Shown in pieces: positions 1-64,000 of a DNA stretch of 64,000 nt (position 1 is the first letter of the stretch; the number at the start of each line of letters is the position of its first letter). The notes beneath the pieces were generated by a model. That model searched no databases and was not told the origin of the DNA. It saw only the letters and a list, made by a program, of their open reading frames with translations. A program made the translations under genes and the position numbers. The DNA is taken from NCBI GenBank assembly GCA_017479265.1, contig JAFVCK010000031.1:1-64000 (forward strand). Direction: 5' to 3'. Source of the stretch: Bacteroidales bacterium (GTDB taxonomy: Bacteria > Bacteroidota > Bacteroidia > Bacteroidales > UBA932).

Positions 1-14
1 AAGAGTCTTTCTTC

Positions 15-71
15 ATAACACTGGTTTTTAATATTGATGTGGTAATCAAATATAACCAAAACCAGTGTTAT
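15..71. repeat. 14-bp perfect inverted repeat
   Basis: The arms at 15-28 and 58-71 are exact reverse complements (core AACACTGGTTTT / AAAACCAGTGTT) separated by 29 nt of AT-rich sequence. The right arm runs into a short T-run on the plus strand. It could be a transcription terminator for a gene left of the window or a protein-binding palindrome; the sequence alone does not decide. Confidence 0.5.
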
Positions 72-176
72 TTCGTACTACCCCCGCATCAGAACGATAT
101 CGTCAGGCACTGACGCTCCCCGGCAGGGGTTAGTTCAATATGAAGAGAGGCTTTTCGGCACTCATGGCATATAAGA

Positions 177-206
177 ACCCCGAAAGTCCGTCGAGACTTC
201 CGGGGT
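177..206 (-). terminator. Probable terminator downstream of tRNA-Ala
   Basis: Read on the minus strand, a 12-bp stem (195-206 with 177-188, one G-U pair on this strand) with a 6-nt loop lies 28 bases after the 3' end of the tRNA and is followed by TTCTTAT. The wobble pair forms only in minus-strand RNA, which supports that direction. The T-tract is weak. Confidence 0.55.
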
Positions 207-234
207 CATGCCAAAATGACGATTGTAATAACTG

Positions 235-307
235 TGGAGCATACGAGGATCGAACTCGTGACCTTCAGATTGCGAACCTGACGCTCTACCAACTGAGCTA
301 ATACCCC
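235..307 (-). tRNA. tRNA-Ala (anticodon CGC)
   Basis: The 73-nt minus-strand sequence folds as a complete cloverleaf: 7-bp acceptor stem, D-arm GCTC/GAGC with GG in the loop, anticodon stem TCAGG/TCTGA with loop TTCGCAA, and T-arm ACGAG/CTCGT with TTCGATC. U33 precedes CGC, so it reads GCG codons. The acceptor has the G3:U70 pair and A73, the identity elements for alanyl-tRNA synthetase. The CCA end is not encoded (the discriminator A is followed by CA). GCA (Cys) as anticodon is excluded because it would not follow U33 and because position 73 is A. Confidence 0.95.
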
Positions 308-334
308 AAAAAGGACTGCAAATATAGCAATTTT

Positions 335-2893
335 CTATAAAACAGCAGTCTTTTTCTCAGGAAAATTCCATCCTGTGACTGAAATATCGCCTATCTTCAT
401 ACAATCCTGAAGAGGAATTGTGCAACTTATGGTTCTGCTCTCCCCGGGACTTAGAGTGAGATAGTTGTCCTCCCACAGGGCGGGGCAGAGCAGCTTGCCC
501 TCCTTGTCCTTGACGGAAAGCCTTGCGAAAAACGCCACCGCAGAGGAGTTGTTGCTGAGGGTCACCGTCAGTTCCATCTCCTCGGACAGCCTTGCGCTTA
601 TGCCCACGTCAGCCTTGCGCATGCGGTCAAGGGATGACATGTCAGAATATGTGATTATGGGGGTCTCATACCAAGATGAATGCTTCCAGTCGTGAACGTC
701 CTCCGATTGTGGAAGCACGTATGAATTACGCGCAAATACTTCTCCTTCAGTGTTTTGCCCAGACAGCTGAAGGAATGTGCATCCGCTTCTCCTGGCAGGG
801 ACCTGGAGCACCTTCACCGGCTTTCCTGCCACGACATGTACCTTTCTTGATGCCTTGTAGGAGCGACTTCCGTCTGTCTTGTATAGCTCTATGATACCTT
901 CGAAATCATTGTCTTCAAGCGTCTCGTTGATGGCCCATACGCATCCGTCGGCATAGTTGTATATCAGCTGGACCGGTGCGTTTCCGTTCTTTGTGCCATA
1001 ATATGAAGCTGTGGGCTGACCGTAAAAGTCATACAACTGCCAATAGAGGCTGGGCCAGGCGGAATTCAGCATCCACTGGACTATTCCCGTGGACTTGGGG
1101 AAATTCACCCTGAAGGCCTCGAACATGGCCCGTGTGCCGTCATAGGCAAGAAGGTCGGCTTTACGGAGGAAGTCATCTTCGTCCGATACCGCGCCGAATT
1201 TGCCTGTTATGGCCTTTTTCAGGGCATCAAGGGAATGCATGTCTTCGGCTGCCACCGTGCAATGCTTGTCCCATATCGCATCGGCAGGCCACTCCAGGCC
1301 CATCTTAGCTATGGACTCCTTGACGGGAAGGCTGGCTCCTACGGAAGTCTCTGTGTTGAAGCCGTTTGCATATCCGGGAGCCTCTGGAGAATACCAATAG
1401 ACGGGACCGACATACTCGTAGGGACCGCGCATCTTCGTGCCCGAAGGGCCAGAAACGGGACTCTTCAGCCCGCTCGCGGAGATTATTTCCTTGCGGTCGT
1501 CGCGCCCGGAGAGGAAGTCAAGGTACTGGGGCTCCAGGTCGGGATGGGGGATTCTGTCGCTGCCTGTGAACCATGCCAGAATGGAAGGATGGCTGCGCAG
1601 CCACAGCACCTGGTCCTCGAAGGACTTGGCAGTCAGAGCTATGTCGTCGGGAGTAAGTATGCCGCCATAGACAGGGTCGTGTGGCTTTCCAAGATAAGCC
1701 TCCCATTCCCAGAAACAGCTCCAGCCCGCGAGCACCATCAGGCCTGCCCGGTCGCACAGGTCGTAAATGTTCTCGGAAGTGCCCCAGAACTCCTCGAAGC
1801 GGACGAGGTTGAGATTCATGTCCTTGACCATCGCAATCTGCCTCTCGTTGGACTTGGGGTCGTCGCGCAGGAATATGTCGTCCGTCCAGCCGGCACCGCG
1901 CAGCAGTACAGGTCTTCCGTTAAGCTTGAAAGCGAGGTTGCCGTCTTCGTTCAGATACTGCTCCACCGTCCTTATTCCGAAATCCACCTTCTGGCTGTCG
2001 GAAATCCCTTCGGAGGTGATGAAGACCAGGTCCATGGAATACATCTGTGGAGAACCCATGCCGTTGCACCACCAGAGCCTGGGAGCGTCAATGTGAAGGG
2101 CGGGGAACCGGGATGCGTCAAGAAGCACAATCTGCTCCTGGGCGGGCTCCAGGCTTATTCTCTTGGAGAATCTCCGGCCTTCCAGGCAGCCTGTAAGCAC
2201 TCCTTCCACCGGGTGTCCCGTCAGATTGACAAGGGTGGTCTCGACGGTCAGGTCCGCCGCTCCGTCCACCTTGCTTCTTACGGTGCTGTGCTGCATGGCC
2301 ACGTCCCCCGTGCGGATTATGGATACCTCGCGGTACAGCCCCATGCTGCCGTCGGCGGGCCTGGGGTTCCAATCCACGAAGCCTATGCCCGGCTGGCCTT
2401 TGCCGGCCTTTGATACGCTGATGGCCAGCACGTTGTGCTCGCGCGCGTATTCTGTAATATCATAGCAGCAGCGCCTGAAAGGACCTTCCAGGGTATCGAT
2501 GTATCTGCCGTTCAGCCAGATTTCGCCGCTGTAGCTGACTCCGTCCAGTTGCAGGAGTATGCGTCCCTGCGAAAGGGGAGTGTCGAACTCTGTCCTGTAC
2601 CACCAGGGACTTTCGAAAAGGGCGGGGTCGGCCATGGAATAGTTGTCTCCCTCGAGGATGCCGGGGAAAAGTCCGGCTCTGGTCAGAACGCCCATTACCG
2701 TCGAGGGGACGGTGGCGGGATAACTGCCCTCTGCGGGGGTATAGCCTTCGGAAGAAACGGCCTGCGGGGACTCTCCCTTGGCCGGAAATACGCTCCAGCC
2801 CTCATGCAGGAAGGCCTGTCTTCCGTTGACGGTGGCACCCCAGCATCCGAGGCTGGCAGCAAGCAGGATAGCGCAAATAATAGTCTTTCTCAT
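335..2893 (-). CDS. Glycoside hydrolase family 2, exo-beta-D-glucosaminidase (CsxA)-like
   Basis: A secreted GH2 enzyme of about 852 residues that removes a terminal beta-linked sugar. Order: signal peptide (MRKTIICAILLAAS), sugar-binding jelly roll with WWYRTEF, Ig-like domain after DWNPRPADGSMGL, TIM barrel, and C-terminal Ig-like domains. DWNPRPxDGSMGL and GSDxxP are typical of the CsxA branch; by alignment the acid/base is Asp446 (in GSD) and the nucleophile Glu515 (in NTETS), 69 residues apart, much like CsxA D469/E541. I chose Met at 2893 because a strong -7 box lies at 2913-2920, so the in-frame ATG at 2911 would lie upstream of or at the transcript start. It stands alone between the tRNA and divergent hsp20. 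Substrate could also be mannosides or related beta-sugars; the exact specificity is inferred. Confidence 0.85.
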   Translation of the reverse strand: MRKTIICAILLAASLGCWGATVNGRQAFLHEGWSVFPAKGESPQAVSSEGYTPAEGSYPATVPSTVMGVLTRAGLFPGILEGDNYSMADPALFESPWWYRTEFDTPLSQGRILLQLDGVSYSGEIWLNGRYIDTLEGPFRRCCYDITEYAREHNVLAISVSKAGKGQPGIGFVDWNPRPADGSMGLYREVSIIRTGDVAMQHSTVRSKVDGAADLTVETTLVNLTGHPVEGVLTGCLEGRRFSKRISLEPAQEQIVLLDASRFPALHIDAPRLWWCNGMGSPQMYSMDLVFITSEGISDSQKVDFGIRTVEQYLNEDGNLAFKLNGRPVLLRGAGWTDDIFLRDDPKSNERQIAMVKDMNLNLVRFEEFWGTSENIYDLCDRAGLMVLAGWSCFWEWEAYLGKPHDPVYGGILTPDDIALTAKSFEDQVLWLRSHPSILAWFTGSDRIPHPDLEPQYLDFLSGRDDRKEIISASGLKSPVSGPSGTKMRGPYEYVGPVYWYSPEAPGYANGFNTETSVGASLPVKESIAKMGLEWPADAIWDKHCTVAAEDMHSLDALKKAITGKFGAVSDEDDFLRKADLLAYDGTRAMFEAFRVNFPKSTGIVQWMLNSAWPSLYWQLYDFYGQPTASYYGTKNGNAPVQLIYNYADGCVWAINETLEDNDFEGIIELYKTDGSRSYKASRKVHVVAGKPVKVLQVPARRSGCTFLQLSGQNTEGEVFARNSYVLPQSEDVHDWKHSSWYETPIITYSDMSSLDRMRKADVGISARLSEEMELTVTLSNNSSAVAFFARLSVKDKEGKLLCPALWEDNYLTLSPGESRTISCTIPLQDCMKIGDISVTGWNFPEKKTAVL

Positions 2894-2912
2894 ACACAAA
2901 TCTATGGACATG

Positions 2913-2943
2913 CAAAGTTACTATAAATTGTTCGCAAGTCAAA
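2913..2943 (-). promoter_or_regulatory. Bacteroidota-type promoter of the GH2 gene
   Basis: On the minus strand there is TTTG (2940-2943), a 19-bp spacer, then TAACTTTG (2913-2920). This matches the Bacteroidota consensus TTTG-N19-21-TAnnTTTG exactly. The predicted transcript start is near 2907, leaving a leader of about 14 nt before the chosen ATG. Confidence 0.75.
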
Positions 2944-2971
2944 AAGCGACAAAAAGACAGTAATTTATGAC

Positions 2972-3023
2972 ATTTTGGCAAGATAATATGCCATTTTGTC
3001 CACCTTTTGAACAATTTTGGCAA
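2972..3023 (+). promoter_or_regulatory. Repeated ATTTTGGCAA motifs upstream of hsp20
   Basis: ATTTTGGCAA occurs at 2972-2981 and again at 3014-3023, start to start 42 bp apart (about four helical turns). The first copy also forms TGGCA-N8-TGCCA with the sequence that follows. No TAnnTTTG box is visible before hsp20, so this may be an operator or the recognition region of another sigma factor. This is a guess from pattern only. Confidence 0.3.
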
Positions 3024-3112
3024 ATGGAACGGCAATTGCCATGATTAGTGTCGAACCGCCGCAGAGGCGGAGACAATAGAAAGTTGAACAAAAATTATAG
3101 GAGAACAAAATT

Positions 3113-3544
3113 ATGGTACCTTCAAGAAGAAACGCTCAGACCTGGCTGCCTGACATTTTCAATGACTTCTTCGACAACAACTGGATGGAACGCAGCAACT
3201 GCACCGCACCGGCCATCAACGTCCTTGAGCATGAAAAGAGTTACGAGCTTGAGCTTGCGGCTCCCGGTATGACAAAGGAAGATTTCAAGGTTACCCTTGA
3301 CAAGGAAGGAGACCTCGTAATCAATATGGAGAAGAAGAACGAGAACAATGAGAACCATCGCAGGGGACATTATCTGCGCCGCGAATTCTCATACAGCAAA
3401 TTCCAGCAGACCATGCTTCTGCCCGAGGACGCTGACAGGGAGAAAATCTCCGCAAAGGTGGTCAACGGAGTGCTGACGGTCGATATCCCGAAGATAGAGA
3501 AAGTAAAGCCCGAAGAGACCAACAAGAACATAGAGATTTTCTGA
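3113..3544 (+). CDS. Hsp20/alpha-crystallin small heat-shock protein
   Basis: An ATP-independent holdase of 143 residues that binds unfolding proteins in the cytoplasm. An N-terminal arm of about 35 residues (W-rich, DIFNDFFDNN) precedes the alpha-crystallin domain (about 38-135). The late strand has GVLTVDIPK, the A/GVL signature of the family, and the tail carries IEI (I-x-I), which docks neighbouring dimers. The length is normal. An AGGAG lies upstream of the ATG, unusual in this window. It is a single-gene unit ended by the hairpin at 3561-3597; heat or stress control is likely, but no CIRCE element (TTAGCACTC) is present. Confidence 0.95.
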   Translation: MVPSRRNAQTWLPDIFNDFFDNNWMERSNCTAPAINVLEHEKSYELELAAPGMTKEDFKVTLDKEGDLVINMEKKNENNENHRRGHYLRREFSYSKFQQTMLLPEDADREKISAKVVNGVLTVDIPKIEKVKPEETNKNIEIF

Positions 3545-3560
3545 CAAAAGCTTTGACAAC

Positions 3561-3597
3561 AAAAATTTACGCCCCCTCATAGAGGGCGTAAATTTTT
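3561..3597. terminator. Bidirectional intrinsic terminator
   Basis: AAAATTTACGCC pairs with GGCGTAAATTTT in a stem of at least 12 bp that continues into CCTC/GAGG past a two-base bulge. It is flanked by A-runs and T-runs, so it can stop hsp20 (+) and the convergent PUR-domain gene (-). Confidence 0.85.
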
Positions 3598-3610
3598 ATG
3601 TATTAACAAC

Positions 3611-3985
3611 TTAGAACTGGTCCTCGTTGTCGTCGCGCCAGTAGTTGGCTTTGTTTTTGTCGTAATCGTGACGATGCTCGAAACCGTCCTCGGGAACGTC
3701 TTTCAGGCAGTTGGTCTTGATATATGCAAGGGCCTCCTGGAGGCCTTCCACGAATTTCTCGAAATCTTCTTTGTAGAGGAAGATTTTGTGCTTGTCGTAC
3801 GAGAACCTGCCGTCATGCTCAACACGACGCTTGCTCTCCGTGATGGTCAGGAAGAAATCGTCACCTGTCTTTGTGGACTTGACATCAAAGAAATAGGTCC
3901 GTTTCCCGGCTCTCACAGGCTTGGAATAGACATCCTCGCCGTTATTGTCGCGGGCATAACCTCCTTCGTAATCGTCTCTGTACAT
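3611..3985 (-). CDS. PUR-domain nucleic-acid-binding protein (DUF3276)
   Basis: A 124-residue cytoplasmic protein of a family almost confined to the Bacteroidota and spirochaetes. It has a single PUR repeat: YFFDVKSTKTGDDFFLTITESKR forms the beta strands and the segment around YKEDFEKFVEGLQEALAYI the amphipathic helix. In Borrelia the homologue binds DNA and RNA; the target here is unknown. The last 30 residues are charged and low in complexity (HRHDYDKNKANYW), probably disordered. It is expressed from its own promoter (4018-4025), back to back with nusB. Confidence 0.85.
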   Translation of the reverse strand: MYRDDYEGGYARDNNGEDVYSKPVRAGKRTYFFDVKSTKTGDDFFLTITESKRRVEHDGRFSYDKHKIFLYKEDFEKFVEGLQEALAYIKTNCLKDVPEDGFEHRHDYDKNKANYWRDDNEDQF

Positions 3986-4017
3986 AATTCTTTATCTTTT
4001 TTGTTGTATTCAAGGGC

Positions 4018-4025
4018 CAAAATTA
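4018..4025 (-). promoter_or_regulatory. -7 box for the PUR-domain gene
   Basis: TAATTTTG on the minus strand fits TAnnTTTG and sits 33 bp before the start codon. No clear TTTG is found at the -33 spacing. Confidence 0.5.
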
Positions 4026-4046
4026 GCGAAAAATTCCAAAAAAAAC

Positions 4047-4054
4047 TATCTTTG
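4047..4054 (+). promoter_or_regulatory. -7 box for the nusB operon
   Basis: TATCTTTG matches TAnnTTTG and lies 18 bp before the nusB ATG. It is only 21 bp from the divergent box at 4018-4025, so the two transcription units probably compete for or share polymerase access. Confidence 0.6.
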
Positions 4055-4072
4055 CAAAGAAATTTTTGAAAT

Positions 4073-5011
4073 ATGCTTGGTAGAAGAATTCTGAGGGTAA
4101 AAGCTTTCAAAGTTATTTACAGTTACGCGGTGGCGGGAAACATGAGCCTTGAGGAGGCCCTGAAGCAGTTTGACGCTTCTCTTGAAGCGACAAGGGACCT
4201 GTATCTCTTCCTTTTGGCCTCGGTTCCGTCACTCACCAGGATTGCGAGGGAGAGGCTTGAAGCTCCCAAGCAGAAACTGCATCCCACGCAGGAGGAACTG
4301 AATCCGAACGACAAGTTCGTCTCCAATGCCTTGAGTCCGCTGCTGGACGAAGACCCCGACCTGCAGAAGATTCTTGAGCGCAAGAAGTTCTCATGGGACC
4401 AGTATGACATAGTGTTGAAATCCATACTCGATTCGGTAGGGGAGCAGCCTTACTTCAAGAAATACATGGACAGGGAGGAGCGTTCCCTCAGGGACGACTG
4501 CCGCCTCTTCGGCAAGATTTTCGAGAAGGACTATTCGGACAGCGATGCCCTGCGCGAACTCCTCGAGGACAAGTCCATATACTGGTACGACGACCTGGAG
4601 TATGCCCTGATATGCTGCATAAACACTTTCCGCGACCTTGCCGCAGGCAAGCGCTGGAGACTGCCCGAACTGTACAGGAGCGAGGAAATCAAGAAGACCA
4701 GGCCGTCTGCTCCGCTGAGCAGCGACCGCGATTTCGCACGCAAGCTGGTCACTACGGCCTTCACCTCCTACGAGGATACTTTCCGCAGGGTCCGCGAGGC
4801 TGTTCCTGACTGGGACAGCGACAGGCTTTTCTGCACCGACCTTGCAATCATAGCCCTCGGCGTCGCAGAGCAGAAGGCCTTCCCGGACATGCCTCTTGAC
4901 ATCACCATGAACGAGTATCTGGAGATAGCCAAGGACTTCTGCACTCCCAAGAGCAGGCAGTTTGTCAACGGCTTGATGGACAAGCTTATAAAGGAAAATT
5001 TAAACAAATAG
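4073..5011 (+). CDS. nusB: Transcription antitermination factor NusB
   Basis: NusB binds boxA RNA with S10 (NusE) to prevent early termination in rRNA operons. The N-terminus MLGRRILRVKAFKVIYSY matches the RNA-binding start of the fold; the C-terminal half (DLAIIALGVAEQKAFPDMPLD) is the conserved NusB core, ending with a helix after KSRQFVNGLMD. At 312 residues it is about twice the E. coli length; a long middle insertion of this kind is usual in Bacteroidota. It is first in an operon with yajC (3-bp gap), ybbR and coaE. Confidence 0.93.
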   Translation: MLGRRILRVKAFKVIYSYAVAGNMSLEEALKQFDASLEATRDLYLFLLASVPSLTRIARERLEAPKQKLHPTQEELNPNDKFVSNALSPLLDEDPDLQKILERKKFSWDQYDIVLKSILDSVGEQPYFKKYMDREERSLRDDCRLFGKIFEKDYSDSDALRELLEDKSIYWYDDLEYALICCINTFRDLAAGKRWRLPELYRSEEIKKTRPSAPLSSDRDFARKLVTTAFTSYEDTFRRVREAVPDWDSDRLFCTDLAIIALGVAEQKAFPDMPLDITMNEYLEIAKDFCTPKSRQFVNGLMDKLIKENLNK

Positions 5012-5014
5012 GAA

Positions 5015-5341
5015 ATGACAGCTTTTATGACACTTTTGCAGGCGGCTCCTGCACAGGCGCAAGGTGCGGCCGGCTCCTCCTGGAGCATGTGGATAATGAT
5101 TGCCCTTATCTTCGTCGTTATGTATTTCTTCATGATCCGTCCCCAGCGCAAGCAGCAGAAGGAGCAGGAGAATTTCCGCAATTCCCTCAAGAAGGGCGAC
5201 AAGGTCGTCACCGTCGGCGGAATATTCGGCACCGTGGATGAAATCAAGGAGAATTCTGTGCTGATCAAGGTTGACGGGGATACCAAGCTCCGCGTCGCCA
5301 AGAATTCGCTGGTAAAGGACTTCTCCGAGGTCCAGCAGTAG
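5015..5341 (+). CDS. yajC: Preprotein translocase subunit YajC
   Basis: A small inner-membrane accessory of SecDF-YidC in protein export. One transmembrane helix (about residues 26-44, MIALIFVVMYFFMI) is followed by the hallmark RPQRKQQKEQ and a soluble domain with KKGDKVVTVGGIFGTV. The length (108) is normal. It is encoded 3 bp after nusB and 1 bp before ybbR, so the three are co-transcribed. Confidence 0.95.
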   Translation: MTAFMTLLQAAPAQAQGAAGSSWSMWIMIALIFVVMYFFMIRPQRKQQKEQENFRNSLKKGDKVVTVGGIFGTVDEIKENSVLIKVDGDTKLRVAKNSLVKDFSEVQQ

Positions 5342-5342
5342 C

Positions 5343-6308
5343 ATGAAGCTTCCGGAAAAACTGTCCTCCGGAACGGCATTGCAGAGCAGGGACTGGGTGG
5401 TGCTCATCCTGTCCCTCTTGCTTGCGTTCCTTATCTGGCTGGTGGGCAACCTTTCCGGCAGTTATCTCAAGACGGTCAGCGTGCCGGTAACGGCCGAATG
5501 CCAGATAGACGGATATGCGGCCCGCTCGGCAGGTCCTGCCGTCGTGATGGCCCGCTGCAGGGCTACGGGCTACAACATAATCCGTCTTCGCCGCATCAAG
5601 AATCCCGTGGTCGTGGAGTTCGCCCCCTCTGACATGCATCACAGGGACGGGGAACTCTTCTTCGTTACGGCCTCCGAACTCAACCGCTATACCCAGTCCG
5701 TTTTCGGGGACAATTCAGGAATAGAAACGCTCCTGACTGACACCCTTTATTTCCGCTTCCATAAGGAAAACTTCAGGAAAGTGCCCGTATCTCCCGTCTG
5801 CACAATCAGTTACGAGGCTCAGTACATGAGCCCGTCCGGGATTGTAATGACCCCGGACTCCGTGCTTGTATATGGAGAGCCCTTCCACATAGAGAACATA
5901 GACAGGGTATATACCCGTCCTTTCGCGCTTGCCGAGCTCAAGGCTCCGGTGCATGGCGAAGTCACCCTCGAAACTCTCAAGGACGTGCGCCTTTCCCAGA
6001 GCAAGGCCGAGTACCATGTGGACGTGGAGCGTTACGTGGAGATAGGGGAGACCGTACACATAAGGATGCGCAACGTTCCTTCGGGCAAATCCGTAATCGT
6101 TTATCCTTCAACGGCAAAGGTAGTATATAGATGCTCTTTCCCCGTGCTCGGGGACCCTGCCGGCAATGTGGATTTCTATCTTGATTACAAGGAGTTTGCG
6201 GGTTCAATCATCGGCAAGTGCCTTCCTCACGACGACGGACTCCCGAGGGGAGTGCTCAGTTATACCATAGACCCTCCCGTGTTCGAATGCGTGGAGAGCG
6301 TGCGATGA
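5343..6308 (+). CDS. YbbR-domain membrane-anchored protein
   Basis: A 321-residue protein with one N-terminal transmembrane helix (about 18-38, VLILSLLLAFLIWLVG) and an extracytoplasmic part made of YbbR-like beta repeats (PVTAECQIDGY, VPVSPVCTISYEAQYMSPSG). In Firmicutes the homologue CdaR controls the diadenylate cyclase CdaA; no cyclase gene is in this window, so that role is not shown here. Its stop codon overlaps the coaE start (ATGA). The ybbR-coaE pairing is common in Bacteroidota. Confidence 0.85.
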   Translation: MKLPEKLSSGTALQSRDWVVLILSLLLAFLIWLVGNLSGSYLKTVSVPVTAECQIDGYAARSAGPAVVMARCRATGYNIIRLRRIKNPVVVEFAPSDMHHRDGELFFVTASELNRYTQSVFGDNSGIETLLTDTLYFRFHKENFRKVPVSPVCTISYEAQYMSPSGIVMTPDSVLVYGEPFHIENIDRVYTRPFALAELKAPVHGEVTLETLKDVRLSQSKAEYHVDVERYVEIGETVHIRMRNVPSGKSVIVYPSTAKVVYRCSFPVLGDPAGNVDFYLDYKEFAGSIIGKCLPHDDGLPRGVLSYTIDPPVFECVESVR

Positions 6309-6874
6309 AAACCTTGCTTCTCACCGGCGGCATAGGCAGCGGCAAATCGGCCGTTGCCGCTTGTCTTGAGGCCCGCGGTATTCCGGTATATGACAGTGAT
6401 TCAAGGGCCAAACTCCTGTATGACAGCGATTTGATTGATTCTCTGGAGGCTGCTCTCGGAGTCTGTCTCAGGCGGGACGGCCGGTTCAGCCCTGCTGCTC
6501 TTTCGGCCGCAGTCTTTTCTTCTCCGGAGGCCCTTTCAAAGGTAGAATCCCTGGTCCACCCTGCCGTACTCAAGGACTTTCTCCGCTGGAGGGATGCCCG
6601 GGATGCCGCTGTAGTGGCATTCGAGTCGGCCATAGCCATGTCCAAACCCCTTTTTGACGGCCTATGGGATGCTGTGCTCATGGTTACGGCACCGCTGCCG
6701 ACGCGAGTGGAAAGGGTGATGCGCCGCTCTGGCCTTACCCGTGAACAGGTCATGGCGAGGATAGCCGCGCAGCAATTTGACATCATGAAGGCCGATGCGG
6801 TGATAAACAACGACCTCGACATCGAAACCTTGGCCTATCGCACGGAAATTGCATTAAAATTGTTATATTTGTAA
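6305..6874 (+). CDS. coaE: Dephospho-CoA kinase
   Basis: It catalyses the last step of coenzyme A synthesis: ATP-dependent phosphorylation of the ribose 3'-OH of dephospho-CoA. A P-loop GGIGSGKSA lies at residues 8-16, followed by the DSDSRAK motif of the CoA-binding lid and a C-terminal INND segment. At 189 residues the length is normal. I chose the ATG at 6305, which overlaps the ybbR stop as ATGA; an upstream in-frame ATG at 6218 would lie deep inside ybbR. Confidence 0.95.
   Translation: MKTLLLTGGIGSGKSAVAACLEARGIPVYDSDSRAKLLYDSDLIDSLEAALGVCLRRDGRFSPAALSAAVFSSPEALSKVESLVHPAVLKDFLRWRDARDAAVVAFESAIAMSKPLFDGLWDAVLMVTAPLPTRVERVMRRSGLTREQVMARIAAQQFDIMKADAVINNDLDIETLAYRTEIALKLLYL
6864..6871 (+). 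promoter_or_regulatory. -7 box for the DUF5606-rimO operon
   Basis: TATATTTG fits TAnnTTTG, lies in the last codons of coaE and is 23 bp before the DUF5606 start. It suggests a new transcript begins here. The -33 region has only ATTG-like sequence. Confidence 0.6.
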
Positions 6875-6894
6875 GTTATAACTTTAGAAACGAT

Positions 6895-7332
6895 ATGGAA
6901 AACAACAAGACAGACCTGGCTAAGATATTGTCAGTTTCGGGACAGCACGGACTGTTCCTTTACATTGCGCAGGCACGTGGCGGAGCCATTGCCGAGTCTA
7001 TTTCAGACAAGAAGCGTACATGCCTGGATTTCAGGAACAAGATAACCACCCTGGCTGATATCTCCATTTATACCACCGAGGGCGAACTCAAGCTGGTGGA
7101 AGTGTTCGAGAAGCTCCACGGCGTGCTTGGTGACAAGGATGCACCTTCGCCCAAGGATTCCGCCGATGCTCTCAAGTCCCTTTTCGCCCAGGCCGTGCCC
7201 AATTACGATGCAGACCGTTTCTATGTCTCGCACATGAAGAAGGTCGTCGAGTGGTACAACGAGCTCAAGAATTTCGCCTCCCTGGATTTCGTCAAGGAAG
7301 AGGAGCAGCCCCAGGAAGAATCCGCAGAGTAA
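6895..7332 (+). CDS. DUF5606 domain protein
   Basis: A 145-residue cytoplasmic protein of a Bacteroidota-specific family with unknown function. The conserved start DLAKILSVSGQHGLFLYIAQARGG forms a small beta-rich domain; the middle has TLADISIYTTEGELKLVEVF; the tail is Glu-rich (EEEQPQEESAE). There is no signal peptide or membrane helix. Its stop overlaps the rimO start by one base (TAATG), so translation is coupled. A link to rimO or ribosome work is suggested only by position. Confidence 0.8.
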   Translation: MENNKTDLAKILSVSGQHGLFLYIAQARGGAIAESISDKKRTCLDFRNKITTLADISIYTTEGELKLVEVFEKLHGVLGDKDAPSPKDSADALKSLFAQAVPNYDADRFYVSHMKKVVEWYNELKNFASLDFVKEEEQPQEESAE

Positions 7333-8627
7333 TGCCTTCGCTTCAGGTCATAACCCTGGGGTGTTCCAAGAACACTGTTGACACCGAGCATCTGCTGGCG
7401 CAGGTGGACGGTGTCTATGATATCGTGCCCGCTGACTTCGACGGCAAGGTGGACGTGCTTCTGATAAACACCTGCGGGTTCATAGGCGATGCCAAGGAAG
7501 AGTCCATTCAGACCATTCTGGAGCAGGTACAGTCAGCAAGGGCCGGGAAGGTGTATGTCTTCGGCTGCCTCTCGCAGCGTTATGCCGATTCCCTGCCTGG
7601 ACTCATACCTGAGGTGGACGGATGGTTCGGCGCCAGGGAGATAGACCCCGTTCTGAAAGCCCTTGGCGTGGAGCCTGACAGGTCCAAGGATACTGTGCGC
7701 CATTTCCCCGGCTCTTCGTACGCCTTCCTCAAGATTTCCGAAGGCTGCGACCGGCGCTGCTCCTATTGTGCCATTCCGTACATAAGGGGAGCGCACCGTT
7801 CCGTCCCCATGGAACTTCTTGTAAAAGAGGCCGAAGGCCTTGCTGCAAAAGGTGTCAAGGAGCTGGTAGTCATAGCTCAGGATACTACTTTCTACGGGCT
7901 GGACCTTTATGGAAAGCGCTGCCTTGCCGCACTCCTGCACAAGCTCTCGCAGGTGGACGGCATAGAGTGGATACGCCTCCATTATTCATATCCGGCCGGA
8001 TTTCCCGAGGACGTGCTTGACGAAATGGCCTCTAATCCTAAGATTTGCAAGTACATGGACATACCTCTTCAGCATGTCTCCGACAAGGTCCTTGAGAACA
8101 TGCACCGAGGAGTGGACGGACAGTGGACCAGGGAACTCATACGCAAGATGCGCAGCAGGGTGAAGGGCATAGTGCTGAGGACCACGATGATAGTGGGCCA
8201 TCCCGGCGAAGGAAAGAAGGACTTCGAGGAGTTGCTGGACTTTGTGCGCGAGGCCCGTTTCGAAAGGCTCGGAGCCTTCACCTATTCCGAGGAGGAAGGC
8301 ACCTGGGGCGCTCGGAACCTCAAGGACAGCATTCCCTCCAGGACCAAGGCTGAGAGGCTGTCGAGGCTTATGTACCTTCAGGGAGGCATTTCCCTGGAAT
8401 TCAACCGCTCCAGGATAGGCAGCACTGAAAGGGTGCTGGTGGATTCCCTGTCTTCCGGAGTTTATGTCTGCCGCAGCCAATGGGAAAGCCCGGAGGTTGA
8501 CGGAGAGATACTGCTGCATTATGACAAGGCCATGGGACCGGATCCGCAGGCTCTTGTGGGACAGTTCGTGAATGTCCGCATCACTGGAGCCGACGAATAC
8601 GACCTCATTGCAGAATATATCAATTGA
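7332..8627 (+). CDS. rimO: Ribosomal protein S12 methylthiotransferase RimO
   Basis: A radical-SAM enzyme that adds a methylthio group to the conserved aspartate of ribosomal protein S12. The N-terminal MTTase domain has Cys11, Cys48 and Cys79 for the auxiliary [4Fe-4S] cluster; the radical-SAM domain has Cys139, Cys143 and Cys146 (CDRRCSYC); the C-terminal TRAM domain starts near residue 375. The ITLGCSKN start and the 431-residue length favour RimO over MiaB. I chose the ATG at 7332, overlapping the previous stop, instead of an upstream in-frame start inside DUF5606. Confidence 0.93.
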   Translation: MPSLQVITLGCSKNTVDTEHLLAQVDGVYDIVPADFDGKVDVLLINTCGFIGDAKEESIQTILEQVQSARAGKVYVFGCLSQRYADSLPGLIPEVDGWFGAREIDPVLKALGVEPDRSKDTVRHFPGSSYAFLKISEGCDRRCSYCAIPYIRGAHRSVPMELLVKEAEGLAAKGVKELVVIAQDTTFYGLDLYGKRCLAALLHKLSQVDGIEWIRLHYSYPAGFPEDVLDEMASNPKICKYMDIPLQHVSDKVLENMHRGVDGQWTRELIRKMRSRVKGIVLRTTMIVGHPGEGKKDFEELLDFVREARFERLGAFTYSEEEGTWGARNLKDSIPSRTKAERLSRLMYLQGGISLEFNRSRIGSTERVLVDSLSSGVYVCRSQWESPEVDGEILLHYDKAMGPDPQALVGQFVNVRITGADEYDLIAEYIN

Positions 8628-8633
8628 TTTGTT

Positions 8634-9569
8634 ATGAAAAAGTACGCCTTTGCGCTTCTGCCTTTGCTGTCTTTGGCCGCGCTTTCATGTGAGCCCAGGG
8701 TGTTCACCATGAACATAGACATGCGTCATCCCTCTACTTCGGGAATGGACTTTTCCGGAAAGACCATGTCCGTGGTGTGGCTCGACGACCTGTCCGGCAG
8801 GGACGAGGCCTTCAGCCCCGCCCTTGCGGAGAGTTTCTCGCAAACACTTGAGAGTGACTACTTTGCAGGCCGGAATGCCATTGAGATTTATCGCATGGAA
8901 AAGGATTTCGGAGGGGCTTATGCCTCCCGTGACACCCTTGTGAACCTCGTGCTGGATACGGGGGACGACGTGGTGTTCCTTTTCGATGCGCCCAGATACG
9001 GACAGCCGACCTGTTCTTCCCGTACCCCCGTCGCGGGGTCGTCCAGGGACTCTTCCAATGTGATGAGCATAACCGTCCCATACGAACTCAGCCTTTATGT
9101 CTATGACTCCATGGGAGCCGATACGGTGAGGGTGTTCAATGGCAGCAGCGACTTCCAGGAAAGGGTCTTCTGTTCGCCTGACGAGAGCGACGAGGATGTG
9201 CTGTGGAGGGCATGGAAGGAGTACAAGAACGGAGGTGTGAAAGCCGGAGTACGTTCGGCAAGGAACTTCCTTTCACAATGGAAGCCCGAGCAGTACACCC
9301 TTGTATATTACGAGACTCCCGAGGCATGGAATACCGGTGCGCAGGCTGCATACGAATATCGCTGGAAGGATGCTGTGAATGCATGGATGCTGCTTCTGGA
9401 TACCAAGAATCTGGAGAAGCGTTCCTGTGCCGAGTACAACATTGCCACGGCCTGCTATCTGATGGGAGACTATGAGCTGGCTCTCAAGTGGTTGGACCGT
9501 TCGGACGCGGACAAGCCCATATCCCTTTCCCCCGGACTTCGCAAAAGAATCAATTCAAGGATAAGATAA
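8634..9569 (+). CDS. Lipoprotein, DUF6340-like
   Basis: A 311-residue lipoprotein with signal peptide and lipobox ending LAALSC (Cys19). It shows the phrase MRHPSTSGMDFSGKTMSVVW near the N-terminus, which I associate with the Bacteroidota DUF6340 family (from memory). The C-terminal third (NTGAQAAYEYRWKDAVNAWMLL ... YNIATACYLMGDYELALKWLD) looks like two TPR repeats. A periplasmic or outer-membrane role is likely but unknown. It lies 6 bp after rimO and 1 bp before the aminotransferase. Confidence 0.7.
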   Translation: MKKYAFALLPLLSLAALSCEPRVFTMNIDMRHPSTSGMDFSGKTMSVVWLDDLSGRDEAFSPALAESFSQTLESDYFAGRNAIEIYRMEKDFGGAYASRDTLVNLVLDTGDDVVFLFDAPRYGQPTCSSRTPVAGSSRDSSNVMSITVPYELSLYVYDSMGADTVRVFNGSSDFQERVFCSPDESDEDVLWRAWKEYKNGGVKAGVRSARNFLSQWKPEQYTLVYYETPEAWNTGAQAAYEYRWKDAVNAWMLLLDTKNLEKRSCAEYNIATACYLMGDYELALKWLDRSDADKPISLSPGLRKRINSRIR

Positions 9570-9570
9570 T

Positions 9571-10785
9571 ATGCCCACGATTTCCAACCGAGGCTCGCGT
9601 ATGCCTTCTTCCCCTATACGCAAGCTTGCGCCTCTGGCCGTTGCGGCCAAGTCCAGGGGAATGAAGGTATATCACCTTAACATAGGCCAGCCTGACCTGC
9701 CTACGCCCCGCAAGGCATTGGAAGTGCTCAAGCATGTGGACAGGACCACCTTGGAATACAGTCCGAGCGAGGGCTTCAAGTCTCTTCGCGAAAAGCTCAC
9801 GGGCTATTACGCCAAGTTCGGAATCAAGCTCTCCCCGGAAGACATAATAGTCACGACGGGAGGCTCGGAGGCCGTGCTTTTCTCCTTCATGGCATGCCTC
9901 AATCCCGGCGACCAGATCATAGTCCCGGAGCCGGCCTATGCCAACTACATGGCTTTCGCCGTGTCCGCCGGCGCAGTCATAAAGACCATTACTTCGCGTA
10001 TAGAAAACGGCTTTGCGCTGCCTCCTGTGGATGAAATCGAGGCCCGGATAACCGACCGCACCAAGGCCATTCTGATTTGCAACCCGAACAATCCTACGGG
10101 CTATCTGTACACTCCCGAGGAAATGAATGCCATACGCCGAATAGTGGCCAAGCACGACCTTTTCCTGTTCTCGGACGAGGTGTACAGGGAATTCGATTTC
10201 AGCGACAGGCCCTATATCTCCGCCCTGCAGCTAAGGGGCTTGGAAGACAATGTGGTGCTGATAGATTCCGTGTCGAAGCGGTATTCCGAATGCGGCATCA
10301 GAATCGGTGCCATAGTGACGAGGAACGCCCATCTGCGCGAAATAATCATGAAGTTCTGCCAGGCCAGGCTGAGTCCGCCTCTTCTTGGACAGATAGTGGC
10401 CGAGGCCTCCATTGAAGGCACTCAGGATTATTCCGAAGAGGTTTATAACGAGTATCTTTCCCGCAGGGACTTCTTTATGGCGGAGCTCAACAGCATTCCC
10501 GGAGTCTTCTCACCCATTCCCCAGGGCGCTTTCTATACGGTAGCGGCTCTTCCTGTGGAAGATGCCGAGGACTTCTGCCGCTGGTGTCTGTCCGACTTTG
10601 TATATAAGGACGAGGATACTCCCGCGGGCTTCAGCGGGGAGACTGTAATGATGGCTCCTGCCGCAGGTTTCTATTCTACCCCCGACCTGGGGCGCAACCA
10701 GGTCCGTCTGGCCTATGTCCTTTGCAAGGAGGACCTGGGACGGGCTTTGAAGATATTGCGCAAGGCGCTCAAAGAGTATAAATAG
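9571..10785 (+). CDS. PLP-dependent class I/II aminotransferase (aspartate-type)
   Basis: A fold-type I aminotransferase of 404 residues. Visible family features: NIGQPDLPTP near the N-terminus, NPNNPTGYLYTPEE (cofactor and substrate binding), SDEVYREFDF, and the Schiff-base lysine Lys236 in SVSKRYSECG, followed by GIRIG. The family transfers amino groups between amino acids and 2-oxoacids; aspartate or aromatic amino acids are the likely donors, but specificity cannot be read here. It is encoded 1 bp before queD, in the rimO operon. Confidence 0.88.
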   Translation: MPTISNRGSRMPSSPIRKLAPLAVAAKSRGMKVYHLNIGQPDLPTPRKALEVLKHVDRTTLEYSPSEGFKSLREKLTGYYAKFGIKLSPEDIIVTTGGSEAVLFSFMACLNPGDQIIVPEPAYANYMAFAVSAGAVIKTITSRIENGFALPPVDEIEARITDRTKAILICNPNNPTGYLYTPEEMNAIRRIVAKHDLFLFSDEVYREFDFSDRPYISALQLRGLEDNVVLIDSVSKRYSECGIRIGAIVTRNAHLREIIMKFCQARLSPPLLGQIVAEASIEGTQDYSEEVYNEYLSRRDFFMAELNSIPGVFSPIPQGAFYTVAALPVEDAEDFCRWCLSDFVYKDEDTPAGFSGETVMMAPAAGFYSTPDLGRNQVRLAYVLCKEDLGRALKILRKALKEYK

Positions 10786-10786
10786 T

Positions 10787-11119
10787 ATGTATTACGTCAG
10801 CAAACGTCTGGAAATATCTTCCGCCCATAGCCTGCATCTCAGCTATGAGAGCAAGTGCGAGGCCATGCACGGCCACAACTGGATAGTGATAGTGCATTGC
10901 AGGTCAGCAGTCCTGAACGAGGATGGCATGGTGACCGATTTTACCCGCATCAAGAAGGACATATCCGGCAAGCTGGACCACCGCAATCTGAACGAGGTCT
11001 TCGATTTCAATCCTACCGCCGAGAACATCGCCCGATGGATTTGCGACCATGTCGAGAATTGCTACAAGGTGGAAATCTGGGAGTCGGAGAACAATAAGGC
11101 CATCTACGAGCGTGACTGA
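10787..11119 (+). CDS. queD: 6-carboxy-5,6,7,8-tetrahydropterin synthase QueD
   Basis: It converts dihydroneopterin triphosphate to 6-carboxytetrahydropterin, the second step to queuosine. The zinc ligands are His14 (SSAHSL) and His28/His30 (HGHNW); the catalytic Cys24 sits just before them. DHRNLNE and PTAENIA are the usual T-fold motifs. The 110-residue length is normal. It overlaps queE by 8 nt, so the two are translated together. queC is about 49 kb away at 60404. Confidence 0.92.
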   Translation: MYYVSKRLEISSAHSLHLSYESKCEAMHGHNWIVIVHCRSAVLNEDGMVTDFTRIKKDISGKLDHRNLNEVFDFNPTAENIARWICDHVENCYKVEIWESENNKAIYERD

Positions 11120-11681
11120 GTACAGGGTAAACGAGATTTTCTATTCTCTCCAGGGCGAGGGTTATTGGACGGGGACTCCCATGGTTTTCGTCCGGCTGTC
11201 CGGGTGCAATCTCGCGTGCAGTTTCTGCGATACCGATTTCGCCTCTTCCGAGCGCATGGATGCAGAGCGGATTGTGAGGGAATGTCTCAGTCTGTCAGGG
11301 GGTTGCGGCCGGGTGTGCATAACGGGAGGGGAGCCTTCCCTGCAGCTTGACGGCGGCCTTGTGGAGGCTCTTCACGAGGCGGGATTCCGTATTCATGTGG
11401 AGACCAACGGGACGCATGCCCTGCCTGAGGGCCTTGACTGGGTGACTGTCAGCCCCAAGAGCGATTTCCTGCCTTCGGCGCGGGTGGTCTTGGAGAGGGC
11501 AGATGAACTGAAACTTGTATATCTGGGGCAGGACCCTTCTTCGTGGCTGGACTTTCCCGCCGCCCATTATTTCCTCCAGCCCTGCTCCTGCTCAAACAGT
11601 CTGGAGGTGGTGGAATACATAAAGGCCCATCCCCTCTGGAGGATGAGCCTTCAGACTCACAAGTATCTGGATATCAGATAG
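11112..11681 (+). CDS. queE: 7-carboxy-7-deazaguanine synthase QueE
   Basis: A radical-SAM enzyme that contracts 6-carboxytetrahydropterin to 7-carboxy-7-deazaguanine. The motif Cys32-x3-Cys36-x2-Cys39 (CNLACSFCDTDF) binds the [4Fe-4S] cluster; FYSLQGEG and TGGEPSLQ are family marks. Starting at GTG 11112 gives 189 residues with the expected N-terminus (TEYRVNEIFYSLQGEG); the longer frame from 11049 would add 21 residues of no family likeness. It is last in the operon, followed by the palindromic repeat at 11691-11753. Confidence 0.92.
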   Translation: MTEYRVNEIFYSLQGEGYWTGTPMVFVRLSGCNLACSFCDTDFASSERMDAERIVRECLSLSGGCGRVCITGGEPSLQLDGGLVEALHEAGFRIHVETNGTHALPEGLDWVTVSPKSDFLPSARVVLERADELKLVYLGQDPSSWLDFPAAHYFLQPCSCSNSLEVVEYIKAHPLWRMSLQTHKYLDIR

Positions 11682-11690
11682 TATTAAGTC

Positions 11691-11753
11691 ATGTTCAAAA
11701 AATAACCTGCATCATTTTACGAATTTGATGCAACTTATTTTTTCTCATTCCTA
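11691..11753. repeat. Short copy of a dispersed palindromic repeat
   Basis: A 63-bp sequence that starts ATGTTCAAAAAATAACCTGC and ends CTTATTTTTTCTCATTCCTA. Its two halves pair as AAAAAATAA/TTATTTTTT and TGCATCA/TGATGCA. Both ends recur at 49646-49804, where 96 more bases sit between them. Here it lies between convergent queE and the GltD-like gene and could also act as a terminator for both. Confidence 0.7.
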
Positions 11754-11762
11754 AATGTGTTT

Positions 11763-12971
11763 TTATCTATCACCCAGTATCCCTTCTACGGCTTTTTTGG
11801 CAGAGGCTACAGCCTGTACTACCGTCTTGGGGCCGAGCAGGAAGTCGCCGGCGAGGAACACGTCGGGATATGAAGTCCTGCCGAATTCGTCTGCCTTGAG
11901 CCAGCCCCATTCATCCTTTTCCGGGACCATGCTCTCGAGCAGGCCGTAGTCCACGCTCTCGCTCACAGCCGTTATCATCCAGTCGAAGGGCACTTCGTGG
12001 TCGGTGCCGTCCAGTATCCTGGTGGTCAGCTTGCCTTTGTCGTCGAAATAGTTTTCGCAGTTGCGCACTATGGCGACCCTTTTTCCGTCCTCCCTTACCT
12101 CCACAGCCACAGGTACTTGCAGAATCTGGAACGCCACGCCTTCCTGCCTGGCTTCCTCTACTTCGCGGGTGTTGGCAGGCATGTCGGCGAAGGTCTTGCG
12201 GTAATATACGGTGGTGTCGCAGCCCGCCCTGTTGGCAGTGCGGCAGGCATCCATGGCGACGTTGCCGCCGCCCACTACCATGACCTTGCCATTGATGGAG
12301 AACCTTTCGGGATATTCCAGATACTCAAGCGCGGTGACAACCCTCCCGTCATCTTCTCCGGGAATGCGCATTTTCTTGGCTTTCTCCGCTCCTGCGGTCA
12401 CCAGGACGGCATCCGCCGTGCCACGGACCTCGGCCAGGGAGACTTTCTTGCCTGTAAGAATCTCAACTCCTGCCTCTTTCAATATCCTTTCATAAGAATC
12501 GACATAGCTCTTGTCCAGACGGAATGCGGGGATGCCGTAGCGCAGGACTCCTCCTATCTTCTCGTGTGCGTCGTACAGCCTGACAGCCCAGCCTGCCTTG
12601 CGCAGGAATATGGCCGCGGCTATTCCGGCAGGGCCGCCTCCAAGTATGGCCGCCGTCTTCCCGGCAGGCTCGCCGGGGGTTATTGACACGGTCTCGAGAT
12701 ATGGGGCTGATATTTCCTTTTCTATTTCATACCATCTGACAGGCACTTTCTTCGCGTTGAGGACGCAATGTCCGTAGCACATCCTGTCCCAGTCGCATAC
12801 CTGGCAGGTAATGGCGCTGAAAGGATTGTTCTCGAAAAGCATCCTTGCAGCATCCTCCAGGCGGCCTTCACGGTATGCTCTCATTGCTGCCGGAACGTCG
12901 GTGCGTACGGCGCAAGCGGCGGAACATCTGGCGTTTTTGCATAGCAGGCAGCGGTTGGCTTCTTGGTTCAT
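11763..12971 (-). CDS. GltD-like NAD(P)/FAD oxidoreductase with two [4Fe-4S] sites
   Basis: A 402-residue cytoplasmic flavoprotein of the glutamate synthase small-subunit family. The N-terminal ferredoxin-like domain has two cysteine sets (Cys8, 11, 16, 20 and Cys56, 59, 65, 69), followed by an FAD site (GGGPAGIAAA, about 111-120) and an NAD(P) site (VVGGGNVAMDA). Such subunits pass electrons from NAD(P)H to a partner: GltB, NfnA or PreA. No partner gene is adjacent; it is a single-gene unit with its own promoter, so the true partner is unknown. The GltD-like segment of the 941-residue protein at 31390 is its paralogue. Confidence 0.85.
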   Translation of the reverse strand: MNQEANRCLLCKNARCSAACAVRTDVPAAMRAYREGRLEDAARMLFENNPFSAITCQVCDWDRMCYGHCVLNAKKVPVRWYEIEKEISAPYLETVSITPGEPAGKTAAILGGGPAGIAAAIFLRKAGWAVRLYDAHEKIGGVLRYGIPAFRLDKSYVDSYERILKEAGVEILTGKKVSLAEVRGTADAVLVTAGAEKAKKMRIPGEDDGRVVTALEYLEYPERFSINGKVMVVGGGNVAMDACRTANRAGCDTTVYYRKTFADMPANTREVEEARQEGVAFQILQVPVAVEVREDGKRVAIVRNCENYFDDKGKLTTRILDGTDHEVPFDWMITAVSESVDYGLLESMVPEKDEWGWLKADEFGRTSYPDVFLAGDFLLGPKTVVQAVASAKKAVEGILGDR

Positions 12972-13002
12972 AATACTGTCTTTTGTATAATGCGGTTTTA
13001 TG

Positions 13003-13010
13003 CAAAGTTA
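13003..13010 (-). promoter_or_regulatory. -7 box for the GltD-like gene
   Basis: TAACTTTG on the minus strand is an exact TAnnTTTG, 32 bp before the start codon. It is identical to the box used by the GH2 gene. Confidence 0.6.
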
Positions 13011-13054
13011 GTATTAATTATCAAGATTTTGAACGGAATAAATTAAAAAATGGT

Positions 13055-13062
13055 TATATTTA
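13055..13062 (+). promoter_or_regulatory. -7-like box for the ABC exporter operon
   Basis: TATATTTA differs from TAnnTTTG in the last base and lies 20 bp before the ATG at 13083. TTTG occurs 23 bp further upstream (13028-13031), slightly beyond the usual spacing. Confidence 0.45.
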
Positions 13063-13082
13063 CATGATATAAGTATAAAACG

Positions 13083-14822
13083 ATGTTCAAAACCCTTCTC
13101 GGACAAGTCAAACAGTACAAGGTCCCCGCGCTGTTGACTCCTCTGTGGACTACTGCCGAGGTCGTTATGGGCGTGCTGATTCCTTATGTGACCGCCATGA
13201 TCATAGACAAGGGAATCAACGCCTCCGACCTTGGCAACATTTACAAGTACGGAGCCATGATGACAGGCATAGCCCTGGCCAGCATGCTTTTCGGCATTCT
13301 GGCCGGAGTGTTCGCGGCTTATTCCAGCACCGGCCTTGCCGCCAACCTTCGCGAGGCCATGTATGCCAACATTCAGCGCTTTTCATTCTCCGACATAGAC
13401 AAGTTCAGCACGGCAGGCCTGGTGACCAGGATGACAACCGACGTGAGCAATATACAGAATGCCTTCCAGATGCTGCTGAGGACCTCTTTCAGGGCTCCTC
13501 TCAACATGGTGTCGGCGCTGGTCATGTGCTTTTTCATAAACGGAAGGCTGAGCATAGTCTTCCTTGTGGCCATGGTGGTGCTGACCATGTTCTTGACCCT
13601 GCTGATTACCCGTGCGGCCAGGCTGTTCAAGGAGATATTCAAAAAGTACGACACCCTCAATGCCGTCGTCCAGGAGAATGTCTCGGGTATAAGGGCGGTC
13701 AAGGCCTTTGTACGTGAAAATCAGCAGATTGGCCTTTTCGACAAGGCGGCTCTTTCGCTTTATAATCTTAATGTAAAGGCCGAGACCCTGATGGCCATGA
13801 ACCATCCGGTAATGTCCCTCGTCGTGAACGGCTGCATCATAGCCCTCAGCTGGTGGGGAGCCCATTTCATTGTGGACGGTTCCCTGACTACGGGCCAGCT
13901 GACTTCGCTTCTGAGCTATGTCATGACCATACTGACCTCCCTCATGATGCTGTCCATGATATTCGTGCAACTGACCCAGAGCGCGGCCAGCGGAGCGAGA
14001 ATAGCCGAGGTTATAAACGAAGAGCCTGACATGGCCGACCCGGAGAATCCCGTCCTGGATGTAGCTCATGGCGGCATCACTTTCTCCCATGCATATTTTT
14101 CATACAGCGCCGGCGGCGACTATGCCCTTGAAGATATCTGCCTGGATATAAGGCCGGGGGAGACCATAGGCATAATCGGCGGCACCGGCAGCGGCAAGTC
14201 TTCGCTTGTCAATCTGATAAGCCGCCTGTACGATGTCAGCGAGGGCAGCGTCAAGGTGGGCGGCCGCGACGTGAGGGAGTACTCCATGGAGGCCCTCCGC
14301 ATGGCCGTGGCCATGGTCCCGCAGCAATCGGTGCTGTTTTCGGGGACCATACTCGACAACCTGCGCTGGGGAAAGGAGGACGCTTCGAGGGAGGAATGCA
14401 TCGAGGCCTGCCGGAAGGCCTGCGCCGATGAATTCATAAGCGAATTCCCCGACGGATACGACACCGTCATTGACCAGGGCGGCACCAATGTGTCCGGCGG
14501 CCAGAGGCAGAGGCTCTGCATAGCGAGGGCCCTTCTGCGCAAGCCCAGGGTGCTGATAATGGACGATTCCACTTCGGCCGTAGATACTGCGACGGATGCC
14601 AGGATAAGGGACACATTCTCGGAACATATCCCCGGGGTGACCAAGATAATCATCTCCGGCCGTATCCTCAGCATCAAGGATGCGGACAGGATAATCGTCA
14701 TGGACAACGGCCGGGTGAGCGGCTTCGATACTCACGACAATTTACTGTCTTCCAATGAGATATATCGCGACATAAACGATATGCAGTCAGGTGGAAGCGG
14801 AGATTTCGACCAAAATTCATAG
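13083..14822 (+). CDS. ABC exporter half-transporter with degenerate ATP site
   Basis: A type IV ABC exporter (six-helix membrane domain, about 15-300, then ATPase domain) of 579 residues. Walker A GGTGSGKSS is at 366-374 and the signature NVSGGQRQR is intact, but the catalytic Glu after Walker B is Asp495 (LIMDDSTSAVD) and the H-loop His is replaced by Gly526 (ISGRILS). This is the pattern of the degenerate subunit in heterodimers such as TM287/288 or BmrC/D. It pairs with the gene 3 bp downstream. Substrate is unknown; lipids or toxic amphiphiles are usual for the family. Confidence 0.9.
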   Translation: MFKTLLGQVKQYKVPALLTPLWTTAEVVMGVLIPYVTAMIIDKGINASDLGNIYKYGAMMTGIALASMLFGILAGVFAAYSSTGLAANLREAMYANIQRFSFSDIDKFSTAGLVTRMTTDVSNIQNAFQMLLRTSFRAPLNMVSALVMCFFINGRLSIVFLVAMVVLTMFLTLLITRAARLFKEIFKKYDTLNAVVQENVSGIRAVKAFVRENQQIGLFDKAALSLYNLNVKAETLMAMNHPVMSLVVNGCIIALSWWGAHFIVDGSLTTGQLTSLLSYVMTILTSLMMLSMIFVQLTQSAASGARIAEVINEEPDMADPENPVLDVAHGGITFSHAYFSYSAGGDYALEDICLDIRPGETIGIIGGTGSGKSSLVNLISRLYDVSEGSVKVGGRDVREYSMEALRMAVAMVPQQSVLFSGTILDNLRWGKEDASREECIEACRKACADEFISEFPDGYDTVIDQGGTNVSGGQRQRLCIARALLRKPRVLIMDDSTSAVDTATDARIRDTFSEHIPGVTKIIISGRILSIKDADRIIVMDNGRVSGFDTHDNLLSSNEIYRDINDMQSGGSGDFDQNS

Positions 14823-14825
14823 GCC

Positions 14826-16778
14826 ATGGCAGGAATGAAAGGACCGGGGAACCGCGGACCTCAATCGGGCGCGACCCTATCAGACCTCAGGAAATCCTCC
14901 GCCGTGTGGAGGCTCATGGGCTCCGTTCTCAAGGAGCATCCGGCCGCCCTTGCCATTGTGGCCGTGTGCATCGTGGTGTCTTCGGTGACTTCGCTGGCAT
15001 CTTCGCTCTTTTCTCGAAGCCTCATAGACGACTATATCACTCCCATGCTCAATGCTCCGACGGGACTGTTCGCCGGAGTGGGCATAGGACCCGACTATCA
15101 TCCTCTTGCCATCGCCCTTTTGAGGCTCGCTGCCGTCATACTGGCCGGCATAGCGGCCGACCTGGCATACAGCCTTATAATGATATTCATAGGGCAGGGG
15201 ACCCTCAAGAGCCTGAGGCTCAGGACCTTCACCAAGATGGAGAGCCTTCCTCTGAGGTATTTCGACTCGCATTCCCACGGGGATATAATGTCCGTATATA
15301 CCAACGACATAGATTCTCTCCGCCAGGTAATCGGCAACAGCTTTCCCCGCCTACTGCAGTCGCTTGTCACCATAATCGCCACCTTCGTCAGCATGCTGGT
15401 GCTGAGCATTCCGCTCACTCTGGTGTCCCTGCTCTTCACGCTGCTGATATTCTATGTGACCACCTCGCTCGGTAAGCGTTCCAAGACCTATTTCACCCGG
15501 AGGCAGAAGAACCTCGGCATAGTCAACGGCTTCATAGAGGAAATGGTGTCCTCGCAGAAGGTGGTGAAGGTGTTCTGCCATGAGAAGAAGGCCATGGAGG
15601 AATTCCGGGTAATCAACGAGAACCTTCGCAGCAGCGTGTTCAATGCCAACAAGATAGGCAACATCATCATGCCTGTCAACAGCAACATAGGCAATTTCGG
15701 ATATGTGTTCATAGCCATAGTCGGCGCCCTCATTGCGCTGGGCGGCTCACAGGGATGGTGGCTCGGAGGAATAGGCGGCTCGGCCATAACCCTCGGTACC
15801 ATAGTCTCTTTCCTTACCCTCCACAAGAATTTCACCCGTCCCGTGTCCCAGATTTCCAATGAAATCAACAGCATAGTGATGGCCTCGGCAGGAGCTGACA
15901 GGGTGTTCGCCCTTCTGGACCGGCAGAGCGAGGTTGACGAAGGCCGTGTCACCCTGGTGGATGCGGCCCTGAAGGACGGGGTGCTGTGCGAGAGCCCGGT
16001 GCGTACCGGGCGCTGGGCCTGGAAGGACGGCGACACTCTCACTCCGCTCCAAGGCCATGTCACCCTGCACACCGTGGATTTTGGCTATGTACCTGAAAAA
16101 CAGGTGCTTTTCGATATAGACATGACGGCCTGGCCCGGTCAGAAGATAGCCTTTGTCGGAGGCACTGGAGCAGGCAAGACCACAATCACCAACCTTGTCA
16201 ACCGTTTCTACGAAATCAGCGACGGCAGCATAGAATACGACGGCTTCGACGTGCGCGACATTTCGAAACCTTCCCTGCGAAGGAGCCTCGGTACCGTGCT
16301 TCAGGAGACCAGGCTGTTCTCCGGAACTGTGCTGGACAACATACGCTTCGGCCGCCTGGACGCGACCGACGAGGAGTGCCGGCAGGCTGCGAGGACTGTC
16401 TATGCGGACTCTTTCATACGCCGTCTTCCCGATGGCTATGACACCATTCTGGATGCCGACGGAGGCAACCTTAGCCAGGGCGAAAGGCAGCTTATTGCAA
16501 TAGCCCGCGCGGCAGTGGCAGACCCTCCCGTGCTGGTTCTGGATGAGGCTACTTCCTCTATTGATACCCGCACTGAGAAACTCATACAGAAGGGAATGGA
16601 TTCACTTATGAAGGGCAGGACCACCTTCGTGATAGCGCACAGGCTATCGACAGTGCGCAATGCCGACTACATAATGGTGCTGGACCACGGGCGGATAATA
16701 GAGCGCGGAAAGCACGAGGAACTGCTCGGGCAGAAAGGCAAGTATTGGGAATTATACACCGGCAGCGGAATCTCCTAG
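14826..16778 (+). CDS. ABC exporter half-transporter with canonical ATP site
   Basis: The partner of the preceding gene: 650 residues, six membrane helices (about 40-350) and an ATPase domain. Walker A GGTGAGKTT is at 445-453, signature NLSQGERQL, Walker B LVLDEATSSID with Glu574, H-loop His605 (FVIAHRLSTV). The catalytic residues are complete, complementing the subunit with Asp495 and Gly526. There is a cytoplasmic Gly-rich N-terminal extension of about 25 residues and an unusually long loop between membrane and ATPase domains (370-410). The 3' end overlaps the convergent HAD gene by 27 nt. Confidence 0.92.
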   Translation: MAGMKGPGNRGPQSGATLSDLRKSSAVWRLMGSVLKEHPAALAIVAVCIVVSSVTSLASSLFSRSLIDDYITPMLNAPTGLFAGVGIGPDYHPLAIALLRLAAVILAGIAADLAYSLIMIFIGQGTLKSLRLRTFTKMESLPLRYFDSHSHGDIMSVYTNDIDSLRQVIGNSFPRLLQSLVTIIATFVSMLVLSIPLTLVSLLFTLLIFYVTTSLGKRSKTYFTRRQKNLGIVNGFIEEMVSSQKVVKVFCHEKKAMEEFRVINENLRSSVFNANKIGNIIMPVNSNIGNFGYVFIAIVGALIALGGSQGWWLGGIGGSAITLGTIVSFLTLHKNFTRPVSQISNEINSIVMASAGADRVFALLDRQSEVDEGRVTLVDAALKDGVLCESPVRTGRWAWKDGDTLTPLQGHVTLHTVDFGYVPEKQVLFDIDMTAWPGQKIAFVGGTGAGKTTITNLVNRFYEISDGSIEYDGFDVRDISKPSLRRSLGTVLQETRLFSGTVLDNIRFGRLDATDEECRQAARTVYADSFIRRLPDGYDTILDADGGNLSQGERQLIAIARAAVADPPVLVLDEATSSIDTRTEKLIQKGMDSLMKGRTTFVIAHRLSTVRNADYIMVLDHGRIIERGKHEELLGQKGKYWELYTGSGIS

Positions 16779-17486
16779 CAGAAGCGGTGCTATTTCGCTG
16801 AAAGACCGGACCTTGGCAAGATTGGGATGGGGGAATTCCTCCATCCTTTCGTGTTCCCAGGTCACATGGAAAGGCACATGTATGCCGCTGCCTCCTATCT
16901 CCAGCACGGGGGCTATGTCGGACTTGAAGGAGTTGCCCACCATCAGGAATTCGGCTGGGCAGATGCCGTACTTGGCGCAGATGTCGAGGTATTCCTTGCG
17001 GCTCTTGTTGGAGACTATGTCCACGTAGTCGAAGAATTTTCCAAGGCCGGAGCGCTCTATCTTGAGCTCCTGGTCCAGGAGGTCTCCCTTGGTGAGAAGC
17101 ACCATTATGTAACGCTTTGATTCCCTGATGCTTTCGAGCGTTTCGGGGACCCCGGGAAGGGGAGTGGCCGGGTTGTGCAGAAGGTCCCTTGCTATGTCCA
17201 GAATGGCCCCCGTCTGCTCTCCTTTGAGGGCATTCCCGCTGACCTTGAGGGAAGTCTCCACCAACGACATGAAAAAAGCCCTTGTCCCGTAGCCGTACAG
17301 AGGCATGTTGGCGCTTTCGACGGAGTATAGCGCTGCTGAGAGTTCTTCAAGGGTGCCATAGTCTTTCAGCACCTCGGCCCAGCGGGCTTCGGCCTTTCTG
17401 TAGAGAGTCTCGTTCTCCCAGAGGGTGTCGTCGGCATCGAAGGCCAGCACCCTGACATTTCTAAAAGAGGAGGGTAATGCCTGCAT
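16752..17486 (-). CDS. HAD-superfamily hydrolase
   Basis: A 244-residue phosphatase-like protein. Motif I is DADDTLW with nucleophile Asp17 and acid Asp19; motif II is TKG (LLTKGDLLDQ); motif III Lys in SNKSRKEY; motif IV GNSFKSDI. The alpha-helical cap between motifs I and II places it among the YjjG/phosphoglycolate-phosphatase-like HADs acting on small phosphorylated metabolites; the substrate is not known. Its start lies 26 nt inside the end of the upstream barrel gene, and its end overlaps the convergent ABC gene by 27 nt. Confidence 0.85.
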   Translation of the reverse strand: MQALPSSFRNVRVLAFDADDTLWENETLYRKAEARWAEVLKDYGTLEELSAALYSVESANMPLYGYGTRAFFMSLVETSLKVSGNALKGEQTGAILDIARDLLHNPATPLPGVPETLESIRESKRYIMVLLTKGDLLDQELKIERSGLGKFFDYVDIVSNKSRKEYLDICAKYGICPAEFLMVGNSFKSDIAPVLEIGGSGIHVPFHVTWEHERMEEFPHPNLAKVRSFSEIAPLLLGDSAAGV

Positions 17487-18165
17487 TGATTCTGTTTCTT
17501 CTCATGAATCCCTTGGAGGTGTCGGAATATCGGTTCAGCAGGCCGAAGGTGTAGCCGGCCCTTACCATCAGCATGGAGTTGATTCTTATTCCCAGGCCGC
17601 CTTCCGCCTGAATGTCGTAACGCCTCGTAAGTGGAGATTTGTCCAGCGCGGCCATGGCCTGCGCGTACTGCGTGTCGGTCATTCCCTTGCGTCCTTCAAC
17701 TCCGCTGTAATAATTGTAAGTGGCCATTCCGGTAGTCCCGTCTTCGTATTTGACAGTCAAGATGTTAAGGCCGTTTATTGCAAACACTCCGGCGGCTCCG
17801 CCGTAGAGCAGGAATCCGAAGGAACCGGAGACGGGAATGTTGATGGTCAGCTGGATGGGCACCCTTATGAGCTGTTCGCGGCTGCGGCAGTCGGCCGCCC
17901 TCTCGGACACTATCTTGGAGTCTTCCTTGCGGAGCAGCAGTTCATAGCCTGCGCCCAGGTTCAATCCGACTATGCGGGAGAAAGGAATGTTGTATGTCAG
18001 GTCGGCCTGGAGCCCGCTGAAGCGGCTTTCGCTGCCCGAATCCTTGTCTTTGTAGGCTGAATTCTGGAAACTTCCGGATATGCCCAGCTGGGCTGACATC
18101 CTCTGGGGGAATGCGGCCAGCAGAAGTGCCAGGACTATCGCCTTTATGAGTGCGGAACTTTTCAC
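17461..18165 (-). CDS. Outer-membrane beta-barrel protein
   Basis: A 235-residue secreted protein: signal peptide (KAIVLALLLAAFPQRMSAQ) followed by alternating beta strands (YNIPFSRIVGLNLGAGYELLL, IRVPIQLTINIP, MLMVRAGYTFGLLN) and a C-terminal strand INAGITLLF ending in Phe, the outer-membrane insertion signal. PorT/OmpW-like barrels of Bacteroidota look like this. I prefer the GTG start at 18165; a TTG at 18174 would lie inside the -7 box TATATTTG (18172-18179), upstream of any transcript from it. Function unknown. Confidence 0.75.
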   Translation of the reverse strand: MKSSALIKAIVLALLLAAFPQRMSAQLGISGSFQNSAYKDKDSGSESRFSGLQADLTYNIPFSRIVGLNLGAGYELLLRKEDSKIVSERAADCRSREQLIRVPIQLTINIPVSGSFGFLLYGGAAGVFAINGLNILTVKYEDGTTGMATYNYYSGVEGRKGMTDTQYAQAMAALDKSPLTRRYDIQAEGGLGIRINSMLMVRAGYTFGLLNRYSDTSKGFMRRNRINAGITLLF

Positions 18166-18171
18166 AATCTG

Positions 18172-18179
18172 CAAATATA
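18172..18179 (-). promoter_or_regulatory. -7 box for the barrel/HAD pair
   Basis: TATATTTG on the minus strand matches TAnnTTTG. The predicted transcript start is close to the GTG start at 18165, so the message would be nearly leaderless. Confidence 0.5.
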
Positions 18180-18282
18180 GTCTTTTTTTGCCGATTCTGT
18201 GACTTCCCGGGCAGTTTTGTTTCTATTTGGGCTTCGTTCCTAAATTATTTTAATAGTTGTTGTTCTTTTTATGAAAAATAAT

Positions 18283-18290
18283 TAAATTTG
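18283..18290 (+). promoter_or_regulatory. -7 box for the SusCD operon
   Basis: TAAATTTG fits TAnnTTTG exactly and lies 33 bp before the susC-like ATG; GTTG at 18259-18262 stands at the -33 spacing (20 bp). The surrounding AT-rich stretch (18241-18300) is the lowest-GC part of this area. Confidence 0.65.
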
Positions 18291-18323
18291 CTTGATTAGA
18301 AGAAGCACCTAATAACCCAAAAT

Positions 18324-21300
18324 ATGTTAAAACAACTAAAAAAGCTTCTGGCAGTGGCAGTTCTCTGTGCGACACTCTCTCCGGCTTTCGCCCAGAAGGG
18401 CGTGAAGGTCTGGGGAACCGTGCTGGACGAAGGGGGAGTTCCCGCTGTCGGGGCAGTCGTCCTGGAAAGCGGCACCACTGACAATGCCGCAATCACCGAT
18501 GCATCCGGGCAGTTCTCGCTGACACTCTCCCGTGATGCCTCATCCCTTATGGTATCCTCCATAGGATACAAGGAAGTGACCCTTTCCGCAGTTACCGGCA
18601 AGGAGATGAGAATCATCCTGCAAGAAGACAACAAGGTTCTGGAAGAAGCCGTCGTCATCGGATACGGCGTACAGAAAAGGGAATTCATTACCGGCTCTGT
18701 CGCTTCGAAGACGGGCAAGGACATTCTGAAGGCCCCTGTTGCCAACATGAGCCAGACCATGTACGGCCAGTTCGCGGGTCTGGCACTTCACACCAATTAC
18801 GGTACGGCCGGAGATGATGTGGGTTCCTTCCTCATCCGAGGCAAGAACCAGCCTGATGTGAACGCCGGAAACAGCGGCGGAAGGGAGGTATCCCGCAACC
18901 AGCCAATTGCCGTAATAGACGGGGTCAAGTGCGGCGTGGACCAGATTTCCCGCCTGAATCCCAACGACATAGAGTCCATCTCCGTTCTGAAGGATGCAGC
19001 TTCGACCGCAATATATGGTACCCAGGGAAGTAACGGCGTTATCGTCGTAAGCACCAAGAAGGGAAGTTCCTCCGGCCACAACTCCATACAGTACGACGGC
19101 TCCGTGACCTTCACCAGGAATACCAGGATGCCGGAGCTCATGGACGCCGACGAATATGTGTATTTCACAAATCTGGCCAATGTCATGGACGGCAAGGCCG
19201 CTCCCTTCGGTGAGGATGAGATTGCCAAGATGAAGCAGCTGGGAATCTGGGCTGCAACTGACAATCTCGCCCTGATTTTCAAGCCTTTCGGACTGACCCA
19301 TCAGCACAATATATCCGCATCGGGCGGAAACGAAAGGGTGTCCTATTATTCCAGCCTCGGCGTGATGAGCCAGAACGGTATTATCCGCAACAACGACTTC
19401 CAGCGATACAATTTCAGGAACAACATTTCCGTCAGGCTCGCCAAGGGCCTCCGTTATGAGATGAATGTCGCGGCGCAGTACACCCGCAAGCATCTGCCTG
19501 CCATAGACCTAAGCACCCAGAGCGAGTATTCTCCCGTGAGGGCAGCATTCTACAATGCCCCTATCCTCGCTTCCACCTATACGGCTGAGGACGGCACGGT
19601 CTATCCTCTCGGCATGAGGGTAAACGGTATATATACCTACACTCCTTCAGCCCAGCTTGAAGACGGATACAAGAATACCCAGACCCTGCAGCTGGATGCA
19701 TCCGCCCTCCTGGAGCTGAGCCTCGGCGAGCTCGTTCCGGTCCTCAAGGGACTCAAGCTGTCTGTCTTCGGCGCGGCGACTTACGGCAGCACCAGCTATC
19801 AGCAGTATCACGTGCCTTTCAAGCAGGCCTCCTTCGACCCTCACACCATTTCCGTGGAATTAATAAATTTCATACCATATCCCGAGGACTACTTCTTCAA
19901 GAGCCAGAATAATTCCTGGAATCTTACCCTACGTCCGCAGATAAGTTATGAAAGGTCATTCGGAAAGCACACCGTTTCCGCTCTGGGCCTGTTTGAAGGC
20001 GAATACTACCGCTTTGACGACATAGACGGCTGGGGCAATGATTTCGCCACCGATTCTCCTATAGACCTGGAGTTCGCCAGGAAGACCATAACCAATGCGA
20101 ACACAGGTTATCATTCACAGTCGGGAAGCGCGAGTTTCGTATATAGGCTCAACTACAACTACGCCGGCAAATACATTTTCGAGACTTCCGGCCGGGTGAG
20201 CGAGTCCTACCTCTTCCCCGCCGAGACCAGAAGGGGATTCTTCCCTTCTGTGTCCCTTGCCTGGGTGGCATCCAACGAAAACTTCATTAAGGACAATGTC
20301 AGTTGGCTCAACCACCTCAAGCTCAGGGCTTCCATAGGACAGACCGGAGGTACGGACGGCATAGATTCATACTCCTTCCTGGAGCGCTACAACATCACCA
20401 ATACCCACGCTTACGGTATAGGCATGCAGCCTGTCCTCGGTTTCTATACCAGCGGTTACGGCAACAGGAGCATGACCTGGTCCAGGATGACCGACTACAA
20501 CATAGGCGTTGACGCTGTCATGCTCAACAACAAGCTCACCGTGGGTCTGGACGTTTTCTATCAATACAGGGACAATATCCTCGAATCCCTGAGTTCGTCA
20601 TACGCTCCTTCAATAGGCGGGAACAACCCTTCCGTCGCCAATTCCATGAAGGTGGACAACAGGGGAGTGGAGCTGACCGTGCGCCATGACAACTGGTTCT
20701 CAAACGGATTGAACTATTCTTTGCAGGGCATGTTGTCATGGGCAAGGAACCGCCTTCTCGCCTCACAGAACGTGCTTGACGACCATCCGGCCTACAGGCA
20801 GGTCCTGGGCCGTCCCATGGACGAATGGTACGGCTATGAGTTCGTGCGTCTCGTCACCGAGGACGACGACATCGACGCTCTGCCTATTCCTCCCGGAGGC
20901 CAGTACGCAGTGGGCGAGCCTATCTACAGGGATGTCAACGGCGACGGCAAGATTTCCTCAGATTTCGATTTCGTGCGCATTGGCCATTCTTCTACGCCGG
21001 AGCTCAACTTCTCGCTCAATGCCATGCTCGGCTGGCGCAACTGGAGCCTGACCGCCCTGTTTCAGGGTGCTGCCATTTCTTCCATCCCGCTGACCGGCTA
21101 CTTCCTCAACGGAGTCACCAACAGCACCATCTATTCCTGCACCTTCTACGGAATGAGCTATTCCAACGGCAATGCCGACCTCGCCAGGAATTCATGGACC
21201 ACCGAGAATCCTGACGGAAAATACCCGAGGCTCCATACCGCGACCAACCAGATTTCCCAGCAGATTTCCAGCTTGTATGTCATAGACGGCAGTTATCTTC

Positions 21301-21506
21301 GTCTGAAGAACCTGCAACTCACATACTCTCTGCCACAGAAAATATGCAAGGCCATCGGTATGAGCAGGGCTTCTGTCTATCTTGCCGGCACGAACCTGCT
21401 GACAATCTTCGGGTACAAATGGATGGATCCGGAGAATCCCGGACTCAACGAGGGATTCGTGCCCCAGCAGAAGACTTACAGTCTTGGACTTAATCTGACA
21501 TTCTAA
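18324..21506 (+). CDS. SusC/RagA-family TonB-dependent outer-membrane transporter
   Basis: A 1060-residue TonB-dependent channel that imports large ligands (glycans, peptides) held under a SusD lid. Order: signal peptide (1-23, ending AFAQ), carboxypeptidase-regulatory-like domain (about 26-105: VWGTVLDEGGVPAVGAVV), TonB box/plug (VVIGYGVQKREFITGSV; RGKNQP; IDGVKC), and a 22-strand barrel ending YSLGLNLTF. The length is normal. The susD-like gene follows after 12 bp. No sensor (HTCS, SusR) or sigma/anti-sigma pair is next to it, so control must be elsewhere or by the simple promoter. Confidence 0.95.
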   Translation: MLKQLKKLLAVAVLCATLSPAFAQKGVKVWGTVLDEGGVPAVGAVVLESGTTDNAAITDASGQFSLTLSRDASSLMVSSIGYKEVTLSAVTGKEMRIILQEDNKVLEEAVVIGYGVQKREFITGSVASKTGKDILKAPVANMSQTMYGQFAGLALHTNYGTAGDDVGSFLIRGKNQPDVNAGNSGGREVSRNQPIAVIDGVKCGVDQISRLNPNDIESISVLKDAASTAIYGTQGSNGVIVVSTKKGSSSGHNSIQYDGSVTFTRNTRMPELMDADEYVYFTNLANVMDGKAAPFGEDEIAKMKQLGIWAATDNLALIFKPFGLTHQHNISASGGNERVSYYSSLGVMSQNGIIRNNDFQRYNFRNNISVRLAKGLRYEMNVAAQYTRKHLPAIDLSTQSEYSPVRAAFYNAPILASTYTAEDGTVYPLGMRVNGIYTYTPSAQLEDGYKNTQTLQLDASALLELSLGELVPVLKGLKLSVFGAATYGSTSYQQYHVPFKQASFDPHTISVELINFIPYPEDYFFKSQNNSWNLTLRPQISYERSFGKHTVSALGLFEGEYYRFDDIDGWGNDFATDSPIDLEFARKTITNANTGYHSQSGSASFVYRLNYNYAGKYIFETSGRVSESYLFPAETRRGFFPSVSLAWVASNENFIKDNVSWLNHLKLRASIGQTGGTDGIDSYSFLERYNITNTHAYGIGMQPVLGFYTSGYGNRSMTWSRMTDYNIGVDAVMLNNKLTVGLDVFYQYRDNILESLSSSYAPSIGGNNPSVANSMKVDNRGVELTVRHDNWFSNGLNYSLQGMLSWARNRLLASQNVLDDHPAYRQVLGRPMDEWYGYEFVRLVTEDDDIDALPIPPGGQYAVGEPIYRDVNGDGKISSDFDFVRIGHSSTPELNFSLNAMLGWRNWSLTALFQGAAISSIPLTGYFLNGVTNSTIYSCTFYGMSYSNGNADLARNSWTTENPDGKYPRLHTATNQISQQISSLYVIDGSYLRLKNLQLTYSLPQKICKAIGMSRASVYLAGTNLLTIFGYKWMDPENPGLNEGFVPQQKTYSLGLNLTF

Positions 21507-21518
21507 TACAAGGAAGCC

Positions 21519-23264
21519 ATGAGACACAAGATATTTTTTATTTCACTTGCCCTGCTTGCCGCCCTTTCATGCAGCAAGTTCACAGACCTGGACCCTACCA
21601 GGTTCTACGGGCAGAATGTGGTTTGGAATGGTGACGAAGCGACCCTTGACCAGTATGTCTTCGGACTTTATGCCGCGATACGTGACAAGGCGGAGCTTTA
21701 TAATTCCAACATGAATTCATTCACTGATGCATACAGTGACATAGTCAAGGCCTCAGGTTGGGACCAGTACGGTCAGGGATACAATCTGGCCATGCTACAG
21801 GAGACGGCTTTCACTTCCGCCAATGCCGGTGCGTTCGAGAATTGGAGCGACAGCTACACCAGAATAAAGAGAGACAACCAGTTCCTTCGCGATGCCGTGA
21901 CCTTCAAAGATAAGTACGACCCCAAGTTCCTGAAAGTCAGGGTGGCCGAGGCCCGTTTCCTCAAAGCCTTCTCCTATTATTATCTAATCAGGGTGTACGG
22001 AGGCGTAGTAATCCGTGGAGAAAACGTTGACGGTCCCGAGGAAAACGATGCTCCGCGGGTGAGCGAAGCCGATTCATGGTCTTATGTAATCGGCAACCTC
22101 AAGACGGCCGCCGAGGATCTTCCCGAGACCTGGAACGATGCCAATTACGGCAGGGCCACAAAGGCTGCCGCCTACGGACTTCTCTCTCGGGTAGCCCTCT
22201 ATAAGGCCTGCGCACTGAAAAATTCAGGTGCCCCCGCCGACTCAGTCTCGGCAGCGTACCGGATGGTTATCGATTATGCCGATGAGGTGATAGCAAGAGA
22301 GAGCACCGGAACCGTTGCTCTCGCTTCCTCATACGCCGACGTGTTCAAGTCCCAGAAGAACAAGGAGAACCTGCTTACTGTCAGTTTCTTCGGAAATGAC
22401 GTAGCCAAGGGTCTCTCGGACAGAAGCGATGTCTTCTTCCGTCCGGTAGGTGATTCCCAGTTCCATGGCGGCGCTCCCGTGTACGGGACATTCGGTCCTA
22501 CGAGTGAACTGGTGGACAGCTACGAAATGGCCGACGGCAGCGCATTCGACTGGGCGGTAAGCGGAACAGACCCTTACACGGGCCGCGAGCCGCGCTTCTA
22601 TGCCACCATAATTTACAACGGCATGACATGGGAAGGGCGTGAAATCCGTACCTACGACCTCAAGGGCTATGACAATGCCGACCCTCTCGATCCCGACTCG
22701 CATTATCCATACGACCACATCTCCGAATTCAAGTATATGGGCAACGCAGGTTCAACCGTCACAGGATATTACATGCGCAAGTGGATAACGGAAGGGGACA
22801 AGGACTGGGAAGTGAACGGCAGTTCGCATTTCTGGATAGCCCTGCGCTATGCCGAGGTGCTTCTCAACAAGGCTGAGGCCCAGGCGCAGAACGGTGATAT
22901 TCCCAATGCGCTGGTTACCCTCCAGCGTGTGCGTGACCGTGTTTCCCTGCCCGCCATGAGCGCTTCTGACATAGACGGGTTCATGACCCTTCTCGAGCAT
23001 GAAAGAATGGTCGAACTGGCAGGCGAAGGTTTCCGTTTCTGGGACCTGCGCCGCTGGAGAAGGGCCGTGGATGTGCTCAGCGGTACGCAGATGCACGGCT
23101 GCTGGATTACCCGCGCTGCCGACGGGACATACTCCTATAAGCAGGTCGTTGTCGATGACAATCTGCCGAGAGTGTTTTTCGAGAGGTATTACGCCTTTGC
23201 AATTCCCGAGGGCGAGCGCTCTACCAATGCCGGCCTTGGCGGTGAGAACAACCCCGGATGGTAA
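21519..23264 (+). CDS. SusD/RagB-family outer-membrane lipoprotein
   Basis: A 581-residue surface lipoprotein that forms the substrate-binding lid over the SusC channel. Lipobox LAALSC (Cys18-20 region) and the start FTDLDPTRFYGQNVVWNG are typical; TPR-like helices follow, and the C-terminus has the SusD pattern ALRYAEVLLNKAEAQAQ, EHERMVELAGEGFRFWDLRRW and AIPEGER. It is co-transcribed with susC. The ligand cannot be read from the sequence. Confidence 0.95.
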   Translation: MRHKIFFISLALLAALSCSKFTDLDPTRFYGQNVVWNGDEATLDQYVFGLYAAIRDKAELYNSNMNSFTDAYSDIVKASGWDQYGQGYNLAMLQETAFTSANAGAFENWSDSYTRIKRDNQFLRDAVTFKDKYDPKFLKVRVAEARFLKAFSYYYLIRVYGGVVIRGENVDGPEENDAPRVSEADSWSYVIGNLKTAAEDLPETWNDANYGRATKAAAYGLLSRVALYKACALKNSGAPADSVSAAYRMVIDYADEVIARESTGTVALASSYADVFKSQKNKENLLTVSFFGNDVAKGLSDRSDVFFRPVGDSQFHGGAPVYGTFGPTSELVDSYEMADGSAFDWAVSGTDPYTGREPRFYATIIYNGMTWEGREIRTYDLKGYDNADPLDPDSHYPYDHISEFKYMGNAGSTVTGYYMRKWITEGDKDWEVNGSSHFWIALRYAEVLLNKAEAQAQNGDIPNALVTLQRVRDRVSLPAMSASDIDGFMTLLEHERMVELAGEGFRFWDLRRWRRAVDVLSGTQMHGCWITRAADGTYSYKQVVVDDNLPRVFFERYYAFAIPEGERSTNAGLGGENNPGW

Positions 23265-23288
23265 TGTTTGACAATAAGTGTTTGCACT

Positions 23289-23702
23289 ATGAAAAGAATA
23301 ATAAAACTTTTGCTTGCAATGACATTGGGGATGATGGCATTTTCATGCGCTAAACCCGATGCCGAGCCGTACGAGCATACAGAATGCAAGTTGAGGTCCG
23401 CCTATATCAAATCCCTTGTTCCCGGCAGCGCCGACATGATATATGCCGATATCGACGAGGATTCCAACCCTCCTATAGTATCGTTCAGGATACCGAAGAC
23501 CAAATGGAGCCTCTACGACACAGAGAGGATGAAAGTCGTCGTAAACGTTACCTACGATGTCGTGGTTGAACCTTCATTGTCCGGAGTACTTCTTGATTTA
23601 TCAGATTACGACAATCCCTATCAGCTCACCGTCCGGAATACCGTTACAGGCGAGAGCCGTGTTTACGGAATGTATGCATACAATTCAGTTGACCTGAAAT
23701 AA
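23289..23702 (+). CDS. Small lipoprotein with a DUF5018-like domain
   Basis: A 137-residue lipoprotein: signal peptide MKRIIKLLLAMTLGMMAFSC, then one beta-rich domain (ECKLRSAYIKSL ... IVSFRIPKTKWSL ... YQLTVRNTVTGESRVYGMYA). The same domain layout recurs in the next two proteins. I start it at the ATG at 23289, whose product has the basic n-region expected of a signal peptide. It is in the SusCD operon, 24 bp after susD, and probably sits on the outer-membrane surface as an extra binding or structural part. Confidence 0.7.
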   Translation: MKRIIKLLLAMTLGMMAFSCAKPDAEPYEHTECKLRSAYIKSLVPGSADMIYADIDEDSNPPIVSFRIPKTKWSLYDTERMKVVVNVTYDVVVEPSLSGVLLDLSDYDNPYQLTVRNTVTGESRVYGMYAYNSVDLK

Positions 23703-23718
23703 CTCATTAAATAACATT

Positions 23719-25215
23719 ATGAAAAAGATTTCTTTGTTCGTTTCTGCGTTGGCGCTTATTGCCGCCTTCGCTTCATGTAGCAAGACTCCAGAAGGTACAC
23801 CTTCCGACGGTTCCAAGGACCCCGGTACGAGCGTGGACCCTTCTGCCGAGCCCGTCAAGAGCAACAAGTGCGATATCGTATCTTTCGCGGTGCTTGTTGA
23901 TGGAAACAAGGTCGAGGCCGACATCTCCGCCGTGGAGAAAAAGGTCGTCATAGCCTATGCTCCCGAGTATGCCGACGGTGTCAAGAGCGCACTTGCCGAA
24001 TACACCCTTTCCGAAGGTGCAACCATTTCTCCCGACCCTGCAAAAGAGGCGCTTGATTATACGAAGGACCTGTCCTTCACGATTACCGCGCAGGACGGTA
24101 CCACGACCAAGGCATATAGCGTGTCCTCCCGCCAGTTCGAGGTGACACTTAGAGTGAACAAGATTTCCGGCGCTCAGTTCTCCCAGCTGAAAGTCGCGGC
24201 TGCACAGGACTTTGACCAGAACTATCCTATGGTGGCTTTCTGCGGCGTTGACAAGTTTGCAACTCCCGACCTCCAGGTGTTCGACCTTGATTTCAATAAG
24301 GTAGGGGATATGAACAAGGAGGGAATACCGGCAAACTGGTATGTCACTTCCATTACCAGCGATGCCAACGGCGTAGTACTTGCAACCCTTTCACAGACCA
24401 CCGATACTCCTACCGCCATCGACAACTACCGTGAGGGCGGTATCTACATCTGGAAAGACGGCTGGGACCAGAAGCCCTATGAGTTCTGGAAACTCGGCCC
24501 CGAGGACAATACTCCCCAGTTCCCCAACGGCAAGAACAACGATTTCTGCGAAATCGCAATAGGCGGTACCGTTGATTCCGACTGTGTCATCACCACTTAT
24601 CACTGGCTCGGATGGAAAGAGAACCCCGGTGAGGGCATGTACAATTGCTGGGCAGTCAAGGGTGGAGACCTTGCCAATCCTTCATACACCGTGGCAAAGA
24701 CATTGCACACTGCTACAGACGGAAACTGCTGGCAGATGCTTGCTCCTGTTTCCGGAGACATCAACGGCCTGTTCATCTGCTGCGACACCGATGAGGAGAG
24801 GAACTGCCTCGCAGTCTATGTACAGCAGGGCATAGCCCCCACAAGCGACGATGAGCTGTTCGGTTCCCTCACCTCCGATTTCGTCGGCGAGGAAGGTGCT
24901 GAAGGCGCAACCCAGTACGGTAACTTCAGGGTCGGCCATGTCTATCCCGTCAACTATCACGGAGATGAATTCGTGATTGTTTCCTCAGCTTTCTGGGATG
25001 GCGGTTACATAACTATCCAGACTTTGGACCCTACCGACGACGTGCATTTCATCTATCCTACCAACTATGTTGACAAGGAACTGCCTTTCAATGCACCCAG
25101 GGTTTCTTCAGCAGCAATCTTCGATGCTGAAAAGGATGTTGTGAACATAATGTTCTGCAATGCCCGTTTCGGTGGAAGCGTCTATCGTTACGAAATCAGC
25201 AGGGAACTGATTTAA
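23719..25215 (+). CDS. DUF5018-like lipoprotein with a C-terminal repeat (propeller-like) domain
   Basis: A 498-residue lipoprotein. Signal peptide and lipobox FASC (Cys20) are followed by a short Asp/Pro-rich linker (TPSDGSKDPGTSVDPSAEP), an Ig-like DUF5018-type domain (about 52-142, with TISPDP and FTITAQDGTT), and a C-terminal part of about 350 residues whose repeated beta patterns (YPMVAFCGVDKF, FVIVSSAFWDGGYITIQTL) look like a propeller. Its role is probably glycan or protein binding at the SusCD site; no catalytic motif is seen. Confidence 0.7.
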   Translation: MKKISLFVSALALIAAFASCSKTPEGTPSDGSKDPGTSVDPSAEPVKSNKCDIVSFAVLVDGNKVEADISAVEKKVVIAYAPEYADGVKSALAEYTLSEGATISPDPAKEALDYTKDLSFTITAQDGTTTKAYSVSSRQFEVTLRVNKISGAQFSQLKVAAAQDFDQNYPMVAFCGVDKFATPDLQVFDLDFNKVGDMNKEGIPANWYVTSITSDANGVVLATLSQTTDTPTAIDNYREGGIYIWKDGWDQKPYEFWKLGPEDNTPQFPNGKNNDFCEIAIGGTVDSDCVITTYHWLGWKENPGEGMYNCWAVKGGDLANPSYTVAKTLHTATDGNCWQMLAPVSGDINGLFICCDTDEERNCLAVYVQQGIAPTSDDELFGSLTSDFVGEEGAEGATQYGNFRVGHVYPVNYHGDEFVIVSSAFWDGGYITIQTLDPTDDVHFIYPTNYVDKELPFNAPRVSSAAIFDAEKDVVNIMFCNARFGGSVYRYEISRELI

Positions 25216-25227
25216 TTCCCTTTTCGG

Positions 25228-25253
25228 GAGGTGGGACAGGGATGTCCCGCCTC
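25228..25253 (+). promoter_or_regulatory. Intergenic RNA hairpin in the SusCD operon
   Basis: A 10-bp stem (25228-25237 with 25244-25253, one G-U pair, loop of 6) lies between two genes of the operon. It lacks a T-run, so it is more likely a processing or mRNA-stabilising hairpin than a full terminator. It could give the upstream lipoprotein genes a higher level than the genes after it. Confidence 0.55.
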
Positions 25254-25274
25254 TTGCCAAGTTATTGTAATAAA

Positions 25275-26960
25275 ATGAAGTTCAAGTGTTTATTCTTAAT
25301 TGCTCTGTGCGTCGGGCTTGTCTCGTGCAAAGGTTCTGTGCCTGAGCCCGGCCCGAGCATCGACCCTTCCGGGGAATCGGCGGACCCTGTCTCCGAAGAT
25401 CCGGTTTCCGAAGACCCCGCTTCGGAGGACCCTTCCGTGGAGCCACATGTGCCCGGAACTGAATGTCTGTTGAAATCTCTTGTCATCCATACGGCCTCCG
25501 GCGACCTTGAGGCCGAAATAGACCAGGAGAACAAGCTGATAGTGGTAAACTACTTCTTCGACCAGAATCTTTCAATGTCTGCGGCCAAGGCCTCCTATGA
25601 GCTTTCGGACGGAGCGAAGATACGCCCCGACCCCATGGAATCCCAGAATTATACCCGTTCCACCCTTCAGTTCAGGGTGACTTCGGAAGACGGCCGGAAT
25701 ACTGCCAAATACACCGTCAAGGCTTCCGTATATCCCGCTCCGGAGCCCCGGAAGCCTATGGTCATGTGGATAGACGTGGTCAATGCCTACAAGTACCTGA
25801 ACACTCAGAAGAACGTCGAAGACATAGTCCAGAAAATGTCCGAAAACGGGTTCAACAAGGTCGTCGTGGAGATAAAGACTCCCAAAAGCGGGGATGTGCT
25901 GTATCGCCGCAGCGACAACCTCGGCTATGCCCAGACTATTGACAACGTGACCATCTCCCAGGATTTCGACCTCCTGCAGGCAATGATTGACGCTTGCCAC
26001 GCAAGGGACATGAAACTGTCCGTTTCCTATTGCATCTTCACCTTCCATGAGCCTACCTCCTCCAAGAGCAGGGAGTATTATGAAAAATACTTGAAGGATG
26101 CATATTGCCAGCAGCTTCTGACTACAGGCATCGAGGATATAAGGGTGCATCCCAACGACTATCTTTTCCTCAATCCCGCCCATCCCAATGTCCATGATTA
26201 TGTGACGGCCCAGGTCCGCGAGATTGTAACCAATTATGACATAGACGGTTTTGCCCTGGACTACTGCCGATATCCCAATATTAGGAGCGACTTTTCCGAC
26301 TATTCCCGCGCCGCTTTCGAGGAGTATATAGGAGCCAAGGTCGAAAACTGGCCTTCGGATGTCATGACAGTATATTCCGACGACAATTTCGGTACCTACA
26401 ACAAGGGGAAGCTGGACCTCTTCCAAAAGTGGATGGCATGGAGGGCTTCGCTCATACAGAGTTATGTAAAGGATATACGCGAGGTCGTGAAGTCGATAAA
26501 GCCTGAGGTTGACCTTGAACTCTGGGCCGCCGCATGGTATCAGTTCCGCAACGAAGTGGGACAGAACTGGGCAAGCAGCACAAGCAAGTGGGCATCAACC
26601 CATTACTCCTGGGCCGGAGCGGATTATGACGTGACGGGATTTGCCGACTACCTGGACATCTTCCATCTCGGCAACTATGTCAAGACCGTCTATGGCAATT
26701 CCGAATCCTCATGGTCCATGGAGTATTTTACCAATCTTGCCAAGAACCTCATTGGAGATGCCTGCTCGCTGTACGATTCCTTCGGAATATATACCGGCAT
26801 TTCAATCGAAGAGGCCGTGTATTATTCTTATATGAATTATGACGGAGTCATGATTTTCGAGCTGGGAGCAATGGCCTCCAACAACAGGTGGGACAGGGTC
26901 AAATGCGGTTACACCAGGGCCATGTACGAACTGGGCGAGTATTCACATGAAATTCAATAA
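25275..26960 (+). CDS. Lipoprotein with DUF5018-like domain and GHL10-type glycosidase-like barrel
   Basis: A 561-residue lipoprotein: lipobox VGLVSC (Cys18), acidic linker of SEDP repeats (about 35-60), an Ig-like domain (about 70-155) matching the one in the preceding gene (IRPDP, FRVTSEDGRNTAKYTV), then a TIM-barrel of the GHL10 type (PF02638 group) from about 165. Barrel marks are MVMWIDVVNAY, MSENGFNKVVVEIKT, and NYDIDGFALDYCRYPN, in which the acidic residues sit where GHL10/GH13-related enzymes have their catalytic Asp. It is probably a surface glycosidase; the substrate is unknown. Start at ATG 25275 (true signal peptide) instead of the frame's first start. Confidence 0.78.
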   Translation: MKFKCLFLIALCVGLVSCKGSVPEPGPSIDPSGESADPVSEDPVSEDPASEDPSVEPHVPGTECLLKSLVIHTASGDLEAEIDQENKLIVVNYFFDQNLSMSAAKASYELSDGAKIRPDPMESQNYTRSTLQFRVTSEDGRNTAKYTVKASVYPAPEPRKPMVMWIDVVNAYKYLNTQKNVEDIVQKMSENGFNKVVVEIKTPKSGDVLYRRSDNLGYAQTIDNVTISQDFDLLQAMIDACHARDMKLSVSYCIFTFHEPTSSKSREYYEKYLKDAYCQQLLTTGIEDIRVHPNDYLFLNPAHPNVHDYVTAQVREIVTNYDIDGFALDYCRYPNIRSDFSDYSRAAFEEYIGAKVENWPSDVMTVYSDDNFGTYNKGKLDLFQKWMAWRASLIQSYVKDIREVVKSIKPEVDLELWAAAWYQFRNEVGQNWASSTSKWASTHYSWAGADYDVTGFADYLDIFHLGNYVKTVYGNSESSWSMEYFTNLAKNLIGDACSLYDSFGIYTGISIEEAVYYSYMNYDGVMIFELGAMASNNRWDRVKCGYTRAMYELGEYSHEIQ

Positions 26961-26971
26961 TTCTTAGAAAT

Positions 26972-29191
26972 ATGTCAAAGAAAAACGGTTACAACTGGAA
27001 TTTTTCCTCCGTGGGAGGAACTGTCAGGGTGAAGATTTCCTCGGGTGAGGACATTGCGCACCTTGGTGAGCTGGACCGCAAACTGTGGACCGTGCTCAGC
27101 TGCCCCGTGACGGGTCTTGAATTCGATCCAAAGACTCTTGCCGTCATTGATGCGAACGGCGACGGCAAAATCCGCGTGGACGAGGTCATCTCCACTGCAA
27201 AATGGATTACCGAAGCCATATCCGACCCCGACCTTCTGCTCAAGGGAGAGTCCTCCCTGCCGCTGTCGGCCTTCGCCGACAACGACTCTGGCAATTCCCT
27301 TCGTGCTTCGGCAAGGCAGATACTGAAGAACCTGAAACTTGAAAAGGAAGAAATAGCCCTGGAGGACACCGCGGACAATGAAAAGATATTCGCCGACACC
27401 AAGTTCAACGGTGACGGGATAATCACTCCCGCTTCCGCCGACCACGAGGCTCTAAAGGCATTGATAGAGACCATAGCGAAGGCTATGGGTGCCGCTCGGG
27501 ACCGCAGCGGTGCGGACGGAGTCGATACCGGCAGGATAGAGGCTTTCTACGCCGCCTGTGCAGATTATGCCGCATGGTGCGAGGCCGCCACTCCCGACAT
27601 TTTCCCTTACGGAGACGATACTGAGGCCGCTCTTGGCGTTTGCGAGTCTCTGAAGGCCAAGGTCGCCGACTATTTCATGCGCTGCAAGCTGATACGCTAC
27701 GACGATGCGGCTGCTCCGGCCCTTGACGTATCCGTTGACAAGATAAGCGCAATCAGCGGGGGAGACCTTTCGGTAAACGAAGAGATAGCCACATATCCCA
27801 TTGCAAGGCCTTCCGCAGAAGGAATTCTCCCTGTTCTCGACGGTATCAATCCTTCATGGCAGGCTGCCATTGCTTCCCTCAAGGCCCTGGTGCTGGACAA
27901 GGATTTCCCCGGAGCGGACGGCATCACCGAGGCTCAGTGGAACGAAATCCTTTCCAAGTTCGCGGCATATACCGCATGGAAGGATGCCAAGAAGGGTTCC
28001 GAGGTCGAACCTCTCGGCCTTGAAACGGTGAAGAAAGTGCTTTCCGAGGGACGCAAGGAGGCTTTGCTCGAACTTGTAGCCAAGGACAAAGAACTTGAGG
28101 CAGAGGCACTTGCGATTGAGTCCGTGGACAAGTTCCTGCACCTTTACAGGGACTTCTACCGCTTCCTCAACAACTACGTGGTGCTGTCCGATTTCTATGA
28201 CAAGGACAGGAAGGCCATTTTCCAGGCCGGCCGCTTGTACATAGACCAGAGAAGCACCGACCTTTGCGTCAAGGTCGCAGGACCTTCTCCCGAGATATCC
28301 TCGCTCAGCGGAATGTACATTCTCTACTGCGCCTGCACCTCGGAGAAACTGGGCAAGTCCTTCAACATAGCCGCAGTTCTGACAGACGGTGACGTGGACG
28401 GAATAAGGGAGGGCAAGAACGCCGTGTTCTATGACCGTGACGGCAACGACTATACAGCCAGGGTGACGGCCATAGTGGAGAACCCCATTTCCGTGCGCCA
28501 AGCATTCTGGACCCCCTACAAGAAGGTGGCCAGGATGATAAACGACAAGATAGACAAGAATGCCACGGAGAAGAACGAGAAGTCCATGGCGAACTTCACT
28601 TCCGTGGCTGATACCGCTACGGACGGAAAGGCTCCTGCCGCTCCTTTCGACATAGCCAAGTTCGCTGGAATATTCGCAGCAATCAGCATGGGAGTAGGTC
28701 TCGTGGGTGCGGCCCTGGCCGGCATAGCAGCCGCTCTCAAGGGCATCACGATATGGCAGTTCCTGCTTATAATCGCAGTCATAATCCTCATTATATCAGG
28801 TCCTTCCATGTTCATTGCATGGAGGAAGCTGCGTAAGCGCGACCTCGGTCCCATACTCAACGCCAACGGCTGGGCAATCAACTCCAAGGCCCTTGTCAAC
28901 ATAGCCTTCGGCGCCACTCTCACCAGCCTCGCCAAGTATCCCAAGCTTACGGCCGTGGATGCTGCCGAGAGAAAGAAAGTGCGCAGGCGCAGGGCCCTTG
29001 TCTGGACCATCTGCATACTGCTTCTTGCTGGCGGCTGCGCTGCACTGTACTTTACCGACAGGCTCGCATGCATAGGCCTTCGCTATCATGAAGAAGTGCC
29101 CGAGGAGGTCGTGACCGATGCTCCTGAAGCAGCCGAGCCCGAGCAGGCCGAAACTCCTGCTCCCGAGGAGGCTCCTGCCGATGCTGAATAA
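26972..29191 (+). CDS. Large EF-hand membrane protein, function unknown
   Basis: A 739-residue protein with no signal peptide. A canonical EF-hand loop is at residues 60-71 (DANGDGKIRVDE, ligands D60, N62, D64, E71); a second, degenerate one is near 142 (FNGDGIIT). The middle is alpha-helical. Two to three membrane helices lie near residues 565-620 (GLVGAALAGIAAALKG; FLLIIAVIILIIS) and one near 680 (LVWTICILLLAGGCAAL), followed by a Glu/Pro/Ala tail. This puts the EF-hand region in the cytoplasm. It begins 11 bp after the GHL10-like gene, so it is probably in the SusCD operon. I do not recognise the family. Confidence 0.6.
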   Translation: MSKKNGYNWNFSSVGGTVRVKISSGEDIAHLGELDRKLWTVLSCPVTGLEFDPKTLAVIDANGDGKIRVDEVISTAKWITEAISDPDLLLKGESSLPLSAFADNDSGNSLRASARQILKNLKLEKEEIALEDTADNEKIFADTKFNGDGIITPASADHEALKALIETIAKAMGAARDRSGADGVDTGRIEAFYAACADYAAWCEAATPDIFPYGDDTEAALGVCESLKAKVADYFMRCKLIRYDDAAAPALDVSVDKISAISGGDLSVNEEIATYPIARPSAEGILPVLDGINPSWQAAIASLKALVLDKDFPGADGITEAQWNEILSKFAAYTAWKDAKKGSEVEPLGLETVKKVLSEGRKEALLELVAKDKELEAEALAIESVDKFLHLYRDFYRFLNNYVVLSDFYDKDRKAIFQAGRLYIDQRSTDLCVKVAGPSPEISSLSGMYILYCACTSEKLGKSFNIAAVLTDGDVDGIREGKNAVFYDRDGNDYTARVTAIVENPISVRQAFWTPYKKVARMINDKIDKNATEKNEKSMANFTSVADTATDGKAPAAPFDIAKFAGIFAAISMGVGLVGAALAGIAAALKGITIWQFLLIIAVIILIISGPSMFIAWRKLRKRDLGPILNANGWAINSKALVNIAFGATLTSLAKYPKLTAVDAAERKKVRRRRALVWTICILLLAGGCAALYFTDRLACIGLRYHEEVPEEVVTDAPEAAEPEQAETPAPEEAPADAE

Positions 29192-29209
29192 TTGTTCATG
29201 CAACATTTT

Positions 29210-29246
29210 CAAGGGTAAGTGCATCTTACCCTTGTAGTTATTTTTG
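29210..29246 (+). terminator. Intrinsic terminator
   Basis: A perfect 10-bp stem CAAGGGTAAG / CTTACCCTTG (29210-29219 with 29225-29234, loop TGCAT) is followed by TAGTTATTTTT. It lies only 18 bp before the next gene, so it may partly attenuate transcription into the barrel gene. Confidence 0.75.
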
Positions 29247-29251
29247 AGCAG

Positions 29252-29896
29252 ATGAAAAAGATAATATTCACGGCTGTGGCGGCACTTCTGATGCTGTCCT
29301 TCCAACCCGGGGCTTCTGCCAGATACATTCCGCAGACCAAGTGGGATGTCAGGGCCGGATATATAGTCAGTCCCGGGCCTTATATCGGTGACTATTCCTG
29401 GCTTGCGGGCAACCGTGCCCTGTACCAGATGTACGATGGCTATCTCCGTAATGTCTATCATTCAGGAGGCTTGTATGCGGACATAGGCTGGAGTCCCCGC
29501 TACTGGCTGACCGTTCATGTCTCCATCACCGACAGCATGTACTGGGGCGCCAAGTACGATTCCATGACTGACAAGCCCTCTGGCAATATATTCGTCAACC
29601 AGCTGAGCGTCATGCCGGGCGTGCGTTTCCAGTGGAGCGTAGGCGGCATAGTGATGCTGCATGCGGGAGTCGGATTCGGCCTCGGCCTTTTCTCAAACAG
29701 CAAAGGATTTTCGGATGTCGTATCCGCCGGTGAACTCTATTCGCCGGGCGACATGTCATTGCAATATCAGTACGAAGTCGTGCCCATCGGAGTGCGCATA
29801 GGCAAGAGGCTCTACGGGTTTGCAGACATTACCGTCGGCAGCACCGGCAGCGGCTCCGGGGCAGGTTTCAGGGCAGGAATAGGATACGGTTTTTAA
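29252..29896 (+). CDS. Outer-membrane beta-barrel protein
   Basis: A 214-residue secreted protein: signal peptide MKKIIFTAVAALLMLSFQPGASA, then Tyr/Gly-rich beta strands (WDVRAGYIVSPG, SVMPGVRFQWSV, MLHAGVGFGLGLF, GFRAGIGYGF) ending in Phe. An eight-stranded barrel of the OmpA/PorT-like kind is likely. Start at the ATG at 29252, where the signal peptide begins. A lipoprotein gene follows 11 bp later, suggesting a two-gene unit read through or restarted after the hairpin at 29210. Confidence 0.75.
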   Translation: MKKIIFTAVAALLMLSFQPGASARYIPQTKWDVRAGYIVSPGPYIGDYSWLAGNRALYQMYDGYLRNVYHSGGLYADIGWSPRYWLTVHVSITDSMYWGAKYDSMTDKPSGNIFVNQLSVMPGVRFQWSVGGIVMLHAGVGFGLGLFSNSKGFSDVVSAGELYSPGDMSLQYQYEVVPIGVRIGKRLYGFADITVGSTGSGSGAGFRAGIGYGF

Positions 29897-29907
29897 AGCA
29901 GGCGATT

Positions 29908-30576
29908 ATGAAAAAGACAAGCATGATTATCTCCATTGCGCTTTGCACCTTGTCGTGCAGCCAGTATATCGAGAACCCCAATCCGGTGAGTTCCAATTGG
30001 TTGGAGACCCAGGCCGCAGTCCTGGAAACCGTGACCCTGCTGACCCCTCTGTCCGTTGTCGAGAGAGCCCTTGTAGTGTCCGCCATGCCTGACGGGTCTT
30101 CCCGCACCATTAATTCCCGCGAAGGCGACGAGTGTTACAGCGTGCTTATAGGACGCTATGAGACCAACGGCAAGAAACTTGACGAAGACGGAGCCATCTG
30201 GAAGGTAAGGGTTACGCCTCTGGAAGAAGATGTCCTGGAGGTCAGGTGCGAGGGTAACGGAACCTATGTGCTCGAATACGAGGGAGACCTCGGCTACTGC
30301 TCCGAATCTTTCGAGGAGGATGCCGTCCTGAAATACCGTTTCGTGCTTACCCGCAAGATGCTTGCCGCCGGCTTCGAGGACGTGGTGAATCTTTCCGGCA
30401 GCGTCATTGAGAGCCGGGATTACAGTTATGCCGTGAGCGTCAAGGACATGCAGGCCAAGAAGATTTCTTTCGATTTTGAAAATACCCTGGTCTGGTCCGG
30501 CTCGCTTCAAGGTGAATTTACCATGAATACCATGCACGGGGATACGGTGCTGGACTTCTGCACAAGGGTCTATTAG
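29908..30576 (+). CDS. Lipoprotein of unknown function
   Basis: A 222-residue lipoprotein with lipobox CTLSC (Cys17). The rest is beta-rich with acidic patches (EEDVLEVRCEGNGTYVLEYEGDLGY) and no motif I can assign. It follows the barrel gene by 11 bp and is ended by a strong terminator at 30604-30631. A joint role with the barrel in the envelope is possible; this rests on position only. Confidence 0.65.
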   Translation: MKKTSMIISIALCTLSCSQYIENPNPVSSNWLETQAAVLETVTLLTPLSVVERALVVSAMPDGSSRTINSREGDECYSVLIGRYETNGKKLDEDGAIWKVRVTPLEEDVLEVRCEGNGTYVLEYEGDLGYCSESFEEDAVLKYRFVLTRKMLAAGFEDVVNLSGSVIESRDYSYAVSVKDMQAKKISFDFENTLVWSGSLQGEFTMNTMHGDTVLDFCTRVY

Positions 30577-30603
30577 TAGTTATTTTTTGAAATATATTCA
30601 CGA

Positions 30604-30631
30604 AAGATGACCGTCAAGGTCATCTTTTTTT
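30604..30631 (+). terminator. Strong intrinsic terminator
   Basis: A perfect 9-bp stem AAGATGACC / GGTCATCTT with loop GTCAA is followed directly by a run of seven T (30625-30631). It closes the barrel-lipoprotein unit. Confidence 0.9.
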
Positions 30632-30660
30632 GCTTATTATTGTAATAATTGCTAACTTGC
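30629..30660 (+). promoter_or_regulatory. Candidate promoter of the hypB operon
   Basis: TTTG (30629-30632, inside the terminator's T-run) is followed after 20 bp by TAACTTGC (30653-30660), a partial match to TAnnTTTG. The hypB ATG is 39 bp further on. Confidence 0.4.
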
Positions 30661-30699
30661 AGGACATTTTTTGAACACGACTTATAACCACATGATTAT

Positions 30700-31374
30700 A
30701 TGGACAAAGTGAAGGTCATCGAGATCAAGAAAAGTGTATTTGCCGATAACGATGAAGACGCTGCCCGCCTGAGGAGCGAATTGAAGCGCAGGGGAGTCTA
30801 TCTCCTCAATCTGATGTCGTCCCCCGGCAGCGGCAAGACCACCACTCTCATCCAGACCTTGAAGCGCCTTGAAGGCAGGCTGAGGGTCTCCGTTATGGAG
30901 GCGGACATAGACAGCGATGTAGATGCAATAAAGATACAGGAGGCCACCGGGGTGCCGTCCATTCAGCTCCATACCGGCGGAATGTGCCATCTGGATGCCG
31001 AAATGACCCGCCAGGGCCTTGACAACGTGGCCCTATCCGATTCCGACCTGGTGATTCTGGAGAATGTCGGCAATCTTGTCTGTCCCGCAGAATTCGACAC
31101 CGGTGCTGTACGCAACGCAATGATACTCTCCGTGCCCGAAGGCCATGACAAGCCGCTCAAATATCCCCTCATGTTCTCTGTCTGCGACCTTGTGCTGGTC
31201 AACAAGACAGATGTGATGCCGTATTTCGATTTCGACATGGATAAATGCCGGGAATACGTGCACATGAGGAATCCCAAGGCTGTCATAATCCCTATCTGCG
31301 CCAAGACGGGTGAGGGAATCGATGCCTTTGCCGACTGGCTCGTTCAGGAAGTCAAAAACTGGAAACAACAATAA
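30700..31374 (+). CDS. hypB: Hydrogenase/urease nickel incorporation GTPase HypB
   Basis: A GTPase that, with HypA, inserts nickel into apo-enzymes. P-loop SPGSGKTT is at 41-48; the metal site of the G domain is Cys96-His97 (GMCHLDA) plus Cys128 (NLVCPAEFD), corresponding to C166/H167/C198 of the E. coli protein; the base-recognition motif is NKTD. The N-terminal CxxCGC high-affinity nickel site of E. coli HypB and any His-rich tract are missing. The 224-residue length fits this shorter form. It opens an operon whose next gene is a FeS/FAD oxidoreductase and then hypA. Confidence 0.93.
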   Translation: MDKVKVIEIKKSVFADNDEDAARLRSELKRRGVYLLNLMSSPGSGKTTTLIQTLKRLEGRLRVSVMEADIDSDVDAIKIQEATGVPSIQLHTGGMCHLDAEMTRQGLDNVALSDSDLVILENVGNLVCPAEFDTGAVRNAMILSVPEGHDKPLKYPLMFSVCDLVLVNKTDVMPYFDFDMDKCREYVHMRNPKAVIIPICAKTGEGIDAFADWLVQEVKNWKQQ

Positions 31375-31389
31375 AAGAGATACAATTCT

Positions 31390-34215
31390 ATGCCTGAGAT
31401 GTCAAAGAAATTTGTCCCCAAGCATTTTGGCGACAAGAATCCCAATCCCAAGCTTATCAAGCTGGTAAGGAAGATTACCGACCGTATCCCCGGAAAGATC
31501 AAGATGACTACCGAAGCCCCTGAGTATTGGGGACTTGCTTGTATTTTCGAGGATGAGATGGACCCTGCCATGCGCGAGGCCTCCCTGGACTTCCTGCTTG
31601 ATTTGATTTGCAAGAAGCCTTTTACCGTCCGCGAGCATCACAAGTATCCCGAACTGGTGGAATGGAACCGCAGGAAGCACTATGTTCCCGAGGACAAGTT
31701 CGACGAGTTCATGGACAAGCTCGGATTCTTCGGTATGGTGGAATACGACTACGGTGACAAGTACACCAAGGACGGTCCTGTACCGGGTACCACCTACAAC
31801 CGCGAGGACCGCGAATACTGGGTGCCGATGTTCGTTCCCGGCAGTGCCGACTATACGAATATGAACGTCGATCTTATGGACAGGCATCCCGAACTGGCCA
31901 TGTTCTTCGAGCGCATGACCTTCCTGCCCCTGGAGAAGATTACTCCTATGGTACCTATGGGCGGCTCCGGCATAGGAATGCATGTAATTCCCGTGGAAAA
32001 GGCCATTTCCATGGAGAACCAATCAATTGACATAGAGCATATTTCATATTGGCTCAAGCGTTACGAGGGCCATATAGGCGTGGGTATCTGCTCCTGTCGC
32101 TACGGCCGCAAGAAACTTGACGAGGGCTGCGCCGACGACTACCGCGACTGGTGCATAGGCGTGGGCGACATGGCCGATTACCTGCGTGAGACAGGACGTG
32201 GCCACGACATTACCTACGACGAGGCAATGGCCATTCTCAAGAAGGCCGAGGACCACGGATTCGTCCATCAGGTGACCAATATAGACGGCGAGGGCAAGAT
32301 TTTCGCTATATGTAACTGCAATGTCAAGATTTGCAACGCTTTACGTACTTCCCAGCTGTTCAATACCCCCAACATGTCCCGCAGCGCATACGTTGCCAGG
32401 GTGGACAAGAAGAACTGTGTCGCCTGCGGCCGTTGCGTGGAATATTGCCCCGCCGGAGCAGTCAAGCTCGGTCAGAAACTCTGCACCAAGAAGGGCGAGA
32501 TACAGTATCCCAAGCACGAGCTTCCCGATGCAGTCAAGTGGGGACCCGAAAAGTGGGACGAGGATTATCGCGACAAGAACCGCATCAACTGCTATCCTAC
32601 GGGAACCGCCCCTTGCAAGACTGCCTGCCCGGCCCATATCGCTGTCCAGGGCTATCTGAAAAAGGCTGCCGAGGGCAAATATACCGAGGCTCTCGAGCTC
32701 ATAAAGAGGGAGAATCCATTCCCGGCAGTGTGCGGCCGTATATGCAACCGCCGTTGTGAGGATGCCTGTACCCGCGGCACCATAGACCAGCCCATAGCCA
32801 TTGACGCAGTCAAGAAGTTCATCGCCGAGCAGGACCTCAATGCAGCGACCCGCTTTATTCCCGAGGTCAACATCTGTTCCAACGTCCAGGATGTGTGGGA
32901 GCAGAAGATAGCCGTCATCGGAGGCGGCCCTGCGGGACTCAGCTGCGCCTATTACCTTGCGACCATGGGATACAAGCCCACGGTGTTCGAAAAGAGCGAG
33001 GAGCCCGGCGGAATGCTCCGCTACGGCATTCCTTCATACAAGCTGGAGAAGGATGTAATCAAGGCCGAAATCGACATCATGCGTGAAATCGGCGTGGATA
33101 TCCGCACCGGCGTGGAGGTTGGCAAGGACGTTACCATAGCCGGCCTTCGCGAGCAGGGCTACAAGGGCTTCTATGTGGCCATAGGCTGCCAGGGCGGCCG
33201 TCTGCCCGGTATCCCCGGAGAGGCTCTTGAAGGCACCACGACCGCAATAGACTTCCTCCACGAGGCCAATACCGGCAAGGTGAAGGTCGAGGGCAAGGTG
33301 GTCGTTGTCGGAGGCGGCAACGTCGCCATTGACGCGGCCCGTGTGGCACTGCGCAGCGGCGCTTCCTCCGTGACCATGCTTTCCCTTGAGACCGAGGACA
33401 TCATGCCTGCTTCCAAGGAAGAGCGCAGCGAGGCCCGCGAGGACGGTGTCGTCATCAATCCCGGCTGGGGCCCCAAGGAGGTCCTCGGAGATGGCAAGGT
33501 GAGCGGCATAGTATTCAAGAAGTGCGTTTCCGTATTCGACGAGAACCACCGCTTCGCCCCCAAGTATGACGAGAACGAACTCATCTCCCTCGATGCCGAC
33601 ATGGTCATATTCGCAATAGGCCAGACCGTCATACTCAAGGACCTGCTCAAGGACACCAAGGTCGAGTTCTTCAGGGGAGTATATCCCGTTGCCGACAAGT
33701 TGACCTACCAGACCGCCGAGCCCGACATCTTCGTCGGAGGCGACTGCTTCACCGGTCCCAAGTTTGCTATCGATGCCATTGCCGCCGGCAAGGAGGCAGC
33801 CGAGTCCCTGCACCGCTTCGTTCAGGGCGGTCACATGACAATTGGCCGCAACCGCCGCGATTTCATCGAGCTGAACAAGTCGGAAATCAAGGTCGAGTCC
33901 TACGACAATTCATCCCGCCAGGAGCCCGGAATCGAGCGCAAGGACAATCCTTTCAGGGATTATCACAAGACTCTTACCGAGGAGCAGGTGCGCAAGGAAA
34001 CATCCCGGTGCCTGTCCTGCGGAGCATCCGTCGTGGACGAGAACAAATGCATAGGCTGCGGTATCTGCACCACCAAGTGCGGTTTCGATGCCATACACCT
34101 GTACCGGGAGAATCCCGATGCCAGCATAATGCGCACTTCCGAGGGCAAGTTCGGAGGAATACTGCCTTATATGCTCAAGCGCGGCTCCAAGATACTCTTC
34201 AGCAAGAAATCATAA
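31390..34215 (+). CDS. Multidomain FeS/FAD oxidoreductase with GltD-like core
   Basis: A 941-residue soluble electron-transfer protein. Order: Cys-poor N-domain (1-225) of unknown fold; a Cys-rich segment (Cys234, 236, 247, 255, 308, 310, 315); a [4Fe-4S] ferredoxin motif at 343-353 (CVACGRCVEYC); a GltD-type double-cluster domain (Cys409, 413, 448, 452, 456, 460); FAD site GGGPAG at 511-516; NAD(P) site VVGGGNVAIDAARVAL near 638; and a C-terminal ferredoxin motif CIGCGICTTKC near 893. It should move electrons between NAD(P)H and a low-potential partner, perhaps ferredoxin. It lies between hypB (15-bp gap) and hypA (1-nt overlap), which suggests a tie to a nickel enzyme. The partner is not known. 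Confidence 0.8.
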   Translation: MPEMSKKFVPKHFGDKNPNPKLIKLVRKITDRIPGKIKMTTEAPEYWGLACIFEDEMDPAMREASLDFLLDLICKKPFTVREHHKYPELVEWNRRKHYVPEDKFDEFMDKLGFFGMVEYDYGDKYTKDGPVPGTTYNREDREYWVPMFVPGSADYTNMNVDLMDRHPELAMFFERMTFLPLEKITPMVPMGGSGIGMHVIPVEKAISMENQSIDIEHISYWLKRYEGHIGVGICSCRYGRKKLDEGCADDYRDWCIGVGDMADYLRETGRGHDITYDEAMAILKKAEDHGFVHQVTNIDGEGKIFAICNCNVKICNALRTSQLFNTPNMSRSAYVARVDKKNCVACGRCVEYCPAGAVKLGQKLCTKKGEIQYPKHELPDAVKWGPEKWDEDYRDKNRINCYPTGTAPCKTACPAHIAVQGYLKKAAEGKYTEALELIKRENPFPAVCGRICNRRCEDACTRGTIDQPIAIDAVKKFIAEQDLNAATRFIPEVNICSNVQDVWEQKIAVIGGGPAGLSCAYYLATMGYKPTVFEKSEEPGGMLRYGIPSYKLEKDVIKAEIDIMREIGVDIRTGVEVGKDVTIAGLREQGYKGFYVAIGCQGGRLPGIPGEALEGTTTAIDFLHEANTGKVKVEGKVVVVGGGNVAIDAARVALRSGASSVTMLSLETEDIMPASKEERSEAREDGVVINPGWGPKEVLGDGKVSGIVFKKCVSVFDENHRFAPKYDENELISLDADMVIFAIGQTVILKDLLKDTKVEFFRGVYPVADKLTYQTAEPDIFVGGDCFTGPKFAIDAIAAGKEAAESLHRFVQGGHMTIGRNRRDFIELNKSEIKVESYDNSSRQEPGIERKDNPFRDYHKTLTEEQVRKETSRCLSCGASVVDENKCIGCGICTTKCGFDAIHLYRENPDASIMRTSEGKFGGILPYMLKRGSKILFSKKS

Positions 34216-34568
34216 TGCACGAACTGGGCATAGTCTTCTATATCATCCGCGACGTGAAGGAAGCCGCGCAGGCCAACGGTGTCGGGCATGTCGATGCCGT
34301 GGTCATGGACATAGGCGAGGTTTCCACCATAATTCCCGACTACCTGCAGGACTGCTGGCGTTGGGCCGCGGACAAGGAAGACATGCTCAGGGGCTGCGAG
34401 CTTAAAATCAACACTATCAATGCCGTGACCCGTTGCGGGGATTGCGGGGCGGAGTACGGGACGGTTGAGCATGGCAAGACCTGTCCCGTCTGCCAAAGCG
34501 CAAATACCTGGCTGATTCGCGGCAATGAAGTGGAAATCAAGGAAATACAAGTAAACGACAATAATTGA
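34215..34568 (+). CDS. hypA: Nickel metallochaperone HypA
   Basis: A 117-residue nickel carrier that acts with HypB. The N-terminal MHEL gives the nickel site (Met1 amine, His2, Glu3); the zinc site is CGDC-N15-CPVC (TRCGDCGAEYG ... KTCPVCQS). The length is normal. The start overlaps the stop of the oxidoreductase by one base (TAATG). No hypC, D, E or F and no hydrogenase or urease subunit occurs in the window. Confidence 0.93.
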   Translation: MHELGIVFYIIRDVKEAAQANGVGHVDAVVMDIGEVSTIIPDYLQDCWRWAADKEDMLRGCELKINTINAVTRCGDCGAEYGTVEHGKTCPVCQSANTWLIRGNEVEIKEIQVNDNN

Positions 34569-34572
34569 TATA

Positions 34573-34908
34573 ATGTCTTGTTTTATAGTTCCTCTCGTGG
34601 AGGCCGTTGCAGTTACGGCTGTCCGCAAACATTCGAAAGGCCTTGCAGGGACAACTCTGGGGCGTAATCTTCCCGCGCTTGAGAAGATGCTCTGGGGCGG
34701 CAGCCTCATGCTGGTCGTGGACCATGTGCTCAGCGGCGAGCTGACCTGGCGTTTTCCTTTCCTTACGGCACTTTCTTCCGTGGGAGGCGGCATGACCGTC
34801 CTCCGGGAACTTCTGACAGTCGGCCTTCCCATGGCCCTTGTCCTGACCGCAGCCTGGGCGATTTACTATCTCGTCAAGGAGCGCGGGACTGCTCTTGCAC
34901 ACAAATAA
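34573..34908 (+). CDS. Small membrane protein, function unknown
   Basis: A 111-residue protein with likely membrane segments near 3-18, 37-55 and 80-100 (GLPMALVLTAAWAIYYLV) and a short positive C-terminus. No family is recognised. It begins 4 bp after hypA and precedes the DUF5692-like gene by 30 bp, so it is part of the hyp operon. Confidence 0.6.
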   Translation: MSCFIVPLVEAVAVTAVRKHSKGLAGTTLGRNLPALEKMLWGGSLMLVVDHVLSGELTWRFPFLTALSSVGGGMTVLRELLTVGLPMALVLTAAWAIYYLVKERGTALAHK

Positions 34909-34938
34909 CGTTCAATATAAACTAAACCACATCAAGTT

Positions 34939-36039
34939 ATGTTTTTTCAAGTGTATGGCGCTAATGCGCTTGCCCAGTGGGGAATGCTGATAGTGGTCCT
35001 TCTCGGACTCATTCTCCTCAATGAATTTGCCCGTCGCACCAAGCTCGGCGGCATTACTATGTTCCTTATCGTTCCTGCCGCCCTTACCATCTACTTCCTT
35101 TCCATCTGGATTGGAGTGAGGACAGGTGCCCGGTGGGCTCTCGAAAACCAGACCCATGTCTATATGCAGGGCTGGTTCCATTATGCCAAGCTGTACGCGG
35201 CAACCGCCGGCTGTATCGGCTTCATGATGATCAAGTACAAATGGGGAATCGGAGCCAAGCATTGGTTCAAGCCCTTCCCGTTCGTAATCGTGGCCATCAA
35301 CATCCTTATCGCCTGCGTGTCCGACTTCGAGTCCGCCATCATGGGCTGGAACAAGTGGTGGCTCACCTCCGAGGGTGTATGGCAGTATGGCGGTTGGCAC
35401 AATGTCATGAACGGTGTCGCCGGTCTGCTGAACATCTTCTGCATGACAGCATGGTGGAAGGTATATCCTTCCAAGGACAAGAAGGATATGATCTGGGCCG
35501 ACATGACCTGGGTTTACATCCTTGTCTATGACATCTGGAACTTCGCTTACACCTACAACTGCCTGCCTACCCACAGCTGGTATTGCGGTATCGCGCTGCT
35601 TCTTGCTCCTACCGTGGCCGCTCTCCTTTGGAACCGCGGCGGTTGGATCCAGAACCGTGCCAACACCCTGGCTATCTGGTGCATGTTCGCACAGGTGTTC
35701 CCTCTCTTCCAGGAGACTTTCAAGAACGGTCAGCAGTGGTTCTCATGGGCTACTCTCCCAGTTCTCTATCCTGAAGGTGTCGCTACTATCGAGAAGCTCT
35801 ACGCCGCCGGCGGACAGGCTGCCGTCGATGGCATCGTAGGTACTACCGTGGACCCTGCACTCGTTGCAGCCAATCCTACCATGATGATTGTCATCAGCGC
35901 CCTGGCACTCATTACCAACGCCATCGCTCTGGGTTACATCATCTCCCAGTCCTGCAAGCGTCACATCAATCCTTACAAGGAGGACGTTTTCATCAACCAG
36001 AAGTACTACAAGGACGCTATGGCCCGCGCAGAGGTCTAA
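34939..36039 (+). CDS. Polytopic membrane protein, DUF5692-like
   Basis: A 366-residue inner-membrane protein with about nine membrane helices (e.g. GMLIVVLLGLILLNEFARRT, MFLIVPAALTIYFLSIWIG, MMIVISALALITNAIALGYI) and many Trp residues. I connect it from memory with the DUF5692 family; no enzymatic function is known to me. Conserved-looking polar motifs inside helices include YDIWNFAYTYN and CLPTHSWYCG. Codon choice is more uniform (tac, atc, ctc) than in neighbours, suggesting strong expression. It ends the hyp operon, closed by the terminator at 36061-36094. Confidence 0.65.
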   Translation: MFFQVYGANALAQWGMLIVVLLGLILLNEFARRTKLGGITMFLIVPAALTIYFLSIWIGVRTGARWALENQTHVYMQGWFHYAKLYAATAGCIGFMMIKYKWGIGAKHWFKPFPFVIVAINILIACVSDFESAIMGWNKWWLTSEGVWQYGGWHNVMNGVAGLLNIFCMTAWWKVYPSKDKKDMIWADMTWVYILVYDIWNFAYTYNCLPTHSWYCGIALLLAPTVAALLWNRGGWIQNRANTLAIWCMFAQVFPLFQETFKNGQQWFSWATLPVLYPEGVATIEKLYAAGGQAAVDGIVGTTVDPALVAANPTMMIVISALALITNAIALGYIISQSCKRHINPYKEDVFINQKYYKDAMARAEV

Positions 36040-36060
36040 TCGCGCCTGTATGATTGTCCG

Positions 36061-36094
36061 GGCCGGCCGGGAGCATTCTCCTGGCCGGCCTTTT
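36061..36094 (+). terminator. Intrinsic terminator of the hyp operon
   Basis: A 13-bp GC-rich stem (36061-36073 with 36078-36090, one G-U pair, loop CATT) followed by TTTT. It lies between the convergent hyp and polyene operons; on the minus strand it lacks a T-run. Confidence 0.9.
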
Positions 36095-36120
36095 GCTATT
36101 AAGTTATTTTTTCTCCTTCC

Positions 36121-37416
36121 TTATTTCCGGCGGAGGTCGATGAATTTGACGCTCTTGCGGGATTTGGCCGGGTAATTTATGGCGGCAATCTCCGGAGCCG
36201 GGCAGATTTCTATCCTGGGGGCCACCCTGATGCGTGAGCGGAACCTGTCCTTGAGGTCCTTGACGGGGTCGAAAGGCGGCTCGTACTTCAGTCCTGCCTT
36301 GATGAGCACGTCGTCGGTGCCGGCCTCGCTCTCCTGCACCATGACCACATAATTCTCGACATAGTCCGTATTGTCCAGCACGTCGTTCACTGCCGGGGGA
36401 TATAGGGTGGTGCCCTTTAGTTTTATCATGTTGTTCTTGCGGCCCACAAGCGGAGTCAGCCTGTAGGACCAGCGGCCGCAACGGCACTGCCCGGTTCTCT
36501 TGGCGGCAATGTCGCCGGTGCGGAAACGAAGAAGCGGCATTCCTTCCACTCCGAGTGTGGTTATTACTATTTCTCCGGGCTCCCCGTCGGGAACAGGCAG
36601 ATTGTCCTCTCCTATGATTTCGACTATTATCAGTTCGGGATGCACATGCCCGCCCATGCCGTATTCGCACTCTGAGAATGTCGCGCCCATCTCCGTCGAA
36701 GAATAGGTCGCGAAAAGCTGCACATCCCATTTCTCCTTGATTTTGCGGCCCAGCAGATTGAGCGAAAAGTCCTGCTCCCTAAGACCTTCTCCTATGCCTA
36801 TTATGCGCCTTACGCTGCTTGAACGGTAGTCTATCCCGTGCTCCTCGGCGTACTGGATCAGCCTAAGTATAAACGAAGGAACGCACATGATAGTGTCGGG
36901 CTTCAGCCTGGATATTGTGTCCCACTGGAGCTCGGGTATGTCGTTCCCGACCCTTATGACACCCGCTCCGAGGGAACGCAGCCCGAGGAAATAGGCCATT
37001 CCCGCCATGAAACGCTTGTCCAGGGTAGTCATAAGCTGCACTACGTCGCCGGGCCTGACTCCTGCGCAGGAGAATGACTTTTTCTCATTGAAAGCCAGCC
37101 TTTGCAAATCCTTTTCCGTGCATCCGAAAGTGACCGGCTCGCCGAGGGTCCCGGAGGTCGTCACATAGTCTATTATCTTTGATTTCGGGCAGCAAAGGAA
37201 GTCGTCACCGAACAGCTGGAGGTCCTTTTTCTCCGTGAAGGGCAGCTTCACGAGGTCCTCTATGCAGCGTATCTTCGCAGGGTCCACTCCGCATTTGGAG
37301 AACATCCTCTTGTAGTATGCGGAGTTCGCGGCGAGGTATGCTATAGCCTCCTGCAATAATTTGTCCTGCAGTTCCTTGATTTGCTCAGGTGAGCGGAATT
37401 CAATGTCTTGTGTCAT
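36121..37416 (-). CDS. PaaK-like AMP-dependent aryl-acid ligase
   Basis: A 431-residue adenylate-forming enzyme of the phenylacetate-CoA ligase type. The phosphate loop is TTSGTLGEP (86-94), followed by YSSTEMG (adenine-binding motif) near 240 and RTGD near 299; the C-terminal domain holds GRKNNMIKLKG. In this cluster it most likely activates the aromatic starter acid and loads it on CoA or an ACP. It is the last gene of the minus-strand operon and overlaps the preceding esterase gene by 17 nt. No gene for making the aryl acid (ammonia lyase, chorismate lyase) is in the window. Confidence 0.88.
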   Translation of the reverse strand: MTQDIEFRSPEQIKELQDKLLQEAIAYLAANSAYYKRMFSKCGVDPAKIRCIEDLVKLPFTEKKDLQLFGDDFLCCPKSKIIDYVTTSGTLGEPVTFGCTEKDLQRLAFNEKKSFSCAGVRPGDVVQLMTTLDKRFMAGMAYFLGLRSLGAGVIRVGNDIPELQWDTISRLKPDTIMCVPSFILRLIQYAEEHGIDYRSSSVRRIIGIGEGLREQDFSLNLLGRKIKEKWDVQLFATYSSTEMGATFSECEYGMGGHVHPELIIVEIIGEDNLPVPDGEPGEIVITTLGVEGMPLLRFRTGDIAAKRTGQCRCGRWSYRLTPLVGRKNNMIKLKGTTLYPPAVNDVLDNTDYVENYVVMVQESEAGTDDVLIKAGLKYEPPFDPVKDLKDRFRSRIRVAPRIEICPAPEIAAINYPAKSRKSVKFIDLRRK

Positions 37417-38269
37417 ATTGAAGAGTATTTAACCAGTCTATGAATGATTTTTGCCAAAGGGAAGTGCCGCCCTCCTGCCTGCGGGGATTGGCCCCGAAAC
37501 CGTGTCCTCCGCTCTTGTACAGCAGGAATTCGTGGGGGACACCCTCGGCGCGAAGGGCCGAATCCAGCAGCATGGAATTATGGAAATCGACGGTAGGGTC
37601 GTCTTCGCAGGCAAGAAGAAATACGGGCGGAAGGCCTCTGCCGGCATGTCTTTCCAGAGAAAGCGAGTCGCGAAGGGCAGAGCTTTTCATGAGCCTGTCT
37701 CCCATAAGACCGCGTCGGGAACGCCTGTGTACATACCTTTCGTCGCTCATGGTGACTACGGGGTATATGGCCGCCACAAAGTCCGGAGAATGCATCATGG
37801 AGAGCCCCTGCGTAAAGTCTCTGTCGCCAAGTTCAGCGCTCAGCATGGCAAGATGGCCTCCTGCCGAAAAGCCCATTACCCCTATCCGCTCCAGAGGGTA
37901 AGAACGCCTGACATAGCCAAGTGCCATCTGTAGGTCTGAAAGCATGTCTGGGAATACGGTTCCGCGGCTGAAGCTTCGGAAATGGTGGACAAATTCAATT
38001 TTGCCTGCGGTGCGATACTCCAGCACGAATGCGGCTATATTATTGTCGTTCAGCCATTTGGCTACAAGCGCTCCCTCGTTTTTGGTGTCCAGCCAGAAAT
38101 AACTGCCTCCCGGGCAGATAATGACCCCTGTGCCGTTGCAGTCCTCCGGCACGAAGGCCGTCAGCCTGACCTTGGCAGCAGCGCCCTTGGCCCCTTCCCA
38201 CAGCCTTGTCTGTCCGGCGGCCAGGCAGCACGCCAGAATCATGGCAGTTATGAAAGCGCTCCTTTTCAT
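37400..38269 (-). CDS. Secreted alpha/beta-hydrolase (esterase)
   Basis: A 289-residue hydrolase with a signal peptide (MKRSAFITAMILACCLAAG). The nucleophile is Ser135 in GFSAGGH, the oxyanion motif is CPGGSY (about 52), and the acid/base pair is likely Asp in ACEDDPTV and His in SGGHGFG. It resembles acetylxylan-esterase and BD-FAE-type enzymes. Inside a polyene operon it may trim or transfer an acyl group in the periplasm; this role is inferred. Overlaps the exporter gene by 4 nt. Confidence 0.82.
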   Translation of the reverse strand: MKRSAFITAMILACCLAAGQTRLWEGAKGAAAKVRLTAFVPEDCNGTGVIICPGGSYFWLDTKNEGALVAKWLNDNNIAAFVLEYRTAGKIEFVHHFRSFSRGTVFPDMLSDLQMALGYVRRSYPLERIGVMGFSAGGHLAMLSAELGDRDFTQGLSMMHSPDFVAAIYPVVTMSDERYVHRRSRRGLMGDRLMKSSALRDSLSLERHAGRGLPPVFLLACEDDPTVDFHNSMLLDSALRAEGVPHEFLLYKSGGHGFGANPRRQEGGTSLWQKSFIDWLNTLQYDTRH

Positions 38270-41200
38270 AGTTCTTCGGTCATTGTTGCCGGCGCAAGTG
38301 AATCATCGCACCATACAAGATTGGAGGGTTTCAGGGAGCAATGCTCCGCCACAAGCCTTTTCTCCTCGTCGCTTTCGAAGGCATATACCATCATGTCCTT
38401 GTGCCTCAGGGCAACCAGCAGGGGATATACTCCGTATCCGGCATTTTTAATCAGCAGGCTGTCGCCCCTGAAGGCATCCACCTTTGCATAAACTTCGGGG
38501 CGGAGGAATTTCCTGCACTCGGAGGCCACCTCGCTTCCCTTGTAGAGATAATGGTAGCGCACGAAGGAGGCGCAGTATGCGGCATTCTCCCTCTCGGCGC
38601 AGATTGCAGCGTATTTCTGCCGGTAATGGTGCCTCATGTCCCGTGTGAAAGTCCTGAGGTCCTCGGGAATATCGGAAATCCTCTGTCCGATTTCAAGGTA
38701 GAGTTCGCCCCTGTGCATGAGCTTGCTGTGCTTTGGCATCACATGGCCGAATCCGTGTCCGTATATGGGGAGTATGTCCACTCCGAGTTCGCGGGCTATG
38801 GCGAAAGCCCCCCTGTGGAAACGTGTGATACTGTAGTCTGGGCTCCTTGAGCCCTCGGGATAAATAACTATGGACCAGCCATTTGCAACTTTCTCCCTGA
38901 GTATGGGCAGCATCTTGTCCATTCCCATGGAAGCAGGCAGGAAACCCGCCTTTCGGATAAGGAATCCGTAGAATATGTTGTTCCAGGAATTGTCGTTGGT
39001 AAGCACCAGGAATTTGCCGCTAAGGGCCAGAAGACCCAGCAGGTCCAGGTTCGACTGGTGGTTGCAGATGCAGACCGCGCTCTTGGAAAAGTCCTCTCCG
39101 TAGGGATTGTTCACGGTGAAAGGAGCATCGGGAACCAGCCGGACGGCCCTCTTGCAGACCTGATGCATGGCCCCCTGGAGCATGGCCTGACGGCGTTCAC
39201 CCCTAAAGAGCACAAGGCAGACAAGGGTCCACAGGCTTATGAAAATGCAGACAGTAAGGAATACGGCGAAAGACAGGGCGGTGATAAGCAACTGCCTGAG
39301 CGTCAGAGGAATGTCTTTGTCCTTTGTGAGCCATCCGAAAATGGTGGGGGGCAGGTAGCAGGCCATTGCGACTACAGTCAGCATGCCTGTAATCGTGACC
39401 TGTGCGAGGGAACGCATGGCAGGGTGGGTCGCCGTAATCAGGGCCCCTATCCCTATGAACATTATAAGGGCCGAAAGCACCACGCTGTTGCGGAAGGAAG
39501 GGAGTATTTTCCTGCCTGTAGCCCTCTCATACATGAGGCCTTCGGTAATGAATATGCTGTAATCGTCGCCCTGTCCGAAAATGAATGCCGCCAGCACCAC
39601 ATTTACGATGTTGAATGACAGGCCGAAAACATGCATTATGCCCAGAATCCAGAACCAGGCCACGGCAAGGGGCAGGAAAGCCGTCAGGCCAAGCTCCAGG
39701 GAAGAGAATGACAGGCAGAGGAACAGAAGCACTATCAGGCTGCATACAAGGCCTATCTTGTCGAAATCTTCGGAAAGGCCTGAGGCAAGGCGGCTGCTTA
39801 CGTCGCTGCTGTCATAGCAGAAACTGCTGCCGAAAGTTGAAATGGACGGCCTTATTTCCGAGGCCTTGCCCTCAATGCGGCTGACTATCATCGTGGACCC
39901 GGTATCGCAGAATACCGAGGCTGCGCCTACGGTGGAGGCAAGAGGGGCGAAATAGGGCAGCTCTTCTATGGCGAAGTCCTTCTCCCACAGGGACATGAAA
40001 GGCCCGAAGGCGGTAGGGGAGAACCCTGCGGAGGCGGCTTCTTCAAGAAGAGTCGAAGGCAAGCCGGAATGTGCCTTCTTGAAGTCCCGCCACCTTGCGA
40101 GGGCTTTCTCCTGCGCGGCCTTTGAGGGCAGGAAAGCGCTGATTCCGGCAGCTCCGGTCTTGGCCGCGACGGCCCTGGCTTCCTCCAGAACGGCCTCTGT
40201 ATCAGTTCCTTTTGTGACAATGAAGGCAGTCTTGGAGGCATCTCCTCCCAAGGAGGCAAGAAGCGAAAAGCCCTCCTTCTGCTCCGCGCTCATATAATTG
40301 ATATGCCCCATGTCGGCATCGAAGGACACATTGCGGCCCAGCGCCCAGAGCAGGACGGTCATGCAGACAAAAAGCAGGAATACAGGTGTCCTGAACCTTG
40401 AAGGAATGGAGATTTCAAATCCGAGGTTCAGGGTCCTCCTTGGCTTAGGCGAAGGAGAAGCGAAAACTGGCAGGAACAGCAGCACGAAAAGTATAGTGCC
40501 CACAAGCATCAGCGCTCCTGTCAGTCCGAAGTCCCTGAGAGCCTCGGATTTAAGCAGCAGCATCGAAAGGAATGCTCCAACCGTGGTGATATTTCCCGTC
40601 AGCAGGGGAGAAATCTGGTCGGCGAGGGCCTGTCTCCTGTCTGGACGGTATTTGAGATGGTCCACATAGTGGAGGGGATAGTTGACCGCTATGCCGAGTA
40701 TGGTGGAGCCTATTCCGAGTATTATTATGGAAATGGTGCTGCGAAGAAGCGATATCATTCCGAGTGCGAAAAGCCCTCCGAGCAGCACCGAAACAGCTAT
40801 CCATGCCACGTCAGACAGCCTCTTGTAGGAGAAATAAAGCAGTATGCAAATCAGCAGAAGGGCAAGGCTCAGCGCCAGCAGGCTGTCCTTCTTGATGGTC
40901 CCGGCATTGCCGGCTGCAACGAGAGGTCCTCCGGTGGAAGTAATTGATACAGAAGGGAAAGCCTCTTCGGTTTGCCTTGCCGTCTGATTTACGAAGGCAT
41001 CAAGCGTGGCGTTGTCGGAGGATTCGCTGCCACCGTATGGGGAATTGAAAAACAGCACGCCGTGCCTCCCGTCGGGAGTCATCAGGCAGCCGTCCCGAAG
41101 AGTACCGCCGCTGCCGGGATTCAAGCCTTGGAGGGAGAGGTAAACGGGGTCGAAAAGGGACAGGGGGTCGGATGCGGCATGCCAAGCCGACAACTCAAGA

Positions 41201-41679
41201 GGAGATTGCAGGGAATTCTTCACCTTCTCGAGGCGGCCGCGGATATATCCCGGAGCGGCCAGAAGGCTGTCCATGCGCTCAAAGTCCTTTGCCTCAAGGA
41301 AATAGGGAATATTGGAACTTATGAAAGACAGCACCTGCTCCTCGTCCTGCTCATCCACGGCGGCGGCCCTTACGGAGGCAATCTTCCCGGCCTCGGAGCC
41401 GTTCCAATTCTCCTCGAAAGCATACATGGCATCGACTATCTCATCCGGGGAATCGCCGCTGAAAATCACGGCTACCTTGTCCTGCCCTCCTATCCTGTCA
41501 TAGACTTCGGAATATTGCCCCGACACCTCGTCACCGGGAAGGAAGGCGGCTATGTCCTCGCTGTATCCAAGACGGGATGCCAGAGCGGCCATCACGACTG
41601 TCAGCACCACCAAGGCGGCCGCCGCAGTCCTCTTCCTTTGGCTGAGGAAGTCGAATATGGACAATATCACCTTCCGCAT
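38266..41679 (-). CDS. MMPL/RND exporter fused to PlsC-type acyltransferase and a C-terminal Rossmann-like tail
   Basis: A 1137-residue inner-membrane protein. Residues 1-790 form an MMPL/SSD exporter: one helix, a large periplasmic loop, five helices, a second loop, five helices. A lysophosphatidic-type acyltransferase follows: NHQSNLD (HxxxxD) at about 873-879 and YPEGSRS at about 940. The last 100 residues (GYGVYPLLVALRHKDMMVYAFESDEEKRLV) look like the Rossmann start of a methyltransferase, too short to be complete. Separate aryl-polyene clusters have an exporter and an acyltransferase as different genes. I use the ATG at 41679, a 13-nt overlap with the glycosyltransferase; the longer frame to 41730 is unlikely. 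Confidence 0.85.
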   Translation of the reverse strand: MRKVILSIFDFLSQRKRTAAAALVVLTVVMAALASRLGYSEDIAAFLPGDEVSGQYSEVYDRIGGQDKVAVIFSGDSPDEIVDAMYAFEENWNGSEAGKIASVRAAAVDEQDEEQVLSFISSNIPYFLEAKDFERMDSLLAAPGYIRGRLEKVKNSLQSPLELSAWHAASDPLSLFDPVYLSLQGLNPGSGGTLRDGCLMTPDGRHGVLFFNSPYGGSESSDNATLDAFVNQTARQTEEAFPSVSITSTGGPLVAAGNAGTIKKDSLLALSLALLLICILLYFSYKRLSDVAWIAVSVLLGGLFALGMISLLRSTISIIILGIGSTILGIAVNYPLHYVDHLKYRPDRRQALADQISPLLTGNITTVGAFLSMLLLKSEALRDFGLTGALMLVGTILFVLLFLPVFASPSPKPRRTLNLGFEISIPSRFRTPVFLLFVCMTVLLWALGRNVSFDADMGHINYMSAEQKEGFSLLASLGGDASKTAFIVTKGTDTEAVLEEARAVAAKTGAAGISAFLPSKAAQEKALARWRDFKKAHSGLPSTLLEEAASAGFSPTAFGPFMSLWEKDFAIEELPYFAPLASTVGAASVFCDTGSTMIVSRIEGKASEIRPSISTFGSSFCYDSSDVSSRLASGLSEDFDKIGLVCSLIVLLFLCLSFSSLELGLTAFLPLAVAWFWILGIMHVFGLSFNIVNVVLAAFIFGQGDDYSIFITEGLMYERATGRKILPSFRNSVVLSALIMFIGIGALITATHPAMRSLAQVTITGMLTVVAMACYLPPTIFGWLTKDKDIPLTLRQLLITALSFAVFLTVCIFISLWTLVCLVLFRGERRQAMLQGAMHQVCKRAVRLVPDAPFTVNNPYGEDFSKSAVCICNHQSNLDLLGLLALSGKFLVLTNDNSWNNIFYGFLIRKAGFLPASMGMDKMLPILREKVANGWSIVIYPEGSRSPDYSITRFHRGAFAIARELGVDILPIYGHGFGHVMPKHSKLMHRGELYLEIGQRISDIPEDLRTFTRDMRHHYRQKYAAICAERENAAYCASFVRYHYLYKGSEVASECRKFLRPEVYAKVDAFRGDSLLIKNAGYGVYPLLVALRHKDMMVYAFESDEEKRLVAEHCSLKPSNLVWCDDSLAPATMTEEL

Positions 41680-42377
41680 ATCTTTCCAAGAAGCATCCTG
41701 GGATATCCGTAAACGACAGCAAGAAGGCACAGGCAGACATTCAGCAGGCTTATCCTGGAGAAATCCCTGACGGGCTTGAAAGAGGAAACCCTGTCCTCGG
41801 GGTACAGCACCCTTATGGGGACGGGAACAAGGGGTATGCCTTTCCAGGCGGAGAACACCAGAAGGGCCAGTTCGGCCTCATATCGGGCGCTGAATATCCC
41901 CGGAAGCCTTTCCAGGGGATAGGACCTCAGGCCTGTCTGGGTGTCCGGCAGGCTTCTGAGGGTCTGCACCTTGAACCAGAAATTGGAGAAGCGGTTGGCA
42001 AATGCCGATCCCTTGGAAAGGTGCAGGGAGGGAAGGTCGCGGCTGCCGACTACAAGGGCGCGGGGCTCAAGTGCCGAGGCTTCTTCCAGAAGGGGAATAT
42101 CCTCGGGGTAATGCTGACCGTCGCCGTCCAGGGTGACAACCCTGCCGTAGCCCGCTTTGCGGGCATATTCGAAGCCGGTTTTAAGAGCCATTCCTTTCCC
42201 GAGGTTCTTTTTGTGGGTCAGAAGGGTGATTTCCAGCCCCTCAAGCGAAGCGCCGCTGCCGTCCGTGCTGCCGTCGTCCACGACGATGACGGGAAGCCCC
42301 TGCAGGATAGCCCTCGAGGCAACGTCCCTAATCGTCCGGACATTGTTATATACCGGTATGAGCACGGCACTATTCAT
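41667..42377 (-). CDS. Family 2 glycosyltransferase
   Basis: A 236-residue GT-A enzyme of the dolichyl-phosphate-mannose-synthase type. VDDGSTDGSG (33-42) binds the nucleotide, and DGDGQHYPED (84-93) carries the metal-binding Asp; an SRDLPSL/KGSAFANRFSN region follows. A hydrophobic stretch near the C-terminus (LLNVCLCLLAVVYGYPRM) may anchor it to the membrane. In polyene clusters a glycosyltransferase/acyltransferase links the polyene to a lipid anchor. It overlaps genes on both sides. Confidence 0.88.
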   Translation of the reverse strand: MNSAVLIPVYNNVRTIRDVASRAILQGLPVIVVDDGSTDGSGASLEGLEITLLTHKKNLGKGMALKTGFEYARKAGYGRVVTLDGDGQHYPEDIPLLEEASALEPRALVVGSRDLPSLHLSKGSAFANRFSNFWFKVQTLRSLPDTQTGLRSYPLERLPGIFSARYEAELALLVFSAWKGIPLVPVPIRVLYPEDRVSSFKPVRDFSRISLLNVCLCLLAVVYGYPRMLLGKICGR

Positions 42378-42663
42378 ATTCCATCACCATTTTGGCGCAG
42401 ATTTCCCCCTTCTTGCAGATAAGGACCCGGCCGCCTGATTCTTCTATCCTGGCCTCGTCCCCGGGCATTAGAGGGGAGACAAAGCGGATGTTCCTGGCCG
42501 AAGAGAGAGTCTGTCCGGGATGCAGCATCTCGGTCACTATGCGCACTATGCAGACTCCGGGAGTTATGGGATAGCCCGGAAAATGCGCCTTGTATATCAC
42601 TGAGGAGGGGAGAAGGCGGAATGTGTCGGGCCCCGTCCTTTGGAACAGTTCACCTTCCAGCAT
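42370..42663 (-). CDS. FabZ-like hot-dog dehydratase (short)
   Basis: A 97-residue single hot-dog protein. HFPGYPITPGV (His27) is the FabZ active-site motif; the partner Glu is likely in VTEML (residue about 44). FabZ is normally about 145 residues, so the N- and C-terminal strands are reduced, as in the ApeI-type dehydratases of aryl-polyene clusters. It likely dehydrates the 3-hydroxyacyl-ACP intermediates, possibly together with the product at 47380. Confidence 0.8.
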   Translation of the reverse strand: MLEGELFQRTGPDTFRLLPSSVIYKAHFPGYPITPGVCIVRIVTEMLHPGQTLSSARNIRFVSPLMPGDEARIEESGGRVLICKKGEICAKMVMEYE

Positions 42664-43225
42664 CGAAAATCCTCCCGTCGTCTTTAATATCCCATTCCAT
42701 TCCGGAGAACTCTATGAGAGTGCTGTCTCCGGAGGGGTTGAACAGTTCTATTGCCATAATGTAAAGTTCTGAGGTATAGACATATATCTCTGAAAACAGT
42801 CTCTTCAGGTCCCGCCTTTTGGGGCGCATGGACACTTTCCATCCACCGCCTGTCCTCTCGGCGGACATGTCGAATAGAGCCGGGTCGAAAAGCCTGGCGG
42901 AAAGATCCGGAAGCCTTCCGGGCATCCCGGATTCGGAAGCGGAGCGGCTGCTTCCGTCGGGAAGGCGGACAAGGTCCCCGTCCATAATGAATACGCTCTC
43001 CGAAGGAGTGAAGGTCTCCCAGCGCAGTTTGGTAGGTGGAATTACGCTTATGCGTCCGGTGGTGACGAGGTCGCCGCTCAGCATGGACGAACGCCTTGTC
43101 ATGGTGAAAAGTGCGCTGAAACTCCTGCCTCCGTTGGCCTTCTCAAGGGAGGAAAGAATGTCCTCCTGCGCCCTCAGTACAAGGGTGCAGAGCAGGGCGG
43201 AGAGTATGAGCAGCAGCCTTTTCAT
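42650..43225 (-). CDS. LolA-like outer-membrane lipoprotein carrier
   Basis: A 191-residue periplasmic protein: signal peptide MKRLLLILSALLCTLVLRAQ, then an open beta-barrel fold of LolA type (FSALFTMTRRSSMLSGDL, GRISVIPPTKLRWE, IELFNPSGDSTLIEFSGMEW). It probably carries the hydrophobic polyene lipid across the periplasm, as LolA homologues in such clusters are thought to do. Start at the ATG at 43225, which overlaps the DMT gene stop by 4 nt. Confidence 0.8.
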   Translation of the reverse strand: MKRLLLILSALLCTLVLRAQEDILSSLEKANGGRSFSALFTMTRRSSMLSGDLVTTGRISVIPPTKLRWETFTPSESVFIMDGDLVRLPDGSSRSASESGMPGRLPDLSARLFDPALFDMSAERTGGGWKVSMRPKRRDLKRLFSEIYVYTSELYIMAIELFNPSGDSTLIEFSGMEWDIKDDGRIFDAGR

Positions 43226-43575
43226 CTTGCCACAAGTATGCAACCTCCCATAATCAGCAGAACGCCAAGCCATTGAGTCCAATTGACATTCTCATGGAAG
43301 ATGAAGATGGCGGCCAGCATGCCGAAAATGTAGCTTATGCACGACAGGGGATAGGCCAGGCTGAAGGGGAAGTGCTTCAATATGTACAGCCACAGTACTG
43401 TGGCTATGCCGAAGGATACTCCGCAGGCCGGGAACCACCAGTTGGTCAGTTGGGACTTGAAGAATTCCCAGCTCCAACGGAAGGGACCGCTGGAGGCAAG
43501 AGCCAGCTTGAGCAGCACCTGCCCTCCGCAGAGAAATACGCTCTGTAGCAGAGCCAATGGTATCAGTTTATACAT
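43222..43575 (-). CDS. Small DMT/EamA-type membrane protein
   Basis: A 117-residue protein with four membrane helices (LIPLALLQSVFLCGGQVLL; SFGIATVLWLYILKHFP; YPLSCISYIFGMLAAIFIF; WLGVLLIMGGCILVA). The size and pattern match the half-size EmrE/ArnE-type members of the drug/metabolite superfamily, and SLAYPLSCISYI is like ArnE/F flippases. It may flip a lipid-linked intermediate of the cluster. I take the ATG at 43575; the frame's upstream part overlaps the ketosynthase too far. Confidence 0.78.
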   Translation of the reverse strand: MYKLIPLALLQSVFLCGGQVLLKLALASSGPFRWSWEFFKSQLTNWWFPACGVSFGIATVLWLYILKHFPFSLAYPLSCISYIFGMLAAIFIFHENVNWTQWLGVLLIMGGCILVAR

Positions 43576-44306
43576 ATCGCAGAATATTCTAGGCCTTCTA
43601 TGTCGTTGGAAATTACGTGTTTGCCTCCCTTTGAGATAGCATCGCAAAGGGCCGGGGCGCTGGACGAAGGGTTGTCTCCATAAAGGCTGACGTAGTCTTT
43701 CCTCGTTATGTCAGCCTGCACGTCAAGGGGAGTAAGGGACAGTCTCACGTCGCTTATCCTCGCGAGGGAGCCTTCTTCGCGGGAAGTCAGCAAGAAGGCC
43801 GCCGAGACATGGCAGGGAGCATCGAACCCGTATCCCGAACGTTGCAGGAGGCCGGCCATGGCGGGGGTGACCTCGTCGAACGCGCCTACCAGAATGTTGT
43901 CCGATTCGCCCGAGCCAACCTGCATGAAGCCGTCCAGGAGGGCGCTTTCGAAGGAATGATAGAGGTGGGCGTAGGTGGCATTGTATCCCCGGCAGCGTGT
44001 CTTTATCGCTATCATGGAGCCTACAGTGTTGTGTGTGGACTGCATGAAATCAGTGGGTCTAGGGCTGCCCTCGGAAAGGGCCTCCAGAAAGTTCATGGTG
44101 CTGTCTGCGCTGCCAAGTGCCGTCCCCGTGACTATGCCTCCGGGACTCTCCGGCCCGGCCTTCCCGAGCGTCTCCAGCGATACATACAGGGCCCTTTTCA
44201 TGAACAGGTTCATCCTCCTGGCTTCAAGGGGAGAGAGTATCTGCCTGAAGTCCGGGTCCTCGTCCAGCCTTGTCAGGCTGCAATATGCTCTTACATAAAC
44301 GTTCAT
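43563..44306 (-). CDS. Ketosynthase-like chain-length factor (N-terminal domain, no catalytic Cys)
   Basis: A 247-residue protein of the Ketoacyl-synt_2 type (PF13723). TGTALGSADSTMNFLEAL and STHNTVGSMIAI align with the KS N-terminal half; where catalytic KSs have TACSS it shows AHLYHSFESAL, without Cys. It should dimerise with the adjacent KS (44303) as a chain-length factor, as ApeC does with ApeO. The C-terminal KS half is absent, which is usual for this group. Overlaps the KS by 4 nt. Confidence 0.82.
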   Translation of the reverse strand: MNVYVRAYCSLTRLDEDPDFRQILSPLEARRMNLFMKRALYVSLETLGKAGPESPGGIVTGTALGSADSTMNFLEALSEGSPRPTDFMQSTHNTVGSMIAIKTRCRGYNATYAHLYHSFESALLDGFMQVGSGESDNILVGAFDEVTPAMAGLLQRSGYGFDAPCHVSAAFLLTSREEGSLARISDVRLSLTPLDVQADITRKDYVSLYGDNPSSSAPALCDAISKGGKHVISNDIEGLEYSAICIN

Positions 44307-45460
44307 GGGGCGGAGAATATCAGGGATGAGTCATTGCCTCCGAAGCCGAAAGCATTGCACATTATATGCCTCGGACGGGCCTGGAGGGTGCCGCAGGGGC
44401 TTATGCAGGAAGGGTCGGGAGCCCGGAAGCCGAAACTGCCGGGAATGAAGCCTTCTATCATGGACAGCAGGCAGAACACGGATTCTATTGCACCGGAAGC
44501 GCTGGTGGTATGACCTGTCAAGCCCTTGGTGGAGGATACGGGCGGGAGGTTGTAGCCGAATACCCTTCTTATGGCTGCGCTTTCGCTCGCATCATTGTTG
44601 GGAGTGCCTGTCCCGTGGGCGTTTATATAGTCTATGTCGGAAGGCTTCAGGGCCGCCGTTTTCAGAGCCGCCTGCATTGCCAGAAATGCCCCTTCTCCAT
44701 CCTCTGAACTGGCCGTCTGGTGGAAAGCGTCGCAGGCGTTGCCCCAGCCGGAAAGGTATGCCAGAGGCACGGCTTCGCGCCTGAGGGCGTTTTCCTCGCT
44801 TTCAAGCACGAGGTATGCCGCTCCTTCACCAAGATTGAGGCCGGCTCTTGTAGAGTCGAAAGGCCTGCAATTTTCCCTGTCCAGTATCATCAGGGAGGCG
44901 AATCCGCGAAGGTGGAAGTCGCTCAATGCCTCTGAGCCTCCGGCAACGGCCACATGGCAGCGGCCCGAGCGAATGAGCCTTGCCGCCGTGGCTATGGCAT
45001 TGGCCGCCGAGGAGCAGGCTGTTGAAAGCGTGCTGCAAAGGCCTTTGGCCCCGAGGGCGCGGGCCGTGGCCATGGTGGTGGCTCCGCAGTCGAAAGGCAG
45101 GGCATTCCCGAGAGTTGCGCCCCTGTACAGGAGTTCCGCCTTTTCCATGCCTCCTACTGTGGTGCCGCTTATGAAAGCCGCATCCGCAATGGATTCCAGA
45201 CCGGCCTGTGAAAGAGCCTCGCGGGCCGCGATTACGCTGAGAAGGGCTGTCCTGTTGCCGGGATTGCATCCGGCCATGCGGGCGAGGGAATCGTCATCGA
45301 AGGGCACTTCTCCCACGGGGAAATCCCTCAGGGAAGTGTCCAGGAAGCGTACCGGAGCAATGCCGGACAAGCCTTCGCGAAGGGCACGCAAGGTCCCGGC
45401 CTTGCCGCATCCTATGGAGGAGACTGCTCCCATTCCGCTTATGACGATTCTGACTGCCAT
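44303..45460 (-). CDS. Beta-ketoacyl-ACP synthase (FabF-like)
   Basis: A 385-residue condensing enzyme that extends acyl-ACP with malonyl-ACP. The triad is complete: Cys149 (STACSSA), His282 (NAHGTGTPND-like), His317 (GLTGHTTSAS). GFGGNDSSL ends the fold. It directly precedes the cysteine-less partner at 43563, the gene order expected of a KS:CLF heterodimer (ApeO:ApeC type). The ACP gene upstream abuts it with no gap. Confidence 0.93.
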   Translation of the reverse strand: MAVRIVISGMGAVSSIGCGKAGTLRALREGLSGIAPVRFLDTSLRDFPVGEVPFDDDSLARMAGCNPGNRTALLSVIAAREALSQAGLESIADAAFISGTTVGGMEKAELLYRGATLGNALPFDCGATTMATARALGAKGLCSTLSTACSSAANAIATAARLIRSGRCHVAVAGGSEALSDFHLRGFASLMILDRENCRPFDSTRAGLNLGEGAAYLVLESEENALRREAVPLAYLSGWGNACDAFHQTASSEDGEGAFLAMQAALKTAALKPSDIDYINAHGTGTPNNDASESAAIRRVFGYNLPPVSSTKGLTGHTTSASGAIESVFCLLSMIEGFIPGSFGFRAPDPSCISPCGTLQARPRHIMCNAFGFGGNDSSLIFSAP

Positions 45461-45718
45461 TTATTCGCCCCTGTGTTCTTTGATATATGCCGCCATGGTC
45501 GCTACGGAAGAGAAAACCTTTCGGCCTTCCTGGGGGCTTGAAAGCTTGATTCCGTAATTCTTCTCCATCATCACTATCAGTTCGAGCACGTCTATGGAAT
45601 CAAGGCCCAGCCCGTCTCCGAACAGGGGAGCGTCGTCCTCTATGTCGGAGGGCTCCATGCCTTCTAGGTTAAGTGCATCTATCAGCTTGATTTTCAGTTC
45701 TTCTATAAGCTTATCCAT
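45461..45718 (-). CDS. Acyl carrier protein
   Basis: An 85-residue four-helix ACP. The phosphopantetheine site is Ser41 in GLGLDSIDVLEL; the acidic recognition helix (DSIDVLELIVMMEKNYGI) is normal. It is one of two ACPs in the cluster; the other is at 48652. The two differ strongly outside the Ser motif, suggesting separate work (for example starter loading and chain extension). Confidence 0.93.
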   Translation of the reverse strand: MDKLIEELKIKLIDALNLEGMEPSDIEDDAPLFGDGLGLDSIDVLELIVMMEKNYGIKLSSPQEGRKVFSSVATMAAYIKEHRGE

Positions 45719-46277
45719 TATCGTATAGTTGTTTTATCCTGTTTTGGTCCAATTCTTTGCCGTCCGCCAGGGCGAGCATCAGCAGCACGTCCGCTTCCTC
45801 CTCGCAGGGGCAGTCTATCCAGCCGAAAATGACTTCCTTTCCTTCCATTTCCATCATGCAGTCCTGCACGTGGGGGGCAATTTCCTTCTCGTCGAAGGCG
45901 GGGAGCAGGAAGGAGGCGCTTTCCCCCTTGCAGCCGTTGCGGATGCAGATTTCGCCTGTCACTATGTTGGGCAGGGTATAGACGAAAAGAGCCGGGCTGG
46001 GGAAGTCTTTCATAGACTCCAGGTAGGCCAGGTCGTCGCTTATGCATCCGCTGCGGGAAAACACTATGACAGAACGGTTTTCATTTGCCTCCATCCCCTC
46101 CAGCAGCAGTTCGCAGGCGAGGAATCCAGCCTTGCACTGAAGGTCCATCTTGTAGAATTTCGGCCAGTTGCCGCAGGCGCTCTTGTATAAGGAGCCCAGG
46201 GAACCGTCGTAGGCGAGTTCCTTTCCGTTCCGGGTCAGCCTTGAGCCTTTCAGCCTTATGTAGGAGAGAATCTTCAT
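45711..46277 (-). CDS. Ketosynthase-like non-catalytic protein
   Basis: A 188-residue protein set between KS and ACP genes. MDLQCKAGFLACELLLEG, SVIVFSRSGCISDDLAYLESM and PALFVYTLPNIVTGEICIRNGCKGESASFLLP follow the core of the thiolase/KS fold, but no Cys-His-His triad can be placed and it is about half the normal length. Such short KS-like proteins occur in Bacteroidota polyene-type clusters; a structural or regulatory partner of a KS is likely. Overlaps both neighbours (4 and 8 nt). Confidence 0.65.
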   Translation of the reverse strand: MKILSYIRLKGSRLTRNGKELAYDGSLGSLYKSACGNWPKFYKMDLQCKAGFLACELLLEGMEANENRSVIVFSRSGCISDDLAYLESMKDFPSPALFVYTLPNIVTGEICIRNGCKGESASFLLPAFDEKEIAPHVQDCMMEMEGKEVIFGWIDCPCEEEADVLLMLALADGKELDQNRIKQLYDNG

Positions 46278-47383
46278 TGCCTGCCTCCTTTCTTGAAAAT
46301 GGCGGCGGCATTGCAGCCTCCGAATCCGGACATCAGTTTTATGAAGCAGTCTCCTTGAACGCTGACAGGCCCGGAGGATATGTCAAGGGCAGGCTCGGTG
46401 CCCGGGGAATTATAGCCCATGGCTCCGGGAATCATGCCCTTGTCCATGGCCATCATGCCTATTATGCTCTCGAGCACTCCCGCGGCTCCCATGGTATGGC
46501 CGAAAATGCCTTTCAGCGAGCATATGGGAAGCTTTTCCAGATGGGCGCGGCCCAGAGCCACAGCCTCCATGGCATCGTTGTAGAGGGTCGCGGTGCCGTG
46601 AGGACAGACCATTGCAGGGGCAAGTCCTGTCTGCAGCACATGGCGCAGGGCCTCGAAACTGCCTTCAGCCGTGCGCGAGGGGCCTGAAATGTGGTTGGCA
46701 TCGTTGCGGATGGCTCCGTCCACGATTTCCCAGGGACCTTCGTCAGCGGAAAGTATCACGGTGGCTGCCGCCTCTCCTAGGTTGAGCCCGCATCTGTTCG
46801 CGTCGAAAGGACGGCAGGGCTCAGGCGAAAGGGCCTTCAGGGACTGGAACCCCGTGACTATGAAGGCTCCCTGGCTCTCGGCTCCGCAGACTACCACATT
46901 GCGGGCCCGTCCGGAGCGTATCATCCTCATGCCCTGTATCATTGCGTTAAGTCCTGATATGCAGGCATTTGAAACCGTCAGGGGAGTGCAGAGAGGCTTG
47001 AAGCGCGAGACTATCCTCGAGGATGAAGCGCCGAGGCTCACATCCGCTCCGCTGCCGAGCAGTTCCACATTGCCCTTGGTAGTGGACAGAATAAAGGCCG
47101 TATCGGGGGCCGCAGGGTCTATGTCGCTGCCTTCCAGAGCCTTGTGTATGGACAGCATAGATAGGGTCTCGTAGAAACTGTAGCCCTCTATGCCTGTTCC
47201 GGCGGCCTGACCATATATCTTTTCCCTGTCGAAAAGGGCCGCCATGAAAGGCTCCCTGACCCCGAAGGTCCCCTCGTGCAGCCTGACTCCGGACCTGCCT
47301 TCCATGCAGGCGAGATATGCCTCGCAGGAGCCCTCCGCCACGGGAGAGAGAATATGGTGCGATATTACCGAAACCTTTCTCAT
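46274..47383 (-). CDS. Beta-ketoacyl-ACP synthase
   Basis: A 369-residue condensing enzyme, more diverged than the one at 44303. Catalytic residues: Cys141 (SNACISG), His262 (CPHGTATLYND), His296 (GIFGHTMGAAG). The complete triad argues for activity; the altered surroundings (CPHGTA instead of NAHGTG) suggest a special step such as priming with the aryl unit. Overlaps the dehydratase gene by 4 nt. Confidence 0.9.
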   Translation of the reverse strand: MRKVSVISHHILSPVAEGSCEAYLACMEGRSGVRLHEGTFGVREPFMAALFDREKIYGQAAGTGIEGYSFYETLSMLSIHKALEGSDIDPAAPDTAFILSTTKGNVELLGSGADVSLGASSSRIVSRFKPLCTPLTVSNACISGLNAMIQGMRMIRSGRARNVVVCGAESQGAFIVTGFQSLKALSPEPCRPFDANRCGLNLGEAAATVILSADEGPWEIVDGAIRNDANHISGPSRTAEGSFEALRHVLQTGLAPAMVCPHGTATLYNDAMEAVALGRAHLEKLPICSLKGIFGHTMGAAGVLESIIGMMAMDKGMIPGAMGYNSPGTEPALDISSGPVSVQGDCFIKLMSGFGGCNAAAIFKKGGRQ

Positions 47384-47796
47384 CTGACCGCCGTCTTGAT
47401 TATGGCCGAGGCTATTTGCTCGTTTCCTGCATGCACGCCCACCTCCATCATGGTGATTCCGAATACATCCTCTATGACCCGCACATCCGTGAGAAGGGTC
47501 TCTCCTATTGAAGGCAAACGGCTAATTTTCAGATGCTTGACATCGCCTATCATGCCTATCCTGGTGGGGATGTGGAGTATGTATTTGCACATGTATCCCG
47601 CCCTTGCCGCTGCGCTCTGGGCCATGTTCTCTATCAGTCCCTCGGCGCTCAGATGTCCGTTTTCGCACAGCAGGCTCTCCCTGACCGTGTAGGCGCAGGT
47701 ACATTCCCTGTCCTGATAGCAAAGCATCCTGTCCACGAAGCGGAAAGGCTCCTGCTGCAGGAGAATATCGTCCATTATGACATCTTCAGGCCTCAT
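47380..47796 (-). CDS. 3-hydroxyacyl-ACP dehydratase (ApeP-like hot-dog)
   Basis: A 138-residue hot-dog protein. GHLSAEGLIENMAQSAAARAG holds the likely catalytic His48 and Glu56; the start ILLQQEPFRFVDRML is typical of this group. With the short hot-dog at 42370 it may form the heteromeric dehydratase known from aryl-polyene systems (ApeI/ApeP). The ATG at 47796 gives an 11-nt overlap with the acyltransferase; ATG 47775 is an alternative start. Confidence 0.83.
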   Translation of the reverse strand: MRPEDVIMDDILLQQEPFRFVDRMLCYQDRECTCAYTVRESLLCENGHLSAEGLIENMAQSAAARAGYMCKYILHIPTRIGMIGDVKHLKISRLPSIGETLLTDVRVIEDVFGITMMEVGVHAGNEQIASAIIKTAVR

Positions 47797-48655
47797 TCCA
47801 AAAATCGTAAAAGTTGAACCATTGGTCGGGATAACGGCGTACCACGCTCTCCAGGGCACCGGCATAGCTGCGGGCCAGAGCCTCAGCGCTGTCTCCTTTC
47901 AATGCCTTGATTATCAGCCGGTAACGGTGGGTGCTCTCCTTCATGGACCATACCGCCACCATGGGCACTTCCTTTGCCATGGCAAGTGCGAAGGGCCCTT
48001 TGGGGAAGCGGGCGTATTCTCCGAGGAAGGGCAGCCTTATGTTCTTTTTCGAACCGAATATCCTGTCGGCAGGCATGCTGGCTATGTCCCCTCGGGAAAG
48101 CACGTCGTTAAGTACGAATATATGCGTAAGGTCCTCGCTGACAGGCACCATCCTGATGTTGGTGCCGTTGAACATTTTCTGCCGGCCGGCCATTACCTCG
48201 GGGGTTTCCCCGGCGAAAACCAGGGCGTTTATGCATTTTTCCCTGGTCGGAATGGAATAACCGGCCAGTTCGTAGTTGCCCACATGGGAGCTCAGCATCA
48301 CGAATCCGCCTTCCCGTCCAAGCAGGCGCTGGAAATCTTCATCACCCTCCCTTTCAAAGTCGAATTTCACCCCTGCGTATGCCGCGAACCTGTCTATCAC
48401 CAGCTTGCCCATCTGGTAATGGTTGCCCAGAACATGGGCGAAGGACTTCAAGGGGCCGTATCCAAGCCTGTCCCTGAAAAAGGAGAAGGATGAACGGTAG
48501 CCTTTCCCGAAAATCATGTAGAAGGGTATGGCCGGGGCCATGAGGCAGTAGGCAAGGGGCAAAGGGACAAAACTCAGAAGGCTCGTCAAAGCCTTCTGCA
48601 TCCAGGGGGTACCGTCGGTATGTCCCTGCCAGCGCGTATGAGTGTAAGACGTCAA
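47786..48655 (-). CDS. LPLAT/HtrB-like acyltransferase
   Basis: A 289-residue membrane-bound acyltransferase of the lipid A lauroyl-transferase group. A membrane segment lies near 24-48; the catalytic motif is His124-x4-Glu129 (SSHVGNYE); RLPFLGEYARFPKGP corresponds to the substrate-binding block. In polyene clusters this enzyme likely moves the finished chain to a lipid acceptor. Overlaps the ACP gene by 4 nt. Confidence 0.88.
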   Translation of the reverse strand: MTSYTHTRWQGHTDGTPWMQKALTSLLSFVPLPLAYCLMAPAIPFYMIFGKGYRSSFSFFRDRLGYGPLKSFAHVLGNHYQMGKLVIDRFAAYAGVKFDFEREGDEDFQRLLGREGGFVMLSSHVGNYELAGYSIPTREKCINALVFAGETPEVMAGRQKMFNGTNIRMVPVSEDLTHIFVLNDVLSRGDIASMPADRIFGSKKNIRLPFLGEYARFPKGPFALAMAKEVPMVAVWSMKESTHRYRLIIKALKGDSAEALARSYAGALESVVRRYPDQWFNFYDFWNEA

Positions 48656-48891
48656 ACCCTGTCGGAAAGGAAGTCGCAGAATTCCTTGTATGTCTTTATG
48701 TCCTTGAAATCTTCGGGCTTCATCTTGTAGCCGAAGGACTTCTCCACTTCCACCACCACATCTACCACCTCCAGGCTGTCTATCCCGAGGTCCTCCTTGA
48801 GTCTGGCCCCGGGGGTTATCTTATCCTCCTCTATTTCAAGTTCTTCCGTAAGGAAGGCCTTGATTCTCTCTTCAATCTGCTTATAGTCCAT
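48652..48891 (-). CDS. Acyl carrier protein
   Basis: A 79-residue ACP with Ser39 in GIDSLEVVDVVVEVEKSFG as phosphopantetheine site and a highly acidic N-terminal helix (FLTEELEIEEDKI). It overlaps the hydrolase gene by 11 nt. It is closer to the standard FabD/FabF-type ACP than the one at 45461. Confidence 0.95.
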   Translation of the reverse strand: MDYKQIEERIKAFLTEELEIEEDKITPGARLKEDLGIDSLEVVDVVVEVEKSFGYKMKPEDFKDIKTYKEFCDFLSDRV

Positions 48892-49633
48892 ATCGTTGCT
48901 TAATAAAATCCGTTGATGTTGCCGTTATCTGTGCGCGGCAGCGGCGCATAAGGTGTCCTTCCCCATCCAGAACAATGAGCCGGCTGTCCTTGTAGAGGCT
49001 GTCATACCGCTCGCTGTACCTGAGCGGGACTATCTTGTCCTCCCTGCCGTGGACAAGCAGGACGGGACCCTCGTACAGGGCGGAGGTATCGTATATGGGA
49101 AGCGTCTGCGCCGCAAGGAAATAGCCCTTCCCGACCTTGTGGAAAAGCACCCACAGGGTCTCGGGGGGATTTTGCGGGTCGTATTTCCTGCCCATCAGCA
49201 CCCCGTCAAGAGCATCATCCTTCAGTACTGCGGCAGGAGCCAGCTGCACCAGACAGTCCACCTTGTCCTTGCCGAGGGTCCCTGCGAGCATCCCCGCCAC
49301 AACCGCTCCCTGGGAGTGCCCGAGAAAGCTTATCCCCTTGACCCACGGGAGTTTGCTGGCATATTCATAGACCCTTCGGGCATCCTCAATTTCCTTCGGC
49401 ACTGTCATGTCGCGGAAGCGTCCGTAACTCTCTCCGTGCCCGTCGAAATCCATGCTCAGCGATGCTATTCCAACCTCTTCCAGAGCCTTGGCTATGCTTT
49501 TGAGTGGCTCCAGTCCCTTGTTGGACATGAAACCGTGCATCAGGATGACCAGAGGGCATCCTTCAGCGGCAGGCCGGCGCAACAATGCTGCAATTGTACC
49601 GCCTTCTGCCTCTATATACAGTTTCCGCTCCAT
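48881..49633 (-). CDS. Alpha/beta-hydrolase (cinnamoyl-esterase-like)
   Basis: A 250-residue cytoplasmic serine hydrolase. Oxyanion MHGFMSNK (about 32), nucleophile Ser107 in GHSQGA, acid Asp in HGREDKIVP (about 197), and His in DGEGHLM. The fold resembles feruloyl/cinnamoyl esterases (Est1E). As first gene of the polyene operon it might act as the thioesterase/editing hydrolase that other aryl-polyene clusters have as a hot-dog protein; this is inferred from its place and from the lack of another thioesterase. Confidence 0.82.
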   Translation of the reverse strand: MERKLYIEAEGGTIAALLRRPAAEGCPLVILMHGFMSNKGLEPLKSIAKALEEVGIASLSMDFDGHGESYGRFRDMTVPKEIEDARRVYEYASKLPWVKGISFLGHSQGAVVAGMLAGTLGKDKVDCLVQLAPAAVLKDDALDGVLMGRKYDPQNPPETLWVLFHKVGKGYFLAAQTLPIYDTSALYEGPVLLVHGREDKIVPLRYSERYDSLYKDSRLIVLDGEGHLMRRCRAQITATSTDFIKQRYGL

Positions 49634-49645
49634 AAATGGTAATTC

Positions 49646-49804
49646 ATGTTCAAAAAATTACTTGCATCATTTTGCGAATCTTGCCGGCTTCTTTGAATTT
49701 TGTCATCAGTCATGCAGCTACGGCTGCACTCCTTCTTCCAAAATCCAAACAATCTCAGCAATCTTCTACAAAATTTGATGCAACTTATTTTTTTCTCATT
49801 CCTA
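49646..49804. repeat. Long copy of the dispersed palindromic repeat, in the polyene leader
   Basis: A 159-bp element that begins ATGTTCAAAAAATTACTTGC and ends CTTATTTTTTTCTCATTCCT A, the same ends as the 63-bp copy at 11691-11753. It is an imperfect long palindrome: arms TTGCATCA/TGATGCAA, then TTTGAATTTTG/CAAAATCCAAA, then GCAGC/GCTGC around a TACG loop. It fills most of the 302-bp gap between the divergent polyene genes. No open frame of note lies inside. If the minus-strand promoter at 49814 is used, almost the whole leader is this hairpin. Confidence 0.7.
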
Positions 49805-49813
49805 TATATTTTA

Positions 49814-49821
49814 CAAAAATA
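49814..49821 (-). promoter_or_regulatory. -7 box for the 16-gene polyene operon
   Basis: TATTTTTG on the minus strand fits TAnnTTTG. The transcript would begin near 49808 and have a leader of about 175 nt containing the palindromic repeat. No good TTTG at -33. Confidence 0.5.
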
Positions 49822-49854
49822 GCAAATTATTCCCACATTTTGGAATATTATCAT

Positions 49855-49862
49855 TACTTTTG
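49855..49862 (+). promoter_or_regulatory. -7 box for the plus-strand polyene genes
   Basis: TACTTTTG fits TAnnTTTG and is 73 bp before the KS start at 49936. TTTG at 49839-49842 is too close (12 bp) to serve as a normal -33. Confidence 0.45.
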
Positions 49863-49935
49863 TAAGAAGCCGCCGGGATTTTTGTTCTTGTAAAGAACAG
49901 CGTGATTGATTTGGCGGCATGTAAGCAAGGAGAAT

Positions 49936-51156
49936 ATGAAAAGAAAAGCGGTTATAACCGGCATGGGAATATGGTCCTGTCTCGGGACAGATACTCTCCA
50001 GGTGAGGGATTCGCTCTATGAGGGCAGGTCCGGTATAGTGCTGGACCCTTCCAGAAAGGAAATGGGCTTCAGAAGCGCCCTTACGGCCCTCGTCCCTTCG
50101 CCTTCGCTTAAGTCCGAGCTGAGCCGCAATGTCCGTACTTTCATGTCCCAGGAGGCCCAATACGCCTATTGCGCCACGAGGGATGCCCTCGCGCAGGCCC
50201 GACTTGACGGAGATTTCCTCGCGTCCAACGACGTGGGACTTCTGTACGGCAACGACAGTTCCGCGGAGTCCGTCTATACCGCGCTTCGGACTGTGGAGGA
50301 GAAAAAGGATACCATGCTGTGCGGGGCCGGAGCCATTTTCCGTTCCATGAATTCCAATGTCTCGATGAACCTCGGGTGTATCTTCAAGTTGCGCGGGATA
50401 AACCTCACCGTGTCAGGTGCTTGCGCCAGCGGCTCACATGCAATAGGACTGGCGGCCATGCTGGTGTCTTCCGGCTTGCAGGACATAGTCGTATGCGGCG
50501 GTGCCCAGGAGGTGAATCCTTACGGAGTGGCAGCCTTCGACGGCATATCGGCCTTCTCTATGAGGGAGGACGAGCCCGCCCGTGCAAGCCGTCCTTTCGA
50601 CAGGGACAGGGACGGGCTGGTGCCGGGAGGAGGTGCCGCTACTCTTGTTGTCGAAAGCCTTGAAAGCGCTGCCCGAAGGGGTGTCAGGCCCATTGCCGAG
50701 ATACTTGGATACGGTTTCTCTTCCAACGGGGACCATATTTCGACCCCCAATGTGGAAGGTCCGGCGAAATCCCTTGAAATGGCCCTCCGCTCCTCCGGCG
50801 TGAGCCTTCGTGAAATAGGCTATATAAACGCGCATGCCACTTCCACCCAGGTCGGAGATGCCAATGAGGCCAGGGCCATAAGTTCGGTAATAGGGGACAG
50901 CGGCATACCTGTCACCAGCACCAAGGGCCAGACGGGACACGAAATGTGGATGGCCGGAGCCAGCGAAGTCATATATTCTATACTGATGATGAAGGGAGGC
51001 TTCATTGCCGGCAATCTCAATTTCGAGCATCCGGACGAGGCCTCGGCTCGGCTGAACATTCCCGCCCTGCGCATAGACAGGGGATTCAACTGCTTCATTT
51101 CCAACTCCTTCGGGTTCGGAGGGACCAATTCTACCCTCGTGGTCGGCAATGTCTGA
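49936..51156 (+). CDS. Beta-ketoacyl-ACP synthase (FabB/FabF-like)
   Basis: A 406-residue condensing enzyme, the third catalytic KS of the cluster. Triad: Cys163 (SGACASGSHAIG), His300 (INAHATSTQVGD), His335 (GQTGHEMWMAGASE). The ATHST-like and GHEMWMAG surroundings are close to FabB/ApeR-type enzymes. The ATG at 49936 is preceded by AAGGAG. It is the first of three divergent genes and overlaps the flavoprotein by 8 nt. Confidence 0.92.
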   Translation: MKRKAVITGMGIWSCLGTDTLQVRDSLYEGRSGIVLDPSRKEMGFRSALTALVPSPSLKSELSRNVRTFMSQEAQYAYCATRDALAQARLDGDFLASNDVGLLYGNDSSAESVYTALRTVEEKKDTMLCGAGAIFRSMNSNVSMNLGCIFKLRGINLTVSGACASGSHAIGLAAMLVSSGLQDIVVCGGAQEVNPYGVAAFDGISAFSMREDEPARASRPFDRDRDGLVPGGGAATLVVESLESAARRGVRPIAEILGYGFSSNGDHISTPNVEGPAKSLEMALRSSGVSLREIGYINAHATSTQVGDANEARAISSVIGDSGIPVTSTKGQTGHEMWMAGASEVIYSILMMKGGFIAGNLNFEHPDEASARLNIPALRIDRGFNCFISNSFGFGGTNSTLVVGNV

Positions 51157-52507
51157 GAAGTCCGTCATAATCATAGGCTCCGGCCTTGGAGGACTTGAAT
51201 GTGCCCTGCTTCTGTCACGGGCTGGATTCAAGGTCACGGTGCTGGAGAAGGCCGCCGCTGAGGGAGGCTGCATGCAGACCTTCTTGAGGAACGGCCGCCG
51301 CTTTGACACGGGCTTTCACTATGCGGGCGGAGTCGAAGGGGTGCTGGCTCCTTATCTGGAGCTGTTCGGACTAAGCGGACTGCCATGGAAAAAACTTGAC
51401 GAAGATGCTGTAGAAGAGCTTTATATAAAAGGTGAAAAATACTGTCATCCAAGCGGGTATGCAGCATTCGAAGAGAGGTTTGCCCCGCTTTTCGGAAGGG
51501 AGGCTATGCGCTCCTGGCTGGATGTATTGAGGCGCATAGGGGAGAGCATGGCGGCACCTTTCGGACCAAGGGACGAGGGGTGGTTTTCGACTCCTGCCCT
51601 TGGCTGGCTCCGAAGCCTTGGAGGACAGGCCTTTGCCGATGCTCTGGCAGGAGCGGCCTTGAGGATGCCCGTCTTGGAAGGCACTCCGCTTTATTGCTAT
51701 GCCCAGGTTTACAATTCTTTCGTGCAGGGTGCATGGAGGCTTGGGGGCGGAGGAAAGACCTTGACGGATGCCCTCATGACCGGAATAAAGAAAAACGGCG
51801 GCATTGTAAGGACATCTGAGAAGGTGCAGCAAATAATTGTAAAAGAAGCGGTTGCGAAGGGAGTTGTCACCGGGCGTGGACGCTACGAGGCTGACTGGGT
51901 CATCTCCGACATTCACCCCTCGCTGCTGACTTCCCTTGTGCCAGGACTTAGGAAATCCTTTGTCGGAAGGCTTGTGAACTCTCCTTCAGGAAGGGGAGCC
52001 TTCACCGTGAACCTCGTGCTGAAACAGGGGATCCTCAGGTACAAAAACAGCTCCATGCATATCTGCAAAGGCGATTTGCAGGATGCCATGATGGTGCATT
52101 GGTATGTTCCGGAAACTGGCGTTTATGCCCCGGCCATTGACCTTCTCCGGATGGTTGACCTGCCTTCGGAGGTGGATTATCCGCAGTGGAAAGAGAGAAT
52201 GTGCAGGGAAATGGTCGCCCTTGCCGGAGAATATGTCCCCGGACTTGAAGATGCGATTGAAGCGGTATATTCCAGTTCTCCGCTCACTTGGGAAAGATAC
52301 ACAGGGACCCCTGGCGGTTCGGCCTTCGGATATGTCAAGGACTGCCGCAGTCCCTTTGCCGGATTCCTCAGCCCCAGGACCCCTCTGCCCGGCCTTCTTA
52401 TGACAGGGCAGAACCTTAATCTGCACGGCCTTGCAGGAGTCTCAATGACTGCTTTATATACCTGCGCTGAAATACTTGGTAAACAATATATTGAAGATTT
52501 GATATGA
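51149..52507 (+). CDS. CrtI/retinol-saturase-like FAD oxidoreductase
   Basis: A 452-residue flavoprotein of the phytoene-desaturase/all-trans-retinol-13,14-reductase group. The dinucleotide motif GSGLGGLECALLLSRAGFKV (8-27) is followed by GGCMQTF and TGFHYAGGVEG; the C-terminal FAD contact is LLMTGQNLNLHGLAGVSMTA. The family adds or removes double bonds in isoprenoid polyenes; here it sits between a ketosynthase and a ketoreductase, so it may act on the aryl polyene. Not a usual part of the E. coli-type cluster. Overlaps both neighbours. Confidence 0.85.
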   Translation: MSEKSVIIIGSGLGGLECALLLSRAGFKVTVLEKAAAEGGCMQTFLRNGRRFDTGFHYAGGVEGVLAPYLELFGLSGLPWKKLDEDAVEELYIKGEKYCHPSGYAAFEERFAPLFGREAMRSWLDVLRRIGESMAAPFGPRDEGWFSTPALGWLRSLGGQAFADALAGAALRMPVLEGTPLYCYAQVYNSFVQGAWRLGGGGKTLTDALMTGIKKNGGIVRTSEKVQQIIVKEAVAKGVVTGRGRYEADWVISDIHPSLLTSLVPGLRKSFVGRLVNSPSGRGAFTVNLVLKQGILRYKNSSMHICKGDLQDAMMVHWYVPETGVYAPAIDLLRMVDLPSEVDYPQWKERMCREMVALAGEYVPGLEDAIEAVYSSSPLTWERYTGTPGGSAFGYVKDCRSPFAGFLSPRTPLPGLLMTGQNLNLHGLAGVSMTALYTCAEILGKQYIEDLI

Positions 52508-53217
52508 GATACGCTTTAGTGACCGGAGGCAGCCGCGGTATAGGCCGCGCCATTTGTATTGAACTGCATCGTATGGGATACTTCGTGCTGGTCAATTACC
52601 TGTCCCGCGAACAGGAGGCCCGCCGTACCCTGGAGTGCATTGGAGGGGAAGGTGAACTGATGCCTTTCGACGTGGGGGATGCCGCGGCAGTATCGGAGGC
52701 CCTGTCGGCCTGGAGCGCGGCCCATCCGGACCAGTACATAGAGGTCCTTGTGAACAATGCCGGAATACGCAGGGACAACCTCATGCTGTGGATGGAAGAA
52801 GGGGACTGGATGGATGTCATAAGGACTTCCCTTGACGGCTTCTACAATGTCACCAGGCCTTTGCTCCAGCCTATGGTCCTGCATAAGTTCGGAAGAATCA
52901 TTAACATAGCCTCCCTTTCCGGAAGAAAAGGTTTGCCGGGCCAGACCAATTATTCCGCTGCCAAGGGCGGGCTCATGGCCGCTACCAAGGCCCTGGCCTG
53001 CGAAATAGGCCGCAAAGGGGTGACTGTCAATGCCGTAGCCCCGGGATTCATACGTACCGACATGCTGGAGGGACTTGACGAAAAGGAACTTAAAAAGACA
53101 ATTCCTGCGGCGCGTTTCGGAGAGCCCGAAGAGGTGGCCGCCCTGGTAGGGTTCCTGGCCTCGGAAAAGGCCTCCTACATAAGCGGGGAATGCATAGGGA
53201 TTACCGGCGGGCTATAG
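52504..53217 (+). CDS. 3-oxoacyl-ACP reductase (FabG-like SDR)
   Basis: A 237-residue short-chain dehydrogenase. NADP site GGSRGIGRA (8-16), NNAG near 91, catalytic Ser in IASLSGRKG, Tyr-x3-Lys in NYSAAKGG (about 159-163), and VNAVAPGFIRTDM. It should reduce the 3-keto group after each condensation in polyene synthesis (ApeQ role). Overlaps the flavoprotein by 4 nt, and its end overlaps the convergent YhiN-family gene by 17 nt. Confidence 0.92.
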   Translation: MRYALVTGGSRGIGRAICIELHRMGYFVLVNYLSREQEARRTLECIGGEGELMPFDVGDAAAVSEALSAWSAAHPDQYIEVLVNNAGIRRDNLMLWMEEGDWMDVIRTSLDGFYNVTRPLLQPMVLHKFGRIINIASLSGRKGLPGQTNYSAAKGGLMAATKALACEIGRKGVTVNAVAPGFIRTDMLEGLDEKELKKTIPAARFGEPEEVAALVGFLASEKASYISGECIGITGGL

Positions 53218-54373
53218 CCTTTGCCACCAGATAGGCGGTTGACCATGCGGCCTGGAGGTTGAAGCCTCCCGTTATGCCGTCTATGTCCAGCACTTCGCCT
53301 GCAAAATAAAGCCCTTTGCGCCTCTTGCATTCGAGGGTGCCGAGGTCCACTCCGGATAGGGATACGCCTCCGCAGGTCACGAACTCTTCTTTCCAGGGGT
53401 TGCGCCCCGAAACGAAGTACCTGTCATTTATCAGCTTGTCCGTCAGTTTGTTAAGCCCGCTCTTGCCGACTTCTTCGCAGCGTATTGAAGGGCGCAGGAC
53501 CAGAGTGAGCTGTTCCCATAGCCTGGAGGTGAGCCCTTCCGGGTGTATTCTGGAGAGCATTTTCCTTGGATTGGCCAAGAGGAGCCGCTGCAGCATTTCC
53601 CTGCAATCCTGCTCGCTGAGGCCCGTCCAGTTGACGCTGAGGCTGCCCCTCCACTGATTTTCGGCAAGTTCCCTTGCCGCATAGGAGGAGAGTTTGAGTA
53701 TGGCAGGGCCGCTCATGCCCCAGTCGGTCAGCAGCAGGGCTCCGGCGGCTTTCTTCCCGAACATGGAAACCGTCGCTTCCGACACTGTGCCGGCAAGGGC
53801 TTTCAAGGGGGAATCTACCATGAAGGAGTAAAGGGAAGGCACTCCCTCCACCATTTCCACGGGGCAGGAATCAAGGAAGGACTTGCTGCCTCCGCCTGTT
53901 GTCACGACTACGGCATCGAATCTCTCGCGGCTGTTATCCGTCAGCAGCAAAGTATTGTCCTCCAGTATCTTGCTTACCCTTGTGCGGGTCTTGACATGGC
54001 ATCCTTGCAAAGCGCCGGCGAGGGCCCCTACTATGTCCATGGCATTCTGGGAGCGGGGAAATACGCAATGGTCTTCCTGCAGCACTGAGGGTACGCCCCT
54101 TGAGCGGAACCATTCCCTTATGTCGTCGCTGCCGAAAGCCTTGAGGGCGCGTTTCATAAGAACGGCTCCCCTCGGATATGCCTCCTGAAGGGATTTGATG
54201 CCCTCGAAGGAATTGGTGAAGTTGCAGCGTCCGCCTCCCGTTACGGCGAGCTTGGCCATGGGACGGGCCCCGGCCTCGAAAATGGTTACGCTTTCGGAGG
54301 GTGCCAATTCCCTAAGCAGGGCCCCGCAGAAGGCCCCTGCCGCGCCGCCGCCTATTATGGCAATGCGGCTCAT
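53201..54373 (-). CDS. YhiN/HI0933-family flavoprotein
   Basis: A 390-residue FAD-dependent oxidoreductase. IIGGGAAGAFCGALL (FAD), LAVTGGGRCNFTN (family hallmark), VVVTTGGGSKSF, and the C-terminal FAGEVLDIDGITGGFNLQAAWSTA are all present. The family includes BaiN, and its physiological substrate is mostly unknown. It is paired with the mscS-like gene (4-nt overlap) and is probably not part of the polyene cluster, which ends convergently. Confidence 0.9.
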   Translation of the reverse strand: MSRIAIIGGGAAGAFCGALLRELAPSESVTIFEAGARPMAKLAVTGGGRCNFTNSFEGIKSLQEAYPRGAVLMKRALKAFGSDDIREWFRSRGVPSVLQEDHCVFPRSQNAMDIVGALAGALQGCHVKTRTRVSKILEDNTLLLTDNSRERFDAVVVTTGGGSKSFLDSCPVEMVEGVPSLYSFMVDSPLKALAGTVSEATVSMFGKKAAGALLLTDWGMSGPAILKLSSYAARELAENQWRGSLSVNWTGLSEQDCREMLQRLLLANPRKMLSRIHPEGLTSRLWEQLTLVLRPSIRCEEVGKSGLNKLTDKLINDRYFVSGRNPWKEEFVTCGGVSLSGVDLGTLECKRRKGLYFAGEVLDIDGITGGFNLQAAWSTAYLVAKAIARR

Positions 54374-57021
54374 TTGCCGGGCATCTCCTTTATGTAGAGG
54401 TCACGCTGGGGGAACGGTATTTCTATTCCGTTGTCATTGAGCGTGTTATAGACTATTTCCTTGGCATCCGCCAGGTATCTGAACTTCTCGGACACGATTA
54501 CGTACTGCAGCACGGTAATGTCCACTGAACTGTCCCCGAAGTCGCCCAGGCGCACGGTAATGCCCTTCTTCCTGTCCACGACGTCGCGGCCGTACTTGTC
54601 TGTGACGAAGAGCTTGGTAAGGGCTTCCTTGACGAGGGTCCTGACCTTGTCCACGTCCGTGCCGTATTTGACTCCGACCGTGAAGGTGACCATCTCGTAG
54701 GCATTGTTGCGGGTGAGGTTCTTGAAGTTCTTGGAGAACAGGGTGCTGTTGGGGAAGGCGATTATGGAGCCGTCGGAGGCCTGTATCTGGGTGCTCTGGT
54801 AGCTCATGCTGTCCACGGTACCGCGTATGCCGTCACATTCGATGACATCGCCGACCCTGAGCCTTCCGGACATAAGCTGCATTCCGTAGAAGAAGTTGTT
54901 CAGCACGTCCTTGAGAGCGAAACCTATACCGGTAGCCAGACCGGTACTGATGATGGTTATGGCCGATGTCGGAATCTGCAGCATCACGAAGGTTATTATG
55001 ACGAAGGCTCCCCAGGTGACAAGGCTGATAATGTTGTCAGCGAGGGTGAAATTGATCGAAGTCTCGTTGAACATAACGCCCTCGGCCAGCTTGGAAACCT
55101 CGCCGCGGGTGCGCCAGATGCGGTAGAAGGCCTTGGCGGCGTAGGTGATGTAGCGTCCGATGAAAATCATGGACACCACTATAATAATCTTGAAAATGGA
55201 GATGTTGATTACGCCTTCGACATTGAGGAAGGGCTTGTAGAATACGTCCATCACCACGGATGAGAGGTCGAACACGCCTCCTGCCATGAACAGGCAAAGG
55301 GGAATGGTCCATGCCGTCAGAATGGGCATCAGGGCCATCTTGCACAGGTCGAACAGCCAGGAAACCTCTATGAATGCGCCCTTGGTCTTGGTAGGAATGA
55401 GGGGATTCTCCGTCTTCCACTTGGCCTTGCGGGCAAGGATGTGGTCGTCGTAATATCTTGACAGCAGGTCGAATATGGCCGTCACGGTCTGTATGAGGGT
55501 GAACTGGAATATCCACCATATCACCACCAGGAGGGCTATCATCACATATCCGGCGAGGGAGACTATGGTGGCGGCGAACATAATCACCATGGACACTGCC
55601 ATGTAGCTCCTGTCTGTCCTTTCAATGCCCTTGCGTATCTTGGCCGTTACTGTCATCTGCCAGATGGAGAACAGCAGCAGTATGGGCGGGAATATGATGT
55701 TGATCAGGCTGTTGGGTATGAATATTATTCTGAAGGATATGATAATCAGACCCATGAATATAATCGGAAGATATCCCCTGACCGTGTCGGTGGCCTTCTT
55801 GCCGTCCATGCGTATGAGCACCGACAGGAAGATGGCGGCGGCCAGCCATGCGAATTCGGCCACAAGCGGCAGCGCCATATTGATGAAGTTGCTGTATGAG
55901 GTGATATCGACTATCATTATGGTGACGGCGAAAATGACTATGCCGGCCAGAATGGTAATGAGGAGCTTGCGGTCCTGGAACCAGGGGGAGGCTAAGTATT
56001 TCACCCGCTTGGACAGAATCCTGACCAGAAGCCAGGAAACGCCGGTTGAAAGGAGTATGCAGATAAGTATCATTATGACGAAGCCCATCACCATGGGACC
56101 TCTCCAATCGGATACTATCTTGCTTTTGTGCGAGGTGGTGCTGTATTTGTCCACGCAGTCGCTCGCGGCGCTACGCATGAAATGGGGGAACTTCCGGATT
56201 ATGGTCCAGTAATTCCTCTGGCCCTGCACGAAAATCTTCTGCTGCACCTCCCGGTACCTTGACTGGGCATAGTTGTAGGCTTCCTTGAGGTGGTTGTCCG
56301 TCTCCTTGTAGTAGCGGTTGTCGTCATCTACCTGGAAATACCTCTCCCACAGTATGTCGCGTATCATGCTGGCATACTGGAGGCAGCTGTCCCTCATGGC
56401 CTGTCCCTCATGGTCCAGTATGGAAATAATCGCTTCCTGCTCTTCCATTATGGACGGGATGGAAAGCAGTATGCTGTCGTTGACCATGACGCTGTCCTGC
56501 GGCGGAACAATCAGTGAATCAGGCTCTTCCACAATGTCTTCAACCTGCAGTCCTTCGTCCTCTTCCTCCAAGGTGTCATCCTGCTGCTCTTCATCCTTTA
56601 TGGCAGGTGGGAGGTTCTTGAGCGCCTGGACCAGCTTCTCGTACCTGTCGATTTCGGATTCCAAGGAGGTCACGATTTCGTTGTACGGCATCTTGGTGGA
56701 GTTGAACGAAAGGTACTGGCTGGTCACTTCGTCCAGGGCGTATGTGAGGTCGAAGGTGAAATCCTGCTGCTGGGAATACAGCATGACAGCCAGTTCGTTG
56801 CAATTCTCAATCAGGTCCACGAGCATCTTGTGCTGCTGCTTCTCATACTGCTCGACTCCGGCTTCCGAAGCCAGGAGGCCGTTGTACTTGTTGACCAGCT
56901 CGAAATGCAGGACGCTCAAGGTTTTCTTGAGGTCTTTCTCCCTGAAAACCGCCCAGACAGGGATTGCTGCCAGAACGACAGACAATACTATGGTAGAGAT
57001 TATACGCTTTTTATTTGTCAT
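54370..57021 (-). CDS. Large MscS-family mechanosensitive channel
   Basis: An 883-residue channel. An N-terminal signal/anchor (MTNKKRIISTIVLSVVLAAIPVW) is followed by a large periplasmic, coiled-coil-like region (about 25-290) with an acidic stretch (EEQQDDTLEEEDEGLQVED), then about ten membrane helices, and the MscS pore and beta domain (SAITIISTGLATGIGFALKDVLNNFFYGMQLMSGRLRVGDVIE). It resembles MscK/YnaI-type long members that open on membrane tension to protect from osmotic shock. In-frame ATGs at 57057 and 57081 are alternative starts; the -7 box at 57096-57103 allows all three. Confidence 0.87.
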   Translation of the reverse strand: MTNKKRIISTIVLSVVLAAIPVWAVFREKDLKKTLSVLHFELVNKYNGLLASEAGVEQYEKQQHKMLVDLIENCNELAVMLYSQQQDFTFDLTYALDEVTSQYLSFNSTKMPYNEIVTSLESEIDRYEKLVQALKNLPPAIKDEEQQDDTLEEEDEGLQVEDIVEEPDSLIVPPQDSVMVNDSILLSIPSIMEEQEAIISILDHEGQAMRDSCLQYASMIRDILWERYFQVDDDNRYYKETDNHLKEAYNYAQSRYREVQQKIFVQGQRNYWTIIRKFPHFMRSAASDCVDKYSTTSHKSKIVSDWRGPMVMGFVIMILICILLSTGVSWLLVRILSKRVKYLASPWFQDRKLLITILAGIVIFAVTIMIVDITSYSNFINMALPLVAEFAWLAAAIFLSVLIRMDGKKATDTVRGYLPIIFMGLIIISFRIIFIPNSLINIIFPPILLLFSIWQMTVTAKIRKGIERTDRSYMAVSMVIMFAATIVSLAGYVMIALLVVIWWIFQFTLIQTVTAIFDLLSRYYDDHILARKAKWKTENPLIPTKTKGAFIEVSWLFDLCKMALMPILTAWTIPLCLFMAGGVFDLSSVVMDVFYKPFLNVEGVINISIFKIIIVVSMIFIGRYITYAAKAFYRIWRTRGEVSKLAEGVMFNETSINFTLADNIISLVTWGAFVIITFVMLQIPTSAITIISTGLATGIGFALKDVLNNFFYGMQLMSGRLRVGDVIECDGIRGTVDSMSYQSTQIQASDGSIIAFPNSTLFSKNFKNLTRNNAYEMVTFTVGVKYGTDVDKVRTLVKEALTKLFVTDKYGRDVVDRKKGITVRLGDFGDSSVDITVLQYVIVSEKFRYLADAKEIVYNTLNDNGIEIPFPQRDLYIKEMPGK

Positions 57022-57095
57022 AACCAGTGTGTTGGGAACTGCTTGAAAACGGCTCATTTTCAAATCGGTGAACCTTTTCAAGACAACTTGTTGTG

Positions 57096-57103
57096 CAAAA
57101 TTA
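57096..57103 (-). promoter_or_regulatory. -7 box for the MscS/YhiN unit
   Basis: TAATTTTG on the minus strand fits TAnnTTTG. It is 24 bp from the divergent box at 57127-57134, so the two promoters sit back to back. Confidence 0.5.
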
Positions 57104-57126
57104 ACAATTTGTAGCGATTTTTTTTG

Positions 57127-57134
57127 TAAATTTG
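57127..57134 (+). promoter_or_regulatory. -7 box for the SGNH-LRR-phosphatase operon
   Basis: TAAATTTG fits TAnnTTTG and lies 20 bp before the ATG at 57155. TTTG at 57108-57111 is 15 bp upstream, shorter than the usual spacing. Confidence 0.55.
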
Positions 57135-57154
57135 TTCAAATTGTTAACAATGCT

Positions 57155-57772
57155 ATGAAAAAATCGATTTCAGTTCTTATCGTATTGATGCTGTCCGCGT
57201 TCACGGCGCTGCAGGCGGCTTCATACACGGTAGTGTTCATGGGTGATTCCATCACCGAACTGTGGCTTAATTATCACAGGGACAGTTACTTTACTCCCAA
57301 TGCCTATCTGGGCAAGGGCATAAGCGGGCAGACTACGGCCAAGATGATGGCCCGTTTCAAGTCTGACGTGACTGCCTACAAGCCCAAGGCAGTGGTCATA
57401 ATGGCCGGGACCAACGACATAGCCCGCAACGACGGCTATGTTCCTTACGAGAAGATAGTCGAGAACATAATGAAAATGGCCGCCATGGCCGAGGAAGCGG
57501 GGGCCAAGGTCGCCATAATCAGCGTCCTGCCTGCCGACGCTTTCTGGTGGAATACGTCCCTGCGGCCCGCCGGGCAGCTTCGCCGTCTCAATACCATACT
57601 CCAGCAGAAAACTTTGGAAAACGGTTACGTATGGGTGGACATGTACCCTGCAATGCTTGCCCGGGGCGGAGCGATAGACCCCACCCTTTCAGACGATGCC
57701 ATACATCCAAATCCCAAGGGATATGAGCTCATGGAGCAGATTATTCAACCCTATCTGGAGGAAATGCTATGA
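57155..57772 (+). CDS. Secreted SGNH/GDSL hydrolase
   Basis: A 205-residue esterase-type enzyme with signal peptide (MKKSISVLIVLMLSAFTALQA). Block I GDSIT contains the nucleophile Ser32; block II Gly in GKGISGQT; block III AGTNDIA; block V DAIHPNPKG holds the Asp-His pair. The four SGNH residues are all present. Likely an acetyl-esterase or lysophospholipase-like enzyme in the periplasm. It overlaps the LRR gene by 4 nt. Confidence 0.88.
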   Translation: MKKSISVLIVLMLSAFTALQAASYTVVFMGDSITELWLNYHRDSYFTPNAYLGKGISGQTTAKMMARFKSDVTAYKPKAVVIMAGTNDIARNDGYVPYEKIVENIMKMAAMAEEAGAKVAIISVLPADAFWWNTSLRPAGQLRRLNTILQQKTLENGYVWVDMYPAMLARGGAIDPTLSDDAIHPNPKGYELMEQIIQPYLEEML

Positions 57773-59142
57773 GAAGAAAGATTCTGACCATTGTCGCACT
57801 CTCTGCCCTTGCAGCGGCCTGCGTGCATGCTCCCGAAAATAATGCGCCCGTCTCAGAGGACACCGTACCCGTATCGGCGGACCCTTCCGAGAAGCCGGCA
57901 CTCTCAGATGACCCTGTCGTATCTGAAGACCCTGACATTTCCCAGGAGCCTTCGGCCGAGCCTCCTGCAGAGGTTACAATCAGCAATCTGAAGCTAAGGA
58001 CCTGGCTGATAAACCATTTCGACGAGAACGGCGACGGAAAGCTGACTGAGGACGAACTGGAGAAGGTGACTTCCGTAACCCTCAGGGTGATAAATGGTTA
58101 TGGCCGTTCCACGGGCGAGGGCATGGCCAATATCAACGAGCTTGCCCTGCTACCCAACCTCGAATATCTGGATGCCAGGGACAACAACCTCACCAAGGTG
58201 GACCTCGGCGGCTGCAGCAAGCTCAGGTATCTCGACCTTTCCTACAACAGGGTCAACAGCATAGTTTCCCTGCCCGCCACCCTGGAGTATCTGGACCTTT
58301 CGCACAACAACCTTTCGGAATTCGATTTCACCACCCTTCCCGCCCTCAAGTATCTTGACTGCGGAGAGAACAAGCTTTCCGTGGCTGACCTTTCCGCCTG
58401 CCCGGACCTTGAGTATCTCGGAGTCTATACCAATTCGCTGACAAGCCTTTCCATGCCGGACAAGGTGACTGAGCTCCAGTGCTATGACAACAGCCTTCCG
58501 GAACTGGTCCTTCCTCTTGGAATAGAGACGGTCAACTGCGCAGGCAATGCCATAAAGGCCCTGGACCTTGGCGGCAGGACATATCTCGAGACCCTTGTGT
58601 GCTCCTTCAACGGGCTTTCGTCCCTCGATGTTTCCGGCCACGACGGCCTTGTGAGCCTCTCCTGCGACAACAACGGCATGGCTTCGCTTTCCCTCGGTGG
58701 CTGCTCCTCCCTGCGTTACCTGGATTGCAGTTCCAACGACCTGACTTCCCTGGACCTTGGCGGCCTTGGCAGCCTTGAGGTTGCAGGCGCGGGCTTCAAC
58801 AGCCTTTCCTCCGTCGCCCTCGGCGGCTGCGGCTCCTTGCGCGGCCTCTATCTGCAGGACAACGCCCTTGAAAAGATAGACCTTTCCGCATGCTCGGCAC
58901 TGGAGAACCTCTACCTCCACCATAACTCATTGGAGAGCGTTTCCCTCTCCTCCAACCCCAGGCTCCGGGCCGTCCATCTGTCGGAAAACTCCCTGGCCGG
59001 AGTGCTGGACGTGAGCGGAAATCCTCTTCTGAAGGTGCTGTACACCCTTTCCAACCCTTCGCTGGAGAGCATAAAGGTGGCTGATCCGGATGCAGTTGAT
59101 ACCGCCTTCTGGCACAACGATACCCAAACAAAGATTTTATGA
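57769..59142 (+). CDS. Leucine-rich-repeat lipoprotein with EF-hand
   Basis: A 457-residue surface lipoprotein. Lipobox LAAAC (Cys18), an Asp/Pro/Ser linker (SEDT..SADPSEKP..SDDP..SEDP, 29-65), a canonical EF-hand at 85-96 (DENGDGKLTEDE, ligands D85, N87, D89, E96), then about 15 LRRs of 20-22 residues with LEYLDLSHNNLSEF-type units to the end. Calcium binding may order the N-terminal cap of the LRR. LRR lipoproteins of gut Bacteroidota bind proteins or host surfaces. It is placed between two hydrolases in one operon. Confidence 0.83.
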   Translation: MRRKILTIVALSALAAACVHAPENNAPVSEDTVPVSADPSEKPALSDDPVVSEDPDISQEPSAEPPAEVTISNLKLRTWLINHFDENGDGKLTEDELEKVTSVTLRVINGYGRSTGEGMANINELALLPNLEYLDARDNNLTKVDLGGCSKLRYLDLSYNRVNSIVSLPATLEYLDLSHNNLSEFDFTTLPALKYLDCGENKLSVADLSACPDLEYLGVYTNSLTSLSMPDKVTELQCYDNSLPELVLPLGIETVNCAGNAIKALDLGGRTYLETLVCSFNGLSSLDVSGHDGLVSLSCDNNGMASLSLGGCSSLRYLDCSSNDLTSLDLGGLGSLEVAGAGFNSLSSVALGGCGSLRGLYLQDNALEKIDLSACSALENLYLHHNSLESVSLSSNPRLRAVHLSENSLAGVLDVSGNPLLKVLYTLSNPSLESIKVADPDAVDTAFWHNDTQTKIL

Positions 59143-59143
59143 T

Positions 59144-60403
59144 ATGAAGAAGTTAGTCATTGCACTTGCAGCGGCACTCGTCTGCTGCGTCTCTTTCTCC
59201 CAGCACAGGATGAATCCCGAGGCGGTCGCACGCCTTAAGGAAGACCCCACCCGTGCCGGCGTGAACACCAATTCCTACGAGTTTCTCCCTATCCATGATA
59301 CTCCGGCTCCTTCGGGCTTCAAGCCCTTCTATATCAGCCATTACGGCCGTCACGGCTCCCGTTCCGACTGGGGCCTCGGGGCTTATCGGAGGCTTGAGCA
59401 GTGCCTTGTCGAGGCAGGGGAGAAAGGTATCCTTACGGATGAGGGCAAGGCCCTTCTGGAAGAGACCCGCCTGGTGATAAAGTGCCATGACAACATGAAC
59501 GGCAGGCTGACCCCTCTGGGCTTCGAGGAGCACAAGAAGATAGCTTCCCGCATGTACCACCGCTATCCCCGCGTGTTCAAGAAGGGCAGCAAGAAGATTC
59601 ATGCCAATTCCAGCACCTCGCAGCGCTGCATAGTGAGCGGAGCAGGGTTCCTCGTGTCCCTGGCCGGCCTGGACAGCAAACTGGACATAAGCATGGACAC
59701 GGGCGAGGAGATAATGGCCTGGATATCAAGCGATATGCCCAAGCAGGGATGGAAGGACAGCCAGCCTCTTCTGGATGCCCTCAGCGCTTCGTTCACGCCC
59801 GACACCCTCTTTGTCCGCAGCCATCTTTTCACCGACGAGCAGGCTTCCAGGAGCATAGCCCCTTCCGCCATGAGGCTGATGAACGACATCTATGCCGTCG
59901 GTCGTGTGGACGACCCCTTCGAACTGCACAGGAACATATTCCGCCACCTGCCCTTCGACGCATTGTACAAGTTCTGGGAGTGGTCCGGAGCGGAAATGTA
60001 TATAAGGCAGTGCAACTCTGTGGAATTCGGTGACTTGCGCATGACTACCACTGTCCGTCTGGCCGACGATTTCATAAACAGGGCGGATGCTGCAATCAGC
60101 ACCGGAGAGTATTGCGCCGACCTTCGTTTCGGCCACGATTACGGCCTGCTAGCCCTGGTGTCCTACTTCCGTCTGGCGGGGGTAGGCGACAGGCTGACCT
60201 TCGACGAGGCCTGCTATAAATGGCTGGGCGACAAGCTGATACCCTTCGCCTCCAACCTTCAGATGATATTCTATCGCAACCGTTCGGGAGAGGTGCTGGT
60301 GAAGTTCCTCTACAACGAGCAGGAGAACCTCATAACGGGACTCGAGCCCTACTCAGGACCCTATTATCGCTGGTCTGACTTCAAGGCCATGCTGGGAAGA
60401 TAG
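59144..60403 (+). CDS. Secreted histidine phosphatase (acid phosphatase/phytase branch)
   Basis: A 419-residue branch-2 histidine phosphatase with signal peptide (MKKLVIALAAALVCCVSFSQ). The phospho-accepting His70 is in YGRHGSR (68-73); the proton donor motif His-Asp is in FGHDYGLLAL (about 345). MINPP-type enzymes have HAE at the donor place, so this is closer to HD-type acid phosphatases. It releases phosphate from inositol or sugar phosphates; the exact substrate is open. Start at ATG 59144, 1 bp after the LRR stop. Its stop is directly adjacent to the convergent queC stop. Confidence 0.88.
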   Translation: MKKLVIALAAALVCCVSFSQHRMNPEAVARLKEDPTRAGVNTNSYEFLPIHDTPAPSGFKPFYISHYGRHGSRSDWGLGAYRRLEQCLVEAGEKGILTDEGKALLEETRLVIKCHDNMNGRLTPLGFEEHKKIASRMYHRYPRVFKKGSKKIHANSSTSQRCIVSGAGFLVSLAGLDSKLDISMDTGEEIMAWISSDMPKQGWKDSQPLLDALSASFTPDTLFVRSHLFTDEQASRSIAPSAMRLMNDIYAVGRVDDPFELHRNIFRHLPFDALYKFWEWSGAEMYIRQCNSVEFGDLRMTTTVRLADDFINRADAAISTGEYCADLRFGHDYGLLALVSYFRLAGVGDRLTFDEACYKWLGDKLIPFASNLQMIFYRNRSGEVLVKFLYNEQENLITGLEPYSGPYYRWSDFKAMLGR

Positions 60404-61045
60404 TCATTTGAGATACTTCGTGGGGTCGAAGCCTGCAAGAGCCTCTTTGCGCTCGCGGCAGGTGGCGCACTCACCGCAATGGATTTCACCGCCCTCGTAG
60501 CAGGAATAGGTCTGGCCGAAAGGAACGCCGATTTCCTTGCCTATGAGGGCGATTTCCCTTTTGCTTATGTTGCAGAAAGGGGAGAGTATGCGTATGCCCT
60601 CGTAGGTGCCGCTGCTCACGGCGGCATCCATGGCCTGTATGAAGGCGGGACGGCAGTCGGGGTAGATGCTGTGGTCGCCGGAATGGTTGGCTATCAGCAC
60701 GGTGTCCAGCCCCCGGCTCTCGGCTATTCCCGCTGCAACGGAGAGCATTATGCCGTTGCGGAAGGGGACTACGGTGCTCTTCATGTTGTCGCTGTCGTAG
60801 TCGTCGTGGGGGATGTCTCCGCCTCCGACAAGTATGCTGCTCTTGAAATACTTGCCTATGAAATCCAGGGGAATTACCAGATGGCTGATTCCGAGGGCCT
60901 TGCAATTGGCCTCGGCGCATCTGGTCTGCTGCTCGTCCTGCTTGGCTCCGTAAGTGAAGCTAAGGGCGAGGGCTATTTCGTCTTTATATTTGTACAGGAG
61001 GGTGGTGCTGTCCATGCCTCCGGAATATACAAGCAATGCTTTCAT
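60404..61045 (-). CDS. queC: 7-cyano-7-deazaguanine synthase QueC
   Basis: It makes preQ0 from 7-carboxy-7-deazaguanine, ammonia and ATP, the step after QueE. PP-loop SGGMDS is at 8-13; the zinc site is in CYEGGEIHCGECATC near the C-terminus; SGDHSIYPDCRPAF is the family mark. The 213-residue length is normal. I use the ATG at 61045, where the conserved MKALLVYSGG begins. It is a single gene here, far from queD-queE (10787-11681). Confidence 0.94.
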   Translation of the reverse strand: MKALLVYSGGMDSTTLLYKYKDEIALALSFTYGAKQDEQQTRCAEANCKALGISHLVIPLDFIGKYFKSSILVGGGDIPHDDYDSDNMKSTVVPFRNGIMLSVAAGIAESRGLDTVLIANHSGDHSIYPDCRPAFIQAMDAAVSSGTYEGIRILSPFCNISKREIALIGKEIGVPFGQTYSCYEGGEIHCGECATCRERKEALAGFDPTKYLK

Positions 61046-61112
61046 GATTTCATTTTTCTGCAAAAATAATCATTTTCCTTCTTTTCCTCTTTATATTTCC
61101 CCGTCTTTTGGT

Positions 61113-61120
61113 TATATTTG
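61113..61120 (+). promoter_or_regulatory. -7 box for the glpAB operon
   Basis: TATATTTG fits TAnnTTTG, 20 bp before the glpA ATG at 61141. The -33 region is T-rich with no clear TTTG at the normal spacing. Confidence 0.55.
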
Positions 61121-61140
61121 TAGCATACAAAGCACTATCG

Positions 61141-62745
61141 ATGAAAAAAGACAACGAATTCGACGTTATTATTATCGGAGGCGGCATAACCGGGGCCGGA
61201 ACTGCGAGGGATTGTGCCTTGCGCGGTCTCAAGGTGCTGCTTGTTGAGAGGCATGACATAGCCGACGGGGCGACCGGCCGCAACCATGGCCTGTTGCACA
61301 GCGGGGCCCGTTACGCGGTGACTGACAAGGAGTCGGCTACGGAATGCATAGAGGAGAACATGATACTCAAGAAGGTGGCCCGCCACTGCGTGGACGACAC
61401 CTCCGGCTTCTTCATAACCCTTCCCGAAGACGACCTTGCGTACCAGGCCAAGTTCGTGGAGTCCTGCCTTGCCGCAGGCATAAAGGCCGAAATCCTGGAC
61501 CCTGCCGAGGCGATTCGCCTCGAACCGTCGGTCAATCCCGCCATAATAGGCGCGGTGAGGGTGCCGGACGGTTCCGTGGACCCTTTCAGACTCTGTTCCT
61601 CCAATGTGGTCGATGCCAAGCTGCACGGAGCCAAGGTCTTGGTTTACACCGAGGTAACTTCATTCATCCGCCAGGGGGACACCATAAAGGGCGTGAAGGT
61701 TCTGGACCACAAGACAGGCCAGAGTGCCGAATACTATGCTCCGGTCACGGTCAATGCGGCCGGTATCTGGGGGCATGGAATAGCCGCCATGGCAGGAGTG
61801 AACGTAGGTATGTTCCCGGCCAAGGGCGCCCTGCTGATTTTTGCCCACAGGGTGAACGACATAGTCATAAACCGCTGCCGCAAGCCGGCCAATGCCGATA
61901 TCCTCGTTCCCGGAGATACCGTCTGCGTAATAGGCACGACTTCCACCAAGGTTCCTTTCGAGGAGTGTGACAACATGCAGGTGACCCCCGACGAGGTGAA
62001 CCTGCTGCTCTCCGAGGGTGCCAAGCTGGCTCCCTGCCTGAGTTCCACGAGGGTCCTGAGGGCGTACGCAGGCGTGCGTCCGCTGGTGTCCGCCGACAAC
62101 GACCCCTCCGGACGAAGCATCAGCCGAGGCATAGTGCTGCTGGACCACGAGAGTAGGGACGGCCTTAAAGGATTCATTACGATAACTGGTGGAAAGCTTA
62201 TGACATACAGGCTTATGGCCGAGCAGGCCGCGGACCTTGTCTGCCGTAAGCTGCATGTCTCCGCAGGCTGCATCACCAGGACTGTTCCTCTGCCCGGGTC
62301 GGAGAGCAAGAGCGTGGAAGAGGCTGCAAGGAAGATATGGGCTGTCCCGAATTCCATTCAGAAGGCGGCCACGGGGCGAATGGGCGACAACGTGAGCATG
62401 ATAGACCTCGACGACGTATATTCCCAGAGCCTTGTCTGCGAATGCGAGCAGGTCTCCGTGGCCGAGGTGGATGCCGCCATACGGAACTTGGACGTACACA
62501 ATCTCGTGGACATACGACGCCGCACCCGCGTCGGAATGGGCACCTGTCAGGGAGAGCTCTGCGGATGCCGTACGGCAGGCCTGCTGGCCAAGGCTCATGA
62601 TTGCACGGCCAAGGCCAGGGAGGACCTCAAAGGGTTCATGCGCGAGCGCTGGAAGGGCATGTATCCCGTGGCATGGGGCGAAACGCTTCGCGAGAGCGAG
62701 TATTCCCAGTGGATTTATTCTGAAGTTTTGGGCTTGAATGATTGA
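61141..62745 (+). CDS. glpA: Anaerobic glycerol-3-phosphate dehydrogenase subunit A
   Basis: A 534-residue flavoprotein that oxidises sn-glycerol-3-phosphate to dihydroxyacetone phosphate and feeds electrons through GlpB/GlpC to menaquinone. FAD site GGGITGAGTARDCALRG (13-29), ATGRNHGLLHSGARYAV, and ITGGKLMTYRLMAEQ. The C-terminal BFD-like [2Fe-2S] domain (VCECEQVSVAEVDAA ... TCQGELCGCRTAG) marks GlpA instead of the aerobic GlpD. The ATG at 61141 starts the conserved fold. glpB follows after 5 bp. Confidence 0.94.
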   Translation: MKKDNEFDVIIIGGGITGAGTARDCALRGLKVLLVERHDIADGATGRNHGLLHSGARYAVTDKESATECIEENMILKKVARHCVDDTSGFFITLPEDDLAYQAKFVESCLAAGIKAEILDPAEAIRLEPSVNPAIIGAVRVPDGSVDPFRLCSSNVVDAKLHGAKVLVYTEVTSFIRQGDTIKGVKVLDHKTGQSAEYYAPVTVNAAGIWGHGIAAMAGVNVGMFPAKGALLIFAHRVNDIVINRCRKPANADILVPGDTVCVIGTTSTKVPFEECDNMQVTPDEVNLLLSEGAKLAPCLSSTRVLRAYAGVRPLVSADNDPSGRSISRGIVLLDHESRDGLKGFITITGGKLMTYRLMAEQAADLVCRKLHVSAGCITRTVPLPGSESKSVEEAARKIWAVPNSIQKAATGRMGDNVSMIDLDDVYSQSLVCECEQVSVAEVDAAIRNLDVHNLVDIRRRTRVGMGTCQGELCGCRTAGLLAKAHDCTAKAREDLKGFMRERWKGMYPVAWGETLRESEYSQWIYSEVLGLND

Positions 62746-62750
62746 CAGTT

Positions 62751-64000
62751 ATGCATTTTGACGACATTATTATAGGCGGCGGCCTGTCGGGACTCGTGTG
62801 CGGATTGCGCCTTCAGAGGGCGGGCCGCAGATGCGCCCTGGTATCGACGGGCCAGAACGCCATGCATTTTTCCTCGGGCTCTTTCGGCCTGCTCGGACGG
62901 CTTCCGGACGGAACGCCGGTTGAAGAACCTCTCAAGGCTATACCTTCTCTTCCCCAGGAGCATCCCTACAGCAAGATAGGGCAGCTCAGGATGAAAGAAT
63001 ACATGCATGCCGTGAAGCCTCTGTTCTCCTCCTGCGGAGTGCAGCTCTGCGGCGAGGAAGAGAAAAACAGCTACATGCTCAGCCCCACGGGCACGGTGAG
63101 GACGGCCTGGCTGGCCCTTTCCGATGTTTCCCTCTACGGTTCCATGGATTTCAGGCCGGGCGAGAAGGCCTTGATAGTCAACCTCAAGGGCTATCTCGAT
63201 TTCAACACCCGCTTTATCGCAGAGGGTCTTGAGAAAAAGGGCATGAAGTGCCGCATAGAGGCCGTGGAACTTCCGGAAATGGAGAGGCTGAGGTCCAATC
63301 CCTCCGAAATGCGCTCGGTCAACATAGCCCGCGTGATGGACAAGCCTGACGTAGTCTCTTCCTTCGCCGCGGCTGTGCAGTCCCGCCTGGAGGACGAAGA
63401 CACCGTCGTGCTGCCTTCCGTTTTCGGCCTTGGCAGCGGAGCCTCCATAGTGAGCCTTCGCGAGACCATTCCCGCCAATATCATTTTCGTCGGCACCATG
63501 CCTCCTTCTGTCCCCGGAATCCGTTCCCAGCTGCTGCTGAAAAAGGCTTTCGAGGCTGCCGGAGGCACTTATCTGGGGGGTGACAAGGTGACAGGTGCAA
63601 AAATGTCCGAAGGGCATGTGGAGAGCATTTTTACCGAGAATCTCGGAAATACCGTACGGCTCGAGGCCGACAACTACATCCTTGCCAGCGGAAGTTTCTT
63701 CAGCAGGGGATTGTGGGCTACTCCCGAAAAGGTCCTCGAACCGGTGTTCGGCCTTGACGTGTGTTCGGCCCCGAGCAGGATGGACTGGTATGAAAAGGAT
63801 TTCTTCGCTACTCAGGAGTATATAGGTTTCGGCGTTGAAACTGACAAGTCCTTCCATCCGTCCATTTCCGGCCGTACCATTGACAATTTGTATGCGAGCG
63901 GTTCCGTCATAGGTGGCTGCAACACCCTCCGCCTCTCCTGCGGTGCAGGTGTGGCCATAATGACGGCTTTCGCGGTGTCAGACTATATAACAGGGAAGTG
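62751..64000 (+). CDS. glpB: Anaerobic glycerol-3-phosphate dehydrogenase subunit B (partial, runs off window)
   Basis: An open frame from the ATG at 62751 to the window end (416 codons, no stop seen). It starts MHFDDIIIGGGLSGLVCGLR, an FAD site, and shows FSSGSFGLLGRLPDG, RMDWYEKDFFATQEYIGFGV and near the end YASGSVIGGCNTLRLSCGAG, all features of GlpB. GlpB links the GlpA flavin to the membrane subunit GlpC. At about 419 residues in E. coli, only a few codons should be missing. glpC is expected just outside the window. Confidence 0.93.
   Translation, partial: MHFDDIIIGGGLSGLVCGLRLQRAGRRCALVSTGQNAMHFSSGSFGLLGRLPDGTPVEEPLKAIPSLPQEHPYSKIGQLRMKEYMHAVKPLFSSCGVQLCGEEEKNSYMLSPTGTVRTAWLALSDVSLYGSMDFRPGEKALIVNLKGYLDFNTRFIAEGLEKKGMKCRIEAVELPEMERLRSNPSEMRSVNIARVMDKPDVVSSFAAAVQSRLEDEDTVVLPSVFGLGSGASIVSLRETIPANIIFVGTMPPSVPGIRSQLLLKKAFEAAGGTYLGGDKVTGAKMSEGHVESIFTENLGNTVRLEADNYILASGSFFSRGLWATPEKVLEPVFGLDVCSAPSRMDWYEKDFFATQEYIGFGVETDKSFHPSISGRTIDNLYASGSVIGGCNTLRLSCGAGVAIMTAFAVSDYITGK

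Follow-up and report, generated by a model that had tools for sequence, protein, structure and literature searches.

A flexirubin-type aryl polyene cluster of a Bacteroidales bacterium that pairs a cinnamoyl-esterase-type gene with an absent pathway start

For rumen genomes, aryl polyenes are reported as the second commonest class of biosynthetic cluster, with 2,800 of 14,814 in one survey (PMC8241843). Among the closest described systems are the flexirubin clusters of C. pinensis and Flavobacterium johnsoniae (flxA-Y, darA/darB), whose gene list is used here as given in the text of PMC3992019. The ligase FlxY of C. pinensis, which has been assayed, prefers 4-coumarate and also takes cinnamate, 3-phenylpropionate, indole-3-propionate and indoleacrylate (PMC3992019). 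Among gut bacteria, Bacteroides xylanisolvens carries an arylpolyene-type cluster that the sections of the report available to us liken to the flexirubin cluster of C. pinensis (PMC12940132). Clostridium thermocellum, an anaerobe that degrades fibre, makes aryl polyenes called flavoaffinins, according to the portion of one study at hand (PMC11839114). In the titles and abstract openings that our literature search covered, no treatment of the starter source of rumen aryl polyenes was found; nor did the same material, which included few subscription journals, show any case of a polyene cluster that has a cinnamoyl esterase or takes its starter from the diet. Here, a cluster is described in a 64,000-nucleotide stretch of a Bacteroidales genome, referred to as the window, that has a gene of this esterase type within it.

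The gene cluster and its family

Positions 36121..53217 of the window are, judged by their sequence, a flexirubin-type aryl polyene cluster. All 19 open reading frames proposed for the region were confirmed, and they form two divergent runs without gaps. The minus-strand run begins with abH (48881..49633), which encodes a hydrolase of the cinnamoyl/chlorogenic-acid-esterase type, and the plus-strand run holds KS3, a CrtI-like gene and FlxB. The candidate divergent promoter region between them (49634..49905) contains, by pattern scan, one TAnnTTTG box per strand (49855 on the plus strand, 49821 on the minus strand), which we take to be the Bacteroidetes promoter consensus.

Two proteins are assigned by NCBIfam profiles: the PaaK-like ligase (36121..37416, minus strand), an orthologue of the flexirubin 4-coumarate-CoA ligase FlxY, scores 674.3 bits against NF053551 (cut-off 520), and the ketoreductase FlxB (52504..53217, plus strand; 44% to ApeQ) scores 371.1 bits against NF053542 (cut-off 340). 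The ketosynthases KS1 (ApeO-like; 44303..45460, minus strand; 36% to ApeO), KS2 (46274..47383, minus strand) and KS3 (ApeR-like; 49906..51156, plus strand; 35% to ApeR) each fall with their own flexirubin orthogroup (support 92/95, 100/100 and 100/100, respectively), apart from the FabF of the genome, in a tree from which the row G016_KS1 was left out. An origin of these enzymes in primary fatty-acid synthesis, which the sequence-only reading had named as the finding that would overturn its aryl polyene/flexirubin assignment, is rejected on this tree; the assignment stands on the two equivalogs, the ketosynthase groups and the matches to the Ape proteins of E. coli. The Cys-His-His triads were borne out by motif position (C149/H282/H317 in KS1, C141/H262/H296 in KS2 and C173/H310/H345 in KS3).

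Neither of the two short ketosynthase-like proteins contains the Cys-His-His motif. KSh1 (43563..44306, minus strand), an ApeC-like chain-length factor of 247 amino acids, matches PF13723 and, weakly, ApeC (E 0.01), while KSh2 (45711..46277, minus strand), of 188 amino acids, matches nothing in Pfam or NCBIfam. The AlphaFold model of KSh2 (pLDDT 82.7) has the ketosynthase/chain-length-factor fold in Foldseek, with matches that include ApeC (6qsp_B, E 2.3e-4), and flexirubin loci have homologues of it. The earlier division into one Cys-less partner and one half-length protein is thus right as to the presence of both but not as to size, since both are about half-length.

The remaining parts of the earlier list were largely supported by Pfam and NCBIfam. 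The acyl carrier proteins are ACP1 (ApeE-like; 45461..45718, minus strand; 51% to ApeE, above the cut-off of NF006617) and ACP2 (ApeF-like; 48652..48891, minus strand; 39% to ApeF). Both hot-dog dehydratases are present and gave no match in the Pfam search: the small HD1 (42370..42663, minus strand) matches ApeI (33%, E 5e-8) and FabZ weakly, and HD2 (47380..47865, minus strand; start uncertain) weakly matches ApeP (25%, E 0.002). A GT2 glycosyltransferase (41667..42377, minus strand; PF00535) and an LpxL-type acyltransferase (47786..48655, minus strand; PF03279) resemble the N-terminal and C-terminal halves of ApeJ, at 33% and 27%, respectively. One LPLAT had been counted, and an acyltransferase is indeed there, but two such domains exist, because the MMPL exporter (38266..41730, minus strand; PF03176; start codon uncertain) carries a fused 1-acylglycerol-phosphate-type acyltransferase (PF01553) in a single 1154-aa reading frame with homology to ApeM and ApeD. 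The LolA-like periplasmic carrier (42650..43282, minus strand; PF03548) scores 55.9 bits against LolA2_flexi, under the cut-off of 125, and is still a LolA-family protein. The run also encodes a small ArnE-like DMT/EamA membrane protein (43222..43647, minus strand; PF00892, NCBIfam under cut-off) and est (37400..38269, minus strand), a BD-FAE/Abhydrolase_3 esterase (PF20434). The CrtI/CrtD-like flavoprotein (51149..52507, plus strand), once listed as a non-standard part, has homologues in other Bacteroidota flexirubin loci; because one lies near FlxY in 6 of 10 loci from other families, two of the ten having no cluster genes nearby, it was dropped as the oddity of the cluster.

Compared with apeA-R of E. 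coli CFT073 by BLASTP, ten window proteins match Ape proteins at E < 1e-4 and two more do so weakly. Counterparts of ApeO, ApeR, ApeE, ApeF, ApeQ, ApeI, ApeJ, ApeD and ApeM are present, the matches to ApeC and ApeP are weak, and ApeB, ApeK and ApeH have no match in the window. The locus differs in having the two halves of ApeJ as separate genes and ApeM and ApeD fused, and it adds KS2/KSh2, the CrtI-like protein, est and abH. The broad set for an aryl polyene (ketosynthase/chain-length factor, carrier proteins, ketoreductase, dehydratases, acyl- and glycosyltransferases, LolA and MMPL) is in place. The Bacteroidales lineage was borne out, and the close relatives are mostly labelled as ruminant or rumen genomes; the host is a gut bacterium, probably of rumen origin.

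The absent pathway start and the esterase-type gene abH

The real oddity of the cluster is the absent start of the pathway. As the sequence-only reading had stated, the window holds no thioesterase, methyltransferase or aromatic-acid gene, and the cluster has no AAT-type protein. Searches of the genome, which is 89% complete, found no FlxA (tyrosine ammonia-lyase), no Methyltransf_2 domain (PF00891, a profile that does match a FlxJ-type protein) and hence no FlxJ-type methyltransferase, and no match to a DarB query that itself passes NF053539. The sole PF00221 lyase of the genome is HutH, which scores 602 bits against its own profile (cut-off 539) and 349 against that of FlxA (cut-off 700), with its gene between HutU- and HutI-type genes. 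These scores and neighbours rule out a FlxA mis-called as HutH in this genome, and the same error was excluded in 12 of the 13 other FlxA-less genomes with a lyase match (G003 was outside the comparison).

The distribution of FlxA was then compared among genomes that have FlxY, with gene presence in the loci scored by tblastn, because a simple ORF caller often picked antisense frames. Outside the host genus, a FlxA-class lyase is present in all 24 genomes, 11 of these lyases having been compared by sequence; inside it, 25 of 43 have one, each checked by sequence. Twelve of the 18 genomes without FlxA are at least 90% complete, one of them 100%, and incompleteness predicts 0.6 absences. Around FlxA, the fetched stretch holds no cluster genes in 16 of the 25 genomes that carry it, so FlxA could lie by itself on a piece that was not assembled. 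An ordinary pathway, with FlxA in the 11% of the genome that is missing (a chance of about 1 in 9), coumarate made from tyrosine and both esterases accessory, is accordingly conceivable but unlikely, given how complete those 12 genomes are and the over-representation of abH where FlxA is absent.

This over-representation is seen in the 43 genomes of the host genus. Linked abH, lying in the cluster or beside FlxY, occurs in seven, and FlxA is absent from six of these seven and from 12 of the 36 others (Fisher p 0.015); the test, like its variants, is one-sided and ignores kinship. The value becomes 0.044 when every abH at 50% identity or above is counted, 0.032 when the host genome is left out, and 0.020 when any match of about 40% or more is admitted. 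Linked abH is missing from 12 of the 18 FlxA-less genomes, which also have no abH of 50% identity or more elsewhere, so abH is not a general replacement for FlxA. Two genomes have both genes: in G016, abH lies in the cluster and has Glu in place of the Asp138 equivalent, and in G516 it is unlinked.

The abH protein belongs, to judge from its closeness in sequence and predicted structure, to the cinnamoyl/chlorogenic acid esterase type, which agrees with the earlier description; that hydrolase and the missing aromatic-acid gene turn out to be linked to each other. Its best PDB matches are chlorogenic/cinnamoyl esterases, as are the top eleven rows of the structure search with the predicted model, by type. 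The near full-length match includes the inserted subdomain, and the predicted fold aligns over about 245 residues with LJ0536 of Lactobacillus johnsonii (identity about 38%) and Est1E of Butyrivibrio proteoclasticus (about 32%). The triad S107/D199/H227, common to all three, is kept, and so are D140 and Y171, the equivalents of Asp138 and Tyr169, which bind the ring in LJ0536 (PMC3158066). The Asp138 equivalent is conserved in 20 of 20 further relatives and absent from 4 of 7 more distant paralogues at 37-46% identity. Unlike LJ0536 and Est1E, abH is encoded inside a polyene gene run and has a Met (Met147) at the position of Gln145, a residue important for substrate choice in LJ0536; Est1E has Leu there. 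Inspected by eye, abH shows no evident export signal, so its ester has to get into the cell.

Eight further close orthologues were found, five of them in polyene clusters and one beside FlxY; abH is unlinked in G624, G717 and G713. FlxA is absent from the fetched stretches around abH in G602, G648, G570, G666, G585 and G660. In G090 and G660, the fetched stretch has abH and FlxY but no polyene genes, and an MBOAT/DltB-type gene follows the pair. Relatives of abH in other polyene clusters adjoin an unrelated feruloyl-CoA-synthetase-like ligase, and both abH and est are retained in polyene clusters that have no FlxY close by, where they could serve the product instead.

Proposed starter supply and its alternatives

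The ligase itself appears to be maintained. FlxY of the window has 80% mean identity both to FlxA-less and to FlxA-bearing relatives of its cluster type, and the two groups differ by one R/K; by these comparisons, FlxY is not drifting where FlxA is absent. An altered FlxY in FlxA-less genomes was rejected, with no consistent change across 64 of 67 rows (G487, G499 and G166 left out). On the other side, the window protein departs at 19 of 148 columns invariant in FlxY outside the genus, though most of these departures are common to FlxA-bearing relatives. On the FlxY tree (65 of 67 rows; G487 and G499, with an in-frame stop in their FlxY, left out), FlxA presence changes nine times, at least four of them forced by supported branches, with the bootstrap not quite settled. 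Since FlxY is alike in both groups, an external hydroxycinnamate is likely needed.

With no FlxA found in the 89%-complete genome and a cinnamoyl-esterase-type gene in the cluster, the best reading, at about even odds, is that the polyene starts from hydroxycinnamic acids of plant esters and not from a tyrosine-made starter, as suggested by gene content, homologies, absences, linkages and conserved residues. In this route, esters reaching the cell would be cleaved by abH, perhaps with a contribution from the secreted est, to give p-coumarate or a related acid, and FlxY would activate the acid to its CoA thioester. The pairs of ketosynthase and chain-length factor would then, together with FlxB and both hot-dog dehydratases, extend the starter by malonyl units on ACP1 and ACP2. 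Subsequently, the acyltransferases and GT2 would place the aryl polyene on a lipid, to be carried to the outer membrane by MMPL and LolA. Because searches gave neither DarB nor FlxJ, an aryl polyene lipid without methylation would be expected as the product rather than a flexirubin.

Alternatively, the two esterases may hydrolyse or transfer the acyl group of the polyene, replacing an AAT-type acyltransferase and a thioesterase. We judge this rather improbable for the pair; for est alone, it is as good as the plant-ester route. The est protein has an apparent signal peptide by eye, and its closest PDB entries are 7dwc and 6a6o. Its gene adjoins FlxY in 77 of 80 relatives, with and without FlxA, so that est was ruled out as a correlate of FlxA loss. 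It holds the place of a ~555-aa protein that lies between the MMPL/CrtI genes and FlxY in classical clusters and, in the one cluster scanned, is of the AAT family (PF03417). The window also lacks the 4HBT thioesterase of classical clusters, and the occurrence of both esterases in polyene clusters lacking a nearby FlxY points the same way. Against a role on the product stand the abH-FlxY pairs of G090 and G660, around which the stretches fetched lack polyene genes, and the retained abH pocket for a free 4-hydroxyphenyl ring.

Still less probable is a starter that is taken up from outside without abH and has a different source, for instance 3-phenylpropionate from other rumen microbes. The range of C. 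pinensis FlxY, which accepts 3-phenylpropionate, indole-3-propionate and indoleacrylate (PMC3992019), would allow this, and the 12 of 18 FlxA-less genomes with no linked abH are consistent with it, whereas the pairing of abH with FlxY and the conserved Asp that binds the 4-hydroxyl favour a 4-hydroxycinnamate. Production of an ordinary or modified fatty acid in place of a polyene is very improbable: in the tree, KS3 is close to FabB, as for all flexirubin KS3, but FlxY and FlxB, the KS1 and KS2 groups and the set of Ape-like parts speak against it.

A wider reading of the plant-ester route is offered more tentatively, and we lean somewhat against it. Esterase and ligase may form a movable phenolic-capture module of ruminant-gut Bacteroidales that has repeatedly displaced tyrosine ammonia-lyase as the source of the polyene starter, giving a pigment built on plant-cell-wall hydroxycinnamate. 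The pair may have been reused beside an MBOAT acyltransferase for another surface polymer, and the esterases with the unrelated feruloyl-CoA-synthetase-like ligase in a second type of polyene cluster. If the starter comes from feed, the structure and amount of the pigment would depend on diet, and lignocellulose phenolics would drain directly into a lipid of the bacterial outer membrane; there would also be a simple reason for FlxY persisting where FlxA is gone.

Comparison with known polyene systems

The flexirubin clusters of C. pinensis and F. johnsoniae have in common with this locus FlxY, FlxB, five ketosynthase-like proteins, two dehydratases, a glycosyltransferase, an acyltransferase, LolA and an exporter. 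They differ from it in that the present genome (89% complete) has no match to FlxA, FlxJ or DarB, and that the cluster has est and abH and neither a thioesterase nor an AAT-type protein. Like the B. xylanisolvens cluster, the locus is flexirubin-like and belongs to gut Bacteroidales, a likeness drawn from the description in the available part of that report, in which starter genes and an esterase do not figure, and not from sequence (PMC12940132). With the flavoaffinins, it would have in common an aryl polyene in an obligate anaerobe living on plant cell walls; these differ in that, in the portion of the study at hand, the candidate is a type I PKS and feeding showed the aryl groups to come from Phe and Tyr (PMC11839114).

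Architecture and family of the cluster

Nineteen ORFs occupy positions 36121-53217 of the window. Sixteen of them, whose ends overlap or abut, point leftward (49633 to 36121), and the other three point rightward (49906 to 53217). A pattern scan placed one TAnnTTTG box per strand, presumably the Bacteroidetes promoter consensus, within or at the edge of the ~270-bp gap between the two runs, each of which probably forms one operon. The domain assignments of the sequence-only reading were confirmed by Pfam and NCBIfam with two refinements: the exporter and acyltransferase domains are present, but one acyltransferase is joined to the MMPL exporter in a single 1154-aa ORF rather than encoded separately, and both extra ketosynthase-like proteins, not just one, are about half-length (KSh1, 247 aa; KSh2, 188 aa). 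KSh2 matched nothing in Pfam or NCBIfam; its AlphaFold model (pLDDT 82.7) matches ketosynthase and chain-length-factor structures with modest significance. The C-terminal ~110 aa of the fusion (window:38266-38600) resemble by eye a class I methyltransferase fragment, with no Pfam match there, and a convergent DUF5692 gene follows FlxY (window:36040-36120).

Judged by sequence, this is a flexirubin-type aryl polyene cluster, the family proposed earlier, because curated thresholds, the ketosynthase tree and Ape matches all place it there. The NCBIfam flexirubin-synthesis cut-offs are passed by the PaaK-like, predicted 4-coumarate-CoA ligase FlxY (674 bits, cut-off 520) and by FlxB (371 bits, cut-off 340); the LolA protein, at 55.9 bits, falls below its flexirubin cut-off of 125. 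In a 23-row tree, the ketosynthases KS1, KS2 and KS3 each cluster with the matching enzyme from flexirubin loci of other families (support 92/95, 100/100 and 100/100), apart from the genome's own FabF; the entire KS3 group is placed close to FabB and ApeR. Ape proteins of E. coli CFT073 match KS1, KS2, KS3, ACP1, ACP2, FabG, HD1, GT2, LPLAT and the MMPL fusion at E <1e-4, and KSh1 and HD2 weakly; counterparts of ApeB, ApeK and ApeH were not found within the window. Strictly speaking it is no flexirubin cluster, since neither DarB nor a FlxJ-type methyltransferase was found in the genome (89% complete, which is the scope of every genome-wide absence here). Flexirubin-like clusters are already known from gut Bacteroidales, PMC12940132 describing one in B. 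xylanisolvens.

Gene order among relatives

A FlxY scan of genome contigs yielded 346 loci, and the analysis used the best 80 of them (79-86% identity). Their record titles all name a Bacteroidales or Bacteroidia bacterium, and many refer to a ruminant organ or rumen genome set (horse faeces in one), from which we infer a rumen origin for the window's organism. The esterase gene est (37400..38269, minus strand) adjoins FlxY directly in 77 of these best 80, and the order KS2-KSh2-ACP1-KS1-KSh1-DMT-LolA-HD1-GT2-MMPL/LPLAT-est-FlxY is widely conserved where the locus extends that far. A ~370-aa acyltransferase is matched in 73/80; in loci read gene by gene it follows FlxY, unlike in the window. 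Each of two further proteins, one a B12-type radical SAM protein and the other 120 aa long, is matched in 27/80, and in one subtype (L011:5704-9047, L020:4271-9098) both lie with a CrtI-like gene between the MMPL gene and est, the conserved 120-aa protein being of unknown family. The CrtI-like flavoprotein, first taken for an oddity, is ordinary, as such a gene lies near FlxY in six of ten FlxY loci from other families (G206, G319, G244, G375, G386, G401). Two FlxY sequences carry one in-frame TAG (G487:C7:10490-11764, G499:C76:13742-15016) and were left as they are.

Apparent absence of FlxA and linkage of abH

According to PMC3992019, the tyrosine ammonia-lyase FlxA of C. pinensis converts tyrosine to 4-coumarate, which FlxY turns into the CoA ester; that FlxY also accepts cinnamate, 3-phenylpropionate, indole-3-propionate and indoleacrylate. 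The sole PF00221 protein of the genome is HutH (602 bits, NCBIfam cut-off 539), scoring 349 bits against the FlxA model (cut-off 700). It is flanked by HutU- and HutI-type genes; the HutU-type one, truncated where the fetched piece ends, scores 331 vs 375. A lyase of FlxA score class occurs in all 24 FlxY-bearing genomes sampled outside the genus; the 11 compared by sequence share 51-64% identity with the FlxA of G016 (845 bits, cut-off 700) and 32-34% with HutH. Within the genus, FlxY is above cut-off in 43/200 genomes and FlxA accompanies it in 25, all sequence-checked (62-75% identity to the G016 copy). Among the 18 others, 13, the present genome included, carry a lyase identified as HutH (the other 12 are 79-87% identical to its HutH, 33-35% to FlxA), four (G061, G511, G013, G088) have no PF00221 match, and the single match of G003 scores in the HutH class. 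Completeness reaches 90% or more in twelve of the 18, for which ~0.6 absences would be expected from incompleteness. Mapped onto a FlxY tree of 65 rows, absence of FlxA requires nine changes, at least four forced by supported branches, the bootstrap being not quite settled. Within the same cluster type, FlxY differs consistently with FlxA status at one R/K position alone; of the 148 columns invariant outside the genus, the window's copy deviates at 19, mostly sharing the change with FlxA-bearing relatives.

The cinnamoyl/chlorogenic-acid-esterase-type gene abH (48881..49633, minus strand) lies within the cluster or adjoins FlxY in seven of the 43 genomes (G000, G494, G493, G488, G069, G090, G016). 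FlxA is missing from six of these, compared with 12 of the 36 others (one-sided Fisher test, p 0.015, the genomes being related and kinship uncorrected). Linked abH is absent from 12 of the 18 FlxA-less genomes, whose acid would therefore be supplied by another route.

Searching 400 genomes of the genus gave 65 with an abH match at E 1e-60, partly overlapping the earlier ones, and neighbourhoods of 20 new matches were fetched. Five of eight close orthologues (57-67%) lie within polyene clusters, including one in G602 that has the window's layout and likewise lacks the methyltransferase; that of G660 adjoins FlxY, and those of G624 and G717 are unlinked within the fetched stretch. No polyene genes accompany the G624 gene (L401, C33), which lies close to homologues of the window cluster's flanking genes (up3 85%, up1 89%); this lineage has perhaps lost the cluster and retained abH. 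Ten of 12 more distant matches (50-60%) adjoin polyene-cluster genes; of the other two, that of G559 has est alone nearby, its contig being short, and that of G713 is unlinked. FlxY was not found in these 12 stretches. Several (L409, L417, L418, also L411 and others) represent a second polyene cluster type, in which an AMP-binding ligase, preceded in L417 by a small ACP, is followed by abH and usually est. In the three scanned out of those ten (G453, G084, G601) the ligase has the MMPL-acyltransferase gene on one side and the esterases on the other; the best PDB match of that in G453 is feruloyl-CoA synthetase, the superfamily being very broad. In this cluster type FlxY seems to be replaced by the unrelated ligase. 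In G090 (L255:13273-17710) and G660 (L405:496-5086), an abH-FlxY pair is followed by an MBOAT/DltB-type acyltransferase gene and a ~305-aa gene, and polyene genes were found neither in the 20 kb fetched from G090 nor on the 7-kb contig of G660; this set possibly serves surface-polymer hydroxycinnamoylation. The broken FlxY of G499 (L257) adjoins the same two genes.

Predicted pathway and classical flexirubin loci

Gene content, absences, linkage and residue conservation were directly observed, and the simplest reading of them, with every catalytic step predicted, is that abH would release 4-hydroxycinnamate inside the cell and FlxY would activate it. KS/chain-length-factor pairs would carry out elongation, FlxB reduction and HD1/HD2 dehydration; the acyltransferases and GT2 would transfer the product onto a lipid, and MMPL and LolA would export it, these later steps being modelled on the E. 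coli aryl polyene scheme as outlined in PMC8253772. The est product may play the role of abH extracellularly.

Classical flexirubin loci carry a methyltransferase and a thioesterase, and FlxA is often there too; the window lacks all three, as the sequence-only reading had noted in listing the thioesterase, full methyltransferase and aromatic-acid gene as missing. They also encode a ~555-aa protein, assigned to the AAT family in the single case scanned, which is likewise absent from the window and which est, found in its position, may replace.
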